Shown here piece after piece: positions 1-64,000 of a DNA stretch of 64,000 nt. The notes below the pieces were generated by a model, which saw only the letters and a list, made by a program, of their open reading frames with translations, did no database searches and was not told where the DNA came from. The position numbers were made by a program, and so were the translations under genes. The DNA is from Tetradesmus obliquus (taxonomy: Eukaryota; Chlorophyta; Chlorophyceae; Sphaeropleales; Scenedesmaceae): assembly GCA_030272155.1 (NCBI GenBank), contig CP126199.1:806001-870000 (forward strand), read 5' to 3'. Position 1 is the stretch's first letter. Each line of letters opens with the position of its first letter.

Positions 1-430
1 CTGCAAGTGCTGTAAAACTGTTGGCATATGGGATCAGCGCAAAGCCAATGGCCTGCAAGCAAAACAAAGGACAACAGCAATACATTGGGTGAGCAAGCTG
101 TGGTGCTGTGAGGGTGTGTGCTGTATCCCCCCTCAGGGGCATACTGAGTGCTGTGAAGCTGCTGGTGTAAGAATCAGCGCAAAGCCAATGGCCTGCGAGC
201 ACAACAAAGGGCAACAGCTACGCATCTGGTGAGCAAGGTGTGGTGCTACGAGTGCTGTGAAGCTGCTGGCGTATGGGATCAGAGCAAAGCCAATTGCCTG
301 CAACCAAAACATAGGGCAACAGCATTGCATTGGGTGAGGAAATTGTGGTGCTGTGAGGGTGTGTGCTGCATTGAGGGTCCTACGAGTGCTGTGAAGCTGC
401 TGGCACGGGGATCAGCGCAAAGCCTATAGC
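1..430. repeat. Degenerate tandem repeat, about four copies
   Basis: A block starting near 7, 149, 252 and 384 repeats (shared core gtgctgtgaagctgctgg, followed by a shared stretch with atcagcgcaaagcc). Spacing is 142, 103 and 132 bases, so copies differ by indels. No reading frame is conserved across copies. It lies downstream of the MFS exon on the minus strand, so it may be intronic to that gene. Confidence 0.75.
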
Positions 431-948
431 CTGCAAGCAAGGGAAGAAACACAGCACTTAATACTGCAATACCTTTAGGGTGAGCAGCTTGTGGCAGTGT
501 GCAGTGCTGGTTAAAGGTGGGTTGGTTGCTGCGCTGCAACAGACGTGAGCATCTGTTGTTGTGTGCCTGCGGCTGCTGTGTTTGGAGTGCCGAGCTTGCA
601 GTCAGGTTGCATGACTAGGGACTGCCAGGGTGCCGGACGGCGTGCAGCCAGATGTGCAGCTGTTGAGATGGCAGAATACAGGGAATGGGCCCCAATTGAC
701 CAGACAGGTGGCAGACTGCCGCTGCATGCATCGCTGCTGCAAACATGCTGATGCAGCTGCGCTCCTTGCCTGACGCACTGCCCTTTCATGACACTGCAAT
801 ACGTCACATGCTTCCCCTGTTCATGCATAATTGCGGCTGGCACCCTAGTGTAAACCCTGATCTCATCTGCCAATGACACATGTGCAATGTATGGTTTGCT
901 AAGCTAGCTGTGTGCAGACGCACCTGGAAAGCATGCGCAGCAGCATAC
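431..948. other. Stretch without recognised gene
   Basis: No exon with protein-like sequence and good splice sites was seen on either strand. It is probably intron sequence of the MFS gene on the minus strand. Confidence 0.4.
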
Positions 949-1184
949 ACTGCATGCCCTGGCAGCTTATCCACCAGCCAGCCCGATGGTAGCGCTCCGA
1001 TTATGCTTGCAAGTCCGTTTATAGTGAATATAAAGCCCAGGTCGGCCTCTACTACGCCAATCTTCGCTGCCAGCACAGCAGCAGTAGGTCCCAGCAGGTT
1101 TACTTGCAGGCCAAACACCAGGAAGGAGAAGCTGTAGGCACAGATACAGCATATAACAACGGCACTCATGCCTTTGATTGCCAT
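949..1184 (-). CDS. MFS transporter, first exon (partial)
   Basis: A minus-strand exon opens with ATG at 1184 and encodes two hydrophobic segments (about residues 8-30 and 48-66). They are followed by GWLVDKLPGH, which fits the major facilitator superfamily loop 2-3 motif (G-x-L-x-D-x-x-G). The likely donor is the GTATGC that begins just below 949; a GT two bases upstream is also possible. The remaining 10 or so membrane segments would lie to the left, outside the window or in exons I could not recognise. Substrate is unknown. Confidence 0.65.
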
Positions 1185-1555
1185 GTTTCCGGTGAGTGCC
1201 CTGGCGGGCTACAACGTGCGTGGCCCGGACAGGTGCCAGATGGTGGCCTTTACCACTACATTGCTTTCGATATACTGACAGAGCAGGACGTTACGCATCG
1301 TTGCACAGTGCAGAAGATGTTGAGGTGACCATCGTTGCCAGTCACGTGCCAATCGGCAACTGTGACTGTCACTGACGTGGCAGCTGTCCTGTGTTACCTC
1401 TGGTGCAGTGGACGAGCTGGGTTGCTGTTGCTACAATTTTGTTTCATGCTTTGCAGTTAGGTGCAGAAATTGAGCTGGACGTCAAGATCATATTTGCTTC
1501 GTAGGCAGCACAAAACAACAGCTGCCAAGGCACAGCACTTGCGCAGCAGGGCGCG
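1185..1555. other. Intergenic stretch between divergent genes
   Basis: It separates the MFS start (minus) from a possible plus-strand gene. No motif recognised. Confidence 0.3.
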
Positions 1556-1957
1556 ATGCTCCCCAGTAGCCTCCCGTTACTGCGCAAAGATGGCAGAAAG
1601 CATGCTCTAAGTAACCTCCCCGATACTGATGATAAGTTTTACCAGTCCAGCTTCAGCCCGGAAGCCATTGGTACCCCGCTCAACATTGGCCAAGCAATCT
1701 TCATGGTGAGAGTTCAGACTTGCACAACTCAAACATTGTCTCATGTGTGAGAGCCTGCACACACTCTGCTCATTCATCAGCACAGCCGGTTTGTGTGCGC
1801 AACTGTCTGCAACGTTGCTTCTGCCAACAAGAGCAGGCTTGGTGTCAGCAGCAAGCCGAAAGCTGTTTGTTCAGACCAGAACAAGCGGCTGCCTCCAAGG
1901 TTACAGCCCAGTGCACGAGACCTGTCCTCTGGGTACCTCAAGCACACGTGCCCCCAG
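1556..1957 (+). CDS. Possible two-exon hypothetical protein fragment
   Basis: An ATG at 1556 opens a 150-nt exon (to 1705, donor GTGAGA) coding for a polar, non-repetitive peptide that ends in NIGQAIFM. A second candidate exon runs from about 1837 to 1957 (donor GTAAAT). It is in phase 0 with the first and encodes a basic, Pro-rich peptide. No family was recognised. Codon choice and clean donors suggest real exons, but there are no homology cues and the downstream end is not defined. Confidence 0.3.
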
Positions 1958-2031
1958 GTAAATCTCTGCTGCTACTCCGGCGAGCTTGTGCATGTGGTAG
2001 CTGGCTGCCGCACTGCATCACTCTCAGCCTC

Positions 2032-2203
2032 ACCACGGACCTTTCAGCAGCAAAACGGTGGTGGGCAGCAACCAGCAGCTGCCCAGCTGGGCAGGCTGCA
2101 GCAGCAACATGCTGACTCTTTGACCAGCATCCAGCCAAATACTCGAAAACCCTTATGAAAATTGTTACCACGGATCTTTCAGCAGCAACCAGCAGCTGCC
2201 CAG
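2032..2203. repeat. Duplicate of the 3' end of the MAPEG gene
   Basis: The block at 2166-2203, holding the last codons and stop of the MAPEG gene, recurs diverged at 2032-2095, just downstream of the gene. Both share caccacggaYctttcagcag and a following cagcagctgcccagc. Confidence 0.7.
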
Positions 2204-2909
2204 CAGCATCAACGTAGTGGGCAGTGAAGTCAATGCAAACCCTGGTGCCCTTGCAGGCGCCCCATGCTGATACAATGCCACAAACATAACCCTGCCTGCC
2301 ACAAACAGCAGCGTATATGCAGGCACCAATACTAGCCACTGGGGAGGTGCCAGTGCTGCAAAGGCGCCATGCACCAGGGCCGCAAGCACGGTCTGCTCCA
2401 GTGTGTTTTGCAGCATGGCTTGCATCAGCTTGATCTGTGGAGTTGGGTTGGTGGAGAGGCCAGCACCCATGATGTCTGGTGGAGGGTGGGGGAGGTGTGG
2501 AAGCAGGGAGTGCGGAGAACAGCAGCAGGTCAGCAAGTGCCCAGGCGCACGCAGCAGCAGCATGCACTTGTGTATGCGAGAAAAGAAATGAAGTGCGAGC
2601 CGGCTGTTTCAGTGTTGTGGAGAGGCCGGCACCCATGATGTCTGGTGGGGTCGGGGAGGCGTAAAAATTAGGGTGTGGGGATGAGCAGCAAGTAGGCAGG
2701 CAGGCAGGTACAGCACTAGGGGCGGGTTCAGGATACTTGTGCACGTGCAATGTGCATTCACTGTGTGGTTAGGTCCTTTTACTTTTGAAGTGTGCTGCGT
2801 GAAATTCCAAAGGCATAGTGCAAAGAGTGGATGGCAGGCTGCTGCTGCTGCAGCTGCTGCTGCTGCAGCTGCTGCTGCTGCTGCTGCTGCTGCAGCTGCT
2901 GCTGCTGCA

Positions 2910-2941
<32 letters not shown>

Positions 2942-3763
2942 CAGCAGTGCTGCTGGGTGACGCACCTGTGGGTGAGGAGAAGCGGTAGTTGCCGATGCGC
3001 CAGATGTGCCACCACAGGCACGCTGCAGGGCAGCCGGGGGAATACAGAGATCTGTCAGCTATACCCTGCAGCTGGATGGACCTGAAAGGTTTACTTTTGT
3101 TCTGCTGGAGCTGCTGAGATATAGCAGCACAGTGATGTCACGCTGGCAGAGGCTGTTGACAGTTGTACTGAGGTTGGTGTGCACAGCATGGGGCTGCATG
3201 CAACGCCGAGGCTTTGCAGAGAGGATGTGTCGGTGCAATTGACTTCAATCTGCCATGTTGATGAATATATACCCTGCAGCTGGATGGACCTTCTGCTGGT
3301 GCTGCTGAGATACAGCATCACAGTGATGTCTCGCTGGCACAAGCTGTTAACATTTGACAGAGGATAGTTACATGTGGTTCCTGGCACCATCTGGCATGGC
3401 ATGCAGATGCAGCAGCTGTACTGTTCGCGCAGCGCAGCGTCAACGCAGCATCAACCATCTCTGTACGAGCGCGCATGTCATTTGACCATGCTCACCTGCT
3501 TTGGGAGCATTCCATTTCAGCCATAACATCAACCTGTCCTTCGGCTCATACGCGGCCTGCTGCGTAAGACAATAGGCAGTAACTCCGAGCAGCACTGCTG
3601 CTGCTACTGCAACACCACGCACCACGCCGAACTGTTCCCTGCTGATAACCATCTTTTGGTACAATGTAATGGTATGTCGCATGAAAGCGTATGGATCAAG
3701 ATTTGCGTAGCGTCTCACATCGGGAGCCGTGGCCAGCTCAGCAGCTGCAGCTAGGGTTGTCAT
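2165..3763 (-). CDS. MAPEG-family membrane protein
   Basis: Two exons: 3496-3763 (ATG at 3763) and 2165-2475. They join in phase 1 and encode 192 aa. Exon 1 has a SREQ..V.RG motif followed by a membrane segment and a YEPKDRL motif. Exon 2 has the MAPEG signature NTLEQ, then hydrophobic helices and R.P.GFALTSLPT near the C terminus. MAPEG proteins (membrane-associated proteins in eicosanoid and glutathione metabolism) are four-helix membrane proteins; this looks like the bacterial/plant-type branch of unknown substrate. The N-terminal 35 residues may be a targeting extension, or a later Met may be the start. The 1,020-base intron holds a CTG run and two internal duplications, one of them of the exon 2 acceptor. 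Confidence 0.8.
2452..2676 (-). repeat. Duplicated acceptor of MAPEG exon 2
   Basis: A block at 2452-2510 spanning the exon 2 acceptor (exon starts at 2475) recurs at 2618-2676 inside the intron. On the minus strand both copies read CCAGACATCATGGGTGC, so the decoy keeps an intact AG acceptor. Confidence 0.8.
2841..2945 (+). repeat. (CTG)n tract in MAPEG intron
   Basis: About 100 bases of CTG with a few CAG interruptions. It lies in the intron and reads CAG on the gene's sense strand. The poly-Ala, poly-Gln and poly-Cys frames it opens are not coding. Confidence 0.9.
3053..3352. repeat. Two-copy direct repeat in MAPEG intron
   Basis: A roughly 95-base segment at 3060-3157 recurs at 3266-3352. 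It includes ataccctgcagctggatgga and the later cacagtgatgtcWcgctggc. It is not obviously derived from an exon. Confidence 0.8.
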
Positions 3764-4506
3764 GTGCTGGGTTTTCCGCACCTATGCTGCCCTAAACCAA
3801 GGTCGGTGCCGGAACGGCAGGCACAAGCTGTTATAGGCTATCAATTAGTGTCAGGTAGTTGCCGGATCGTGCTGGGCGCACCTTGAACAATCGAATGTGT
3901 CCGCAACAGAAACCTTGGTCGCTCAAGCGGAGCTCTGCAACAGGCGCTGCTCCTTAGCAAATATTGCAACTGGAGATAGGCTTTTGAACGTTACCAACAA
4001 TTGTCACGTCCCCAATCACCATCACCAGCAGCACACCAGCAGCACACCAGCACCGGCAGCAACACCCCATACGGGCCATGCATGGCGTTTATCAGTAAGC
4101 CATAGAGCAACCTGTGCATCACGTGCAACAGTGAAGTGCATTGATCCAATTCCTGATACCACGCCGGCAGCAGGAGCCAACAATCTTTCAAAGGTCCTCC
4201 GCAGATCTGTAGCCTTAAGATGATTGTGCCAGCATTGACAAGGCGACCATGCAACGCGCCGCCACGCAGCGCCGCGCTGTTTGCACAGCCATCACCAGCA
4301 GCACACCAACAACTGCAGCAACACCCCATACGGGGTCAAGCTGCTGCAGCCGCACATACAGCTCGCCTACCTGCTGCTGCAGCGCTGCAGCTCTAAGCCA
4401 AGGCCCTCAGCCAGCCCCAGCCTTCACACCACAACAGCCTTGCCCCAGGCCACTGCCCAAGCCTCCTTCAACTGCTGCTTCTCACTTTGATGCTACTGCT
4501 ATGTTT
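3764..4506. other. Intergenic region with a decayed copy of the RabGGTase-alpha last exon
   Basis: No intact gene. Bases 4334-4440 read on the minus strand as a decayed copy of the neighbouring gene's final exon (LQQQVGELYVRLQQL, compared with LQQQVQELYVRLQQL in the gene). A short duplication (4020-4075 and 4290-4335, each with acaccccatacggg) also lies here. Confidence 0.65.
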
Positions 4507-7330
4507 TCAAATGGTTCCCAGCGCCTGCACCACCACAAACGCCTTGCCGGCAGCTGCATCCGCATAGTACCCTGCCCGCAGCGGGTCTAGCTGCTGCAGC
4601 CGCACATACAGCTCCTGCACCTGCTGCTGCAGGTCTGACGAATCCAACCCCAGGCCCTCAGCCAGCCCCAGCCTTGCTTGGGCCTCCTTGAGGCGTGCTG
4701 TCATCAGCAGCGGCCACTTTGCATCAGGGTCGACTGCCAGGTGCTCAGCAAACCGTGACACCTCGCGCGCCAGCACCTGCAGCACAGCGCGGTACGCGGG
4801 AGCAGAGAGCAAAGCGTGCTTGGCACGTTGCAGAATGCCTAATGACTCCATTTGCTAAAACATCGCATTGTGGCATGGCGCTAGCAGTTGTTGTTGCAGA
4901 ACAGCACAAAAAAAAACATGCATACACCTGAGCAATCTGCCACAGGGCTTGCCCATGGACGCAGCTAATGTTGCTGCAGCAGCAGCTGCTGCCGCTGCTG
5001 CTGCCGCTGCTGCTGCCGCTGCTGCTGTCACTGCTGCCTATGGTTGTGCTGGCGCTTCCCACAACAAACCTTCTCACCTCTCCCAGCACCACCCTGGCCT
5101 CCTCCAGCTGCTGCTCACCGCCCTGCTGCTGCTGCTGCCCACCCTGCTGCTGCTGCTGCGCCTGGCTGAGGTGTGCCAGGCTGTTGCCCAGCAGCCACCT
5201 GTAGTAGATCCAGGGGCTCTGGTCGGCAGAGTCCGTGGCAAACGCCTGCAGCACAAAGCAAGGCACGGCAGTGAAGATCTGCAGCTGCACAGTAACATGC
5301 ACGTGCATGTGACAACAAGAGTGGCAGTGCACCTGCACGACTGCTGCCTATGGCTGCCTGCTGTGGTGTACATGCACAACCTCCATGCATGCGCAACAAG
5401 ATGTTGCAGAGTGAACCGCACATCCAAACACTATGCTTGCTGTGCACAGCGAACATCCTGCTGCTGTCCTCTGTCACATAACTGTTATAACTATTATCAC
5501 AAGCTGTCATGCCCGGCGCGGCCCACCTGGTGCACCATCTCATACTCCTGCTCAAGCACATGCAGCGGGATGGGCCGCGACTGCGAGGCTGTGCCAGTGA
5601 AGCAGCCAGTGGCACGCAGTGCCACAGCAGCAGCCTGTTGGCTGCTGTCATCTGCTGCTGCAGAGTCGCTTGCTGCTGTGGTGCTGCTGGCTTGCTGCTG
5701 CTGCTTCTGTTCACTGGCTGACGCCATGAGCTCATCAAAGGAGACTGCAAGACAGTACACGCACGGGCGTCAGCGATGTGCTGACATTGCGGAAGCAGCA
5801 CAAAGTGAAACTGTGCACTTCAGAAACGCTGTGGCAGCACAGCACAGTGAAGCACAAGTATCACACAAACGGCATTGCTGTCGAGGCTACACACACGCAT
5901 GCAGATACACAGCTCCATGGTACACACCTGTGGCTATGTCTTCGTTGTACAGCCGCGGCAGCAGCATGGTTCGGTAGTGCCACGCAGAGTAGTTTGAAAA
6001 GTCTGCGGCAATCAAGCTGCTGGTGTAACTCAGCTCCTCCTCTGCGTGAACCCCCATGAGCTTCACCACGAACTGCCGGTAGTTCCAGGCGTGAAAGTTA
6101 CGCCCATCCAGCGCCAGCGCACTGCACGTTGGCATTGCGCAAGGAAAAAGGCAGGGCAAGGTGGAGGTGAGTCAGCTGCAGGCCTGGTCGCCACGCTTAC
6201 ATCAGCGTCAGCGGCTGTGCTGCGAACAGCTGTTGCAGCACCAAGACAGAATGCATCAACAAGTGCACGGCCTGCTGCTGCATGCAACGGACCTAGGTGC
6301 TGGTTGCAACCATGCAGGCGTGCTGAACCCTTATCTGCGATACCACTGCACCACGCACCTGCCCACCAGCTTGAGCTCCTTGGCCAGGTCAGCCAGCCCT
6401 TGCGCCACCATGAGCATGCCTAAACCCAAACCAAAAGCATCAACCTCCTCAGCCTGCCACGCACCTGCCCACCAGCTTGAGCTCTTTGATCAAGTCAGCC
6501 AGCCCCTGCGCCACCACCCACTTCCTGTGGTGCCAGGTGGAGTAGGACTTGGGGTTTTCCTGCAAGCAGGCCTGCGTCAGCGCCAGCTCAGCGGCACAGG
6601 CAGCTGCTGCAGCCTCGCCGCCAGCAGCAAAGATGGGCTGCAGGGCCTCGCGGCGATAGTTCCAGATGGTGTAGATCTGCTTGCCGATAAGGGTGTTGAA
6701 GACATACAAGGACGAAATGGTAGTTCTGAGTTTGGGTGTGTGGGGGCAAGGGATGGCTGGCTGCAAGCAGTCGAGGACTGCAGGGAGGTTGCAGTTGCAC
6801 CAGGCTTGGTTGCACAGCTATTCTATGCACATCAGACCACGTTGTCCATTGCATACACCGAGCAGCAACGGTTCAAGGCGGACTTACTGTGCAGATATTG
6901 ACAGTATGCACACGTTTAAACAGTGTGCGGGCGCGTACGCACTGCTTGCAGCAACCTTCTTACCAGTGCGGCGAAGTGCAGGGTTTGGTATGATTAACCG
7001 CTTGCAGCTGCTCCTGCAGGTTGTGCTCACCTCTGGTACAACCTTCAGCATCTTCTCGGATGCTGTGAGTGCTGCCTGATCATATCTGTGCTGGCGCCTG
7101 CACTCCAGTACTAGGGTGGTGCCCTGCTTGATTGCTGCTACCTGCAGCAGCGGTAGCAGCAGCAGTACATCACAACAGCATGCATCGCATTAGACGGCTC
7201 TCAAAGTGATGTACGACTTTGTTGAAAACGATCTGCGTCTGCTGCGATGCTGACGTGCCTTCTTAGCGTATGCCTCTGCTGCTTTCGGGTCCTTCAGCTT
7301 GTTTTTGTACTCCCGCGGGCGTCCGTGCAT
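4507..7330 (-). CDS. RABGGTA: Rab geranylgeranyltransferase alpha subunit
   Basis: Seven exons join in phase with no internal stop: 7215-7330, 7031-7085, 6465-6676, 5928-6121, 5527-5744, 5078-5245, 4507-4854 (436 aa). The protein opens with MHGRPREYKNKLKDP, typical of the family. It carries the protein prenyltransferase alpha repeats: WNYRR at 62-66, WHHR at about 105-108, then FHAWNYRQFV, YSAWHYR and PWIYYRWLLG. The C terminus holds KWPLL and the LDPLRAGYY segment. With the beta subunit and Rab escort protein it would add geranylgeranyl groups to C-terminal cysteines of Rab GTPases in the cytosol. A Gln/Ser/Ala insert sits in exon 5 before the EYE.VHQ motif. The exon 3 donor and the last exon have duplicated copies nearby. 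Confidence 0.95.
6352..6519 (-). repeat. Duplicated donor end of RABGGTA exon 3
   Basis: The last 55 nt of exon 3 with its donor (6458-6519) recurs at 6352-6412 in the following intron. The copy keeps the GTGCGT donor and differs by a few substitutions. Confidence 0.85.
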
Positions 7331-7639
7331 CCTTGCTGATGCTTTGCAGCTTCAAAGATGCGAACCAACCCAAATGTATTTACTAGATGAATAGCAGCAA
7401 GGTCGTTGCTCTGCGTCTTGGTGATTTCCTGTTGGGGTGATCGACTCACTACTTCACAAGGAAGGCAAAGCGGCACAAACCAACAGCTGCAACTTGCATT
7501 TGGTGCTTATAACACTAACTGGACGTGTCTCAGTCCAGAATGCCATGCACCTGCACTGGCAGTTGCCATGCTCCAATCAAGTGACAGGGTTCAGCAGGGT
7601 TTGCTTGTCACTTTATTCAAAGATCAGCCCATAGTACTC
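7331..7639. other. Short intergenic spacer
   Basis: 309 bases between the RABGGTA start and the stop of the upstream methyltransferase gene, both on the minus strand. It would hold the RABGGTA promoter; no motif recognised. Confidence 0.4.
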
Positions 7640-8261
7640 CTACTGCTCCCCTCTGCTTCGGCCACTCTCGCCTACAAACACACGCGTGTTCTGCCAGTCC
7701 TGCACCAAAGGGTTGTACCCACTCAAAAGCCGCGTCTGCTTCGCTTCTGCAAACGCTGCCATGAACTCTGCAGTGGGCGAATGGCTGCAGGAAACAGTGC
7801 GACTCACTTCCTGCCGCTGCTGCTTGCTGCTGTTGCCACTACTGCTGCGGCCAGCCTTCCTGCCGCCCTTTGCTTCAGCTGCTGCCACTGCAGCAGCTTC
7901 CGCCGCATATATCTGCGGGCCACTGTCTGCTGCAGCAGCATACAGCCTTGCCAGGCTGTCAAAGTCTGTCGGAAAGAAGATGTCCGCTGCTCCCCAGGGC
8001 ACGAGCACTGTATCATAATCCACAATAACACCTGCACCCTGCCGGCCTGACACCAGCGGAGCGTTGCGCCCTGGCACCACAACATCTGGCAGCGCGTCAA
8101 AGTCAGCTGCAATTAGGGTGTGCTGCGGCAGCACTGCATGCAGCAGCTCCAGAAGTTGCAAGCAGCGAGTGGGTAGCCACACATCTGTTGGGTCACTGTC
8201 AGCCCCTGGCAGGCCTAACAAACCCTGCAACCACGACTTGACCTTGCCTCTGCTGCTGTTA

Positions 8262-8296
<35 letters not shown>

Positions 8297-8443
8297 TGTG
8301 CTTGGGCTTGGTTGACTGGGGTACAGTGCTGCCAGGCAGCGCTGCACCACAGGGTCTGCTGCTGGCTGCAGCACCTCTGCATACTGCGGCTGCCTGAGTT
8401 CCTGCAAGCTGTTACTGCTGCTGCTGTTGCTGCTCATTGTGCT

Positions 8444-8477
<34 letters not shown>

Positions 8478-10885
8478 ATGACCGCTACTTGCTGCCAGTC
8501 TGCGGCTGGTGATGTGCGGACGACCCTGCGCAGCACAATGTGGAAAGTACAAGAAACTTTGTGAACTGGCAAAAACGACATCAGCAACACACATCGATCC
8601 ACCGCAAAGCAAGCCAATGTGCTGACGTCCCATGACAGCATTCAGCAGCCAGCATTGTTTGAGGCCTGCAAATGTCTTGTGTCCTTCTGCACAACCAGCT
8701 GAATGCATGCACGACAAACCAGGGCAGCTACGAGCAGCCTCATTGATGCCATTGCCTTGACCTGCATTGAGCAGCCTCATTGATGCTGTTGCTTTGGCCT
8801 GCATTTACTTCTTGATGTTCAGCACACAGATAATGTGCCTCACCTGTCGTGCGGCAGGTTGTCTAGCACCTCCATCATCAGCACAAACACATGCTGCTGC
8901 AGGCTGTGCTGCTGCGGCAGCGCCACCGCCACGTCACCCCAGGCCCCAGCTGCTGCTGCATCGCCCTGCACGCTGCGCCATGCCTGCGCATGGCCTCGCT
9001 GCTGCACGATGAGCTGCTGCTGCTGCGCTGCCAGGTTGGGGCTGATCTCTATCGTGGTGTAGCGCATGCAGCTGTAAGTGACGGGCTCCTGCTCTGCTAT
9101 GTAGTCCTGCAAGTGCAGCAGCAGCAGCGGGTGCAGGTGCAGGAAGGCGAGCAGGTAAGCTGCCACTGCTGGAGCGGCAAGGGCACACCTGCCATGCAAC
9201 TGTTCTACTAGTAGTACGTGGTGATGAGAGTGCGTAGCACCTGAACACCCAGCAAGTTAAGTTCAACCACAGCAGCTGTGGACCAGCACACTGCAGAGCA
9301 TCACTGCATAGCAGCACTGCAAGCAGTGGCGCTCCTGCGAGCACCGCTCAACAGCACGCTCGCAGCAAGGGTGTCGGTGCCTCCCCCGACCTCCACAATG
9401 GCCAGCAAAGACGAGCTGCCATGCATGCAATGCAGAGTTCCATTATGTCAACAACAGCTAAACAGCTCTAAATGAAGCAAACCCAAAGGACTTGACCGCC
9501 TGCCTGCACTCCTGTTACAACAGCTGCAGACCAGACCCTGCAGGAGAGAGCAGTCCTGCAAGCAGCACCCCTGTAAGCCGCCCTTACCAGCACGCTCGCG
9601 GCAAGGGTGCCAGTGCCGCCCCCAACTTCCACAATGGCAAGTGGCTGGCTGCTGCCTCCCTGCAGGGTGTGCTTGCGGCACTCCAGCATGTAGTGGGCCA
9701 GGGCCCTGCCATACCACGGCGCAAACACCTCCACCGGAGTGAGCCAGTCAACCTGCGGCAGCAGCAGCAATTGAAAAGCAGTTGTATCATGTGGTTTCAC
9801 GAGCACTTGCGTGTTGTGCCTCGTTGCTTCTGGTGCTGCTTGGCTGCCGCTGCGCAAGCAGGGTGGCAGTGAAACACAACGGATGCAGCTGCAACAACAC
9901 GAGGCAGCGCTGCAAATGTACGCAGCCCACCGCCTGGAGCTGCTGTTCAACGGGCGCCGCGTTGCTTTTTAGTGGCATGGCAGATGCAGGTGCGGCTTCA
10001 GCCCTGCTGAGCAGTCTCGCCTGCAGCTGCGCGGTACACCGCTGTGCCAGCACTGCCTTGTACTCTGACTGGTTGTATAGATGCGCTGGCATGGCAGGCA
10101 CTACGAAGCACATCAGTTGCAACACATCACAAATCCTATGTCAACAACAACCAAGCTATCATCACCTGCAGCTGCTTGTACAGCTCTGCCAGCACTGCCT
10201 TGTACTCTGCTTGGTTGAGCAGCCGGTTGAACTGGATGGGCTGCGGCAGCCGGCTGAGCGGCGCCTGTGGCTTGTTGAAGTAGCCCTGGAACTGAGTTTG
10301 ACAACATGAAACACCCCCAAATCACAACATGAAACATGATTTGGGTGTGTTTCAGCTCCAGGTCAGGCATAGGGGCGGCAGCAGCAGGTGTAGCAGGATA
10401 CTGGCGTGCATGCAGAGTGCCGGCAACACAACAAGCTGCTGGCTGCGGTGCCATGACGTAATCTAGGGTGGTATGATGCAGTTGCTCTCAAGAGTGTGCA
10501 TGGCTGCCATGCTGTGCTACATGCCACCAGGATTGCCATGCATGGTGGCAGCTGGATGCCTTGCCTTGCCAACACAGCCATGGCCAAATTGCATGACGCC
10601 ACGCTGTTCAACACCCTACAGCTGCTTTCAACTTGCAGTAACACCACAATTGTAAAGTTGGCACACGTGTATCGTGCAGCTTATTGCCAGCACATGGATG
10701 ACAGCTGCTGCACTCACTGGGTGGTACAGGCTCTGCTGTATGAAGTCCCTGTACAACAAGGCTGCCCCTGCTGCTGTTGAGCTGCTGCTGAGCCGCGTGA
10801 ACAGCACATTGGTGCTGCAAAGCGGCCGCTGTTGAGGACTGATAGCGCGGCCAACTCGCAGCAAGAGTTGGCCCGCAGCCCTCAT
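7640..10885 (-). CDS. MidA/NDUFAF7-type SAM-dependent methyltransferase
   Basis: Five exons in phase: 10718-10885, 10166-10291, 9588-9752, 8844-9106, 7640-8525 (535 aa). The N terminus (MRAAGQLLLRVGRAIS) is Arg-rich and lacks acidic residues, like a mitochondrial presequence. Family hallmarks follow: YRDFIQQSLYHP then GYFNKP across the first junction, WLTPVEVFAPWYGRALA, the SAM-binding loop EVGGGTGTLA (about residues 139-149), YTTIEIS, and EVLDNLPHD at the end of exon 4. The long last exon has a poly-Gln run from CAG repeats, Ser/Asn runs, and a C-terminal block with VLVPWGAADIFFPTDFDSL. NDUFAF7 methylates an arginine of a complex I subunit; whether this divergent plant/algal branch does the same is inference. 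Confidence 0.85.
9345..9640 (-). repeat. Duplicated donor end of methyltransferase exon 3
   Basis: The 3' end of exon 3 (9588-9640, coding for the SAM-binding glycine loop) recurs at about 9345-9405 in the next intron. The copy reads EVGGGTDTLA, and its donor GTAAGG has become GTTGAG, so it is probably inert. Confidence 0.85.
10028..10220 (-). repeat. Duplicated end of methyltransferase exon 2
   Basis: Exon 2 near 10166-10220 (NQAEYKAVLAELY) recurs at 10028-10082 in intron 2 as NQSEYKAVLAQRC. Direct joining of exons 2 and 3 gives the family sequence in phase 0, so the copy is not needed. Confidence 0.8.
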
Positions 10886-12192
10886 GCTGCTACTGCTGCT
10901 GCTGCTGCTGTCACCAAGCAGTAACTTGCAGGTTGTGCTAAGAGAATCCCAGCGCAATTCACCGCAGAACTTTCTATAAAAGGTATATTCGGAATTTAGC
11001 TGACGTTCGTTGGACGTAGAACGATCCTTGCACACATTCTTTTATGCTACGCCTTATGTACGTTGAACGCCCCTTGCAGCCTGAACTTCGAGTGCCAGTC
11101 ACCCATCTCCAACCCACGATTAATCGAGGATCAACCAAGAGATAGAAGTTGTGATAGCTCTACAACAAGGGGGCGAGGCTTGTTACATGTGACCTTCATG
11201 ACAACGCTGCTCACCACCGAGGGCTCTCAGAGCAGCTGAGCTCGCAAAAAGAAAAGCATGCAAGGTGTCGTATTCTTCACAATGTGCATGGTTTAATACA
11301 TCAGTCACCTACGAATCAGAGCCTGTACATGCTACGAGGGTCTGAGGACGGCCTGGCATGACGCCTGTCTGCCAGACATGACGCCTGTCTGTACATGATG
11401 CAACAGCAAGCTCAAGCCATCTGCAACTTTGCAATGAAGCTCACTCGAACCCCAGCACCCTGCACCCTGCATGCTTTGTAGACCTGCATGTGCGCAATGC
11501 ACGCTGCTGGCAGCATCATGCCTATCTCTGGCCAGTCTGCCATGCAGAGACCACTGGTCTGGCAGACACAAAGCACCAGCCACATCTGCTGTTGTTGTAT
11601 GGCTGATGCTTTCAAAGGGGGCTGATCAACAACACCAACAATCCCAAGACACTCAAGTGCAACCTGGAAGTTGCAAACAGAGTTCTCTGCATGCCGTGCC
11701 GGCAATGTCTGCCTCTGCGCAGCCAGGTGACCGTCAGCAACCTTAGCAAGCTCCTACATGTGCAGCTGCCCGCCAGGAAGCAACACCACTTGCAACATGC
11801 CTGCACACATTCTTCTGCTGTGTCGTCTGAGGTGTGTTTGTCAAAAGACATGACAATTTCCAAGCCTGTATGCCACAGGCGGCACAAGCCAGCCGCAGCA
11901 GCTTCAGCTGACGTCCACTCTGCCGTAGCATCATACGTCCCAGCGACTGGCAGTGTCAAAAGTGGCCTCCAACTCAAGATGCAACAGCCCAAACACCGCG
12001 ACCGCGGCCTGCACAGTCCACATGCTGCTGCTGAACTACTGAGCCGGACCTGCTCTGGCTGCTGCCAACCAGCTGCCACAACTGCTGCGGCCACAGCTGC
12101 CACGCCGTTAGCGTCGCTGCTGCTGCAGCCGCCACTGCTGCCACTCGGGCCGCCGCATCTGCTGTCACACCGGCTGCCGCTGCTGCTGGCGC
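10886..12192. other. Intergenic region without recognised gene
   Basis: A short direct repeat (catgacgcctgtctg at 11358 and 11379) and AT-rich patches near 10970-11060 (tctataaaagg) are visible. On the minus strand, 11700-11950 shows a moderately protein-like stretch, but no family or complete gene could be supported. 12000-12190 is GC- and CTG-rich. Confidence 0.4.
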
Positions 12193-14217
12193 TCAAACCA
12201 TGGTGTCAATAAGGCTCGCGCGCATCTCATTCACAATCGCACTCGGCTGCGCGTCCCTGAGCTTGAACACCGACTCTATCACGCTCATCTCCGTGCTGGT
12301 GGTGTCCAGGCCGCAGAAGGCTGTCCAGTCATTGACCACCAGCCCAGCCCCGATGACGTCACTGCCGCGGTTGACCGTGCCTGCCACCAGCGGCACCTGG
12401 CAGGATGGCAAATGAGAGGTGGCAGCAGCAGCGCAGAATGCGTTCATTGGTGGACCACCAGCCGCAGTGGCGGCGGCAAGTACTGGCATGAAACTACTGG
12501 CTGCAGTTGGGCTCGACAAGCCACATGCAGCGTTGCTCCCTTTCATGCGCATATCAAACTGCACGTTGCCCAACGAGGTTTACAAGCCCCACAACCCTTA
12601 CCACAGCAGGATGACAAGGCCGCCAGCTCAACACACACAACCGCAAAACCCTAAAACCCTTACTCATCCCAAATCCTCAACACCCCGCACCTGCAGCAGC
12701 GAGCTGAGCTCGTCCAGGTCCTCGATGCTGGTCTTGGGGTGCACCAGGCCGCCCTGGTTGCTGAAGGCGCAGTAGCTGCCCACCAGCACGTTGCCAGCCA
12801 CAGTCTGCCGGAACACGTCCACGCCCAGCACGTCCTGCAGCGCCAGCAGAAACAGGTTTTAGTGCACTTCCGTGCCGGGGCAGCCACGGTCTGGATGGAT
12901 GTGCGGGTGGATGGCAGCACTGTAGCCGTTGCACACGATAACATTGTCTGGAGCAGACAGCAGCTCATCAGCGCGCTGCACCACCACCTCATGTCGCATG
13001 CTAACCGACAGCGACAGCCACAGCCACAGCCACAACCGCAACACCCCTGCTATCGCCCCACACACATGTGTCAGTAGCCGCCTTGCAAGTCCCACAAATA
13101 CCGTTGTAACAACCATCCTCTCTGCAATCCCACCTGCACGATTTCCTCTGTCTCCTTGTCAATGTCCGGGTGGATCAGCGCGACGTAATCGTTGCACGCG
13201 ATGACATTGCCAAGCGCAGACAGCCTCTCATCGATGCGCTGCACCACCACCTCGTCAGGCAGGCTGTTGCGGATGTGCTGCAGCTCCTGGTCGGTGGTGC
13301 TGTTGGGAACCAGCAGGCCGTTCTTGTTGCCCACAGTCATGCGGCCCACTAGGCGCGTGCCTGCAGGAAGATCCAACGAGGTGGCGGCAGTAGCAGCAGC
13401 AGATATGAGAGGCCAGCCAAGGAGGTTGCTGGTGGACAGATGGCAAGTGTTACGAGAATTACCCTACTGCAAGAGAAGCATGCGCGGTTCACCGATGAGT
13501 GTCAGGATGCCGACGCTGCTCAGCTATCAGCAGCTCAGACCTGCTGCTGCCAGTGCCCCGCTGATTCTGTACCACCTTCCCACACCACCCCGCTCTCCTG
13601 CTGCCTTGGCAAGCTGCACCAACTGTGTCCTTCCCGTGTGCCCACCCCACCTGATATGCTGGTCTTGATGACTGGGATGTGGTCTGCCAGCTCAGACTCA
13701 AACACGCTGTAGAAGTTCTCTGCTCCGCCCAGGGCGATCAGCGCGTACGCGTTTGTGAGCTGCGCAAACACGCCTACATCGTTGCTGTTCTCAAACTGCG
13801 GCAGCCAGCAAGGTGGTCCAGGGGCAGCGCAGCAATGGTCGTAACCAAAAAGCTGTGCGTTTTGCAGACAGTTGATCGAGTACTGTTACAATGATACCTC
13901 AAGCCGGCTGCTTCCACTCCCTGCTGCAATGATCAGGCTGCATTGCTTCAGGCATATGCTCAGCCAAGCCTGTTCAAAACTGCTGCTGCCAACACATCAA
14001 CATTTGGTTGTACTTTATTCTGGACCGCTGTAAAAACTGTCGAGTTGACTGCAAGTTCTCCATGCACACTGCTGCTGCTGCTGCTGCCGCTGCAGTGCCA
14101 GGACAGCTGGCTTGCGAGTGCACAGCTGGAAAGCCTACAAGTAAACTACCAGCATATTTTCATTTTCCATGCAGCCAATGATAACGCTCGAATGCTCACC
14201 TGGCAGCGGGTGGCCAT
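12193..14217 (-). CDS. EIF6: Translation initiation factor eIF6
   Basis: Five exons: 14200-14217 (six codons, MATRCQ), 13651-13795, 13134-13360, 12691-12834, 12193-12396. They join in phase to give 245 aa, the same length as human eIF6. Conserved blocks: [93 protein letters not shown] and the C-terminal [16 protein letters not shown]. eIF6 binds the 60S subunit, acts in its nucleolar maturation, and stops premature 40S-60S joining until released by the SBDS/EFL1 pair. Intron 3 contains a decayed partial copy of exon 3. Confidence 0.97.
12862..12995 (-). pseudogene. Decayed partial copy of eIF6 exon 3 inside intron 3
   Basis: The minus strand reads [19 protein letters not shown], recognisably the eIF6 segment [19 protein letters not shown] that ends at 13134. 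It lies in the intron directly downstream. Several non-conservative changes suggest an old, non-functional copy. Confidence 0.85.
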
Positions 14218-15274
14218 GGTGTCTAGCCTATGACCTGCTGCTCAGTCACGTACAGCTGCAGCCTTAGCGGCCCCTTGTCTGCGGTTTTTCCAATCAATAC
14301 ACGTTCAGTCGTTCAACTCTATGAAGCCACGTGCAGCAGCAGGCGTCGATGTATATCTCTGATAAGCTGCGCAGGCTGCGAACACGAAACGGTGTTGATG
14401 CGCGACAAAGCTGGGTGGGCAGGCTAACTAAACGCAGACATATATATCGACTTCACGACACAACGATCGGTTGCCCTGGAGGAAGGTCAGTGTCACAAAT
14501 GCATGTTAGCAGCAGCCACGCTGTCTTTTGCTTGAACCCTTCCACAAAACGCGTCAACTTTCATCCAAAGGCAGAACATGGTAAGTTTGAACTATCAAGC
14601 AGCATAGCAGGGCAGCTGGGCGTGAGCTGCGGCAAACCAGCTGCATGCTCTGTACTGCCTGTGCAGTACGTGCAGGCTGCCATGCACTGCACTCCTCTAC
14701 TGCACTCCTCTACTGGCACCCTTCGCAACAGCACAGCTTGTTGCGGCTGCAAAACACACAGTGTGCAACATAGAGACATTCTCACAGTATCCCCACAGGC
14801 AGCAGCCTCCTCAGGTGCCACCAGGCCATGCCGCACCAGGACTCCTTGAGGTCTATTCTAATCACAGTGCCAAGGACCGGTCAAGGTTGCTTTTTTCTCT
14901 GCCCAATGAGCCTGTCATTGGCTCCCCAACGGGCGAGGTTACTCTTGTAACTTCCAAAATGTGGCATGCAAGGTATGACACTTTGCCGGTAATCATGTGC
15001 TGCCGCCCTGATGACAGCCCCAATACGTCTCATTATATCTTCCCTGGTTACAGACGCCAAGCGCATCGTGCGCCTCCAATCACAGCGGGTTGCCAGCGCA
15101 CAGCCCCCGCACCATACCCAGCCTCCTCATGCGCCACCACGCCATGCCGCACCAAAAGGTCGTACTAGACACAGCGGGATGCAAGCTTGAGCTGTGAACG
15201 CTTTGCTGAGAACTCTGCGTATTCTGTGCTTAGACACTATGTGGATCACTTATCACCGGCAGCACGCCGCAAAG
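14218..15274. other. Intergenic region with two decayed copies of the Nudix last exon
   Basis: Upstream of eIF6 (promoter side) and downstream of the Nudix stop. Bases 15085-15170 and 14793-14845 on the minus strand carry versions of the Nudix terminal exon (VRHGVVAHEEAGY and MRHGLVAPEEA, compared with VRHGLVAPEEAGY in the gene). The rest shows no recognised feature. Confidence 0.7.
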
Positions 15275-15475
15275 TTAAAGCGGGTCACCAGCGCGCAGCC
15301 CCCACACCATCCTGAAGTACCCTGCCTCCTCAGGAGCCACCAGGCCATGCCGCACCAAAAAGTCGATGATGACGAGGCAGCAGTTGGGCTTGTACTCGGT
15401 GCTGCTGCTGATGGTGGCTGCAACCTTTTCAAGGTCCCGCAGCATGAACTCCTCAACCTGCAGACGGGAATGGAT

Positions 15476-15524
<49 letters not shown>

Positions 15525-17894
15525 ATTGGCTCCCGTGCTGTAATTTGATATGCATGTAATGTTCTGAACTGCGCATCAAGATGGCACTCGATGCACCAGT
15601 GGGGCGCAGTTTTCTGCAGGGCTTGTTGACACGGTCAGCAGCAGCGGAAACTCAAGCCACTCCAGCAAAAAGACAGGCCTCCTATGAGCAGAGAAAACTG
15701 GGGGCAAAGAGCAGTATCTGCTTTGCCCCGTCATATCAAGGTCCACAGCAACACTATGCTGAGTGCAGTCCACCTGCAGGCATGCAGAGCAGCCCTGCAG
15801 GTGCACGTCAGAAGTCAGACAAGCCCAATACCCTGTCTCATCAACGCACATGGACAACATCTACCTCCACATGCGACTTTGCACAATCAAGCAAACCCTA
15901 GCCACACACCAACCTGTCAACCCACCTGGCCATCCTGCGGCTCAGGTAACGCGCGCAAACAAGTCCCACCACAAAGACCCTGAAGAAGCCACAGCCCCGA
16001 TTCCCTACACCCACCTCGCCGTCCTGCGGCTGCGGCACAAAGTCCTCCGGCAGCTGCAGGTCGTAACATAATAACACGTCAGGCTTCAGGCCTTCTTCGC
16101 TCATGCTCACGTAGCTCACAAAGCCCACGGGCGCTGCTGCTGCTGCCAGCTCTGCTGGAATGCCTGCCTCCTCCCAGCACTCCTTCGCCACGTTGGCTGC
16201 GCAGCTCAGGCCGTACGGCTGCGGTCCAACGCGCAAAACACAGAACAAAGAGTGTGTGTGATGAAGTGGGCGTGGGACATGTGCAAGGCTGCTGAGGCAT
16301 GTTGCTTAGACAATGTTCGCTCATGCACAGCAGTGGTGCAGCATAAGTAACATGAGAGAGCGGTGCGTTTTGCCTGCTGTTACAGTTTGGAGTTGCATTT
16401 ACAGCAAGCGAACTGCCAAGCTTTCGCTGCTGCTCTGTCTTCTTTTTCTGTTGGCACCGCAGTGCTGAGCAGCCAGCAGTGTTGCAGCACAACATCTGGC
16501 TCCCAAGTTGCAGGTGCATTTTGCTGCTCCTACCTGCCCTCCAGCCACGATGTGGTCCAGCTTGCCAGGCCACGTCTGCTTGCTTTTGCTGCGCCGCGCC
16601 ACCCACAGCTTCTTGCTGCCGTCTGCCGCTACAACATAGCCGTTCACATGCACACCATACGCACGTATGCCAAAGAAAGGCGCTGCTGCGCGCTCCAGCA
16701 GTAGGGCTGGGGGTGAGTCGAATGCTGCGCTGACTGGGTACAGCTCATCTCGCCAGCCTTTGAACATGCCCTGCGGTGTAGTGCAATAGGGGTGCAGGTG
16801 AGTGCTTGTGCAGGGCAACATTAGGCCAAATGCTCAGAAAAGGGCAAGGCAGAGGTGCGCTGCCACACGTACGCAAGTGAGTCGAAGGCTGCGCTGACTG
16901 GGTACAGCTCATTGCGCCAGCCTGTGAACATGCCCGGCAGCGCAGTGCAATGCGGGTGCAGTGGGTGGCCCAAGCTAAGTGCATCTTCAACGCTGCGCTG
17001 CTGCTGCTGCTGCTGCGGCTGCTGATGTGGCTCCTGCAGTGCCGGTGCTGCTGCAACCTTGGAACAGCATGAGCACAACCTGCACGGGTGCTGGCAAAGG
17101 CTGCAGCTTCCAACAGAGTGCGCCACAATCACCATCCATGACCTCATAGCCATGCCCACCTGCTCTTTCCGAAGTATGTCCAGCACGCCAGCCACTGCGT
17201 CACTGCGCTGCTGCATCGTCGCATGTTCAGCTGCGAGTGTGAGCGTCTGCTGGCCGCTGCTGCCTGCTGCTTGCTGCTGCTGCTGCTGCAGCACAAACAC
17301 TGATGGGAACTGCAGCAGTTTCTGCATGAAGCTGGATGCAGAGCGGTTTGACAGTGTATCGCCACATCAGCAGGCAGCAGAGATAGCTGTTGTCAGCTAG
17401 CAGTACTGAAGGATGAGGTTACCTTGCGTGGATGCCACTACCACTGTACTGGAAAGATGCTTCAAATGCTGCTGGCAGACTTGCGCACGACCAGTGCTGC
17501 TGCATTCAAAATTGTGCATCTGATACAATGCCCATGTGTGCTTCTTGCTCCAAGCTGCAAACGGTGATTGTTCACAGTGATGTAGCTAGGCAGCAACAGA
17601 CGTGAGCAGACATACAGCAACCGCTCACTCTTGCTTGAGGTATCCCAGCCGCTGCCCATCGACCTGAAACGGCACCAGCTGGCCAGCTGTCAAGTCTTCA
17701 AGCCCATTGTTGACTTCTGCTATTCTTTGCAGGAAGCCTGGTATGAGGCCAGTCAGGGGCTGCATGACAGTAGCACGCTTTGATGCAGAAGCAGTAGCAA
17801 CGGCACTGGAGCACCTGGCACGGCTAGTGCCGCGTGCGCTGCGGGACAGCACACTCCTTGAGCAGCTGCGAATGCTTCTAGCAGCTGTATGCAT
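15275..17894 (-). CDS. Nudix hydrolase, NUDT20/24-like (DUF4743 type)
   Basis: Five exons in phase: 17629-17894, 17160-17331, 16534-16770, 16015-16218, 15275-15457 (353 aa). The first 50 residues are basic and Ser/Ala-rich, like an organelle transit peptide. Then come the family-specific N-terminal domain (VPFQVDGQRLGYL, GWRDELYPVSAAFD), ERAA..FFGIRAYGVHVNGY, LWVARRSKSKQTWPGKLD, VAGGQ, the Nudix core KECWEEAGIP with the catalytic Glu pair, and the C-terminal VEEFMLRDLEKV and IIDFLVRHGL. The plant relatives hydrolyse nucleoside-diphosphate-linked or damaged thiamine-type substrates in plastids; substrate here is inferred. The exon 2 poly-Gln comes from CAG repeats. The exon 3 acceptor, exon 4 donor and last exon have nearby duplicates. 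Confidence 0.9.
16727..16960 (-). repeat. Duplicated acceptor and start of Nudix exon 3
   Basis: The exon 3 start with its upstream intron (about 16727-16800) recurs at 16884-16960. The copy reads GMFTGWRNELYPVSAAFDS, but the acceptor CAG has become CCG, so splicing to it should fail. A smaller duplicate of the exon 4 donor lies at 15917-15945 (original 16008-16040). Confidence 0.85.
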
Positions 17895-18320
17895 GAAGGC
17901 CACGAGCACAGGCGGCACTCCAGACGGGAGCAGGAATTCGAAAAGACACACCCGGGCGACGCTGCAGTGACACTTCAAGCAACGACACAGCCATTGCCAA
18001 GATTATTCACGCGAGCGTTTCGACGCTGAATGTGCTGCGATCACTGTCGCTCTGGTCAATCAGGGTTCTTGCCAGATATGGGTGTGTGTCATCACCTCAG
18101 ACAAGTGGCCGCTTGCAATAGCAGCGTGATTGCCATATCAGCAGCATCCAACTCTAATTAGTTTCTTCAAAGTATAACTGCAACCTTGGGGACAGGTGCC
18201 CTCGACAGATGGTGCCATTGGGACCAGTAACCTAGGCCCTAGAGTGTAGCAGGGTTGTGCCAAGGCGCAAAACTCTTCTTGAAAGCACTCCAGCCAGCAG
18301 TGCTCAACACCCCAGCTACT
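17895..18320. promoter_or_regulatory. Intergenic region between divergent genes
   Basis: 426 bases between the Nudix start (minus) and the Dicer-like start (plus), so probably a shared promoter region. No TATA box or known element could be assigned by eye. Confidence 0.4.
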
Positions 18321-20808
18321 ATGTTTCGTGCCATACGCACTTCTAGCAAGCATAAATGCAGTAGCACTGTTTCAGCTAGCCGCTTGCGCATTCCTGTCGC
18401 TTGCAGGACAGCTCTCACTCCTGCAGCGCCGACAACAGCAACAGGCATAGTACCAGCTACGCTGAACGATATGGAAGACAGAGAATATCAGCGAGAGCTT
18501 ATTGAGCTTGTGAAGGGGAGCAATGTGAGCTCGCAAAGCAGGCCTAGAAAGGAGCAGCAGGGCAGCAGCTGGTGCAGCATGCCCCAACGCCTGCTGGCTG
18601 TTGCCCGCACTGTCTGTGCGGATGCACCATGATCCCTGACATAAAAAATTTCTGTATTTGCACTGTCCAGGCGCTCATCGTGCTGCCAACAGGTGCGTTG
18701 TGCTGAGGCAGTGCAGCATTGGCACCTCGGAACTTGGCACGGATAAGCAATACACACTGCGGCATGTGCTATGCTGCATTCTCTATTTTTGAAAACTTGG
18801 TAATACATTTGTCTGAACATTGTCTGTCTTGTGGCGTCCCTGCTGTGGGTTCCGACTCCTGCGTTGGGCGCAGCGTGAAGTCAACTCAGCGTTGATTGGT
18901 GGCATGTTTGAGCTCCGCTGTGACCTTCACCGTGTTTGCTTTAGAATAAGTTAAGTCAGATATGCAAGCATGTGAATGAATCTGCTGCCATCAGGGCGTG
19001 CTGGGACTCCTTACCGGGCCGGTGCCGTCACAGTGTCTGACAGTGAGGGGTGTGAAACAGCATCCAAGTTACGCTGCACGGGATACCGCTCGTGCTGCAG
19101 ACCCGTCACCAAACCATTGTGCTGTTGTGCTTTTTTGCGCCTCTGTGTGCCGCTGCAATGCAGGCTCTGGCAAAACACACATCGCTGCGCGCGTGATTCA
19201 GCAGCAGCACCTGCCTGCTGCTGCTGCGGCCAAGGCAGCCGGCAGTGTCAAGGCCATCGTGTTTTTGGCGCCCACCAACCCATTGGTGGCGCAGGTGTGT
19301 ATGTAACTGGGTCAGGGCATGGTTTTACCTGTGACGCTGTTTGGTTGCGGTGTGTCTCGTGTATTGCTAACGGGTGCCCCAATGTCGGCCGGCCCCTTCG
19401 TGCCTGCCTGGCTATGGTTCTGCCTGCGCACCAGTTTCTGCTCAACTGCTCGTATGCTGGTTGCTGTGTCACTGCTGCCTCACTGCTGCCCTCTGCTGCG
19501 CTGCTGCAGCAATGCACCGTGCTGAGAGATGGGTACGGCATGGCGGCACGCGCCTACCACGGGGACGGCAGCCAGAAGGACATCAGCAGCTGGAGCGCTG
19601 ACATGTGCGCAAATATCAGCAGCAAGCAATTGTGGTGCTTCGACATTGTGTGCAGAGCTCAGACAGTTCAAGCATGTCATGACGTGCCGCAATGCCGCAT
19701 AATCGTGCCATGATGCAACATCATGAAAGCTTGTGGCATTGCACTGGAGGCTTGCACAGCAGCCGCTGCCCTAGCCAGCACACTCAAATCTAAATTTGTC
19801 TGAACATGAATCAGATGCTGCTACTATCAATGCTCACCCAACACTGCTGCAAGTTCTGCTGCTGCGGCGGCTGCTGTGTAATCCGTAATGTGCTGCAGCT
19901 GGGCACGAGAGGTGGCTGCTGCTGACGTGATGGTGATGACGCCAGACGTGCTGCTGCACCTGCTGGCACACGGCTCAATAACGGTGCGGATGTCAAGCTA
20001 GCATGCAGATGTGCCTGCACTATAGCCTTACATGAATAGCATTCCGTATCCCAGGTTGCTGCTGCGCTGCTGCACCTGCTGGCACACGGCTCCATCATGG
20101 TGAGCTGGCTCTTGTGCCTTTGCATTGACATGTTTGGCGTGCTGCTGCACCTGCTGGCGCGCGGCTCCGTAATTGTGCAGTGGCAACCGCTAGCATGCAG
20201 AACGACTAGGAGAGTACAGCTCCAAATCAATAACAGTGCATGCTTAAATTTGCTGCTCTGCTGCTGCACCTGCTGGAGCGTGGCTTCACATTGTTTTTAT
20301 GGCAGCAATGCTTGCTGCATGGCACTTCAGCTGCCAGTGACACATTCACTCTAGTACAGCCCTGTATCTAACACTGCAGGTATAAGTTGGATGTGTGCCT
20401 GGTGCTGGTATGCGGCCTGCTGCAGATGCACAACGTCAGCCTGCTAGTGTTTGACGAGGCGCACCATCGCAACAGTGATCTTGTCTTCCTGCTGCTGCTG
20501 CTGCTGCTGCTGCTCTGCTGCTGCTGCTGCGAGTGTTGCTGCTGCAGATGCGCAACACCAGCCTGCTAGTGTTTAATGAGGTGCACCACTTCAACAGCGA
20601 TCTTGACTTTCTGCTTGTGCTTCTGCTGCTGCTGCTGCAGATGCACAGCAATAGTCTGCTAGTGTTTGATATGGCGCACCACTGCAACAGCGATCTCGAC
20701 TTCCTGCTTCTGCTGCTTCTGCTGCTCTGCTGCTGCTGCTGCAGATGCGCAGCATCAACCTGCCAGTGTTTGACGAGGCGCACCACTGCAACAGCGACCC
20801 TGACTTTC

Positions 20809-20859
<51 letters not shown>

Positions 20860-20925
20860 AGATGCGCAGCATCAGCCTCCTGGTGTTTGACGAGGCGCAC
20901 CACTGCAACAGCGGTCTTGACTTTC

Positions 20926-20958
<33 letters not shown>

Positions 20959-23900
20959 AGATGCGCAGCATCAGCCTGCTAGTAATTGACGAGGCGCACC
21001 ACTGCAACAGCGACCACCCATATGCCCAGATCATGGAGGACTTCTACCACACGCTTGAACCCCAACACAGGCCCCAGGTCTTAGGGTTCACAGCCTCGCC
21101 TAAGGGTTTAGAAGGAGCAGAGGATCGGGATATAGGTGTCAGCAAGAACAGCAAGCGCAAGAGGGGCAAGAGCAAGGGCGCTGGTGCTGCTGCAGTGGGT
21201 GGTGGCGAGTGGGGTCTGCAGCAGCGGCTGGATGCGCGGTTGGTGACTGTGGCAGACCACCTGAGGTGAGCACTCACACATGTGGCGGCAAGTACTTGTG
21301 GAAGCACTAGTGGAAGCACTAGCAGCAGTTACTGCCAGCAGCTGGACGCATTGCAAACTTCAGTGTGTGCAAGTTCTTCTGCATGTTGCAGGCCGTGCTT
21401 CGTGACCGCCAACAAACTGCTGCAGACCGCTTGCATCTGGGCCCGCTGCATCGTGCTCCAGCCTGCACGTTGTTTTCTTTTCCTACATCTGCAGGCCCGG
21501 CTTGGTTGCGTGTGTACCCGTGCCAGTCAACGAGCTGCTGCAGTATGCTGATGACGACCCAGCATGGGCAGAGCACCCTGGCATTGCAGGCGCATGCACC
21601 ACGCTGACGTCAGCACTGGAGGGGCTGACCAGGCCGGCAAAGCTGTGAGTAAGATGTGGCAGAGCTACAAGCATGGTACCAAATGGCTGTGTAAATGTGT
21701 CTAGCTGCCCGTTGCTTTCCCGTCGGTGCTTGCGACACACTGCCGGCAGCCCAGAGGGGGTTCAAGCGGCCAGACAAGCTGTGAATGTGGGGGTTCGGCG
21801 TCAGGTGCATACGCCTAGCTCTGCAGATGCGATGTAGGCTGTGGTGAGAGCCGCATGTGTAGCAGCCTGTGCATTGCCTTGCAATGCAATACTGCACCAG
21901 CAAGGTGACACTGCTGCACCTGCCAGCCGCCGTGCTTTCTCTGCAGTAGGTTCGTGCAGTCACACTTCTTCGTTCATGTGATCTCTCCTCCTGCATTGGA
22001 GAACTTCCACTCTTACTGTCACTGTCACTCTTCCTGTCCTGCAGGAGTGAGGCGGCACTGGCGCAGCTGCAGCACTACGCCTCGCTGTCTGCTGCTGGCC
22101 AGCTGGATGCAGAGGTGTCCAGTGCTGTTGCTGACCTGGCGTGCTTTTGCAGCATCAATGAGGCGGAGTTTGGCTCCATGGAGGCACTGGACAAGCAAGT
22201 GGGTGTGTTGTGGGATGGAACGGTTCAGACTGTAAGATTTAGCATCTATGTGTGCGCTGAAGATGCCATTCCTGTGTGCCAGGGGAGTTTGGCCCATGAC
22301 ACTGGACAAGCAGGTGTGTTTGGCGGGTGTGGCGAACTAACAACAGTCAAGCTTGCAGCGTCTGCTGCGTGGTAGGCTTCTACGCGCACTTGCCATGCAT
22401 GCCGCATCCTTCATTGCATCTTTGACTGCTGCAGTTCACGCCTGACCCATGCAGGTGCGCGGCACAAAGACGTGCCTTGAAAGCTTGGGCCCCTGGCCAG
22501 CTGCCATGGCAGCCCACCTAGACATGCTGGCAGCAACTCCAGAAGAAGAAGAAGCAGCAGCAGCCGGCAGCAGCAGCATCCACAGGGCGCCTGACCCAGC
22601 GCCTGGCAGCGCCGATGCGGAGGCTGTTGCTGCTGCGCGTGCACGTGCGCGTGGCATTGTTGACATTGAGCTTGCGAAGATGCTGGCGAAAGATGACTTG
22701 GGCAAGTCGCCTGAGGAGCTGCTGCAAGAGCTTGGGTGAGTCTAATATATTGTCGGCCTTGGATTATATGAGCTTACGCAGTCAAGAGGAGTGCGTGTTA
22801 CAGGGTGACTCACCCTGAGGGAGGGTAGAGGGGACGACCATGGCAAGTCGCCTGATGAGGTGTTGTTGTCGCCTGATGAGGTTGAATGAAGCAATGGTGC
22901 TGACAGCAGCAGCAGCAGCAGCAGTGCAGTTCATTGAACTAACTTCAATGGTATGACGGATCAAGCTGTGTGATAGAAGTCCCTGACATCACCAGCTGCT
23001 GCTGCTATGCAGCACAGGCTGCCGTTGTTTTGCACTGCATGTCAGCGTGTGGCCTTTATGTAAGCCCTGCTCTGCTGTTCTTTGCGTGACCTGCAATCTT
23101 GGAATTCATACCATTTGACTAACTGGTTGATGCACACACCATGCTGCTGCCTTTTGCCGTTTGTCTGCTGCATGTCATCAACTGCAGCTTCCACCTGAAT
23201 TCTCTATATGACTGTTGTGGCGTGCTTGTCAGCATACATCCTGCAGCCTCTGCTATTACAATGTCAGGCATGCTCTGCTCCGTTTTGCATTTTGTACGCC
23301 GTCCAGAAAAACGTAGTCCAGTAACAGGGTGTTGCACTGCACCATGCTGCTGCTGTGTGCTGCTGTCTACTGTCTGTTATCAACTGCAGCTTCCACCTGA
23401 AGTCTGTATATGACTGGCTGGCCATCCTCGCCAGCTCATTCCACTAAATGGGTGATGCACACACCATGTTGCCGCCTTCTGCCACTTGTTGGCTTCTGTC
23501 ATGGATTGCAGATTCCACCTGAAGTCTGTATATGACTGGCTGGCTGCCCTAGCCAGCAGCCAGCCCGCCATCCTGACTCCTACAGAGCTGGCAGCCGCCG
23601 CAAACAGCAGCAGCAGCAGCAGCAGCACTCCACAGCAGCTTGCGGCGCTGGCTCCTGCGCTGCTGCGGCTGGCTGGCAAGGCTGCTGTGCTGCTGGTGGT
23701 GTCAGTGCTGGGCGGGCTGCTGATGCCTGATGCTGACAGGAATGCTCTGCTGAGGAATCCAGGTGGGGCAAGAAACTCTGTCAGGTCTGTCATATTACGC
23801 TCGTTGGTGACAGTGCGTAAGCCTGTTGGGTGGGCTGCTGATGCCTGATGCTGACAGGGATGCTCTGCTGCGGGACCCAGGTGCGGCAAGCAAATGTGCA

Positions 23901-25636
23901 AGGGTTGGTTACATTACACTTGGTGACTTTGTGGACTTTGTAAGTGCTACTGAGTCAGCACTGGAAAGCACAGCTGTGGCTATGTCGACTGTGCATGCTT
24001 ACAATCAATGTACAGTTCAGTATGGCGGCAGTTGCACCGCTACACGACAGAATCCCGGTCGCGCATACAAATGGTGGCAGGTGCTGGAGCGCCAGCTGTG
24101 TGACATGCCCTGCCAACTATTAACTATACGGCTGCGGCTGGTTGCGCTGCTGTCTGCAGATGTGCAGGCTGCTGCCTCTAGTGCTGGCAAGCGTGCGCGC
24201 GGCCAGCTGCAGCATGCAGGGGCTGCCATGCTGCAGCACGTGCCAGATACATGCCTGCAGGCACAGGTACGGCTGTTTCCACTCCCGTTCAATAATTCTC
24301 TCAACTCCCTACATGCATTTGTTTTGTGTGCACGCCAACAGTGGCCTACATACATTTGTTGTGTGTGCACGCCAACCCACGGTGGGTTGGCAAGTCTGCA
24401 GCAGTGCTGCGTTCAGCAGCCAAACATTGGTCTTGCACAGCGTCTTTGCATCCGCAACCGCTGCACCACGTATTTGTGCAAGCGCAAACAGCACACTTTC
24501 TGATGCATTATTTGAACAACACCAGCCATACCTGATCAAGACACTCTGCCCCACACTGCCTCTCATCCAAAAAGCATGACCTCCATCATGCAGCGCACCC
24601 AATCAACAGATGTGGCTAAACCTGCCAGCCACGCAGCGGTGCCAGTATGGCAGGGCGCACCGCTGCTGAGCCCCACGCTGCTCAGCCTGCTGCAATCACT
24701 GGCAGGTATGTTGTAACAATCAACTTCATGATGCAATGCCTGCAGGTGTGGCCCAATCATCATCTTCATGATGCAATGCCTGCAGGTGTGGCCCAATCAT
24801 CATCTTCATGATGCAATGCCTGCAGGTGTGGCCCAATCATCATCTTCATGATGCAATGCCTGCAGGTGTGGCCCAATCATCATCTTCATGATGCAATGCC
24901 TGCAGGTGTGGCCCAATCATCATCTTCACGATGCAATGCCTGCAGGTGTGGCCCAATCTGCCTGCCAGCACAGCAGCACCACCCTGGCGGGGCGCCCCCC
25001 TGCTCAGCCCCAAGCTGCTCAGCCTGCTTTGCTGATGAATTGGTGGTTTGTCGTTTAAAATGCCTGCAGATTTGGCCCGACTCGGCAGCCAGCACAACTG
25101 CACCAGGCTGGCAAGGTGCCCCCCTGCTGAGCCCTAAACTGATCAGCTTGCTGCGCAGCCTGGCCACACAACAGGCCGAAACAGATGGCGGCGGCAGCAG
25201 CAACGACTGGTGGAGCGCTATCCTCTTTGTGGAGACAAAGGTGGATGGATGCATGGCGCAGTGCTGGGATCATGTTTCAATGCTGACCCCGCAAACTACT
25301 GCACTAATGCAGCAGCTCTTGGCTGGTCCACAGTGAGCAGTGGTGGATCAGAGCTACAGCATGTTATGTTGCAGGCTCTGTACTAGTCGCTGGCGCACGT
25401 GCTTGCGCTGCTGGATAACGGCGCTGCTGCTGATGCTGCTGCATGCTGTTTCCAATGCTTTCTGCTGCCGCTGCTGCTGCTGCTGCTGCTGCAGCTGTCA
25501 GCGCTTGTGGTGTCTCAGCTGTTGCAGCGCTGCCCTGACATGGCCGCCAAGCTGCGTGCTGACTACCTGATTGGTGACACGGAGCCGGGCGGGCGCAGCA
25601 AGTGCCTCAGCATGGACACCAAGGTGGGCAGACATG

Positions 25637-25684
<48 letters not shown>

Positions 25685-28047
25685 GGACACTGAGGTAGGC
25701 GGGGACCTGGTGGCAGCAGCAGCAAGTGCCTCAGCATGGACACCAAGGTGGGCGGAGATGCGGCGGCGGCGGCGGCAGCAGCAGCAGCAGCAGCAGTAGC
25801 AGCAGCATAGACATGAAAGCGGAACATGCCCGCTTGCTTGGTTAGCAACGGCTGTTGGGCAGCTTAGCTGAAGTTCTGTGCATGTGGACGTCCATTCTTG
25901 CACGCTTTCATCCATTAATTGCACATTGTTGCTACTGTGGTGCTACCGCGCGCCCAAATGTGATGGGCCATTTCATCTAAATCTTTACTGTATTTTGCAT
26001 GCACCATTTTGCAACTGCTGCTGCCGCCACAGGCCCAGGCGCGTGTTGTTGACCGCTTCCGCCGTGGTGAGCTCAACCTGCTGGTGGCTACAAACATCGG
26101 CAGTGAGGGCATGGACTTCAAGCAGTGCGCAGCAGTGGTGGCTTTTGAGCCGCCCCCCGACCTCACCAGCTACATCCAGGTGGGTTCCAAGGCATACCCA
26201 CTTGCGCAATGGTTGTTGACAGAGAGTCTGCAACTGGATGTATGTCAGCAACTTAGCGACCACCTCTGTGTTGTGTGTGGACTTCAATCAGTGCGCGGCA
26301 GCGGCGGCGTTTCAGCCCGACTTCACCAGCTACATCCAGGTAAGAGGAAGGGTGGGGGTGGGCGGGATTTTTAGGCGGCGTGCTGTGTGCAACAGTTTTG
26401 CATGTGTAGAGTTCCTGTTAGTGGCCAGCTGAAGGTGCTCAAGTTCTGAAAAGCATGTGTGGTGCTTTTGCGGACTGTGACGGTATACCACACATCGAGT
26501 TCGACCAGGCAGCGAGGGCATGGACTTCCAGCAGTGTGCGGCGGTGGTGGCTTTTGAGCCGCCACCAGACCTCACCAGCTACATCTACGTTGGGCTGGGG
26601 GCGGGGTGTTTTGCCCTCCGACAACTGTAGCTGTTTGAACTTGCTGCTAGTGACGACCTGGAGTATGATTTGTTGGATTCTAGCTGCGGCCTTGCTGCTG
26701 CAGGAAGTGTTCAGAGAAAGTACCCGGCACGCATGTAATGCTTACTCGTCCAGGAGGCGGACACCCAGCTACAGCCATTACAGCATGTGCTGGCTGCTAG
26801 CAATGTGCATCAATGTACCTGAAGCGTCCCATGCATATGCACGCGCTGCTTGCTGTGTATGCAGGCCAGGGGCAGGGCGTGAAAGCAGGGCAGCCAGTAC
26901 TGCTGGCTGGTGCCCCGCAGCGGTGCTGCAGCCACGACGCTCGTGGGCAAGCAGCGCAAGCTTATCAGGTGAGAGTCCAACGATGCCTGGTAACACGTGT
27001 TAAAATGTCCCTGGGATGATGCTAGAATTTGTCGTATCTGTTGAAAAACAACTACAGTTGCCAATTGTTTGTGAGCAGCAGCTCAGCGTTTGCCCGACAC
27101 CCCAAGCTGCAGCTGTGACACACACAGCTTGATGCATGCATGTGCGCATCTGCACGTCCATTGCTGGGTCCCATCGCATTTGCATTCATACGATACGTTT
27201 TTGGAAAGATTGGTTATGGTAACAACAAGGCTCCCGATGCGTTTTTCTACAAGACTAGGTGTGTGCACTGATGTTTGCACTGATGTATATGTTGGTGTCT
27301 GCCGTCTGCACTGCCTGTCGTGCTGCAGTGACGCCCAGCTGCAAGACGACCTGGTCCGCGAAACCTCCGCAGCAACACGCCAGCTGCTGCAGCAGCACCA
27401 CAGCAGCAGCAGCAACCCAGCAGCAGCAGGCCGGCAGTCTGGCTTCAAAGGCTCTGCAGCACTGCCGCACAATGCAGCCCACCTGCTGATGCCAAAAGGG
27501 GGCATTGCTACGCTGCGGCTGGCGCAGCCGCTGCTGATAGGCTTCTGCACCAAGCTGGACTGGGATGGCAGGTGAGCTTAACCAGCAGGCAATGCTGCAT
27601 CACTGAGACAATCAGTGACAGCTGAAGTCTAGGTGGTTTTCCAGAAGGCTGGCTGTCAGAAGGTAGCAAACTGTGTTTCCTTGCAGCCACCTGCAGCTCC
27701 AGACAAACAGGTTGAGCACAACACGCGCACTGTGCGGCGCACTTGCAGCAAATATAGCAGCATCTGTTTAGTGTGCTATGTTTTGCTAGTGCCCCTGCTG
27801 CGGCTGCTGCTGCTGCTGCTGCTGCTGCAGGGCCAAGCCCCCGCAGGCCTTCTACCGCACTGTGCAGCTGCCAGAGGGCCAACACACCACCGTGTACCTG
27901 CCCAGCAGCAGCGGCATACAGCAGCCAGTTGCCACAGCCCCTTGCTGCAGCACCGCCAAGGCCTCCAAGAATGCAGCTGCGCTGCAGGCCTTGAGAGAGC
28001 TGAGGGAAACAGGAAGGCTGGACGACTGGCTGCAGCCAAAGAAATGA
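18321..28047 (+). CDS. Dicer-like helicase with dimerization domain, no RNase III; in-frame TGA
   Basis: Seventeen exons agree in phase: 18321-18524, 18671-18692, 19164-19294, 19510-19604, 19899-19983, 20961-21265, 21495-21644, 22045-22198, 22455-22735, 23512-23762, 24160-24266, 25070-25240, 25495-25623, 26033-26179, 26865-26968, 27329-27571, 27831-28047 (931 codons). Seen: LPTGSGKT (residues 73-80), LAPTNPLVAQ, VMTPDVLLH, IDEAHH (188-193), LGFTASP, FVETK, VATNIGSEGMDF, and at about 860-931 a Dicer dimerization (DUF283-like) block with SKNAAALQALRELRETGRLDDWLQPK. The gene stops right there; a duplicate of the last exon end also stops at the same point. No PAZ or RNase III domain is visible downstream. 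Codon 750 in motif VI (ARGRA then TGA, 26880-26882) is a stop in the expected frame. Either the gene is decaying or an in-frame acceptor at 26888 skips it. The role in small-RNA processing is inferred from the domains. Confidence 0.8.
20055..20290 (+). repeat. Three copies of the end of Dicer-like exon 5
   Basis: The exon 5 3' end (LLHLLAHGSI, near 19948-19983) recurs at 20055-20107, 20136-20176 and 20253-20290. The first copy has both a good acceptor (tcccag) and a GTGAGC donor in phase 0. It could be used as a 45-nt alternative exon. Confidence 0.8.
20426..21015 (+). repeat. Tandem amplification of the DEAH-box exon start, six copies
   Basis: A unit of about 93-122 bases, made of a CTG tract, CAG acceptor and the first ~54 nt of exon 6, is repeated with exon starts at 20426, 20548, 20641, 20745, 20862 and 20961. 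Only the last runs on into the rest of the exon. Copies 2 and 3 have lost the motif (NEVHH, DMAHH); copies 1, 4, 5 and 6 keep DEAHH. All six keep a CAG acceptor; the first five have no obvious donor. Confidence 0.9.
21623..22325 (+). repeat. Duplicated donors of Dicer-like exons 7 and 8
   Basis: The exon 7 donor block (21623-21660) recurs at 21753-21790 with the donor changed from GTGAGT to GTGAAT. The exon 8 donor block (22165-22210) recurs at 22283-22325, still with GT after acaagcag. Confidence 0.75.
23188..23910 (+). repeat. Duplicated edges of Dicer-like exon 10
   Basis: The exon 10 start (23512, FHLKSVYDWL) is preceded by copies beginning at 23188 and 23390, each after an intact CAG. 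The exon 10 donor block (23716-23790, LLMPDADRNALL) recurs at 23834-23910 with a good GTGCGG donor. Confidence 0.85.
24606..25069 (+). repeat. 40-bp minisatellite carrying splice acceptors, with flanking exon 12 copies
   Basis: Five units of exactly 40 bases start at 24741, 24781, 24821, 24861 and 24901, plus a partial at 24941. Each contains tgcctgcaggtgtggccc, the counterpart of the exon 12 acceptor tgcctgcag/atttggccc at 25070. Larger decayed copies of the exon 12 start flank the array at 24606-24712 and 24936-25030. There are no unique spacers, so this is not a CRISPR array. Confidence 0.9.
25600..26590 (+). repeat. Duplicated donors of Dicer-like exons 13 and 14
   Basis: The exon 13 end (SMDTK/GTGGGC at 25606-25636) recurs near 25680-25712 and 25727-25760, with CAG runs between. 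The exon 14 end (DFKQCAAVVAFEPPPDLTSYIQ region, to 26179) recurs at about 26280-26350 (with GTAAGA) and 26507-26590 (donor lost). Confidence 0.85.
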
Positions 28048-28092
28048 CGTGTCTGCAAGGTGATTTGTGACGCCCCACTGTTGCCGTCACTG

Positions 28093-28182
28093 CCAAGGCC
28101 TCCAAGAATGCTGCAGCTGGAGGCCTTGAGAGAGCTGAGGGAAGCAGGAAGGCTGGACGACCCGTTGCAGCCAAAGAAATAA
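28093..28182 (+). repeat. Duplicate of the Dicer-like last exon end
   Basis: It repeats the last ~90 nt of exon 17 (27958-28047). It reads LRELREAGRLDDPLQPKK followed by TAA (the gene has TGA). The stop after PKK is thus present in both copies. Confidence 0.9.
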
Positions 28183-28439
28183 GGGCATGAAAAATTGTTT
28201 GTCACACGCCATTGTGCCAGCACTGCAAGCATGATGGAGTAGTGCTCCCTCCCCTTTCCCCTCCTCCTGTTCTTTCAGCCACTCTTGTGGGTGCGGGGCC
28301 GATGGCGACGTTGCGCAGCAATACACACCATAGCATGGTTAAAAAGGTGACATGATTATCCCTATTCCAGAGGGAGAGGGGGGAGGGGCAGTGGGCGCCA
28401 TAGCGACAGCGACCTGGACCTCGGCAACACAGCGCGGCA

Positions 28440-28543
28440 CGCCGCGGTGTGGCGGCGCTGCGGGCGGGGTACTACGCGGATGCAGCGGCAGGCAAGGCTT
28501 TTGTGGTGGTGCAAGCACTGGGCACTGTCTGAGCAACGCAGCC

Positions 28544-28578
<35 letters not shown>

Positions 28579-29787
28579 AGCAAGGCGGGGAGCAGCAGGT
28601 TGGGTAGGCCTGGGCAAGGCTGTTGTGGTGTGAAGGCTGGGGCTGGCTGAGGGCCTGGGGCTGGACCCTGCAGCGCTGCAGCAGGAAGTACAGCAGCTGT
28701 ATGTGCGGCTGCAGCAGCTGGACCCGCTGCGGGCTGGGTACTATGCGGATGCAGCTGCTGGCAAGGCGTTTGTGGTGGTGCAAGCGCTTGGCACTGTCTG
28801 AGCAGCGTAGCAGCAGCAGCAACGGCAGCAGCAGCAGCAAAGCTAGGAGCAGCAGCTGGAGGCGGCCTTGGCACTGTTTGAAGAGCGTGGCAGCAGCAAC
28901 AGGAGCAGCAGCACAAGCAGAAGCAGGTGCAGCAGCAAGGAGGGGAGCCGTAGCCGGCAGCGGTTGAAAGGAGCCGGGGCCTGGGCTGTGGCGTGGGCAA
29001 GGCTTGTGTGGTGGTGCAGGCGCTGGGCACTGTCTGAGCAGCGTAGCAGCAGCAGCAGCAACAGCAGCAGCGTGGCAGGGCGCTTTCAGCAGCAGCTGCA
29101 GGACGCATCACCTGGGCCGTGGCCTGGCAAAGGCTTCTGTGGTGGTGCAAGCTCTACACAGCCAGCTGGGCACTGTCTGAGCAGCATGGCAAGTGGGCTC
29201 AGAGAGGCTCTGCCTCTGAGGCTGGCTGAGGGCCTGGGGCTGGACCCTGCAGCGCTGCAGCAGGAGGTGGGCCAGCTGTATGTGCGACTGCAGCAGCTGG
29301 ACCCGCTGCGGGCAGGGTACTATGCGGATGCAGCAGCAGGCAAGGCTTTCGTAGTGGTGCAGGCGCTGGGCACTGTCTGAGCAACGCAGCCGCAGCAGCA
29401 GTAGCAGCAGCGCTGCTGCTAGCAGCAGCAAGGCGGGGAGCAGCAGGTTGGGTAGGCTTGGGGCGAGGTTCTTATGGTGGTGCAGGCTGGGGCTGGCTGA
29501 GGGGCTGGGGCTTGATCATGCAGACCGCAGCAGCAGGTACAGCAGCTGCATGTGCGGCTGCAGCAGCTAGACCCGCTGCGGGCTGGGTACTATGCAGATG
29601 CAGCAGCAGGCAAAGCGTTTGTGGTGGTGCAAGCACTGGGCACTGTGTGAGCAGTGCAGCAGCAGCGGCCGCGGCAGTAGGGTGAAGAGCAGCAGCTGGA
29701 GGAAGGCAGGGCCTGAGCAAGGCGTCTGTGGTTGTGCAACAGCAGGTGTTGGGCACTGTTTGAGCAGCGAAGCATCATCAACATTAT

Positions 29788-29823
<36 letters not shown>

Positions 29824-29930
29824 GTTGGGGGACAGCAGCTGGAGGCGCCCTGGGCTTGGTCTTGAGCTTGGGCCGTGCTTTGTTGGTGATGCGCACCACG
29901 TACATGCGCTGGGCACTTTCTGAGCAGAGG
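28440..29930 (+). repeat. Tandem array of RABGGTA last-exon copies
   Basis: At least five clear and several shorter copies of the final RABGGTA exon lie on the plus strand, separated by CAG runs. Clear copies: 28458-28535, 28641-28803, 29206-29383, 29484-29652, and shorter tails at 28980-29040, 29110-29185, 29705-29765 and 29858-29925. The best encodes LAEGLGLDPAALQQEV, LYVRLQQLDPLRAGYYADAA and VVVQALGTV followed by TGA. The source gene is 21-25 kb away on the other strand. No other RabGGTase exon was seen here. Confidence 0.85.
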
Positions 29931-31059
29931 GTTTCAGCAGGTGGGCACAGCGAGGCTCTGCTGTACCGAATTCTTGCGGTATATGTCACTGTACATGTGG
30001 CTGTCACGCGCTTGAATGCTAAGCCTGTTACCAAATGTTACAAACATAGTTCAGCGTACGTCTAGGTGGGCTTGTGCAGTCGCCCACTCTGGGGCTGGCC
30101 AGTGGCGGGCAGGTCCAAGCTGTCAGGTGCAAGCTTGCCTGCATGATATGCCTGCCACTGGCTCAGCAGTGCTGAAATTGCACCTTCAAGTGATAATGTA
30201 CAATGCAATGGCTAACTGTGTTTTGTTGCCATGCGTCGCGCGGGTGGCAATTGCAAGAAACATGCCACACAACAAGGCGCAAGTTTTTGGTTAGGGCCAA
30301 CACACACAACATGCTGCATCATATGATATAACATCACATCACATCCATCAGCATGTCCTCTTCAGCGCACATCATGCTGTAATTGTAGCAGTTCACACTA
30401 TCAAGCATACTGTGAGGTCTGCTCAGCATCAGTGTAGTAAACAACTGTAAGCAGCTTGGCTCTCTGCCCGCTGACACAACGGTAAGTTAAGTCACATGAA
30501 AGTGTTCCACAAATGCGCACAAAAATCAGCGAGCAGACCCAGCGTCTACACGCAGACAGGCAAATGCAGACAAAGCCGCCAAGCATGACAACATCATACC
30601 GGGCATATTTTATAGCCAAGGGCGCAACACAAACAGCAGACACAACCCAAACAGGAATAAGTATTGCATACATGCAGATGCGTCACAGAAATGGTAACAG
30701 CACTGAACCCTACCCGAGCTCCTCCTCAAACCACATCAGCGACATAAAACACCCCACAGCGTGCAAGTGCAAGTATGCCTTCAACAACAAGTCCATGTGT
30801 GCATGCAGCATTGGTGCAGTGGTGTATTGCTGCCACCAGTAAGAGAACTTCCCAGAAGTGAGAAGACACCAACTCTATAGAGCCTTTGCGCCAGCGTTCG
30901 CCATCCTACACATGTGGGTTGTGCTTGGCAGCACCACACAAGGACTATCAAGGTTGTTGACAACGTTGTTACATACCGCCGCAACGTGGAAACCTGTCGT
31001 TATTACCAGGTTGCCACCAAGTCACCAAAACAAAACCGCATGTCCACCCACCAAGGAGC
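29931..31059. other. Stretch without recognised gene
   Basis: AT-richer than its surroundings, without triplet runs. No convincing exon was found; it could be the 3' side or a long intron of the secreted-protein gene on the minus strand. Confidence 0.35.
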
Positions 31060-31760
31060 CAAGCAAGGCTCATAGGGTCCACAAAATGTCCAAAAAACAA
31101 GGAGCTGTACAGAGCCAAAATGGCTCATGTGATCCATCGCATCCGTTGACAAACATAGCAACCTTAGCAGATTGAAGCTCAAGCAAGATCTGGATCCAAT
31201 CAATCACAAACACCACACACGGTGCTAACCGGCATCCCGGATGCAGTGGCACTGCCACCACCATCAGCACCAACACTGTGCTAAGCGGCATCCTGTACCA
31301 ACACCAGAGTCCTAGCGGGGCAACATGCCCACTCACAATCGCAGTCAAATAACGGCTCATCTGGTCCAGCAAGCTGGACAAAAGTAGCAACCTTAGCAGA
31401 CTAAAATTGGCAGATCCCGGAGCAAAATTATAGCAAACAGCACACACCGTGCCAAGCGGCATCCACCACAACCATCACCAGCACCAGCACTGTGCTAAGC
31501 GGCACCCTGTGCCAATAGCATACTCCTAGGCGGGCAACATGCCCACCGTGAGTCACAATCGCAGCCACAATGGCGCATCTGTTTCAGCAGATCCGGTGAC
31601 AAAACCACCAACCTCAGCTGGCTGAAGTAAAGCAAAATCCGCGTCGAATCAAACACAAACAGCACACACTGTGCTCAGCAGCACGCATTGAAACCCTCTT
31701 GTGCACCAGCACTGTGCTAAGCGGCGTCCTGCACCAACAGCAGAGTGCTAGATGGGCAAC
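31060..31760. repeat. Diverged tandem repeat, period about 220-230 bases
   Basis: Three copies of a block share cacacNgtgctaag and a following ggcatcc at 31216, 31444 and 31664. Other shared parts are tgtgctaagcggc, aacatgccca and tcacaatcgcag. It is not coding in any frame. Confidence 0.75.
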
Positions 31761-32023
31761 ACACACAGCAACAGGGACGAACAGCGCTCACAAGTGAGCA
31801 AATATGCCTTCAGCAAGCAGAAGATGTGAGCACGCAGGTGATGTTGCTGCCCCCATGCACATACAACACTAGCATCGGTACCGCCAAGACAGCATCTATG
31901 CAGGTGACCAAATAGACTGCGATTTCATGGTACTACTAGTAGTAGTACTTCCTGTGCAAACGCTGATGCAGGTCACCAAGTTGGAACCCTACTCCGCAGG
32001 ATCCTCCGGTGGGCATACATCAC

Positions 32024-35000
32024 CTGCGCAGATCACCAGCCACACAATCGCTGACCTGATCTCACGTTCTGGATCCTGGGCCTCCCATATGAACTCGTCT
32101 TTACCAATGAAGCCAGTGGTGAAGGCGGTGTAGTGCCAGACGCCTGGATCACCTTGTACGAGCCTGCCGTTTGTGGGATGAGTGGGAACGGTGATGATCA
32201 GCGGGTCGCCATCTGGGTCACTGGCAAGGTCGTTCAGATTGATGGGGAAGGGGTGTGCCCGCATGGATGGTGTAGCGAGCTGGTGTGAGTACAGGGCCAC
32301 GGTTGGCTGTACATGTACATGTACATGGCAGCAGGTTGCAGCATGAAGAACGGGTTCATGAGCATGGCATGCAATTCAGTTGTCATGTTAAGAACAGTGG
32401 TCAAAGCACTGCTTTGGCTCTGAGAGTCATGCTGCTGAGGCCTGGTTTAGAAAAATAACATTGTCACCCACACACATTGCTAGGTCATATTCTTCTGTTG
32501 CCGCTGCTGCACTTACACACATCTGTCCTGCCGCAAGACAAGTAACATGTTTGGGCACAAGAGATACAGAAGAATGTTATCACTGATGTCTTACTCGATG
32601 AGGCTGTGTATTTGCACCGTGCCTAGTGCAAGCATCTACATCCCTGCTGATTGTTGCAGGATGCTTGGTAATGCACTTGTACAGGAGGTGCACAGTCTAA
32701 GGATTGGGATGCGCTTCCGCCACTACGCACTTGAGGCAAGCACAGTTTCTCACCAACATCTCGCAGCATAACATAAGGTCACACATCACTTGAGTGATGA
32801 TGGGCGGTCTGCACTATCAGCACCGAGTGTACAGCAGGACATGTACATGCATGTACGTACTTGATATGACATACAGGGTCACAGTAGCAGAGGGGCTGCT
32901 GGCTTGGTGTTCGTCTGTCACTCTGTAAGTGAAAGAGTCAGGGCCAGGGTAGCCGTCGTTGGGTGTGTACGTAAACACGCCTGATCCTGGCGGAGTTTCT
33001 GCGAGTGCGCCATTGGTGGGGTTGGTTTCAATAGTGACGGTCAGCGTGTCGCCGTCTTGGTCCCTGGCATACCGCAACGGTTCGATGACGGCAGTGGCGC
33101 CTTCATCAACAGAGATCGCAATGTCATAAGCTGCTGCGGGTGGATGGTTTACTGTACATTGCAGCAGGTTGCAGCAGAAAACAACACAGCGCAAAATGTC
33201 ACTGAGATCAGAAAACAAACAAACATGCTGAATTAGCAATCTGAAAGTTTTCAGATGGCGCAAAATGACAGATCAGGCATGGCTGCCTTCTAGATTTTGT
33301 TGATAACATGCGTTGCAGGGATCGTTGTCCTCGGTGGTCCCTGCACGATTTGGGCATGCAGTCATACTATTTTTGGTGTGATCAGTAGCTCAGATGGTTT
33401 CATAGCATGCGCAGCAAACAGTCAAGGTTCAGCCCTGCAGCGTGGCACACAATTGGCATTGCAATTCGTACGGCCATGGGCCGGGCCCATGCAGTGCATG
33501 TGCAAGATGCCATTTTCATTGAATGGACAACAGCTGCTTGCTGACGGTGCAATTTTATCAAGTTGTCGCGTAAGTTGATGGTTAGTGTGTAGCAGCTGCA
33601 GGGCGGTGGTCACATATTTGTGCTGCTAGCCAACTCGTTCATGCACCAGTCCGCAAAGAGATGAGTGCACATACGAGTTATGTATCATATACTGCTAGGT
33701 ATGCCTTCCAGAACTTCTGAGGTACAGAGCTGGCAAGATGTATCACTGACTCTTGCTGCAAGTCTGTGCAGGCCTATCGCACACCTTCTTGGATGTCCAG
33801 TGTCACCTTCGCAGAGGTGCTGGCGTGTTTTGGATCTGTGGCTTTGTAGACAAACGAATCTGGACCATGGTAGCCGTCTTGAGGGGTGTACGTCAGCAAG
33901 CCTGATCCAGGTGTTTTCGTTTCCAGCCTGCCGTATGTGGGCGCTGTGTCAATGGTGAAGGTCAGTGCCTTGCCTTCTGGGTCAGAAGCATGTTTCAGCA
34001 GATTGATGCTAACAGCCTGCTTTACTGTAGTGGAGTAAAAGGCATCACTGGCTGTAGGGGCACGATTACCTGCAAGATTGCAACAGGTGGAAGCAGAAAC
34101 AAAGCGCCAGAAGTACGGCAGGGTCAGGATTATGGACTGGAGCTGTTATGTTGATAGTTATTTTTAGCATGAACTTGCGCCGGATCAGGCGTTGGATTTC
34201 AAGCATGCATGTCACCATCCACATACCTCAGCCCAAGTGCACGCTACGTGCTTCAAGGACGAGCAAGAAACCAAGTTGCAGGTTTGTGCATGCAATGAAC
34301 GGTGGCTTTGCAAACTTGTTGTTCTTCGATGTTGTTCTTCGATGTTGAGCGATGTGGGCTATGCTGGCCAGATGTAAGGAGCATGGCATTCGCAGTTTGT
34401 CAATGCAGGTGCAGCTCTTCGACTCTCTTGTGTCTCCAATTCTGTGTTACTGTTCCGAAGTGTGGGGTCCAGCCCTGCTCAGCCAGGCGGGCTCGGGTGC
34501 TGCTTTGGTCGGCAAGTTGCAGAACAATGTCATCAGCAGGGTGCAGTTCACGTTTCTGCGTACACTTGCAGGACGAGTCCGCAAGTCCACTGCTCGCTTG
34601 CTTCTGTCAAGAGAATTTGGGGCCCAGCCTGTAACGATACCCCAAAAGGCGATGCCTCTGAGCCTCGATTCCGGCCTATAGACCTCGTCACGTTACATAC
34701 CTCCCCCTCGAGGTAGCGTGATGTCCTCATCCGCGAACCGAGCTCAGTGGGGTTCGAGCACAGGACCTTCCTCACCGCAGCCCGGCACTCTACCGACTCG
34801 GCTACGGAATCCTTTCCAACCCGATCAGCTACCAATGTAACGATACCCCAAAAGGCGATGCCTCTGAGCCTCGATTCCGGCCTATAGACCTCGTCACGTT
34901 ACACAGCCTTTGGACAGCTGGCGGGCTCTCTCTCTTGGCGGTTTATGGGGAGGTAGGGGCTGCAAGATGCCTCTGGAGTATTACTTTGGTTGCATCTTGT

Positions 35001-38000
35001 GGCTTGCTATCGGGTTCTCATGATATGTGAGCTGAAAGAGGGGCAAGTGACTCGCTCTAGGGCGATAGCTTGCCCACCCCTGTAACAGACCTCTCTCGGC
35101 GGCCCTAAGCGGCTCCACCAGGGTGTTTGGGGGGTTATTTGTTTAGCTGCTCTGAATGCCATGGATGTTGGCCGACGGCAGGCTAACACGCTGCACATTC
35201 CGCCGCCCGCGCCTGCTGCGCCGCGGCCGTCTGCGCCGCCGCCGCAATGGCAGGTACCTATTACAGATGTGTTTCAGCCTGCAGCTCTCACTGCTGCGCA
35301 GCAACAGCATAACCAGCTGGTTGAGCAGCGTAGGCAGCAGCAGCTGCTGCAACAACAACAACAGCGACAGCAACTAGTAGCGCAGGTGTTACAGGAGGCG
35401 AAGCAGCAGGCGGTTTTGCGGTTTTGGGAATTGCTTGCTGATTTTGTGGCAATGGAGGCTGCGCCGGCTCATTGGCGTGTTGCGGTGCCTGGAGATCACC
35501 CGTTCTTGCGATCTGATCCAGCACAGCTGCGCATTGTACTGGCGCCCCGCTCTGGTTGACCTTCCTGCTTTTACATGATGTGCTGTCAGTAGTTGTCCAA
35601 TCTCCACTTTCTGGCAAGGCCATGTTGCATGTCGTGTGTCACTGTGCTTGATTTTCCAGCTCTGTGTGTCGCATTGCGTGCTTCTGTGCTTGTCAGCCAT
35701 GAGGATTGCAGAAGCAGTAGCACCTTAGTTTGCATGTCACGTGCAGTGTCTCCGGTCGGTCCCGCGTGCTCCTGCTTGCTGCAGTCTGGTGTGTACATCA
35801 GTGCCTTGGTGCAATCATGCCAAACACCTATGGTAAGCAGCACCATTGTGCATCCCGCTTGCTGTTTGGACCATGCCTGCCTTCCCTTGTGCGTTTTGTG
35901 CCCTGTGCTTTGAGCACCCTGCTGCTTTTCGTGCTGCACTTCGCACATGCTGCACTGCATGTACTTGTTGGTTTATGGGGAGGTAGGGGCTGCAAGATGC
36001 CTCTGGAGTATTACTTTGGTTGCATCTTGTGGCTTGCTATCGGGTTCTCATGATATGTGAGCTGAAAGAGGGGCAAGTGACTCGCTCTGGGGCGATAGCT
36101 TGCCCACCCCTGTAACAGACCTCTCTCCCCGGCGGCTGATCATGGATGGCTTGCCTACGTCGCAGCGCATGCACCAGCAGCATGATACATGCATGTGTGG
36201 CGCTGCGTGCCCTGGTCTGGTGCACCATTTTTGGGAGTGCCCAGTTGCGGTAGCGGTGATTGACAGCCTGCTGTCTGCGTTGCCTGCAACATGGTGTACG
36301 CGGGCTGCAGGCCGCCCGCCGCTTGCTATGCGGCATGTCTGGTTGATGCAGCGGCCTCCCGGCCCTAAGCGGCTCCACCAGGGTGTTTGGGGGGTTATTT
36401 GTTTAGCTGCTCTGAATGCCATGGATGTTGGCCGACGGCAGGCTAACACGCTGCACATTCCGCCGCCCGCGCCTGCTGCGCCGCGGCCGTCTGCGCCGCC
36501 GCCGCAATGGCAGGTACCTATTACAGATGTGTTTCAGCCTGCAGCTCTCACTGCTGCGCAGCAACAGCATAACCAGCTGGTTGAGCAGCGTAGGCAGCAG
36601 CAGCTGCTGCAACAACAACAACAGCGACAGCAACTAGTAGCGCAGGTGTTACAGGAGGCGAAGCAGCAGGCGGTTTTGCGGTTTTGGGAATTGCTTGCTG
36701 ATTTTGTGGCAATGGAGGCTGCGCCGGCTCATTGGCGTGTTGCGGTGCCTGGAGATCACCCGTTCTTGCGATCTGATCCAGCACAGCTGCGCATTGTACT
36801 GGCGCCCCGCTCTGGTTGACCTTCCTGCTTTTACATGATGTGCTGTCAGTAGTTGTCCAATCTCCACTTTCTGGCAAGGCCATGTTGCATGTCGTGTGTC
36901 ACTGTGCTTGATTTTCCAGCTCTGTGTGTCGCATTGCGTGCTTCTGTGCTTGTCAGCCATGAGGATTGCAGAAGCAGTAGCACCTTAGTTTGCATGTCAC
37001 GTGCAGTGTCTCCGGTCGGTCCCGCGTGCTCCTGCTTGCTGCAGTCTGGTGTGTACATCAGTGCCTTGGTGCAATCATGCCAAACACCTATGGTAAGCAG
37101 CACCATTGTGCATCCCGCTTGCTGTTTGGACCATGCCTGCCTTCCCTTGTGCGTTTTGTGCCCTGTGCTTTGAGCACCCTGCTGCTTTTCGTGCTGCACT
37201 TCGCACATGCTGCACTGCATGTACTTGTTGGTTTATGGGGAGGTAGGGGCTGCAAGATGCCTCTGGAGTATTACTTTGGTTGCATCTTGTGGCTTGCTAT
37301 CGGGTTCTCATGATATGTGAGCTGAAAGAGGGGCAAGTGACTCGCTCTAGGGCGATAGCTTGCCCACCCCTGTAACAGACCTCTCTCCTCCGGGGCCCTG
37401 CCTTCCCTTGTGCGTTTTGTGCCCTGTGCTTTGAGCACCCTGCTGCTTTTCGTGCTGCACTTCGCACATGCTGCACTGCATGTACTTGTTGGTTTATGGG
37501 GAGGTAGGGGCTGCAAGATGCCTCTGGAGTATTACTTTGGTTGCATCTTGTGGCTTGCTATCGGGTTCTCATGATATGTGAGCTGAAAGAGGGGCAAGTG
37601 ACTCGCTCTAGGGCGATAGCTTGCCCACCCCTGTAACAGACCTCTCTCCCGGGGCCCGCCGCTTGCTATGCGGCATGTCTGGTTGATGCAGCGGCCTCCC
37701 GGCCCTAAGCGGCTCCACCAGGGTGTTTGGGGGGTTATTTGTTTAGCTGCTCTGAATGCCATGGATGTTGGCCGACGGCAGGCTAACACGCTGCACATTC
37801 CGCCGCCCGCGCCTGCTGCGCCGCGGCCGTCTGCGCCGCCGCCGCAATGGCAGGTACCTATTACAGATGTGTTTCAGCCTGCAGCTCTCACTGCTGCGCA
37901 GCAACAGCATAACCAGCTGGTTGAGCAGCGTAGGCAGCAGCAGCTGCTGCAACAACAACAACAGCGACAGCAACTAGTAGCGCAGGTGTTACAGGAGGCG

Positions 38001-41000
38001 AAGCAGCAGGCGGTTTTGCGGTTTTGGGAATTGCTTGCTGATTTTGTGGCAATGGAGGCTGCGCCGGCTCATTGGCGTGTTGCGGTGCCTGGAGATCACC
38101 CGTTCTTGCGATCTGATCCAGCACAGCTGCGCATTGTACTGGCGCCCCGCTCTGGTTGACCTTCCTGCTTTTACATGATGTGCTGTCAGTAGTTGTCCAA
38201 TCTCCACTTTCTGGCAAGGCCATGTTGCATGTCGTGTGTCACTGTGCTTGATTTTCCAGCTCTGTGTGTCGCATTGCGTGCTTCTGTGCTTGTCAGCCAT
38301 GAGGATTGCAGAAGCAGTAGCACCTTAGTTTGCATGTCACGTGCAGTGTCTCCGGTCGGTCCCGCGTGCTCCTGCTTGCTGCAGTCTGGTGTGTACATCA
38401 GTGCCTTGGTGCAATCATGCCAAACACCTATGGTAAGCAGCACCATTGTGCATCCCGCTTGCTGTTTGGACCATGCCTGCCTTCCCTTGTGCGTTTTGTG
38501 CCCTGTGCTTTGAGCACCCTGCTGCTTTTCGTGCTGCACTTCGCACATGCTGCACTGCATGTACTTGTTGGTTTATGGGGAGGTAGGGGCTGCAAGATGC
38601 CTCTGGAGTATTACTTTGGTTGCATCTTGTGGCTTGCTATCGGGTTCTCATGATATGTGAGCTGAAAGAGGGGCAAGTGACTCGCTCTAGGGCGATAGCT
38701 TGCCCACCCCTGTAACAGACCTCTCTCCGGGGCAGACACCGGCCGGTTTCCTGGACGGTGTGGTGATTGGCATCTTCAAGGCTGGCGATGTTACCCTGGC
38801 AGCCAATTACCGCCCCATCACCCTGCTCAACACCGACTACAGGCTCCTGGCCAGAATTTTGGCCTCCCGCCTGCAGGCAGTGCTAGATCAGGCTATCTCT
38901 CCTACGCAGACAGCTTTCATCAAGCGCCGCAGGATCGGCCACAACATCATCACCATGCAGCTCCTGCTGCACGCGCTGCCAGAAGACAGCACAGTGGTGG
39001 CAGCACTGCTGGATTTTGCCAAGGCGTACGACACCTTGGACAGGCCCTTCCTGCTGTCTGTCATGAGTGCTATGGGCGTGGGGCCTGAATTCTGTAAGTG
39101 GGTGAAGTTACTGCTCACCAACACGCATGCGTGCGCGTGCATGAATGGCTTTGTGTCTGGCATGCGCAGGTTTGATGCTGGCGTGCGGCAGGGGTGTCCC
39201 CTGTCTCCTCTGCTCTACTTGTTTGTTGGTGAGGCATTGTTGCGATTTTGGCAGAGTAAAGGCATCAACATCACCGTGCAAGGTGTGCAGTTGTCAGCGA
39301 CTCAGTTTGCCGATGACACGCAGGTCTACCTGCGCTCCCCTGCACAGGTTGCACAGTTTTTGCTACATATGCAGGTTATGGCAGCCGCGTCTGGGCAGCA
39401 GCTCAACCTGCACAAATCCAAGTTGCTTTTGCTGGGTGCTACTGCGCGGCAGCAACACGCGACGCTCTCCCAGCAGCACGCTGCTGGTGTGTTGCCGCTC
39501 AGCCCTGTCCTGCAGGCCGATGTGTTGGGTGTGTGCGTGGGCTCTGACTCTCCGGTGGATTGGGGTCAGAAGCTGGCTTCTGTGGATGCTGCGCTCGCGC
39601 GGCTGTCGCACGTTCCGCAGCTTTCGGTGTTTGGCAGAGGTATGGGTAGCGCTGCTTATGGTGTGAGCACCTTGCTTTATGCAGCTGAATTCTCTGATTT
39701 GCCGCCTGATGTTGATCGTCAGCACCTTGTTGCGGCGGTTGGGAAGCTAGTGGATAGAGGGTTGGCACCTGCTTCGTCTGTGCGGCGTTTCACTGGTGTG
39801 GCTGCTCGCTTTTTGGCGGGCAGGCCGGCTGAAGGTGGCTTTGGTGCTTTGCCATGGCTTGAACACATACGTGCACGGCATGCTTGGTGGGGCGCGCAAT
39901 TTGCTACTGCGCCGCCTGACACTGAGCTGCCTTGGATCCGCATTGGGCGGGAGCTATTGCGTTCTAAGCATAAATGGTGGGGCCCATTGTCCTTGTTTGA
40001 CAGCTTTGAAGACACGCAAACGCCGATGGAGCCGTCGCAGGCGTTCCCTCAGCAGTCCCTCCCTCCCCCGCCGCTGCGCCGCATGATTGCTGGTCTTCAA
40101 GCGCTAGGCAAAGTTTGTGATGTGAAGGCGTTGGCGCCTGCGGCGCCTGCCCCTGCACTGCCGCCGCCACATCCTCAACAGCTGTCAGACGTGCAGCAGT
40201 TGCGTGCACAGCTACAGGCTGTGCAGGATGCGCCGGTGCTGCAGCCCGGGGCTTGGTGTAGTTTGGCTCCTGTCTTTGCTAACCCTTTTTTGCAAGCAAT
40301 GGTTGGGTTTGTGCCCGGTGGGCTGCAAATGCATCCCGTGCCCTCTGTGCGCGGGCCACATGCATGTTCTGGCGGCAAGTGTCGGCCGCGCATCCGCACT
40401 GTGGCCGATCTCTGTCGCGCTTGGCATGTGATCCAGCATGCTGCACGGCAGCAGCTGCCACACCCATTGCTGCCGTACGGCTCCAACTTCAGCAATGCAG
40501 ACAACGAATCGGCAGATTTGACAGACTTGGTTAACTTGTTGCCCATGCCGTGGCATCGGGCTGCCTTGGCTGTTGTGCGGCATCCTGCAGCAGACCGGCC
40601 CTGGCCGCCTGCAGCTGTGCCAGACCCGCCATGTGTGCCTTCTGCAGCAGAGCAGCATGTTGAGGCCATGTTGGTGGCGCGGCTAGGCTGGCGGAATCAT
40701 CGCGGCAAGACGGTGTCTGTTGCGCAATTGTCTGTTCGTGAAGCTACCTCATTGCAGCTTGGTCCCCTGCGTGCTGAGCGCCAGGAGCGGCGCACTAGGT
40801 TTGTCAGTGCTGCGATCGGTGCGGGTGCCCCGCCCGCGGCGTTGACTCGTGGTTTGCAATGTGTGGCGGCCGCCCAGGGCGCACTATGGAAGATGCGCTG
40901 GGATAATGCGTACAAGGAGACGTATTGGCGGCTGATCATGGATGGCTTGCCTACGTCGCAGCGCATGCACCAGCAGCATGATACATGCATGTGTGGCGCT

Positions 41001-44000
41001 GCGTGCCCTGGTCTGGTGCACCATTTTTGGGAGTGCCCAGTTGCGGTAGCGGTGATTGACAGCCTGCTGTCTGCGTTGCCTGCAACATGGTGTACGCGGG
41101 CTGCAGGCCGCCCGCCGCTTGCTATGCGGCATGTCTGGTTGATGCAGCGGCCTCCCGGCCCTAAGCGGCTCCACCAGGGTGTTTGGGGGGTTATTTGTTT
41201 AGCTGCTCTGAATGCCATGGATGTTGGCCGACGGCAGGCTAACACGCTGCACATTCCGCCGCCCGCGCCTGCTGCGCCGCGGCCGTCTGCGCCGCCGCCG
41301 CAATGGCAGGTACCTATTACAGATGTGTTTCAGCCTGCAGCTCTCACTGCTGCGCAGCAACAGCATAACCAGCTGGTTGAGCAGCGTAGGCAGCAGCAGC
41401 TGCTGCAACAACAACAACAGCGACAGCAACTAGTAGCGCAGGTGTTACAGGAGGCGAAGCAGCAGGCGGTTTTGCGGTTTTGGGAATTGCTTGCTGATTT
41501 TGTGGCAATGGAGGCTGCGCCGGCTCATTGGCGTGTTGCGGTGCCTGGAGATCACCCGTTCTTGCGATCTGATCCAGCACAGCTGCGCATTGTACTGGCG
41601 CCCCGCTCTGGTTGACCTTCCTGCTTTTACATGATGTGCTGTCAGTAGTTGTCCAATCTCCACTTTCTGGCAAGGCCATGTTGCATGTCGTGTGTCACTG
41701 TGCTTGATTTTCCAGCTCTGTGTGTCGCATTGCGTGCTTCTGTGCTTGTCAGCCATGAGGATTGCAGAAGCAGTAGCACCTTAGTTTGCATGTCACGTGC
41801 AGTGTCTCCGGTCGGTCCCGCGTGCTCCTGCTTGCTGCAGTCTGGTGTGTACATCAGTGCCTTGGTGCAATCATGCCAAACACCTATGGTAAGCAGCACC
41901 ATTGTGCATCCCGCTTGCTGTTTGGACCATGCCTGCCTTCCCTTGTGCGTTTTGTGCCCTGTGCTTTGAGCACCCTGCTGCTTTTCGTGCTGCACTTCGC
42001 ACATGCTGCACTGCATGTACTTGTTGGTTTATGGGGAGGTAGGGGCTGCAAGATGCCTCTGGAGTATTACTTTGGTTGCATCTTGTGGCTTGCTATCGGG
42101 TTCTCATGATATGTGAGCTGAAAGAGGGGCAAGTGACTCGCTCTAGGGCGATAGCTTGCCCACCCCTGTAACAGACCTCTCTCGCGTGCCCAACCCCTGT
42201 AACAGACCTCTCTCGCGTGCCCTGGAGCGAGCTCCTACCTCCAGGAAGGTGGTTGCCCTACGCAGTACAGCCGGCGCGTATGTCTGGGAGGGAGCAGGGC
42301 CTGCCAAGGTGGCCATCACGCAGTGGGCTGGTGTGAGTGCGCAGCCGGCAGTGGACCCAGCCGCCCAGGCTGCCATCCTCGCAGCCGTCACCAGTTTGCC
42401 TCGGCAGCCGGCAGCAGCAGATGGCAGCGAAGTGGTCACCGCAGCCGCAGTGCTCCAGGCTATGTCAGACTCCAAGCCGAACACGTCCCCAGGCCTGGAT
42501 GGCCTGCCTGTTGCAGTGTACAAGCACTGCAAGGAGCTGCTCGCGCCGGTCTTGGCGCGTGTGTTTACAGCAGTAGGCACGCTGGGGCAGACACCGGCCG
42601 GTTTCCTGGACGGTGTGGTGATTGGCATCTTCAAGGCTGGCGATGTTACCCTGGCAGCCAATTACCGCCCCATCACCCTGCTCAACACCGACTACAGGCT
42701 CCTGGCCAGAATTTTGGCCTCCCGCCTGCAGGCAGTGCTAGATCAGGCTATCTCTCCTACGCAGACAGCTTTCATCAAGCGCCGCAGGATCGGCCACAAC
42801 ATCATCACCATGCAGCTCCTGCTGCACGCGCTGCCAGAAGACAGCACAGTGGTGGCAGCACTGCTGGATTTTGCCAAGGCGTACGACACCTTGGACAGGC
42901 CCTTCCTGCTGTCTGTCATGAGTGCTATGGGCGTGGGGCCTGAATTCTGTAAGTGGGTGAAGTTACTGCTCACCAACACGCATGCGTGCGCGTGCATGAA
43001 TGGCTTTGTGTCTGGCATGCGCAGGTTTGATGCTGGCGTGCGGCAGGGGTGTCCCCTGTCTCCTCTGCTCTACTTGTTTGTTGGTGAGGCATTGTTGCGA
43101 TTTTGGCAGAGTAAAGGCATCAACATCACCGTGCAAGGTGTGCAGTTGTCAGCGACTCAGTTTGCCGATGACACGCAGGTCTACCTGCGCTCCCCTGCAC
43201 AGGTTGCACAGTTTTTGCTACATATGCAGGTTATGGCAGCCGCGTCTGGGCAGCAGCTCAACCTGCACAAATCCAAGTTGCTTTTGCTGGGTGCTACTGC
43301 GCGGCAGCAACACGCGACGCTCTCCCAGCAGCACGCTGCTGGTGTGTTGCCGCTCAGCCCTGTCCTGCAGGCCGATGTGTTGGGTGTGTGCGTGGGCTCT
43401 GACTCTCCGGTGGATTGGGGTCAGAAGCTGGCTTCTGTGGATGCTGCGCTCGCGCGGCTGTCGCACGTTCCGCAGCTTTCGGTGTTTGGCAGAGGTATGG
43501 GTAGCGCTGCTTATGGTGTGAGCACCTTGCTTTATGCAGCTGAATTCTCTGATTTGCCGCCTGATGTTGATCGTCAGCACCTTGTTGCGGCGGTTGGGAA
43601 GCTAGTGGATAGAGGGTTGGCACCTGCTTCGTCTGTGCGGCGTTTCACTGGTGTGGCTGCTCGCTTTTTGGCGGGCAGGCCGGCTGAAGGTGGCTTTGGT
43701 GCTTTGCCATGGCTTGAACACATACGTGCACGGCATGCTTGGTGGGGCGCGCAATTTGCTACTGCGCCGCCTGACACTGAGCTGCCTTGGATCCGCATTG
43801 GGCGGGAGCTATTGCGTTCTAAGCATAAATGGTGGGGCCCATTGTCCTTGTTTGACAGCTTTGAAGACACGCAAACGCCGATGGAGCCGTCGCAGGCGTT
43901 CCCTCAGCAGTCCCTCCCTCCCCCGCCGCTGCGCCGCATGATTGCTGGTCTTCAAGCGCTAGGCAAAGTTTGTGATGTGAAGGCGTTGGCGCCTGCGGCG

Positions 44001-47000
44001 CCTGCCCCTGCACTGCCGCCGCCACATCCTCAACAGCTGTCAGACGTGCAGCAGTTGCGTGCACAGCTACAGGCTGTGCAGGATGCGCCGGTGCTGCAGC
44101 CCGGGGCTTGGTGTAGTTTGGCTCCTGTCTTTGCTAACCCTTTTTTGCAAGCAATGGTTGGGTTTGTGCCCGGTGGGCTGCAAATGCATCCCGTGCCCTC
44201 TGTGCGCGGGCCACATGCATGTTCTGGCGGCAAGTGTCGGCCGCGCATCCGCACTGTGGCCGATCTCTGTCGCGCTTGGCATGTGATCCAGCATGCTGCA
44301 CGGCAGCAGCTGCCACACCCATTGCTGCCGTACGGCTCCAACTTCAGCAATGCAGACAACGAATCGGCAGATTTGACAGACTTGGTTAACTTGTTGCCCA
44401 TGCCGTGGCATCGGGCTGCCTTGGCTGTTGTGCGGCATCCTGCAGCAGACCGGCCCTGGCCGCCTGCAGCTGTGCCAGACCCGCCATGTGTGCCTTCTGC
44501 AGCAGAGCAGCATGTTGAGGCCATGTTGGTGGCGCGGCTAGGCTGGCGGAATCATCGCGGCAAGACGGTGTCTGTTGCGCAATTGTCTGTTCGTGAAGCT
44601 ACCTCATTGCAGCTTGGTCCCCTGCGTGCTGAGCGCCAGGAGCGGCGCACTAGGTTTGTCAGTGCTGCGATCGGTGCGGGTGCCCCGCCCGCGGCGTTGA
44701 CTCGTGGTTTGCAATGTGTGGCGGCCGCCCAGGGCGCACTATGGAAGATGCGCTGGGATAATGCGTACAAGGAGACGTATTGGCGGCTGATCATGGATGG
44801 CTTGCCTACGTCGCAGCGCATGCACCAGCAGCATGATACATGCATGTGTGGCGCTGCGTGCCCTGGTCTGGTGCACCATTTTTGGGAGTGCCCAGTTGCG
44901 GTAGCGGTGATTGACAGCCTGCTGTCTGCGTTGCCTGCAACATGGTGTACGCGGGCTGCAGGCCGCCCGCCGCTTGCTATGCGGCATGTCTGGTTGATGC
45001 AGCGGCCTCCCGGCCCTAAGCGGCTCCACCAGGGTGTTTGGGGGGTTATTTGTTTAGCTGCTCTGAATGCCATGGATGTTGGCCGACGGCAGGCTAACAC
45101 GCTGCACATTCCGCCGCCCGCGCCTGCTGCGCCGCGGCCGTCTGCGCCGCCGCCGCAATGGCAGGTACCTATTACAGATGTGTTTCAGCCTGCAGCTCTC
45201 ACTGCTGCGCAGCAACAGCATAACCAGCTGGTTGAGCAGCGTAGGCAGCAGCAGCTGCTGCAACAACAACAACAGCGACAGCAACTAGTAGCGCAGGTGT
45301 TACAGGAGGCGAAGCAGCAGGCGGTTTTGCGGTTTTGGGAATTGCTTGCTGATTTTGTGGCAATGGAGGCTGCGCCGGCTCATTGGCGTGTTGCGGTGCC
45401 TGGAGATCACCCGTTCTTGCGATCTGATCCAGCACAGCTGCGCATTGTACTGGCGCCCCGCTCTGGTTGACCTTCCTGCTTTTACATGATGTGCTGTCAG
45501 TAGTTGTCCAATCTCCACTTTCTGGCAAGGCCATGTTGCATGTCGTGTGTCACTGTGCTTGATTTTCCAGCTCTGTGTGTCGCATTGCGTGCTTCTGTGC
45601 TTGTCAGCCATGAGGATTGCAGAAGCAGTAGCACCTTAGTTTGCATGTCACGTGCAGTGTCTCCGGTCGGTCCCGCGTGCTCCTGCTTGCTGCAGTCTGG
45701 TGTGTACATCAGTGCCTTGGTGCAATCATGCCAAACACCTATGGTAAGCAGCACCATTGTGCATCCCGCTTGCTGTTTGGACCATGCCTGCCTTCCCTTG
45801 TGCGTTTTGTGCCCTGTGCTTTGAGCACCCTGCTGCTTTTCGTGCTGCACTTCGCACATGCTGCACTGCATGTACTTGTTGGTTTATGGGGAGGTAGGGG
45901 CTGCAAGATGCCTCTGGAGTATTACTTTGGTTGCATCTTGTGGCTTGCTATCGGGTTCTCATGATATGTGAGCTGAAAGAGGGGCAAGTGACTCGCTCTA
46001 GGGCGATAGCTTGCCCACCCCTGTAACAGACCTCTCTCCTGTGGCCTTAGTTTGCATGTCACGTGCAGTGTCTCCGGTCGGTCCCGCGTGCTCCTGCTTG
46101 CTGCAGTCTGGTGTGTACATCAGTGCCTTGGTGCAATCATGCCAAACACCTATGGTAAGCAGCACCATTGTGCATCCCGCTTGCTGTTTGGACCATGCCT
46201 GCCTTCCCTTGTGCGTTTTGTGCCCTGTGCTTTGAGCACCCTGCTGCTTTTCGTGCTGCACTTCGCACATGCTGCACTGCATGTACTTGTTGGTTTATGG
46301 GGAGGTAGGGGCTGCAAGATGCCTCTGGAGTATTACTTTGGTTGCATCTTGTGGCTTGCTATCGGGTTCTCATGATATGTGAGCTGAAAGAGGGGCAAGT
46401 GACTCGCTCTAGGGCGATAGCTTGCCCACCCCTGTAACAGACCTCTCTCCTGTGGCTGCAAGATGCCTCTGGAGTATTACTTTGGTTGCATCTTGTGGCT
46501 TGCTATCGGGTTCTCATGATATGTGAGCTGAAAGAGGGGCAAGTGACTCGCTCTAGGGCGATAGCTTGCCCACCCCTGTAACAGACCTCTCTCCCTGTGG
46601 CTTCGTGCGGCGGTGAGCATGTGGAATAGGGTTGTGGATATGATGCGTCCTCCCTTTTGGCTTGTGCTATGCGTGACAACTTACGGTTGTCCACTGCTTC
46701 CAGCAGCGGCGCAGTGTGGTGCACACAGTTGCGACGTGTACTTGAATATGTGCATGCCCACTCACAGCAGCTGGGAGATGCCGTGCAACGGCTGCAAAAC
46801 TTCCAGTCTCTGGATCTGAAAACCATAGCGCGTGCTTTTGATGGCGTTTTGTATCAGCAGTGGCAGGGGTGCCCTGTCAACCCGCGTGATGCTGCTAGTG
46901 GTCATGGTGTCTACAATACCTATGAGCGGTGGTTTGCGGCATGCTCTTCTGCTGACATGCTGTCTGTGAGCCCAGCTTTATGGCGCCCAGATTATGTCTC

Positions 47001-49141
47001 TCAAACTGCTGGGATCAACAGAGAGCATCTGGGGTCCTTGACCCGTTTCCGGTTGGGTGCCCATGATTTACGTGTCTGCAGTGGCAGGTGGCAGCGACCA
47101 CCTGTGCCGCGAAGTGACAGGGTGTGCCTACGTCCTGGCTGCCAGTCTGAGGTTGTTGAGGATGAGTTTCATATGATCTTTGAGTGCCCTTTCTATGCAC
47201 CAGTCCGCGAGCGATTTGCTATGTTGTTCGAACCCTTCGGGGACTCGTCACAAACATGGGCTACTATTGCTGGTTGCCACCCAGCAGGCGATGACATGAT
47301 CACTTTTATGAAGCAGTCACCTGCTTTGGTGGCTGCTTTTGTGCACTGCTGCTATCTGATGCGGTGTCACCCGGACACCGATCCTGAGGTCCTTCTGTCC
47401 TGTCAGGCTATTGCTCAAGTTATTGATGATGCTGATGAGTTTTTTTTCTGCGATTTCTTCTGACGGTTGGGATGATGATGAGTTGTTCTTCGATGTTTCC
47501 TCCCCCTTTGAGCCTCTCGTTGGCTCCTGACTGGGGTTCCCACTCCTCGTTGAGTGGAGCATGTAATGTAATGTAAATGTATGTATGGTCCCTTGAAACA
47601 AGCTTAAGCTTAAGCTCAGCAGCAGTGCTGCTTGTCTTTACGTGTGCCTGTACAAAATGAGATGTGCCTGGTCTGCCTCCGGAAGCGTTGTAACAAAGTG
47701 GAAGGTTGATTAGCACGTGGGCTCACTAGGTACACATTTGCCTGTGACCCTTGCGCCAGCAGCACCACACACAGCCTCGGGTTCGCCCGTGTGATCAATG
47801 CCACATTTGCCAACACAGGTGCTGCCCATTGCCATGGTACCACAGCCATCGAAGCTGCCATGGTTCACCACAGGAGCGGAGCATCTGGGGACACCTGCAC
47901 ACCATGAAAAGACGTGTGATGTGCACAAGTAATGTTTCAAGTGCAGGTGATAAGTAGGAACATGCAAGCTCATCATGAGGTCATGGCTGCCACAAAGACG
48001 CCGCGTTGCTGCAGCAGCAAATTTGCTGCCTTCAAAGGATGCTGACAGTCGGCGCTCCTGCCGCGGCCAGGTTTGGTTTTGGCTGCAGCCGCTTGCGACT
48101 TGACCAGCTTGCAAAGTGGCCCACTTAGTGCGGCACTACTGGCAGGCATTGCGGCGTGAAACCTCACACCATCGCACATGATTGCGGCAAATGCTGGCAA
48201 TGTAAGAAATTCAGCAGAAATGCTCTGCATGTATGCTGGCATGCAACCACTAATGAACAACTAAGCTGATTAGATGCAGCATGCACATGATGCCCTTTGG
48301 GCCAGCACTTACATTTACTCTGCCTCTAGGGCCAATTCAGGGCCATGAAGACACGTGCTGTGGCTGGGTCCAAGGCGCACTTTTCTGCCACGGCCTGTGG
48401 CCCGGGGCACAGGTTGGGGTTGGTATGCATGCAGCAGTCCTTGAGGTGCCTTGAGTGGCTGGCCTGCAAAGGCAGAGCAATCGTATAACAAATGTGACAT
48501 GTGCCCTTGCGTGTACCCTGCTTATACTGTGCATGCACGTCCATGTGCACAGAGTGCTCATATGAAGACACGCACAGCGTATCATCAGAGTGATGAGGGT
48601 CCAATAATGCTGACTCAGCCTAAGCGGCTGACTTCGCTACATCATGAAATGGCCCTTGTCACTTTGTTGGTGAGCAGTAGTGTAACCTGTTTTCCCGACG
48701 GGTTCAGATACTGGCAACATATAAACAGCTGTTAAACGATGTGCTTGTAGAAAATGTCAGACTCTTAGAATCGTCGATATGCATGCTGCATACCTGCTAC
48801 GTGCTTCCGGTTCTAGAGCTGTACTGGGCCTCAGCCTCCTACTCCTCCATTCAGCCACAACAAACCTACTAAGGTTTACAGCTGCAAAGCCAAGTTATGC
48901 TGCGTGTCTGTCAACCAAGTGGCGGGAATTGTAGTACAATTGCTGTCAGTCCCATGTCATGCAGCTTGCAGCAGATACCGCTCAAGAACCTGCTGTTGAA
49001 CACATGACATGCAGTTGCTACAACCCTTGCGGCGCTGCTCGGTTCAGATTAGGGGCTCACCTTCCATGCAGCCACTGAGATGGTCGTCAACACGTACCTG
49101 TCCAGCGCGGTATCATAGTGGCATATGTCCATCTGTAGCAA

Positions 49142-49181
<40 letters not shown>

Positions 49182-49211
49182 GGCAGCAGCAGCAGCAGCA
49201 GGAGCAGCAGC

Positions 49212-49290
<79 letters not shown>

Positions 49291-50344
49291 GCAGCAGCGG
49301 CAGCGGCAGCAGCAGCAGCGGCAGCAGCAGCAGCGGCAGCAGCAGCAGCGGCAACAAGGGCAGCAGCAGCAGGGGCAGCAGCAGCAGCGGCAGCAGCAGC
49401 AGCGACAGCAGCGGCAGCAGCGGCAGCAGCGGCAGCAGCGGCAGCGGCAGCAGCGGCAGCAGCGGCAGCAGAAGCACAGCAGCGGCAGCAGAAGCACAGC
49501 AGCGGCAGCAGAAGCACAGCAGCGGCAGCAGAAGCACAGCAGCGGCAGCAGCAGCGGCAGCAGCAGCGGCAGCAGCAGCGGCAGCAGCAGCGGCAGCAGC
49601 AGTGGCAGCAGCGGCAGCAGCGGCAGCAGGACCAAGTGTTGGCCAAATCAGATGGTGAGACAATGGTTCCTTTGGGGCTGTGTTCTGCGTATAGCATGTC
49701 AGCTTCCAGTGAAGAAAGCGCTGCAACGCGACAATGTTTGATGTCCCTACTGGATTCAATAGGAACAGAGTTCCGGAACTCTAGCTGTAGCTGTACATGT
49801 ACTGTACAGTAGCCAGACGTGCGCAGTTTGTTGATGTCTGCAACGTTGGTGAATTGTTTGAGGGATTCTGCACTGATTATGACGTTCAATTTTTACTCTC
49901 TTTCACAATTTTCTGTCAAGACGTCGTGCGATGGGACGCGTTCGACAGGACGTCCTGTGTGCTAGAAAATGTGTCGAGCCATGACGGAAGGAAGCGCTCG
50001 TTTTGCGCTTTTATAGTAATCCAATCAACTATTAGAGTTTTGTAATCACAAAATTCATTTCACGTTTGTAGCTGTAGCTCTGCAAAGCTACAACTATTTC
50101 CATTCGACTGACTGGTGCGCCAAAGAGCATTGCATCCAGGACCGTAGCCATATATGACAACGAAACGAGTAATAACAACTTTTAACACTACTGCGAGACG
50201 GGTGGGGCCGGAAGTGGCCAACCAGGATCATGACCACAGGATTACTGTTCCGGGTACCTTGTCGGGATCAGCAGTAGGCCTCGCTCCGTGCGCCCCAGCC
50301 GCAGCCATCAACACCAACAGAAGACAAACACCACCTTTGATCAT
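32024..50344 (-). CDS. Secreted modular protein: sushi-like and cadherin-like (tandem-95) modules, partial
   Basis: Exons that join in phase: 50258-50344 (signal peptide; ATG at 50344, then GGVCLLLVLMAAAGAHG), 49061-49132, 48355-48463, 48125-48193, 47727-47894, 33785-34069, 32861-33151, 32024-32306. Exons 4-8 are all flanked by phase 1 introns, the mark of modular shuffling. Exon 5 looks like a sushi/CCP module (six Cys, starting CSAPVVNHGSF). Exons 6-8 each encode one cadherin-like module: N-x-x-P start, SDPEGKALT or DQDGDTLTV, YTPQDGYHGPDSF. The exon 8 frame needs one base removed in a G/C run near 32240-32250, either a real frameshift or a sequencing error. Further exons must lie to the left. 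The 13.7-kb intron between exons 5 and 6 holds a retroelement cluster. Likely an extracellular or cell-wall adhesion protein (inference). Joining across the cluster rests on matching phases only. Confidence 0.6.
34630..34903 (-). mobile_element. TRIM: miniature LTR retrotransposon, 274 bp, with 5-bp TSD
   Basis: Two identical 68-base direct repeats (34630-34697 and 34836-34903) begin TGTAACG and end CGTTACA. They are flanked by the 5-base target duplication cagcc (34625-34629 and 34904-34908). On the minus strand the internal 138 bases begin with a tRNA-primer-like site (TTGGTAGCTGATCGGG) and end with a purine tract (CGAGGGGGAGGTA) just before the second LTR. So the element reads on the minus strand. 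It has no coding capacity and needs proteins from another element. Identical LTRs indicate a recent insertion, into the type 2 LINE. Confidence 0.9.
34739..34806 (-). other. tRNA-like segment inside the TRIM
   Basis: The minus strand reads tagccgagtcggtagagtgc followed about 30 bases later by gtgctcgaaccccac, resembling the A and B boxes (D and T arms) of a tRNA. The acceptor and anticodon stems do not pair well, so it is not a functional tRNA gene. It may supply a Pol III promoter or be a captured fragment. Confidence 0.5.
35100..35559 (+). pseudogene. Unit B: C-terminal fragment of the LINE polyprotein
   Basis: Open frame from GPKRLHQGVWGVICLAALN through the Gln-rich coiled region to the stop at 35559, then the 3' UTR to 36127. 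It has no start codon of its own and lacks the reverse transcriptase. Confidence 0.8.
36131..36819 (+). pseudogene. Unit C: C-terminal fragment with zinc knuckle
   Basis: Begins at RLIMDGLPTSQRMHQQHDTC, contains the Cys/His cluster CMCGAACPGLVHHFWEC, and runs to the stop at 36819. Sequence identical to units F and H over this part as far as I can see. Confidence 0.8.
37656..38159 (+). pseudogene. Unit E: C-terminal fragment of the LINE polyprotein
   Basis: Starts in the PPLAMRHVWLMQRPPGPKRL region and runs open to the stop at 38159. Preceding unit D (37397-37648) is 3' UTR only. Confidence 0.75.
38734..41615 (+). CDS. Unit F: LINE reverse transcriptase, 5'-truncated
   Basis: About 960 codons without a stop. 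Reverse transcriptase blocks in order: NYRPITLLNTDYRLLARILA, LDFAKAYDTLD (about 39011), GVRQGCPLSPLLY, and the catalytic FADD (about 39307). A long connection domain follows, then a C-terminal Cys/His knuckle and a Gln-rich end. The start of the RT domain and any endonuclease or ORF1 are missing. The frame happens to stay open into unit E, but no ATG precedes the RT. Confidence 0.9.
42223..45470 (+). CDS. Unit H: longest LINE copy, reverse transcriptase ORF
   Basis: About 1,080 codons, no stop, about 120 residues longer at the N side than unit F. It includes the block SDSKPNTSPGLDGLPVAVYK that opens the RT domain of non-LTR elements. Catalytic LDFAKAYD lies near 42866 and FADD near 43161; the zinc knuckle is near 44840-44895. 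The open frame suggests a very young copy. An apurinic-type endonuclease is absent, so this copy is also truncated. Clade is probably L1-like (Zepp-like), by inference from the 3' cluster habit. Confidence 0.9.
46594..47463 (+). pseudogene. C-terminal part of the type 2 LINE ORF
   Basis: Reads LWLRAAVSMWNRVVDM in one frame, then LACAMRDNLRLSTAS in the next after a T run near 46650, then open to the stop at 47463. The end holds CLRPGCQSEV, EFHMIFECPFYAPVRERF. It is the right-hand half of the element split by the array. Confidence 0.7.
49133..49640 (-). repeat. Long interrupted CTG tract abutting an acceptor
   Basis: About 490 bases of CAG/CGG/CAA triplets on the plus strand (CTG/CCG on the gene strand). 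They end directly at the acceptor (TTGCTACAG) of exon 2 of the secreted-protein gene. The long poly-Ala, poly-Ser and poly-Leu frames here are artefacts of the repeat. Confidence 0.9.
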
Positions 50345-51156
50345 CCTGACCAGCTGTTGAAGTTCAATACAGGCAAAGGTTTGTTTGAGTGTTTGACAGT
50401 TTCGGAATGACACTATGACCAACACAGACCAGAGGCACTGCAGAGCTGCTGCAGAGCGGGCTCTGCAGTGACTCTGCAGCCAGTCTGCTGCCACTCTGCG
50501 GCCACTCTGCATGTTCATTCTGCAGAGTGCACGATATTCTGCATGGTTCTGCATGACTCTGCAACGACTCTGCAGTCAGTCGTTACATTCTGCATCTCGC
50601 TCTGTATTCATCACGCACTGAAAAGAGCGCAGAATAACGCAAATGAGCGCATATACATGACGAAAATGTATAAAAATACCCTCACAGCCGAATATGTGCG
50701 GGGCCGTAAACGTGCAGCGCGCTGCGTGCTGCGGCAGGACAGCAGCAGGGCACATGAGTGTGAGTTGGGTAAATTGAGCAAGTCTCTTTCGTGCGGTTGT
50801 TTTCACCCAAGATCATCTGAAACGCCTGCTGCCAGGATCTAGCTTGCTGTAAAACTGCCATGACAACAGCAGGCCTAGGGGTTGTCGGGCACTTATCAGG
50901 AGTTGCAAGTAACACACATTGCATAATTGAAATTTTACTCACCCTGCACTCACCTTGAGGCATGTATTTTCCCGGCCTTGCTTTACCGTAAAGCTGGGCC
51001 AACATATTTGTACCATACGTTACACGCCAGCAGCGGCTGCGGCAGCAGCAGCTGTACTGCTGTGCAAGGACATCACTCAACACTTCACACAGCTGGCTCC
51101 TGCAGACCATATGCACTACAGTACTGCTCAGCTGATGCGCCTGCTGTACATGTGAC
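50345..51156. other. Upstream region of the secreted-protein gene
   Basis: 812 bases between the secreted-protein start (minus) and the SET gene stop (minus). It contains a cluster of ctctgcag-type motifs (50440-50600), a tataaaaa word at 50668 on the plus strand, and an AT-rich zone. 50955-51160 looks weakly protein-like on both strands but cannot be assigned. A minus-strand TGTAA at 51022 could be the SET gene poly(A) signal. Confidence 0.45.
50440..50600. repeat. Cluster of short CTCTGCAG-like motifs
   Basis: About ten occurrences of ctctgca or ttctgca, many extended to the palindrome ctgcag, spaced roughly 10-20 bases apart. They lie 100-260 bases upstream of the secreted-protein ATG. 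Could be a degenerate minisatellite or a cluster of regulatory sites. Confidence 0.6.
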
Positions 51157-51259
51157 TTAGCTCCTGGCCGACAGCTGCTGCTGCTGCTCTGCTGCATCCG
51201 CCTCCTCTCCACCGCCCTCTTCTACCACATCTGCCTCCAGCCAATCCACCCGCAGCCCC

Positions 51260-51294
<35 letters not shown>

Positions 51295-51537
51295 GCCGCC
51301 TTTGCGCTGCACCACCTCCTGCGAGCCCTCCTCCCCTGGCTGCGCAAAGGCAGAGCCCTCGACGGTATCAACAACTGTCACTGGGATGCCATCGATTGTC
51401 AAGTTGCGTGTCACCTCAGGCACTTCATCTAAGCCTTCACCTTGTGCAGCGCTGAGTGCTGACAGGCCTGCATAGAACATGGCCAGGCCCTGCTCTAGTT
51501 GAGGCACCAGGCCTTCCTGGGGCAGCATGCCGTACCT

Positions 51538-51603
<66 letters not shown>

Positions 51604-52999
51604 GCAGCAGCAGCAGCAGCAGCGGCAGCAGCAGCAGCAACGCGCCAAAACACACAGCCTCAGCATACACAAAAACACCACAAAACTAAAGCACGGGCAC
51701 AGATAGGGTTATGGACTGATCAGGATGCAACTGCTGCTGCAGCTGCCCTGCACCTGTTCTTGCATCAAGCCAAGTTTTGCTTTATCCCCTCCGTTGCTAG
51801 TGCAGCATATCATCAACCACGGCCTGCTGCCATCAACAGCTGCGCTCACCTGCAGGACAGCGCCTCCGCATACGCGTATGAAGCAGCCTCGCCGGATGCA
51901 GCCATCCGCTGCATCTCAGCAGCCAGCCGCCGCTGCCGCGCCTGCGTCTTGCGCGCCATGGCCTGCACTGCGCCCACCATGGCCTCTGCACGGCTGGTGA
52001 CGCCCTGGTGCAGGATGAGAGCTGTGTACAGGTGGCTCTCGCTGCCGCGCGCAAAGATCTGTTGGGGCGGAGGTGGGGGGAAGGGCGGCAGCATAAGGGA
52101 TGTTAAGAAAATTGCAGACTTGCAAAATAAACAAGTGCAGGATGAGCGCCGTGTACAGGTGGCTCTCACTGCCGCGCGCAAAGATCTATCAAGGAAAGGG
52201 GCAGCAGCAGCACAAAGGTAGCGCATAACAGGTTCAAAACTTGGCAGCCTTGCATATGCACATGTATAAAAGCTGCTGGCCAACTGCACAGTCGGCCAAC
52301 TGCGGGAAGTTTGGCTCCTCAGCAGCAGCAACTGGCCTAACCCCTGCTACTCACCCCTGCTACTCACCCTCAGCAACGCCACACAGTTGGCCAGCTTACC
52401 CAAAGCAGGCTCCTCTGCCCAGCACCTCCTCCATCTGCTAAGCCAGGTCATATGCAGCATGGCACACATGCACCAGGCAACAGCTGTAACAGCAGAGTGT
52501 CCAGCAGCCATTGCATTGGCAGCTATCAATGCCAGGCACGCCCGCAACATGGATAGGCAGCAGCAGCAGCACTCACCCTCAGCAGCGCCACACAGTTGGC
52601 CAGCTATCCAAGTCAGGCTCTTCAGCCAGCACCTCCTCCATGCCAGGCCAGGTCACATGCGGCATGGCATTTTATGCACCAGGCCGTAACAGCAAACAGC
52701 CCAGCCGCCGTTGCAGTGGCAACTTTAGAACTCTACAGCTAAACCACACCCATGCAAATCAAGCACGCCGGCAGCGCGGCTAGGCAGCAGCAGCAGCAGC
52801 AGCACTCACCCTCAGAAGCGCTACACAGTTGGCCAGTTTGTCCAGGTCAGGCTCCTCAGCCAGCACCTCCTCCATCTGCCAGGCCAGGTCGTACGCAGCA
52901 TATGCGCCACAAAGCACTGCCAGCTGGTCTTCACGATCAGGCAGGTGCTGTGCCAGCGCAGCATCCACCTCCTCAATGTCAGCAGCAACCTCAGCCTGT

Positions 53000-53068
<69 letters not shown>

Positions 53069-54643
53069 TGCATGTGGGTAAATGCAGGGTACTGGCTGTT
53101 GTCGAACACATATTCATGCAACGTGCTGACACCTCAATCCCAGTGCAACCTCCAGGCCCCAAGCCCACCTTTAGCTCAGCCAGCAGCTCTGCTGTGTCCT
53201 CAGGATCTGTTGCCTCTCCCCCCTCCAGTGCTGCCTGCACTAAAACCCAAAGCCCCAGCCCACACATGCCAGACCCCAAACCCCAAAACCTTAAGTCCAC
53301 ACCTGCAGCTCTGCCAGCAGCTCTGCTGTCTCCTCAGGATCTGTTTCCTCCGCCCCCTCAAGTCCTGCCTTCCCTAAACCCAAAGCCACAGCCCACACAT
53401 ACCGAACCCCAAACCCCAAAACCCCAGGCCCACCTGCAGCTCTGCCAGCAGCTCTGCTGTCTCCTCAGGATCTGCTACTTCCGCCCCCGCCAGTGCTGCC
53501 TGCACTAAAACCCAATGCCCCAGCCCGCACACACCAAACCCCCAAACCCCACAACCCCAGGCCCACCTGCAGCTCAGCCAGCAGCTCTGCTGTCTCCTCA
53601 AAATGTGGTTCCTCTGTCCCCTCCAGTGCTGCATGCACTAAAACTCAATGCCCCGTGACAGACAAACCAACTCCCCACCCCAAACCCCCCAGTCCACACC
53701 TGTAGCTCAGCCAGCAGCTCTGCCGTCTCCTCAGGATCTGTTTCTTCCGCCCCCTCAAGCGCTGCCTGCAGCCGCTGCGGCCACTCGCCATCTGCAGCAG
53801 CATGCAGCGCCTGAAGCTGCTGGGCTGTTTCTTGAGGCAGAGTGGCCTCAAGGCTGCACCTGCTGCAGCGGCAGGGCCGGCCAAAGAGCTCCTCGTGCGC
53901 TGCCTGCCTGGCTGCCAGCGGGGCGGCAATCACACTGCAGCACAGCAAGGGCAGAGAGAGGCACGGGTGAGGCGTTAGGTGGTGGTGCGCACCGCATGAA
54001 GTTGACTGCCGCAGCTGCGAGGTGGAGCAGAGCAATGGCAACAAAGCAAGCTACGGTGCAAAACCAGCCTGCCTTGTCGAGTTACCCTCTGCTGTGCTCT
54101 TCCCTTACAGATGCACGCAAGCCACAGAACGGCTCCTGTCGCCAAGCACGTGTACACCACCTCACCACCGCAGCTTGCTGGATGCGCCGCCCCTCACCTT
54201 CCGCTGCTTGCTTCCCCTCTGCACACAAGTCACCCACCCGCTGCTTTTACCTGCTACGTCATGCAATGCAGGCGGCCACCTGCGCCTCTTTCCTACATGA
54301 ACAATAATGCCAGCTGCAGCCCTCACCTGCCCAGCTTGTTGAAGGTGACCTCAGTGCCAGGGTCCAGGTCTGCTGTCGCATGCAGCAGCATATGCTTGCC
54401 CACCACCACCACGCTGCTGTTGGGGGCGCAGCTGTGCCTCAGCAGCGCCAGCTCAGGCCACACCCCAATAAAACCTTGGGGGCGCTCGTGGCGTACCTGC
54501 AACAGCAGCAGCAGCAGCAGCGGCAGCAGCAAAGTCAGCAGCTGTGCCGCAGCAGCGCCAGCTCGGGCCACACACCAATGAAGCCTTGGGGGCGCTCGTG
54601 GCGCACCTGTGAAGAAAAGAACGAAAAGTGGCGGCAGCAGCGT

Positions 54644-54701
<58 letters not shown>

Positions 54702-55188
54702 GGCTCGGCAGGTTGCGGCAGGGGCGGTCATGTGACAGCTCCAGGGGTCCAAACATAGGGGACACTGCTGCTGGCTGGCCACAAACCATCGGCTGGCTGA
54801 ACTCAAACGATCTGCTAACAGCCTTAACAACTCCATAACAACCGCGTAACAATAACTCAACACTAGTCAACAGCAGCAACCCCTCACCTGGGCAGCTGCT
54901 GGGTCTTGGAACTCCTCGCTCCAGCAAGAGGAGTGCACATCCCGCCAGCACTGCAAGCAACGCACAAAAATCATGCCATCACACCCAGCAACCAACCTCT
55001 CACCTGCGCAGCTGCTGGGTCCTGGAACTCCTCACTCCAGCAAGAGGCCTGCAGCAGCCGCATCAGCTGCTTGCTGCCGACCTTCTTGGCAGCCAGCCCG
55101 CCAGCGCCCTGCTGCACCTGGCCCCAAAAGGCCGGCTGCAGGTGCATCATGCTGGGCGGGAGCTCCTGAGCATTCGGATCCACCTGCA

Positions 55189-55247
<59 letters not shown>

Positions 55248-56102
55248 GGATCGTCAGTGCTGCTGCTGCTGCTGGTACCTGCTGCTGCTGCTGGTGAGGG
55301 TTTGCGGGGTAGGTAGCTGAGTATTTTGGCTACTGCTGGTCCCAGTTCTGCCTCCAGCATTGCTACATGCAAGTCCTCGACAGAAGGAGGGCTGCCCATG
55401 GCCCCCTCTAGGAAAGCGAGAGGCTGGCTGACTGACAGCAGCTCTGCGCCTGTCACCTCTTCTGCTGCTACCACGCCGATGCTGCCGTCTGCGGGTGCAT
55501 GAGAGGGTGGACATTCAAGCAGGTTGAAAAAATAGTGGAATCGGGGCTAGCAGCAGAGGATGCAGCTTGCAGGAAAACAGTCAGCTGTTGAGAGTTGGCT
55601 GCTGAGCACCCTGCAGCGCTGCCATCACTGCGAACCAGCTGCCAGAAGACCAAGATGAGGCCTTATCAGAGTGCATAATGTGCGACAGTTTGTCGCTTGT
55701 CTCTGTGATGCTGCAGAGCTGCTGTGTGGCTGCCTCTGCAGCTGGGCCAGGCCTGTCAGGCTGTGCTGCGAAGTGTAGAATTCTGCAGCTGCAGTCATGG
55801 CTTCCGGTGCAACAGCTCGTCTGATTATGCATGATAGACCTACCTTCGAACCTCTTGGGCTCAATGGGCCCTGTGTAACGAGGAGGCTTGAAGTTTGGCT
55901 TGTAATACACCTTGTATGGAGCCAGCACTTCCTCCTCCCAAGGCTCTGCAGGCTCCTGCTTCTGCTGCTTTTCTGCGCCAAATCCTTTCTTGCCGCCTGC
56001 TCCCTTCTTTGGTTTGAGTTTGGCTGCCTGGCAACAGAGCCGTGCTGCCCTAGCTGGTCTGCTAGGCGCATGCAGCAGCAGGTGCCCTGAGCATGGCAGC
56101 AT
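51157..56102 (-). CDS. SET-domain protein (probable lysine methyltransferase)
   Basis: Seven exons in phase: 55844-56102 (ATG at 56102), 55004-55488, 54327-54496, 53700-53934, 52810-52995, 51850-52058, 51157-51535 (640 aa). The N terminus is basic with a Lys/Gly-rich stretch. The SET domain is split: GSIGVVAAEEVTGAELL near 88, then RHSCAPN (268-274, the NHSCxPN catalytic motif with Arg for Asn), ADLDPGTEV, and a post-SET cysteine cluster CRCSRC (326-331). This order resembles SMYD-type SET proteins without a visible MYND finger. A long poly-Gln run sits in exon 2. After the SET part come Glu-rich helices (ETAELLAELQ) and a helical, perhaps TPR-like, region. Many exon edges are duplicated. The substrate is unknown. 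Confidence 0.85.
52010..52190 (-). repeat. Duplicated acceptor of SET exon 6
   Basis: The exon 6 start (52010-52062) recurs at 52128-52190, upstream on the gene strand. The copy keeps an AG (ccttgatag) before atctttgcgcgcggcag. Confidence 0.85.
52346..52905 (-). repeat. Three copies of the donor end of SET exon 5
   Basis: The real end (52803-52905, KLANCVALLR, donor GTGAGT at 52804-52809) recurs at 52565-52675 and 52346-52455. Both copies keep the GTGAGT donor, but indels break the reading frame. Confidence 0.85.
53169..53700 (-). repeat. Four extra 66-nt exon-like units after SET exon 4
   Basis: The last 66 nt of exon 4 (AALEGAEETDPEETAELLAELQ, 53700-53765) recur as separate units at 53567-53632, 53434-53499, 53303-53368 and 53169-53234. 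Each is 66 nt, phase 0 at both ends, with a GT donor. Units at 53434 and 53169 have tgcag acceptors, 53303 has gaag, and 53567 has lost its acceptor (tgcat). The spacing is about 130 bases. Confidence 0.85.
54427..54608 (-). repeat. Duplicated acceptor of SET exon 3
   Basis: The exon 3 start (54427-54500, coding VRHERPQGFIGVWPE) recurs at 54537-54608 with an intact acceptor. A CTG run lies between and beyond. Confidence 0.85.
54890..55045 (-). repeat. Duplicated donor of SET exon 2
   Basis: The exon 2 end (55000-55045, donor GTGAGA) recurs at 54890-54935 with GTGAGG. Confidence 0.8.
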
Positions 56103-56460
56103 GCGGCCAGGTGGGCAGCGTGACTGCTGAACAGAGTTCCGACACGACAAATTCATGATTAGTGTGGATTGTCGATCGCGATCGTAACCTTCTGCTGGTG
56201 CCTGGGACTTGTGGTGGCTGCTCGGGGTGGTTGCTTGGCATCGGCCTTCTGTTGCAACAGCAGCGCCAGGATGAAAGCAAAAAAAATCAGTAGAGTCCCC
56301 TGGCATTGCAAACTCCGACAAACTCCATCGACCGTATCCTGTGCAGCACTTGTATATTTGTTACTGACTGGCACACCCAAGGCACCTCGAGCAACGCAAA
56401 CAGCTTGTTGAGCAGCTGAAAGACATAAGTACGGTGCTTGCCGCGCCCTAGGCCTGCCAG

Positions 56461-56559
56461 ACGTGGTACTTGGTCCAGCAGTACAGTCACTACATGGTGA
56501 CACACCCGGATGCAGGACACCTTCGGAGCTTCATGCAGGAAGGTCAAAAGGCACGATGA
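56461..56559 (+). CDS. Possible terminal exon of an unknown plus-strand gene
   Basis: After an acceptor (ctgccag) the plus strand reads 32 codons, TWYLVQQYSHYMVTHPDAGH and on, to TGA at 56557. A preceding stretch (HLEQRKQLVEQLKDI, to about 56418) also looks coding, but the phases do not match. The minus strand of the same interval is also open. No family recognised. Confidence 0.2.
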   Translation, partial: TWYLVQQYSHYMVTHPDAGHLRSFMQEGQKAR

Positions 56560-57089
56560 CAAAGCACAATGTCACCACCTTATGCATCCACATTCTTCAA
56601 GCTGCTGCATATGGCTGCAAGGCCTATGTGGCGTTTAAGAATGCGCAGCACATCTTCCTGCTGATCATCAGCGGTCAGCGGTCAGTGACCGCACGGTGCG
56701 AGCATAGCACCAGCAAGATGGCAGGTAACAGCGCCCAACAATCACAACCCAAAGCCAAATCAATGCATCACTGGAGTGACATGCACGCGCAATGCCAAGG
56801 TGCCAGGTATTGAAAACCCTGGACATGGCGCGTAAACAACACACCAATAAGGAGAACATCAACACAGCAAGGCAGCTGCACTGAAGACAGGCAACGGAAA
56901 CGTGACATGACCTGCAATATGCAGGCAGAGTAGCCCATGCACACAAAGTAATGGCGCGAGTGTTTGCAGGTGGCCTTAGCCCTGCATGCTGCCTCAAAGA
57001 TGGGCACAACGGTGCAACAGGCAGCACCACACAGTTACAGAACCAATAACAGGGAACCTCAGCAACAGCACAGAGGCCATGCATCGCAC

Positions 57090-57530
57090 AAGCAATGCAC
57101 AGCAGAAAGCCGTCTGCTGTGCAGCTGCAACTCACGGAAGCAGCAGCACGCGGCCCTCTGCCATGCAGCTGCAGCCAACAGCAAACAAGTACAGATCCGC
57201 ACCAAGAAGCGCACATCACACAGCCTTCTGATGTGCAGCTGCAGCTAATGGCAAGAAGGCATGAGTACAGATCCGCACCAGGCTGTGGGACAGCACTTGG
57301 CTCAAGCGGTTGCCGCCATCATGTTGCGGAGCATGTGACACATGTATAGTGCCGTAACACATCCTGTTGTTATCACTACATTTGGCTGCAGGGCATGTGC
57401 CTGCAGAGGCAACAGGGGTCATGGAGCTCAACAGAGCTTAACATAACTCAACCCATCTCAACATCAAATACAACACAGCTCAACAGAGCTCAGCATACCC
57501 AGCTCAGCATGGAGCTCAACCTTATCCACC
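57090..57530. repeat. Short diverged repeats
   Basis: gtacagatccgcacca occurs at 57189 and 57266 with tgcagctgcagc nearby. From 57420 to 57520 the words agctcaacagagct and ctcagcat recur. Non-coding. Confidence 0.5.
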
Positions 57531-57830
57531 AACACCGCCGCGACAGGTGATGGCTGGAGTTTGCTCTATGTTTGAGAAGCGTTGATGTACAGCATTTGCG
57601 CAAGGCAAACCAACCTCACTTGCACCGCACTGCTATGTTAGCCACTGACCAGCACGCTGACAGCACCTCCTACAACAGCAGCAACAAGCTATTCCTGCAG
57701 GCTGCTGCATGGCAGCAAAGGCAGCTGCTCATTAGAATGAATTTGCTGGGTTCAGCACATGCGTTCCACACACGCTGTGCTGACCGAGACACCAGAATCC
57801 ACGCTCAAACTACAACAACGTCGGAACTCT

Positions 57831-58649
57831 TCATCGCCGCTCATGTTGCACCTTTGCCTCCATCCTCTCAAACATCAGCGGGTTCAATGCCCCCTGTGCA
57901 ACACGGCTGCGGCGCCATTCGCGCATCGACAGCTCCTTTAGATGCACCTGCTGTGCCGCCAGGTCGCAGTCAAAACCTAGCAGCTGCTCCACTGCCACTA
58001 CCAGCAGTGCATTGGCCCACTCAAAGTGTGGCCGCGTGCAGCGCCTGGGGGCAGACACCTGCACGGCAGTGCAGGACACGGTAAGGTTGCAGGACAGTGT
58101 GCGACACAGAGAAGTTGCAGGGCAGTGTGTCATGCCAAGGTTTGCAGGACAACGTGTTTGGCACAGCAAGGTAGCAGGGTGACGTGTGCCTGCCGCAAGG
58201 CTGCCAGCCAGGAAGCAACAGCCAGCTGGTGCGTGCTTGTGCCATTGAATTCGCTTAGCAAAGCCAAGTCAACGGCTCCTGCCATGGCAATAAGGTGAGC
58301 CTATGTGAATGCCACCACTGCTGCGCAAGAACCTAGCAGCTTGTCAAAAAGTAACATGCCAACACCCCTTGTTTCACAACTGCTTCCATGGCAGTGCCAT
58401 ACAGCTCCACTCACATGCACGCTCTCATGCATTAGCCCGTTGCCGCACTGCATGCGCAGCAGCACCCGCAGCAGCGCAGCCTGCTCATTTGGGTCACTGC
58501 TGGTGAGGCCTTGCACCATCAGCGCCAGCGGCCACACATACTGAGGGGGTGTGTGAGGGGAGCCCAGGCCTGAGAATGCGCTGCCACTGTAGTGGTAGGG
58601 GTTGCTGCTGCCGAGGATGCGGCGGCGCGTGTTGGCGTACACCTGGATG

Positions 58650-58685
<36 letters not shown>

Positions 58686-59919
58686 GCGTGGCAGATGAGG
58701 AACCTCACAGACCAGGGATCCAAAACAGAGCACCAGGTCACTTGCATGTGCCGCAGGTGACAAACGAGGCACTGTCCTGCAGGTACCACCGCTTGCACTC
58801 AGTGCCATTCTCCAAACGGCCTGCGCGCCTACCTCTGTGTCGTACCCATCAAAGCCCAGCAGCGGCATGGCCAGCAGCGAAGGCAGGTTGGGGTCATCAA
58901 AGTCAAGCAGCGCATTGCCGCGGCCATCCACCTGCAAAATGATGCAGGAAGCATGATGCATACATGAGAAATGGCACTTGGGCACTAGAGCTGCGCGCTG
59001 CCACGCGGAATCGCCGGCTGTGAGCAAACAAATACTCACTCGACAGCTACCCGCCAGATATACTTTCTAGCACAAATATGTAACAACTAGCAGCCAGCAG
59101 TGCAGTGATGTTGCTTGCCAGCATGTCACCTACAAATATACACAGCAGTGCCGCTGCAAGCGTGTATCTGTGCATATACATACACACGCACCTCGTACGC
59201 GTACACACGCGTGCCATCCGCAGCCGCCACAATGCCGTGTGCGCAGATGCCCTGCCGAATGTCTGCCAGCAGCTGCGAGGCCCTCGCCTTGACTTCTGGG
59301 CACTTCCATAGCCGCTTGTTGAGCGCCAGCAGCCGCGACAGCGCACCCGCTGCGTACATATTTCCTGCAGTGTTGCAGTGTGGGTCAGGGTGGAAATCAG
59401 GGGCAAAGGAAGGTGATGCATGAGAGTGAAGCAAGCTGTGGCATGCATCTAGGCACTACCGTGGGGTGCTGCTGCTGACGCATACGTGTGCACAGCAGCA
59501 GCTCTGCCAGGGTGTTCTTGCCAGGCAGTGCGCTATTTGTCCGTACAATTTGCTGGTGCGAAAGCCGCCATGCTCAGGATGGCAGCAGGTTAACCGCTGC
59601 CAAAGCGCTTCAGTGCTGTGTCACACCTGGGATGTTGTAGCCATACACTGCTGCGTCATCAGAGGGCCGAAAGGCAGACCACACCATGCCTGCGAGCAAC
59701 CAAGGTCACAGCCGAGGCTGCTTTGGTTGTGTGCAGGCAAGCAGCATGCAGACGGGCTGCACGCTGGCCATGACAGCACTGCTACTGTTGCCTTCTGCTA
59801 ACGAGCAAGCTGTTGCCAGCGACCCAGGCAGCAGTACAAGTTAAGCCTTGAAAACTTGCATTCTCTCGCATATCATGCAGCGGACAGATGACAGCCATGA
59901 CAGTCCTGTTTCATGATGC

Positions 59920-59953
<34 letters not shown>

Positions 59954-62184
59954 GGCACCCCTCACCTGTGTAGGCCACGGGCGCGCCCAGCCCTCCATTG
60001 CTCAGCTCCACAAAGCGGTAGGGCGACTGCGCCTCATGGTGCTGCTCGGTCTGCCAGATCTGCAAGGAAAATGTGACATGAGGCGACACAAACGTTGGAC
60101 AGCACTTCATGATGCCAGTTGACGGCATTACGCAGGAGCTGCTGGAGCAAGTTTGCATGCTGCTTCAGGTTCTACGGCTGCTTTCACACTCATAGAGCTG
60201 GCGCTGCAGACTGGTGCAGCCATGCACGGCCCGCTGAAGCAGACACAGCCCCACCAGCCCGAGCAGCTTGCACCGTCAGCTAGAGCCTCATCAGCGTGGC
60301 ACCGTGCAACACTGCCTCTACAACATGTCACAGCCAGGCCCGACACATGCTGCACAAGAGACAAACACCCAATCCATCAAGCTCTGCACCTTGAGCATCA
60401 GCAGCGCCGAGTCGTGTAGCACCGGCTCGCTGAGCAGCCGCTCCGGCTCAAACAGCCATGCACAACATGGTGAAGATACCAATGCATTCCTCAGCCAATG
60501 CTTGCTGCCACACCTTGAGCATCATCAGCGCAGCATCGTGTAGCACCGGCTCGCTAAGCAGCCGCTCCGGCTCAAACAGCCCCGGGGTGTGGGCGTAGTT
60601 GTGCAGCAGATTGATGAAGTAGGCGCCTGAGTCCAGCTCATACTTGCGCTCCGCAGTCCAGCCGCCCTTGCCTGCACATGTGTGAGGGAACCATGTCAGG
60701 TGAAAATTGCCCAACTGAGGAAGAAACATTTGAATTGAAAAGTGCAGGCCAGGCAGGGGTGGCAGGCTAACACATGACACACACTCTGCGGCACAGCACA
60801 ACACACTGTTGACTTTATACAGCCCTAGGGTGAAACTTGCTGGCCTCAACATCACGGAAAGTGCAACGAGCTGCTCCGCTGCTGCTGCTGCTGCTGCTGC
60901 TGCTACTGCTGCCAATTCCGCTGTTGATGGTTGCTGACATCTTGCTGCCAAGGTGATTCGGCCACCAAGGCAGCAGCGGCTCACCCCTCACTCGCTGTGA
61001 CTGCTTGAGCTTCGCTGCAGGCTTCCAATGCCGGTAGAAGGCATTGGCATCTGCAAATCCAACAACAGCAAGCAGCATTGAACACAGCAGCAGCAGCTGT
61101 GCCCCGCCATCAGCCGTCAAGCCGCCAAATCCAGGGGACAAGTGCAGAAGTAGGCATGTGCATTAAATGCAGCCTATTTGAAAGGCCAGTAGGTATGCCC
61201 ACTGCTGCTGCAACTGCTGTCACCCAGTTGCGTCCCAGTGTGGCTTACAGCTGCATGCCAGCTGCACATTTCACTGTGCTGCTCAGCGTCGCTCCCACTG
61301 CTGCTGCTGCTGCTCACATGGGTCGCTGAGTATGTAGTAGGCCTGCATCCTGATGGCTCCCTCTATGACCTTTTAATGGATGTATACACACAGGTGCAAG
61401 GCAGAATTGATTCGGCAGATCTGGGCAGATGTTGTGAGGGCGCATCCTGAAGCAGCTGTGCAAAGCTGTGCAACTTGTGAATGACAGTTGCCAGCATATT
61501 CAGGTACTGAGTGGCCCCTGGTGCAAGCAAACAGGAGCCACACACTGCTGATGTACCTATCCCGACAGGTCAAAAAAGCACCGTTTTGTGCAGCATTACA
61601 CCACTTGCTGGCACTTTCTCGACTCCGCCCACCTGCCGTAGCATTGGGTGTGTCCCCATACGTGGTAGATACACGGCCAGCTGCACTGCGCTGTCCCTGA
61701 CCCATTGGTCGTCAATATCTCCAGTGGCGACAAACACATGGCTGCCTGGCACCCCATGAACACTAACTGATGTAGCCATGCTGTGCCATAGGCAGCGGCC
61801 ACACAGCGCAGTCAACTCATCCAGCTCTGTTTGCGACAGCAGCTCCATCAAGCGTTTTGTATACGCTTCTGACCTGTCTCTAACTTGCCACCCCCTGGCC
61901 CATATTTCAACTGGGGCGGCAGAGCTGCCTGCTGCTGCTGGTGTGGTTGAGTTCAACTGCAGCTGTGCCATGACAGTGAGGGAGTACAGATGTACTGCGT
62001 CTGGCTCGAAGCTCCTGCCCTCGTGTGGCATAACAGTGAGCATGAGTGTGACGAAGCACACTGCGAGCGCGCCTGTTGCGATGAGTATGCAGTGTCGCTT
62101 GACCTTGGAGTACAGTAGCCTGGCCAGTAAGGTGGGTGAGCGAGCCCAGGTGCCACCTGAGCCCTGCATACTCCTCCCATTCAT
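57831..62184 (-). CDS. GH125 family exo-alpha-mannosidase, type II membrane protein
   Basis: Ten exons in phase: 61633-62184, 61318-61369, 60985-61050, 60514-60671, 59966-60059, 59627-59689, 59192-59364, 58833-58931, 58415-58642, 57831-58058 (570 aa). A short cytoplasmic tail with Arg/Lys is followed by a single membrane segment (about 32-51), as in Golgi type II enzymes. GH125 landmarks: TGDIDDQWVRDSA (154-166), VIEGAIRMQ, DPYANAF (formed across an exon junction), ERKYELDSGAYF, EQHHEAQSPYRF, AFRPSDDA, NMYAAGAL, FDDPNLPSLL, NTRRRILGSSNPY, GIGSPHTPP-like GLGSPHTPPQYVWP, GLMHES and FEWANALL. GH125 enzymes remove alpha-1,6-linked mannose; a role in trimming glycans in the secretory pathway is inference. 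Confidence 0.92.
58059..58200. repeat. About 30-bp tandem repeat in GH125 intron 9
   Basis: Four to five diverged units around aggttgcaggacagtgtg lie between 58059 and 58200, directly upstream of the exon 10 acceptor on the gene strand. Confidence 0.65.
60384..60585 (-). repeat. Duplicated donor end of GH125 exon 4
   Basis: The exon 4 end (60505-60585, ERLLSEPVLHDAALMMLK) recurs at 60384-60460. The sequence caccggctcgctRagcagcc is shared. The copy has lost the clean GTGTGG donor. Confidence 0.85.
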
Positions 62185-63308
62185 TGCTGGACTATCTCAC
62201 AGTGTTGTGATCGGAACGGTATCCTACGCTACGGCCGTGAAGCCATCACCCACGGAACTTGCAACGAGCTTCTCTGCCACATGATGGTCAACATAACCTG
62301 ATTACACCAATTTATATACTTTCAAAAAAAAGTGATTCATCATACAAGCTTTGCTGCCAGCGAATCGACGCTTTGCTGTTTGAGTGAGAGGTCTAGTGAA
62401 CACAACCCTGGCTTGTCCCCTGGTAGGGCCTGGCCAACAGACGCCAGTCGTAACCTGGCGTGTTTGTTGCGGTGCTGCTTTTCACCCAAGCACGTGTGCT
62501 TTTCTGTGGATAACCAATGTCGTTTGTCCGAGGCGTTGGTTGCTCAGCAAAGTCAGATGCTGTGGCAAGTGTGAAGAAGTGAAGCAACTGCTTCTGCACA
62601 CCATGTTTCAGTACAGCGGGTGTCAAGCCCGTCTCACTGCTTGGATTGCACTGCTTTCTGCTTACTAAGGTAAATTATGTGATTGCAGCTGCATGTACCT
62701 GATTGCACTGCCGCCAGCTTTGATCCAGTGTGCTGCACTGCGAAGGGCACTGCTGGGTCTGCACTGCACACCGCCTTTGACTGCGTCTTGCTGTCGCTGC
62801 TGCTACTACTCCAAGGAACAACCGACTGGCACTGCACCACATTCGCACGCACCGCCACAGCCACAGCCGCCCCCGCCACTGCTGCTGCTGCTGCTGAGGC
62901 TACCACAAGTGCTGCCACACTCCCTGCCCCCACGCTTCTGCACACCAAGCGCAGACTGTTGTACTGTGCTGAGCAACTGAACTATGCGTAAGCGAACCCA
63001 TGCATGCATAAAAGAAGCAGCAATTAAGATGCCCCCTCCACCACGCCCAGCACCTTGCTGCTGCTGCACACACCAGACACACAGCTGCCGCCTGCACTGC
63101 CATAAACTGTTGACGAGTCTGTGATTGTGTGCATCCACCCACTGATATTGCAGTCCGTTGAATATGCAGCTGACACCAGCAGCTGCCCTGCCGCCCGCAT
63201 CTGCACTGCTGAGCAAACTGCTGCCACTCACGCTGCTGTTACACGCTGCTGCTACGCGCTGCTGCTGCTGCTGGCGTGCTGCTACAGTGCTGCCATTGAT
63301 GGCCATAC
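62185..63308. other. Stretch without assigned gene
   Basis: It includes the GH125 5' region (62185-62700), a CTG-rich low-complexity part (62790-62960), and 63100-63220, which may hold an exon of the next minus-strand gene (frame and splice sites ambiguous). Confidence 0.35.
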
Positions 63309-63474
63309 CTGATGTGCTGCAGCTGCGCTGCTTGCGCCAATGCTGACTGTGCCGACAGCGTCGTCAGCGAACTGCTGCTGTTGATTGCCTGGCATGCACT
63401 GCCTTTTGCAGCTGCCACATCTGCCGCGGGCTGTGCCATGATCCATTGCAGGCACTGCTGCATGTAAAAGTTGC
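63309..63474 (-). CDS. Probable internal exon of an unknown protein
   Basis: Between acceptor gtgcag and donor GTATGG the minus strand reads NFYMQQCLQWIMAQPAADVA and on to AQAAQLQHI, entering in phase 1 and leaving in phase 2. It looks like an Ala/Gln-rich helical segment. No family recognised; flanking exons are not resolved. Confidence 0.4.
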
Positions 63475-63893
63475 CTGCACCTGCGTTCCAGGCCAGTGGT
63501 CAGTGCCTGCTGCTGCTGCTCTGCTGCTGCTGCTGACCCTGCCGCCTGTAAAGATCGACAGTCTAGCATGAAAAATGCAAAGCTGCTGTGCATGCCCTCC
63601 GCTGCTGTTGCTGCTGGTGCAATTGCTAGCTGTACCAGTCACTGTGCCAAACGCGGAAGCTATGCTACAGCATTTCATTAGTCGCCTGCCCAGGCAATGA
63701 CAGCAGACAGAAAGGGACACGTTTTCAAAAGACAGACTCAACGCATGTTACACAAACCGGTCAGCGCCATACCGCGCGCAGCAGCGCGCCCCACCACTGT
63801 GTGCTGCTGCCCGTGCTGCGCCTGCTGCCTGCAGCAACAGTACTGCCGTATGCCGCTGCTCCTGTTTGCTGCTGCTGTTGCAGCTGCTGCTGC

Positions 63894-63972
63894 TTAAATC
63901 CTGCTGGGGTACAGCATCACGCGCACGGTGCCGCCCAGGCTCTTGGGGGGCAGGTTCTTCCTGAACTTGGCC
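63894..63972 (-). CDS. RPL35A: Ribosomal protein eL33 (L35a), last exon
   Basis: After an acceptor (ctgcag) the minus strand encodes [20 protein letters not shown] followed by YPSRI and TAA (63894-63896). This is the invariant C terminus of eL33, a 60S subunit protein. The rest of the gene lies right of the window. Confidence 0.93.
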
Positions 63973-64000
63973 CTGCAGGACAGCAATGATAAACCAAGCA

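Follow-up and report, generated by a model that had tools for sequence, protein, structure and literature searches.

Introns of several genes in a 64,000-nucleotide stretch of the Tetradesmus obliquus genome (hereafter referred to as the window) hold copies of the edges of their own exons, and the question raised by this locus is how such copies originate and what becomes of them. A preliminary description of the window attributed them to local tandem duplication across splice sites, by which introns would grow and decoy splice sites and raw material for new exons would arise. The existence of exon-edge duplicates is confirmed here, both within the window and beyond it in 24 further loci of the same genome. 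Commonly lying approximately 100–140 bases from the original in the neighbouring intron, at about one predicted junction in ten of the sampled DNA, and often including the splice site, these copies appear to record small duplications in the same direction, by which introns grow longer and decaying splice sites are left within them.

Materials and Methods

The data comprised the window and 24 readable 10-kb loci of one genome (104.66 Mb in 17 contigs, GC content 56%), amounting to approximately 300 kb or 0.3% of the total. The excerpt of the published account of T. obliquus gives 107.7 Mbp, 57% GC and a mean intron length of 462 bp (PMC5966456), while introns predicted in the current study average 426 bp, as calculated from gene-model totals. 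All junctions referred to below derive from a splice-aware HMM gene finder trained on the window and 19 loci, which converged on the donor AG|GTGNGT and the acceptor TGCAG and which has the known bias of sometimes labelling copies as exons. A further 50 kb (5 loci) served as a held-out set, to which the gene finder was applied in frozen form.

Non-redundant sets of pairs comprised blocks of 30–130 bp at a spacing of 60–700 bp, from which redundant overlapping pairs had been dropped (different limits applied in some of the analyses of coverage, spacers and codon positions); positions 34–47.5 kb of the window (a repeat/RT array) and locus L010 (all N) were left out before pairs were counted. In the strict junction test the exon had to be longer than the block by 25 bp, which keeps copies miscalled as mini-exons from being counted; since this test also drops blocks longer than their own exon, it gave 70 pairs as against 76 earlier. 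Coverage profiles were drawn for junctions at which exon and intron each measured at least 90 bp (195 donors and 196 acceptors).

Results

Exon-edge duplications in the window

Filtering of the window left 23 clusters, of which 16 touch a splice junction of the HMM gene model, and two further clusters lie at Pfam-matched exons (SET, 54428/54538, and the helicase array, 20417–21015; Table 1). The 16–18 cases thus found come near to the figure of at least 20 put forward previously. As regards the genes named at that time, HMM exons matched PPTA, eIF-6, DUF4743, ResIII, Helicase_C, SET and GH125 (two exons) above the Pfam cut-off, while Methyltransf_28 (leaving the MidA-type methyltransferase below threshold), MFS_1 and one GH125 exon scored beneath it; of ten exons in the initial round, two had no Pfam match, one of them belonging to the putative MAPEG gene. 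One GH125 exon searched against the PDB returned no match, and Rfam and tRNA features were not found within the window.

Table 1. Exon edges and their neighbouring copies in the window (positions are those of the window).
Feature	Position	Strand	Copies and remarks
Gene previously described as MAPEG (no Pfam match), acceptor edge 2451–2476	2451..2642	-	copy 2617–2642, 96%; intron-side homology kept
Last RABGGTA exon, segment 4583–4675	4333..4675	-	copy 4333–4424 beyond predicted stop, 85%
PPTA (RABGGTA) exon, 3' edge and donor 6457–6516	6351..6516	-	copy 6351–6410, 91.7%, 106 bp away; Pfam match
MidA-type methyltransferase exon, 3' edge 9549–9641	9310..9641	-	copy 9310–9405, 78%, alignment extends past donor; below Pfam cut-off
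MidA-type methyltransferase gene (by gene model), donor edge 10162–10217	10017..10217	-	copy 10017–10075, 85%; GC at former donor
eIF-6 exon, segment 13162–13253, ~28 bp inside exon	12899..13253	-	intron copy 12899–12990, 77–79%, gapped; Pfam match
Nudix gene 3' region (gene model), donor edge 15279–15365	14803..15365	-	copies 15084–15162 and 14803–14838
Nudix gene DUF4743 exon, acceptor edge 16713–16797	16713..16961	-	copy 16877–16961, gene-upstream, 88%; intron-side homology kept
Helicase gene (gene model), donor edge	19950..20177	+	two copies, 86–92%
DEAH helicase exon start (from 20965)	20417..21015	+	six edge copies in all, with (CTG)n tracts in between; Pfam match
Helicase gene, acceptor edge 23495–23557 and donor edge 23706–23811	23112..23927	+	acceptor copies upstream; donor copy 23824–23927
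Short predicted exon with copies around it and a 40-bp x6 minisatellite	24607..25154	+	
Helicase_C exon, edge 26099–26184	26099..26593	+	copies 26278–26341 and 26508–26593, 81–88%
SET-gene region, acceptor edge 52008–52060	52008..52187	-	copy 52135–52187, 94.3%; unit occurs once in the genome
SET-gene region, 133-bp x4.6 array	53157..53770	-	unit of an exon-like half and an intron-like half
SET exon start 54428–54496	54428..54606	-	copy 54538–54606 with its own pyrimidine tract and AG upstream; six differences, all silent by eye
Donor edge 54993–55053	54877..55053	-	copy 54877–54937, 90%
GH125 exon, donor edge 60511–60581	60387..60581	-	copy 60387–60457, 93%; exon below Pfam cut-off, two other GH125 exons above

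Orientation, size and spacing

Self-alignment of the window and the 24 loci returned 343 direct and no inverted matches within 2 kb (303 and none in the window plus the first 19 loci, 40 and none in the held-out 50 kb), in agreement with the single orientation previously reported and with tandem duplication in its general sense of neighbouring same-strand copies. The window alone contributed 85 direct and no inverted matches, ten of the 85 starting inside the 34–47.5 kb repeat array; since the counts take in these ten as well as multi-copy arrays, they do not represent independent events. Inverted matches occur at larger distances only: ten in the window, approximately 24 kb apart and corresponding to extra RABGGTA exon copies, and one each in the sampled loci L018 and L025.

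Block length has its median at 62 bp and its quartiles at 49 and 93 bp. Copies had been said to adjoin their originals directly, which is not usually the case, as the commonest spacing is 100–139 bp (64 of 223 pairs) and just 2 of 223 are spaced by less than 80 bp; spacers measured 20–102 bp in 61 pairs examined, and the minimum spacing is shared by noncoding pairs, none of the 27 being under 80 bp. The distribution is patchy, with 6 of the 24 sampled loci devoid of a qualifying pair and 47% of bases covered in the richest locus. (CTG)n tracts were considered as a cause and rejected, pairs not being enriched in their vicinity (43 of 170 against 55.6 expected).

A genome-wide DNA search, which skips very common words, found three exon-edge-plus-spacer units to be single-copy, which for those units counts against a transposon or introner family and to that extent upholds the earlier exclusion of mobile elements; the helicase array matched four short stretches elsewhere in the genome and otherwise itself alone.

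Position relative to splice junctions

Overall repeat coverage differs little between compartments, at 9.7% for introns, 11.8% for exons and 14.9% for the scant predicted intergenic DNA, and it is the position of repeats at the junction, rather than coverage as such, that is special. An equal frequency of duplicates elsewhere had been named in advance as grounds for abandoning the proposal; coverage is indeed alike, yet placement at junctions is enriched. In 76 of 150 non-redundant pairs a block ends between -5 and +21 nt of a predicted junction, counted towards the intron, compared to 27.2 in a shifted null (maximum 40 in 200 trials), and with the frozen model 15 of 21 held-out pairs were pinned in this manner against 5.1 expected, a value reached in none of 1000 shifts. 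Under the strict test the corresponding numbers were 75 of 171 against 21.3 (maximum 35 in 300 trials) for all pairs, 10 of 21 against 2.7 (maximum 7) for the held-out set, 14 of 39 against 4.8 for the window alone and 15 of 31 against 3.9 for pairs of at least 94% identity. The contention that the pattern exceeds chance and is centred on junctions is thereby substantiated.

The copy lies on the intron side at 69 of the 83 pinned edges and on the exon side at 14, and pinned edges overhang the intron by a median of 6 nt. When projected onto the gene models of the window and the first 19 loci, an intron-side copy is present at 69 of 688 predicted junctions (40 donors and 29 acceptors), as expected from the description of the copies as mostly intronic and as affecting both sides. 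Some of these 69 junctions are themselves members of arrays. At donors, repeat coverage peaks across the final 60 bp of exon and the first 10 bp of intron, stands at approximately 4–5% from 20 to 70 bp into the intron and is back up to approximately 10% beyond 100 bp, while acceptor coverage peaks over the first 20–40 bp of the exon.

State of the copies

The copies show graded decay, as had been claimed. The assertion that they often keep GT or AG is correct as a count (among the 40 donor copies 33 have GT, six GC and one neither, and AG is retained by 26 of the 29 acceptor copies), although slow neutral decay alone could give the same count. In terms of strength, the signals of copies are close to those of their real partners. 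The mean donor score over positions +3 to +6, many of which lie inside the aligned block, is 1.17 for copies, 1.56 for real sites and -1.30 for any GT, while pyrimidine content upstream of the AG is 0.62–0.63 for copies, 0.63 for their real partners, 0.59 for all predicted acceptors and 0.50 for random intronic AGs.

The exonic part is gap-free in 69 of 84 edge pairs, while 24 of the 27 gaps found in the other 15 break the reading frame. As a rule, the copies do not constitute complete, frame-keeping exons, and the notion that they yield new exons as by-products is not supported; the layout of a new intron was likewise seen at 0 of 83 pinned edges. Third codon positions account for 273 of 433 differences over all 84 edge pairs, and for 58% in the 51 pairs with an intronic copy as compared to 39–43% expected for a neutral copy, with mild over-dispersion across pairs (P 0.03–0.05). 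In 38 partly overlapping groups of at least two copies each, changes at the three codon positions numbered 49/59/127 when confined to a copy and 10/2/46 when confined to the real exon. This excess may owe something to silent substitutions in the real exon, to coding copies that went unrecognised or to conversion, and since 69 of 84 pairs are also gap-free, hidden coding copies may be present among them. Coding constraint on the copies in general was rejected: the excess exists, yet the gaps mostly break the frame.

Discussion

Recurrent short-range, same-strand duplication, in which copies straddling a junction are tolerated within introns and subsequently decay, is in our view the best explanation of these data, and we assign it a probability of approximately 0.6. 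Direct orientation, spacing, junction centring and a mostly intron-side placement are shown by the data. Short stretches of DNA would be duplicated repeatedly in this genome, most often at a spacing of 100–140 bp, and we infer that duplication across an exon-intron junction would be tolerated because one complete edge with its splice site stays attached to the gene body and the extra edge is removed by splicing. The edge left in the intron would then drift; some copies do carry frame-breaking gaps, and certain copies have been copied again into arrays, as the alignments illustrate. The outcome would be longer introns holding decaying donor and acceptor look-alikes. Consistent with the proposed addition of intron length, 9.7% of intron bases sit in duplicated blocks. 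Tandem duplication followed by decay is preferred mainly because, in 33 of 69 copies, the homology continues on the intron side past the splice signal (17 of 40 donor copies against 0.8 expected, 16 of 29 acceptor copies against 0.6) and because the inner copies of some arrays repeat whole units of approximately 125 bp (for example L016, 5391–6030).

A tandem origin, as first suggested, accounts for only part of the data, however. Spacers resemble the matching flank in 28 of 61 pairs, but 25 of 39 young pairs (at least 88% identity, 80–150 bp spacing) display no such similarity (Z not above 3). In the five youngest donor pairs (96–98% identical) the alignment stops 2–11 nt past the splice site, and in none of the five donor pairs at or above 94% identity is any intron homology detectable; at L015 9129–9304 (98%) it breaks off 2 nt after the donor, where unrelated sequence begins. 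This absence of spacer and intron homology in young pairs contradicts what plain tandem duplication predicts, and would be expected if copying were limited to the junction, such that the piece copied and patched into the nearby intron is the edge itself, made up of some tens of nt of exon and 2–20 nt of intron, through repair that might for instance take nascent RNA or a displaced strand as its template, the spacer then being original intron. The excess of exon-containing pairs among the youngest also favours this reading, which we nonetheless regard as rather unlikely in view of the 33 copies with retained intron-side homology. Copied acceptors are, moreover, pyrimidine-rich even upstream of the aligned block (on average 0.62 against 0.50 for random intronic AGs), for which duplication of the entire acceptor offers a simple account, and the L017 spacer is partly similar, in a shifted position, to the region after the copy. 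The broader proposal that a junction-directed process in this lineage preferentially copies the exon edge together with its splice site and pastes it into the adjacent intron approximately 100–140 bp away, probably by repair linked to transcription or splicing, and that it is a major source of intron growth, is tentative and, as a whole, slightly more doubtful still.

Two further explanations are, in our view, improbable. Copies might be maintained by function, whether they compete as splice sites, act as poison sites or provide alternative exon edges; the splice signal and the exon next to it would then be held similar and the spacers left to drift. The donor scores, the pyrimidine content upstream of copied AGs, which matches that of real partners, and the third-position excess agree with such a role, whereas the replacement of GT by GC in six of 40 copies (one more having neither), the frame-breaking nature of 24 of 27 gaps, and the 29 silent as against 27 replacing differences between seven Pfam-matched window exons and their copies do not. 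Minisatellite-like duplication might alternatively be uniform, the junction signal stemming from selection, from the longer visibility of constrained copies and from gene-finder bias. Repeats are indeed present in introns and intergenic DNA too, noncoding pairs exhibit the same minimum spacing, and intron density correlates with repeat coverage (rho 0.74, possibly partly circular), but enrichment survives the strict test, in the held-out set and among pairs of at least 94% identity alike, and the fraction of exon-containing pairs exceeds the simulated range.

Simulated uniform duplication produced 27% edge pairs among tolerated events and, with selection left out altogether, 45% exon-containing pairs (summed from the simulation output). 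Among the observed pairs, 74–79% of the older ones and 29 of 31 at or above 94% identity contain 20 or more predicted exonic bases, although the latter figure may be inflated by the gene finder calling copies exons (the strict test pins 15 of 31). Since exon-containing pairs dominate even among the youngest, some bias toward exon edges, over and above selection, seems to be required within the framework of recurrent duplication and decay: either duplication draws preferentially on exon edges, or copying of edges alone runs alongside tandem duplication, or conversion renews the exon portion of old duplicates.

If borne out under RNA-based annotation, approximately one in ten splice junctions of this genome would possess a nearby self-duplicate, which would provide a dense and datable record of intron lengthening as well as a natural experiment in which spliceosomes ignore near-identical sites approximately 100 bp away. 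The over-representation of exon edges in the youngest copies would tie duplication to transcription, splicing or exon chromatin. The copies are also a trap for gene prediction, some having been labelled as exons by the HMM employed here.

In plants, the repair of paired single-strand breaks yields short tandem duplications that are direct and measure from tens to about a hundred bp, and the present copies resemble these in orientation and size; we know of no reported splice-junction bias among them. Introner elements could fill introns with related DNA. Such elements are named in the excerpt of PMC4974935, and differ from the duplications described here in that three exon-edge-plus-spacer units are single-copy genome-wide and the helicase array is nearly self-only.

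Intron gain by tandem duplication (ATP2A1/ATP2A2), as outlined in the excerpts of PMC3443670 and PMC4974935, shares with our observations a local, same-strand duplication involving splice signals, but here the intron pre-exists, no new intron was seen and the duplications involve numerous junctions within a single genome. Intron gain by AGGT duplication, as portrayed in the same excerpts, was rejected since a donor and an acceptor at matching positions were found at 0 of 83 edges. Among the accounts consulted, the nearest relative is the potato RdRp gene, in which, according to the excerpt of PMC4974935, a duplication across one intron-exon boundary produced an intron, unlike in the present case. 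Direct repeats by introns and filler-like sequence between copies are also features of intron gain through staggered double-strand breaks in Daphnia; in the excerpts of PMC3443670 and PMC4202315, however, the repeats are short and located at both ends of a new intron, whereas the repeats in the present sample measure 62 bp in the median and lie at one side of the intron. Exon-edge intron copies in Tetradesmus or Scenedesmus were not described among the matches listed in a search of titles and abstract openings, whose scope excluded preprints and most subscription journals. Tandem exon duplication and mutually exclusive exons likewise involve exon-derived intron copies with splice signals, but in our sample it is mostly edges that are copied rather than whole exons, and the gaps mostly break the frame, a rule to which the arrays at 53157–53770 and 28.4–29.7 kb may be exceptions.

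Additional repeats and domain matches

Further copies of the last exon of RABGGTA, the PPTA-matched gene, are arrayed on the strand opposite to that of the gene itself. In four pairs of these copies, 25 of the 30 differences fall at third codon positions and, judging by this share, it is as if several of the copies had formerly been coding.

The array in the SET-gene region was parsed by the gene finder, whose exons and acceptors are predictions, into 66-bp exons (one of 45 bp) separated by introns of 65–88 bp. In the window and the sampled introns, (CTG)n tracts of at least five units lie in gene-sense orientation immediately upstream of predicted acceptors, with 28 CTG versus 0 CAG tracts of this length being located within 40 nt of such sites.

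Units of the reverse transcriptase-bearing array are mostly 99–100% identical to one another. The direct duplication in L014, a 10-kb locus sampled from the same genome, far exceeds the exon-edge copies in size.

Coordinates of the features (window positions unless L014 is named)
Feature	Position	Strand	Details
RABGGTA gene	4.5–8.4 kb	-
RABGGTA last-exon copies	28456–29777	+
Short open stretch	32037–32264	-	similar to bacterial Ig/cadherin-like domains (Big_9, E 1e-7)
Tandem array	34900–46600		units of ~1.2 kb and ~3.85 kb
Open frame in this array	38691–41612		reverse transcriptase domain match (RVT_1, E 4e-30)
SET-gene region array	53157–53770	-	133-bp unit, 4.6 copies
Direct duplication	L014 1–2832		1.38 kb, 98% identity
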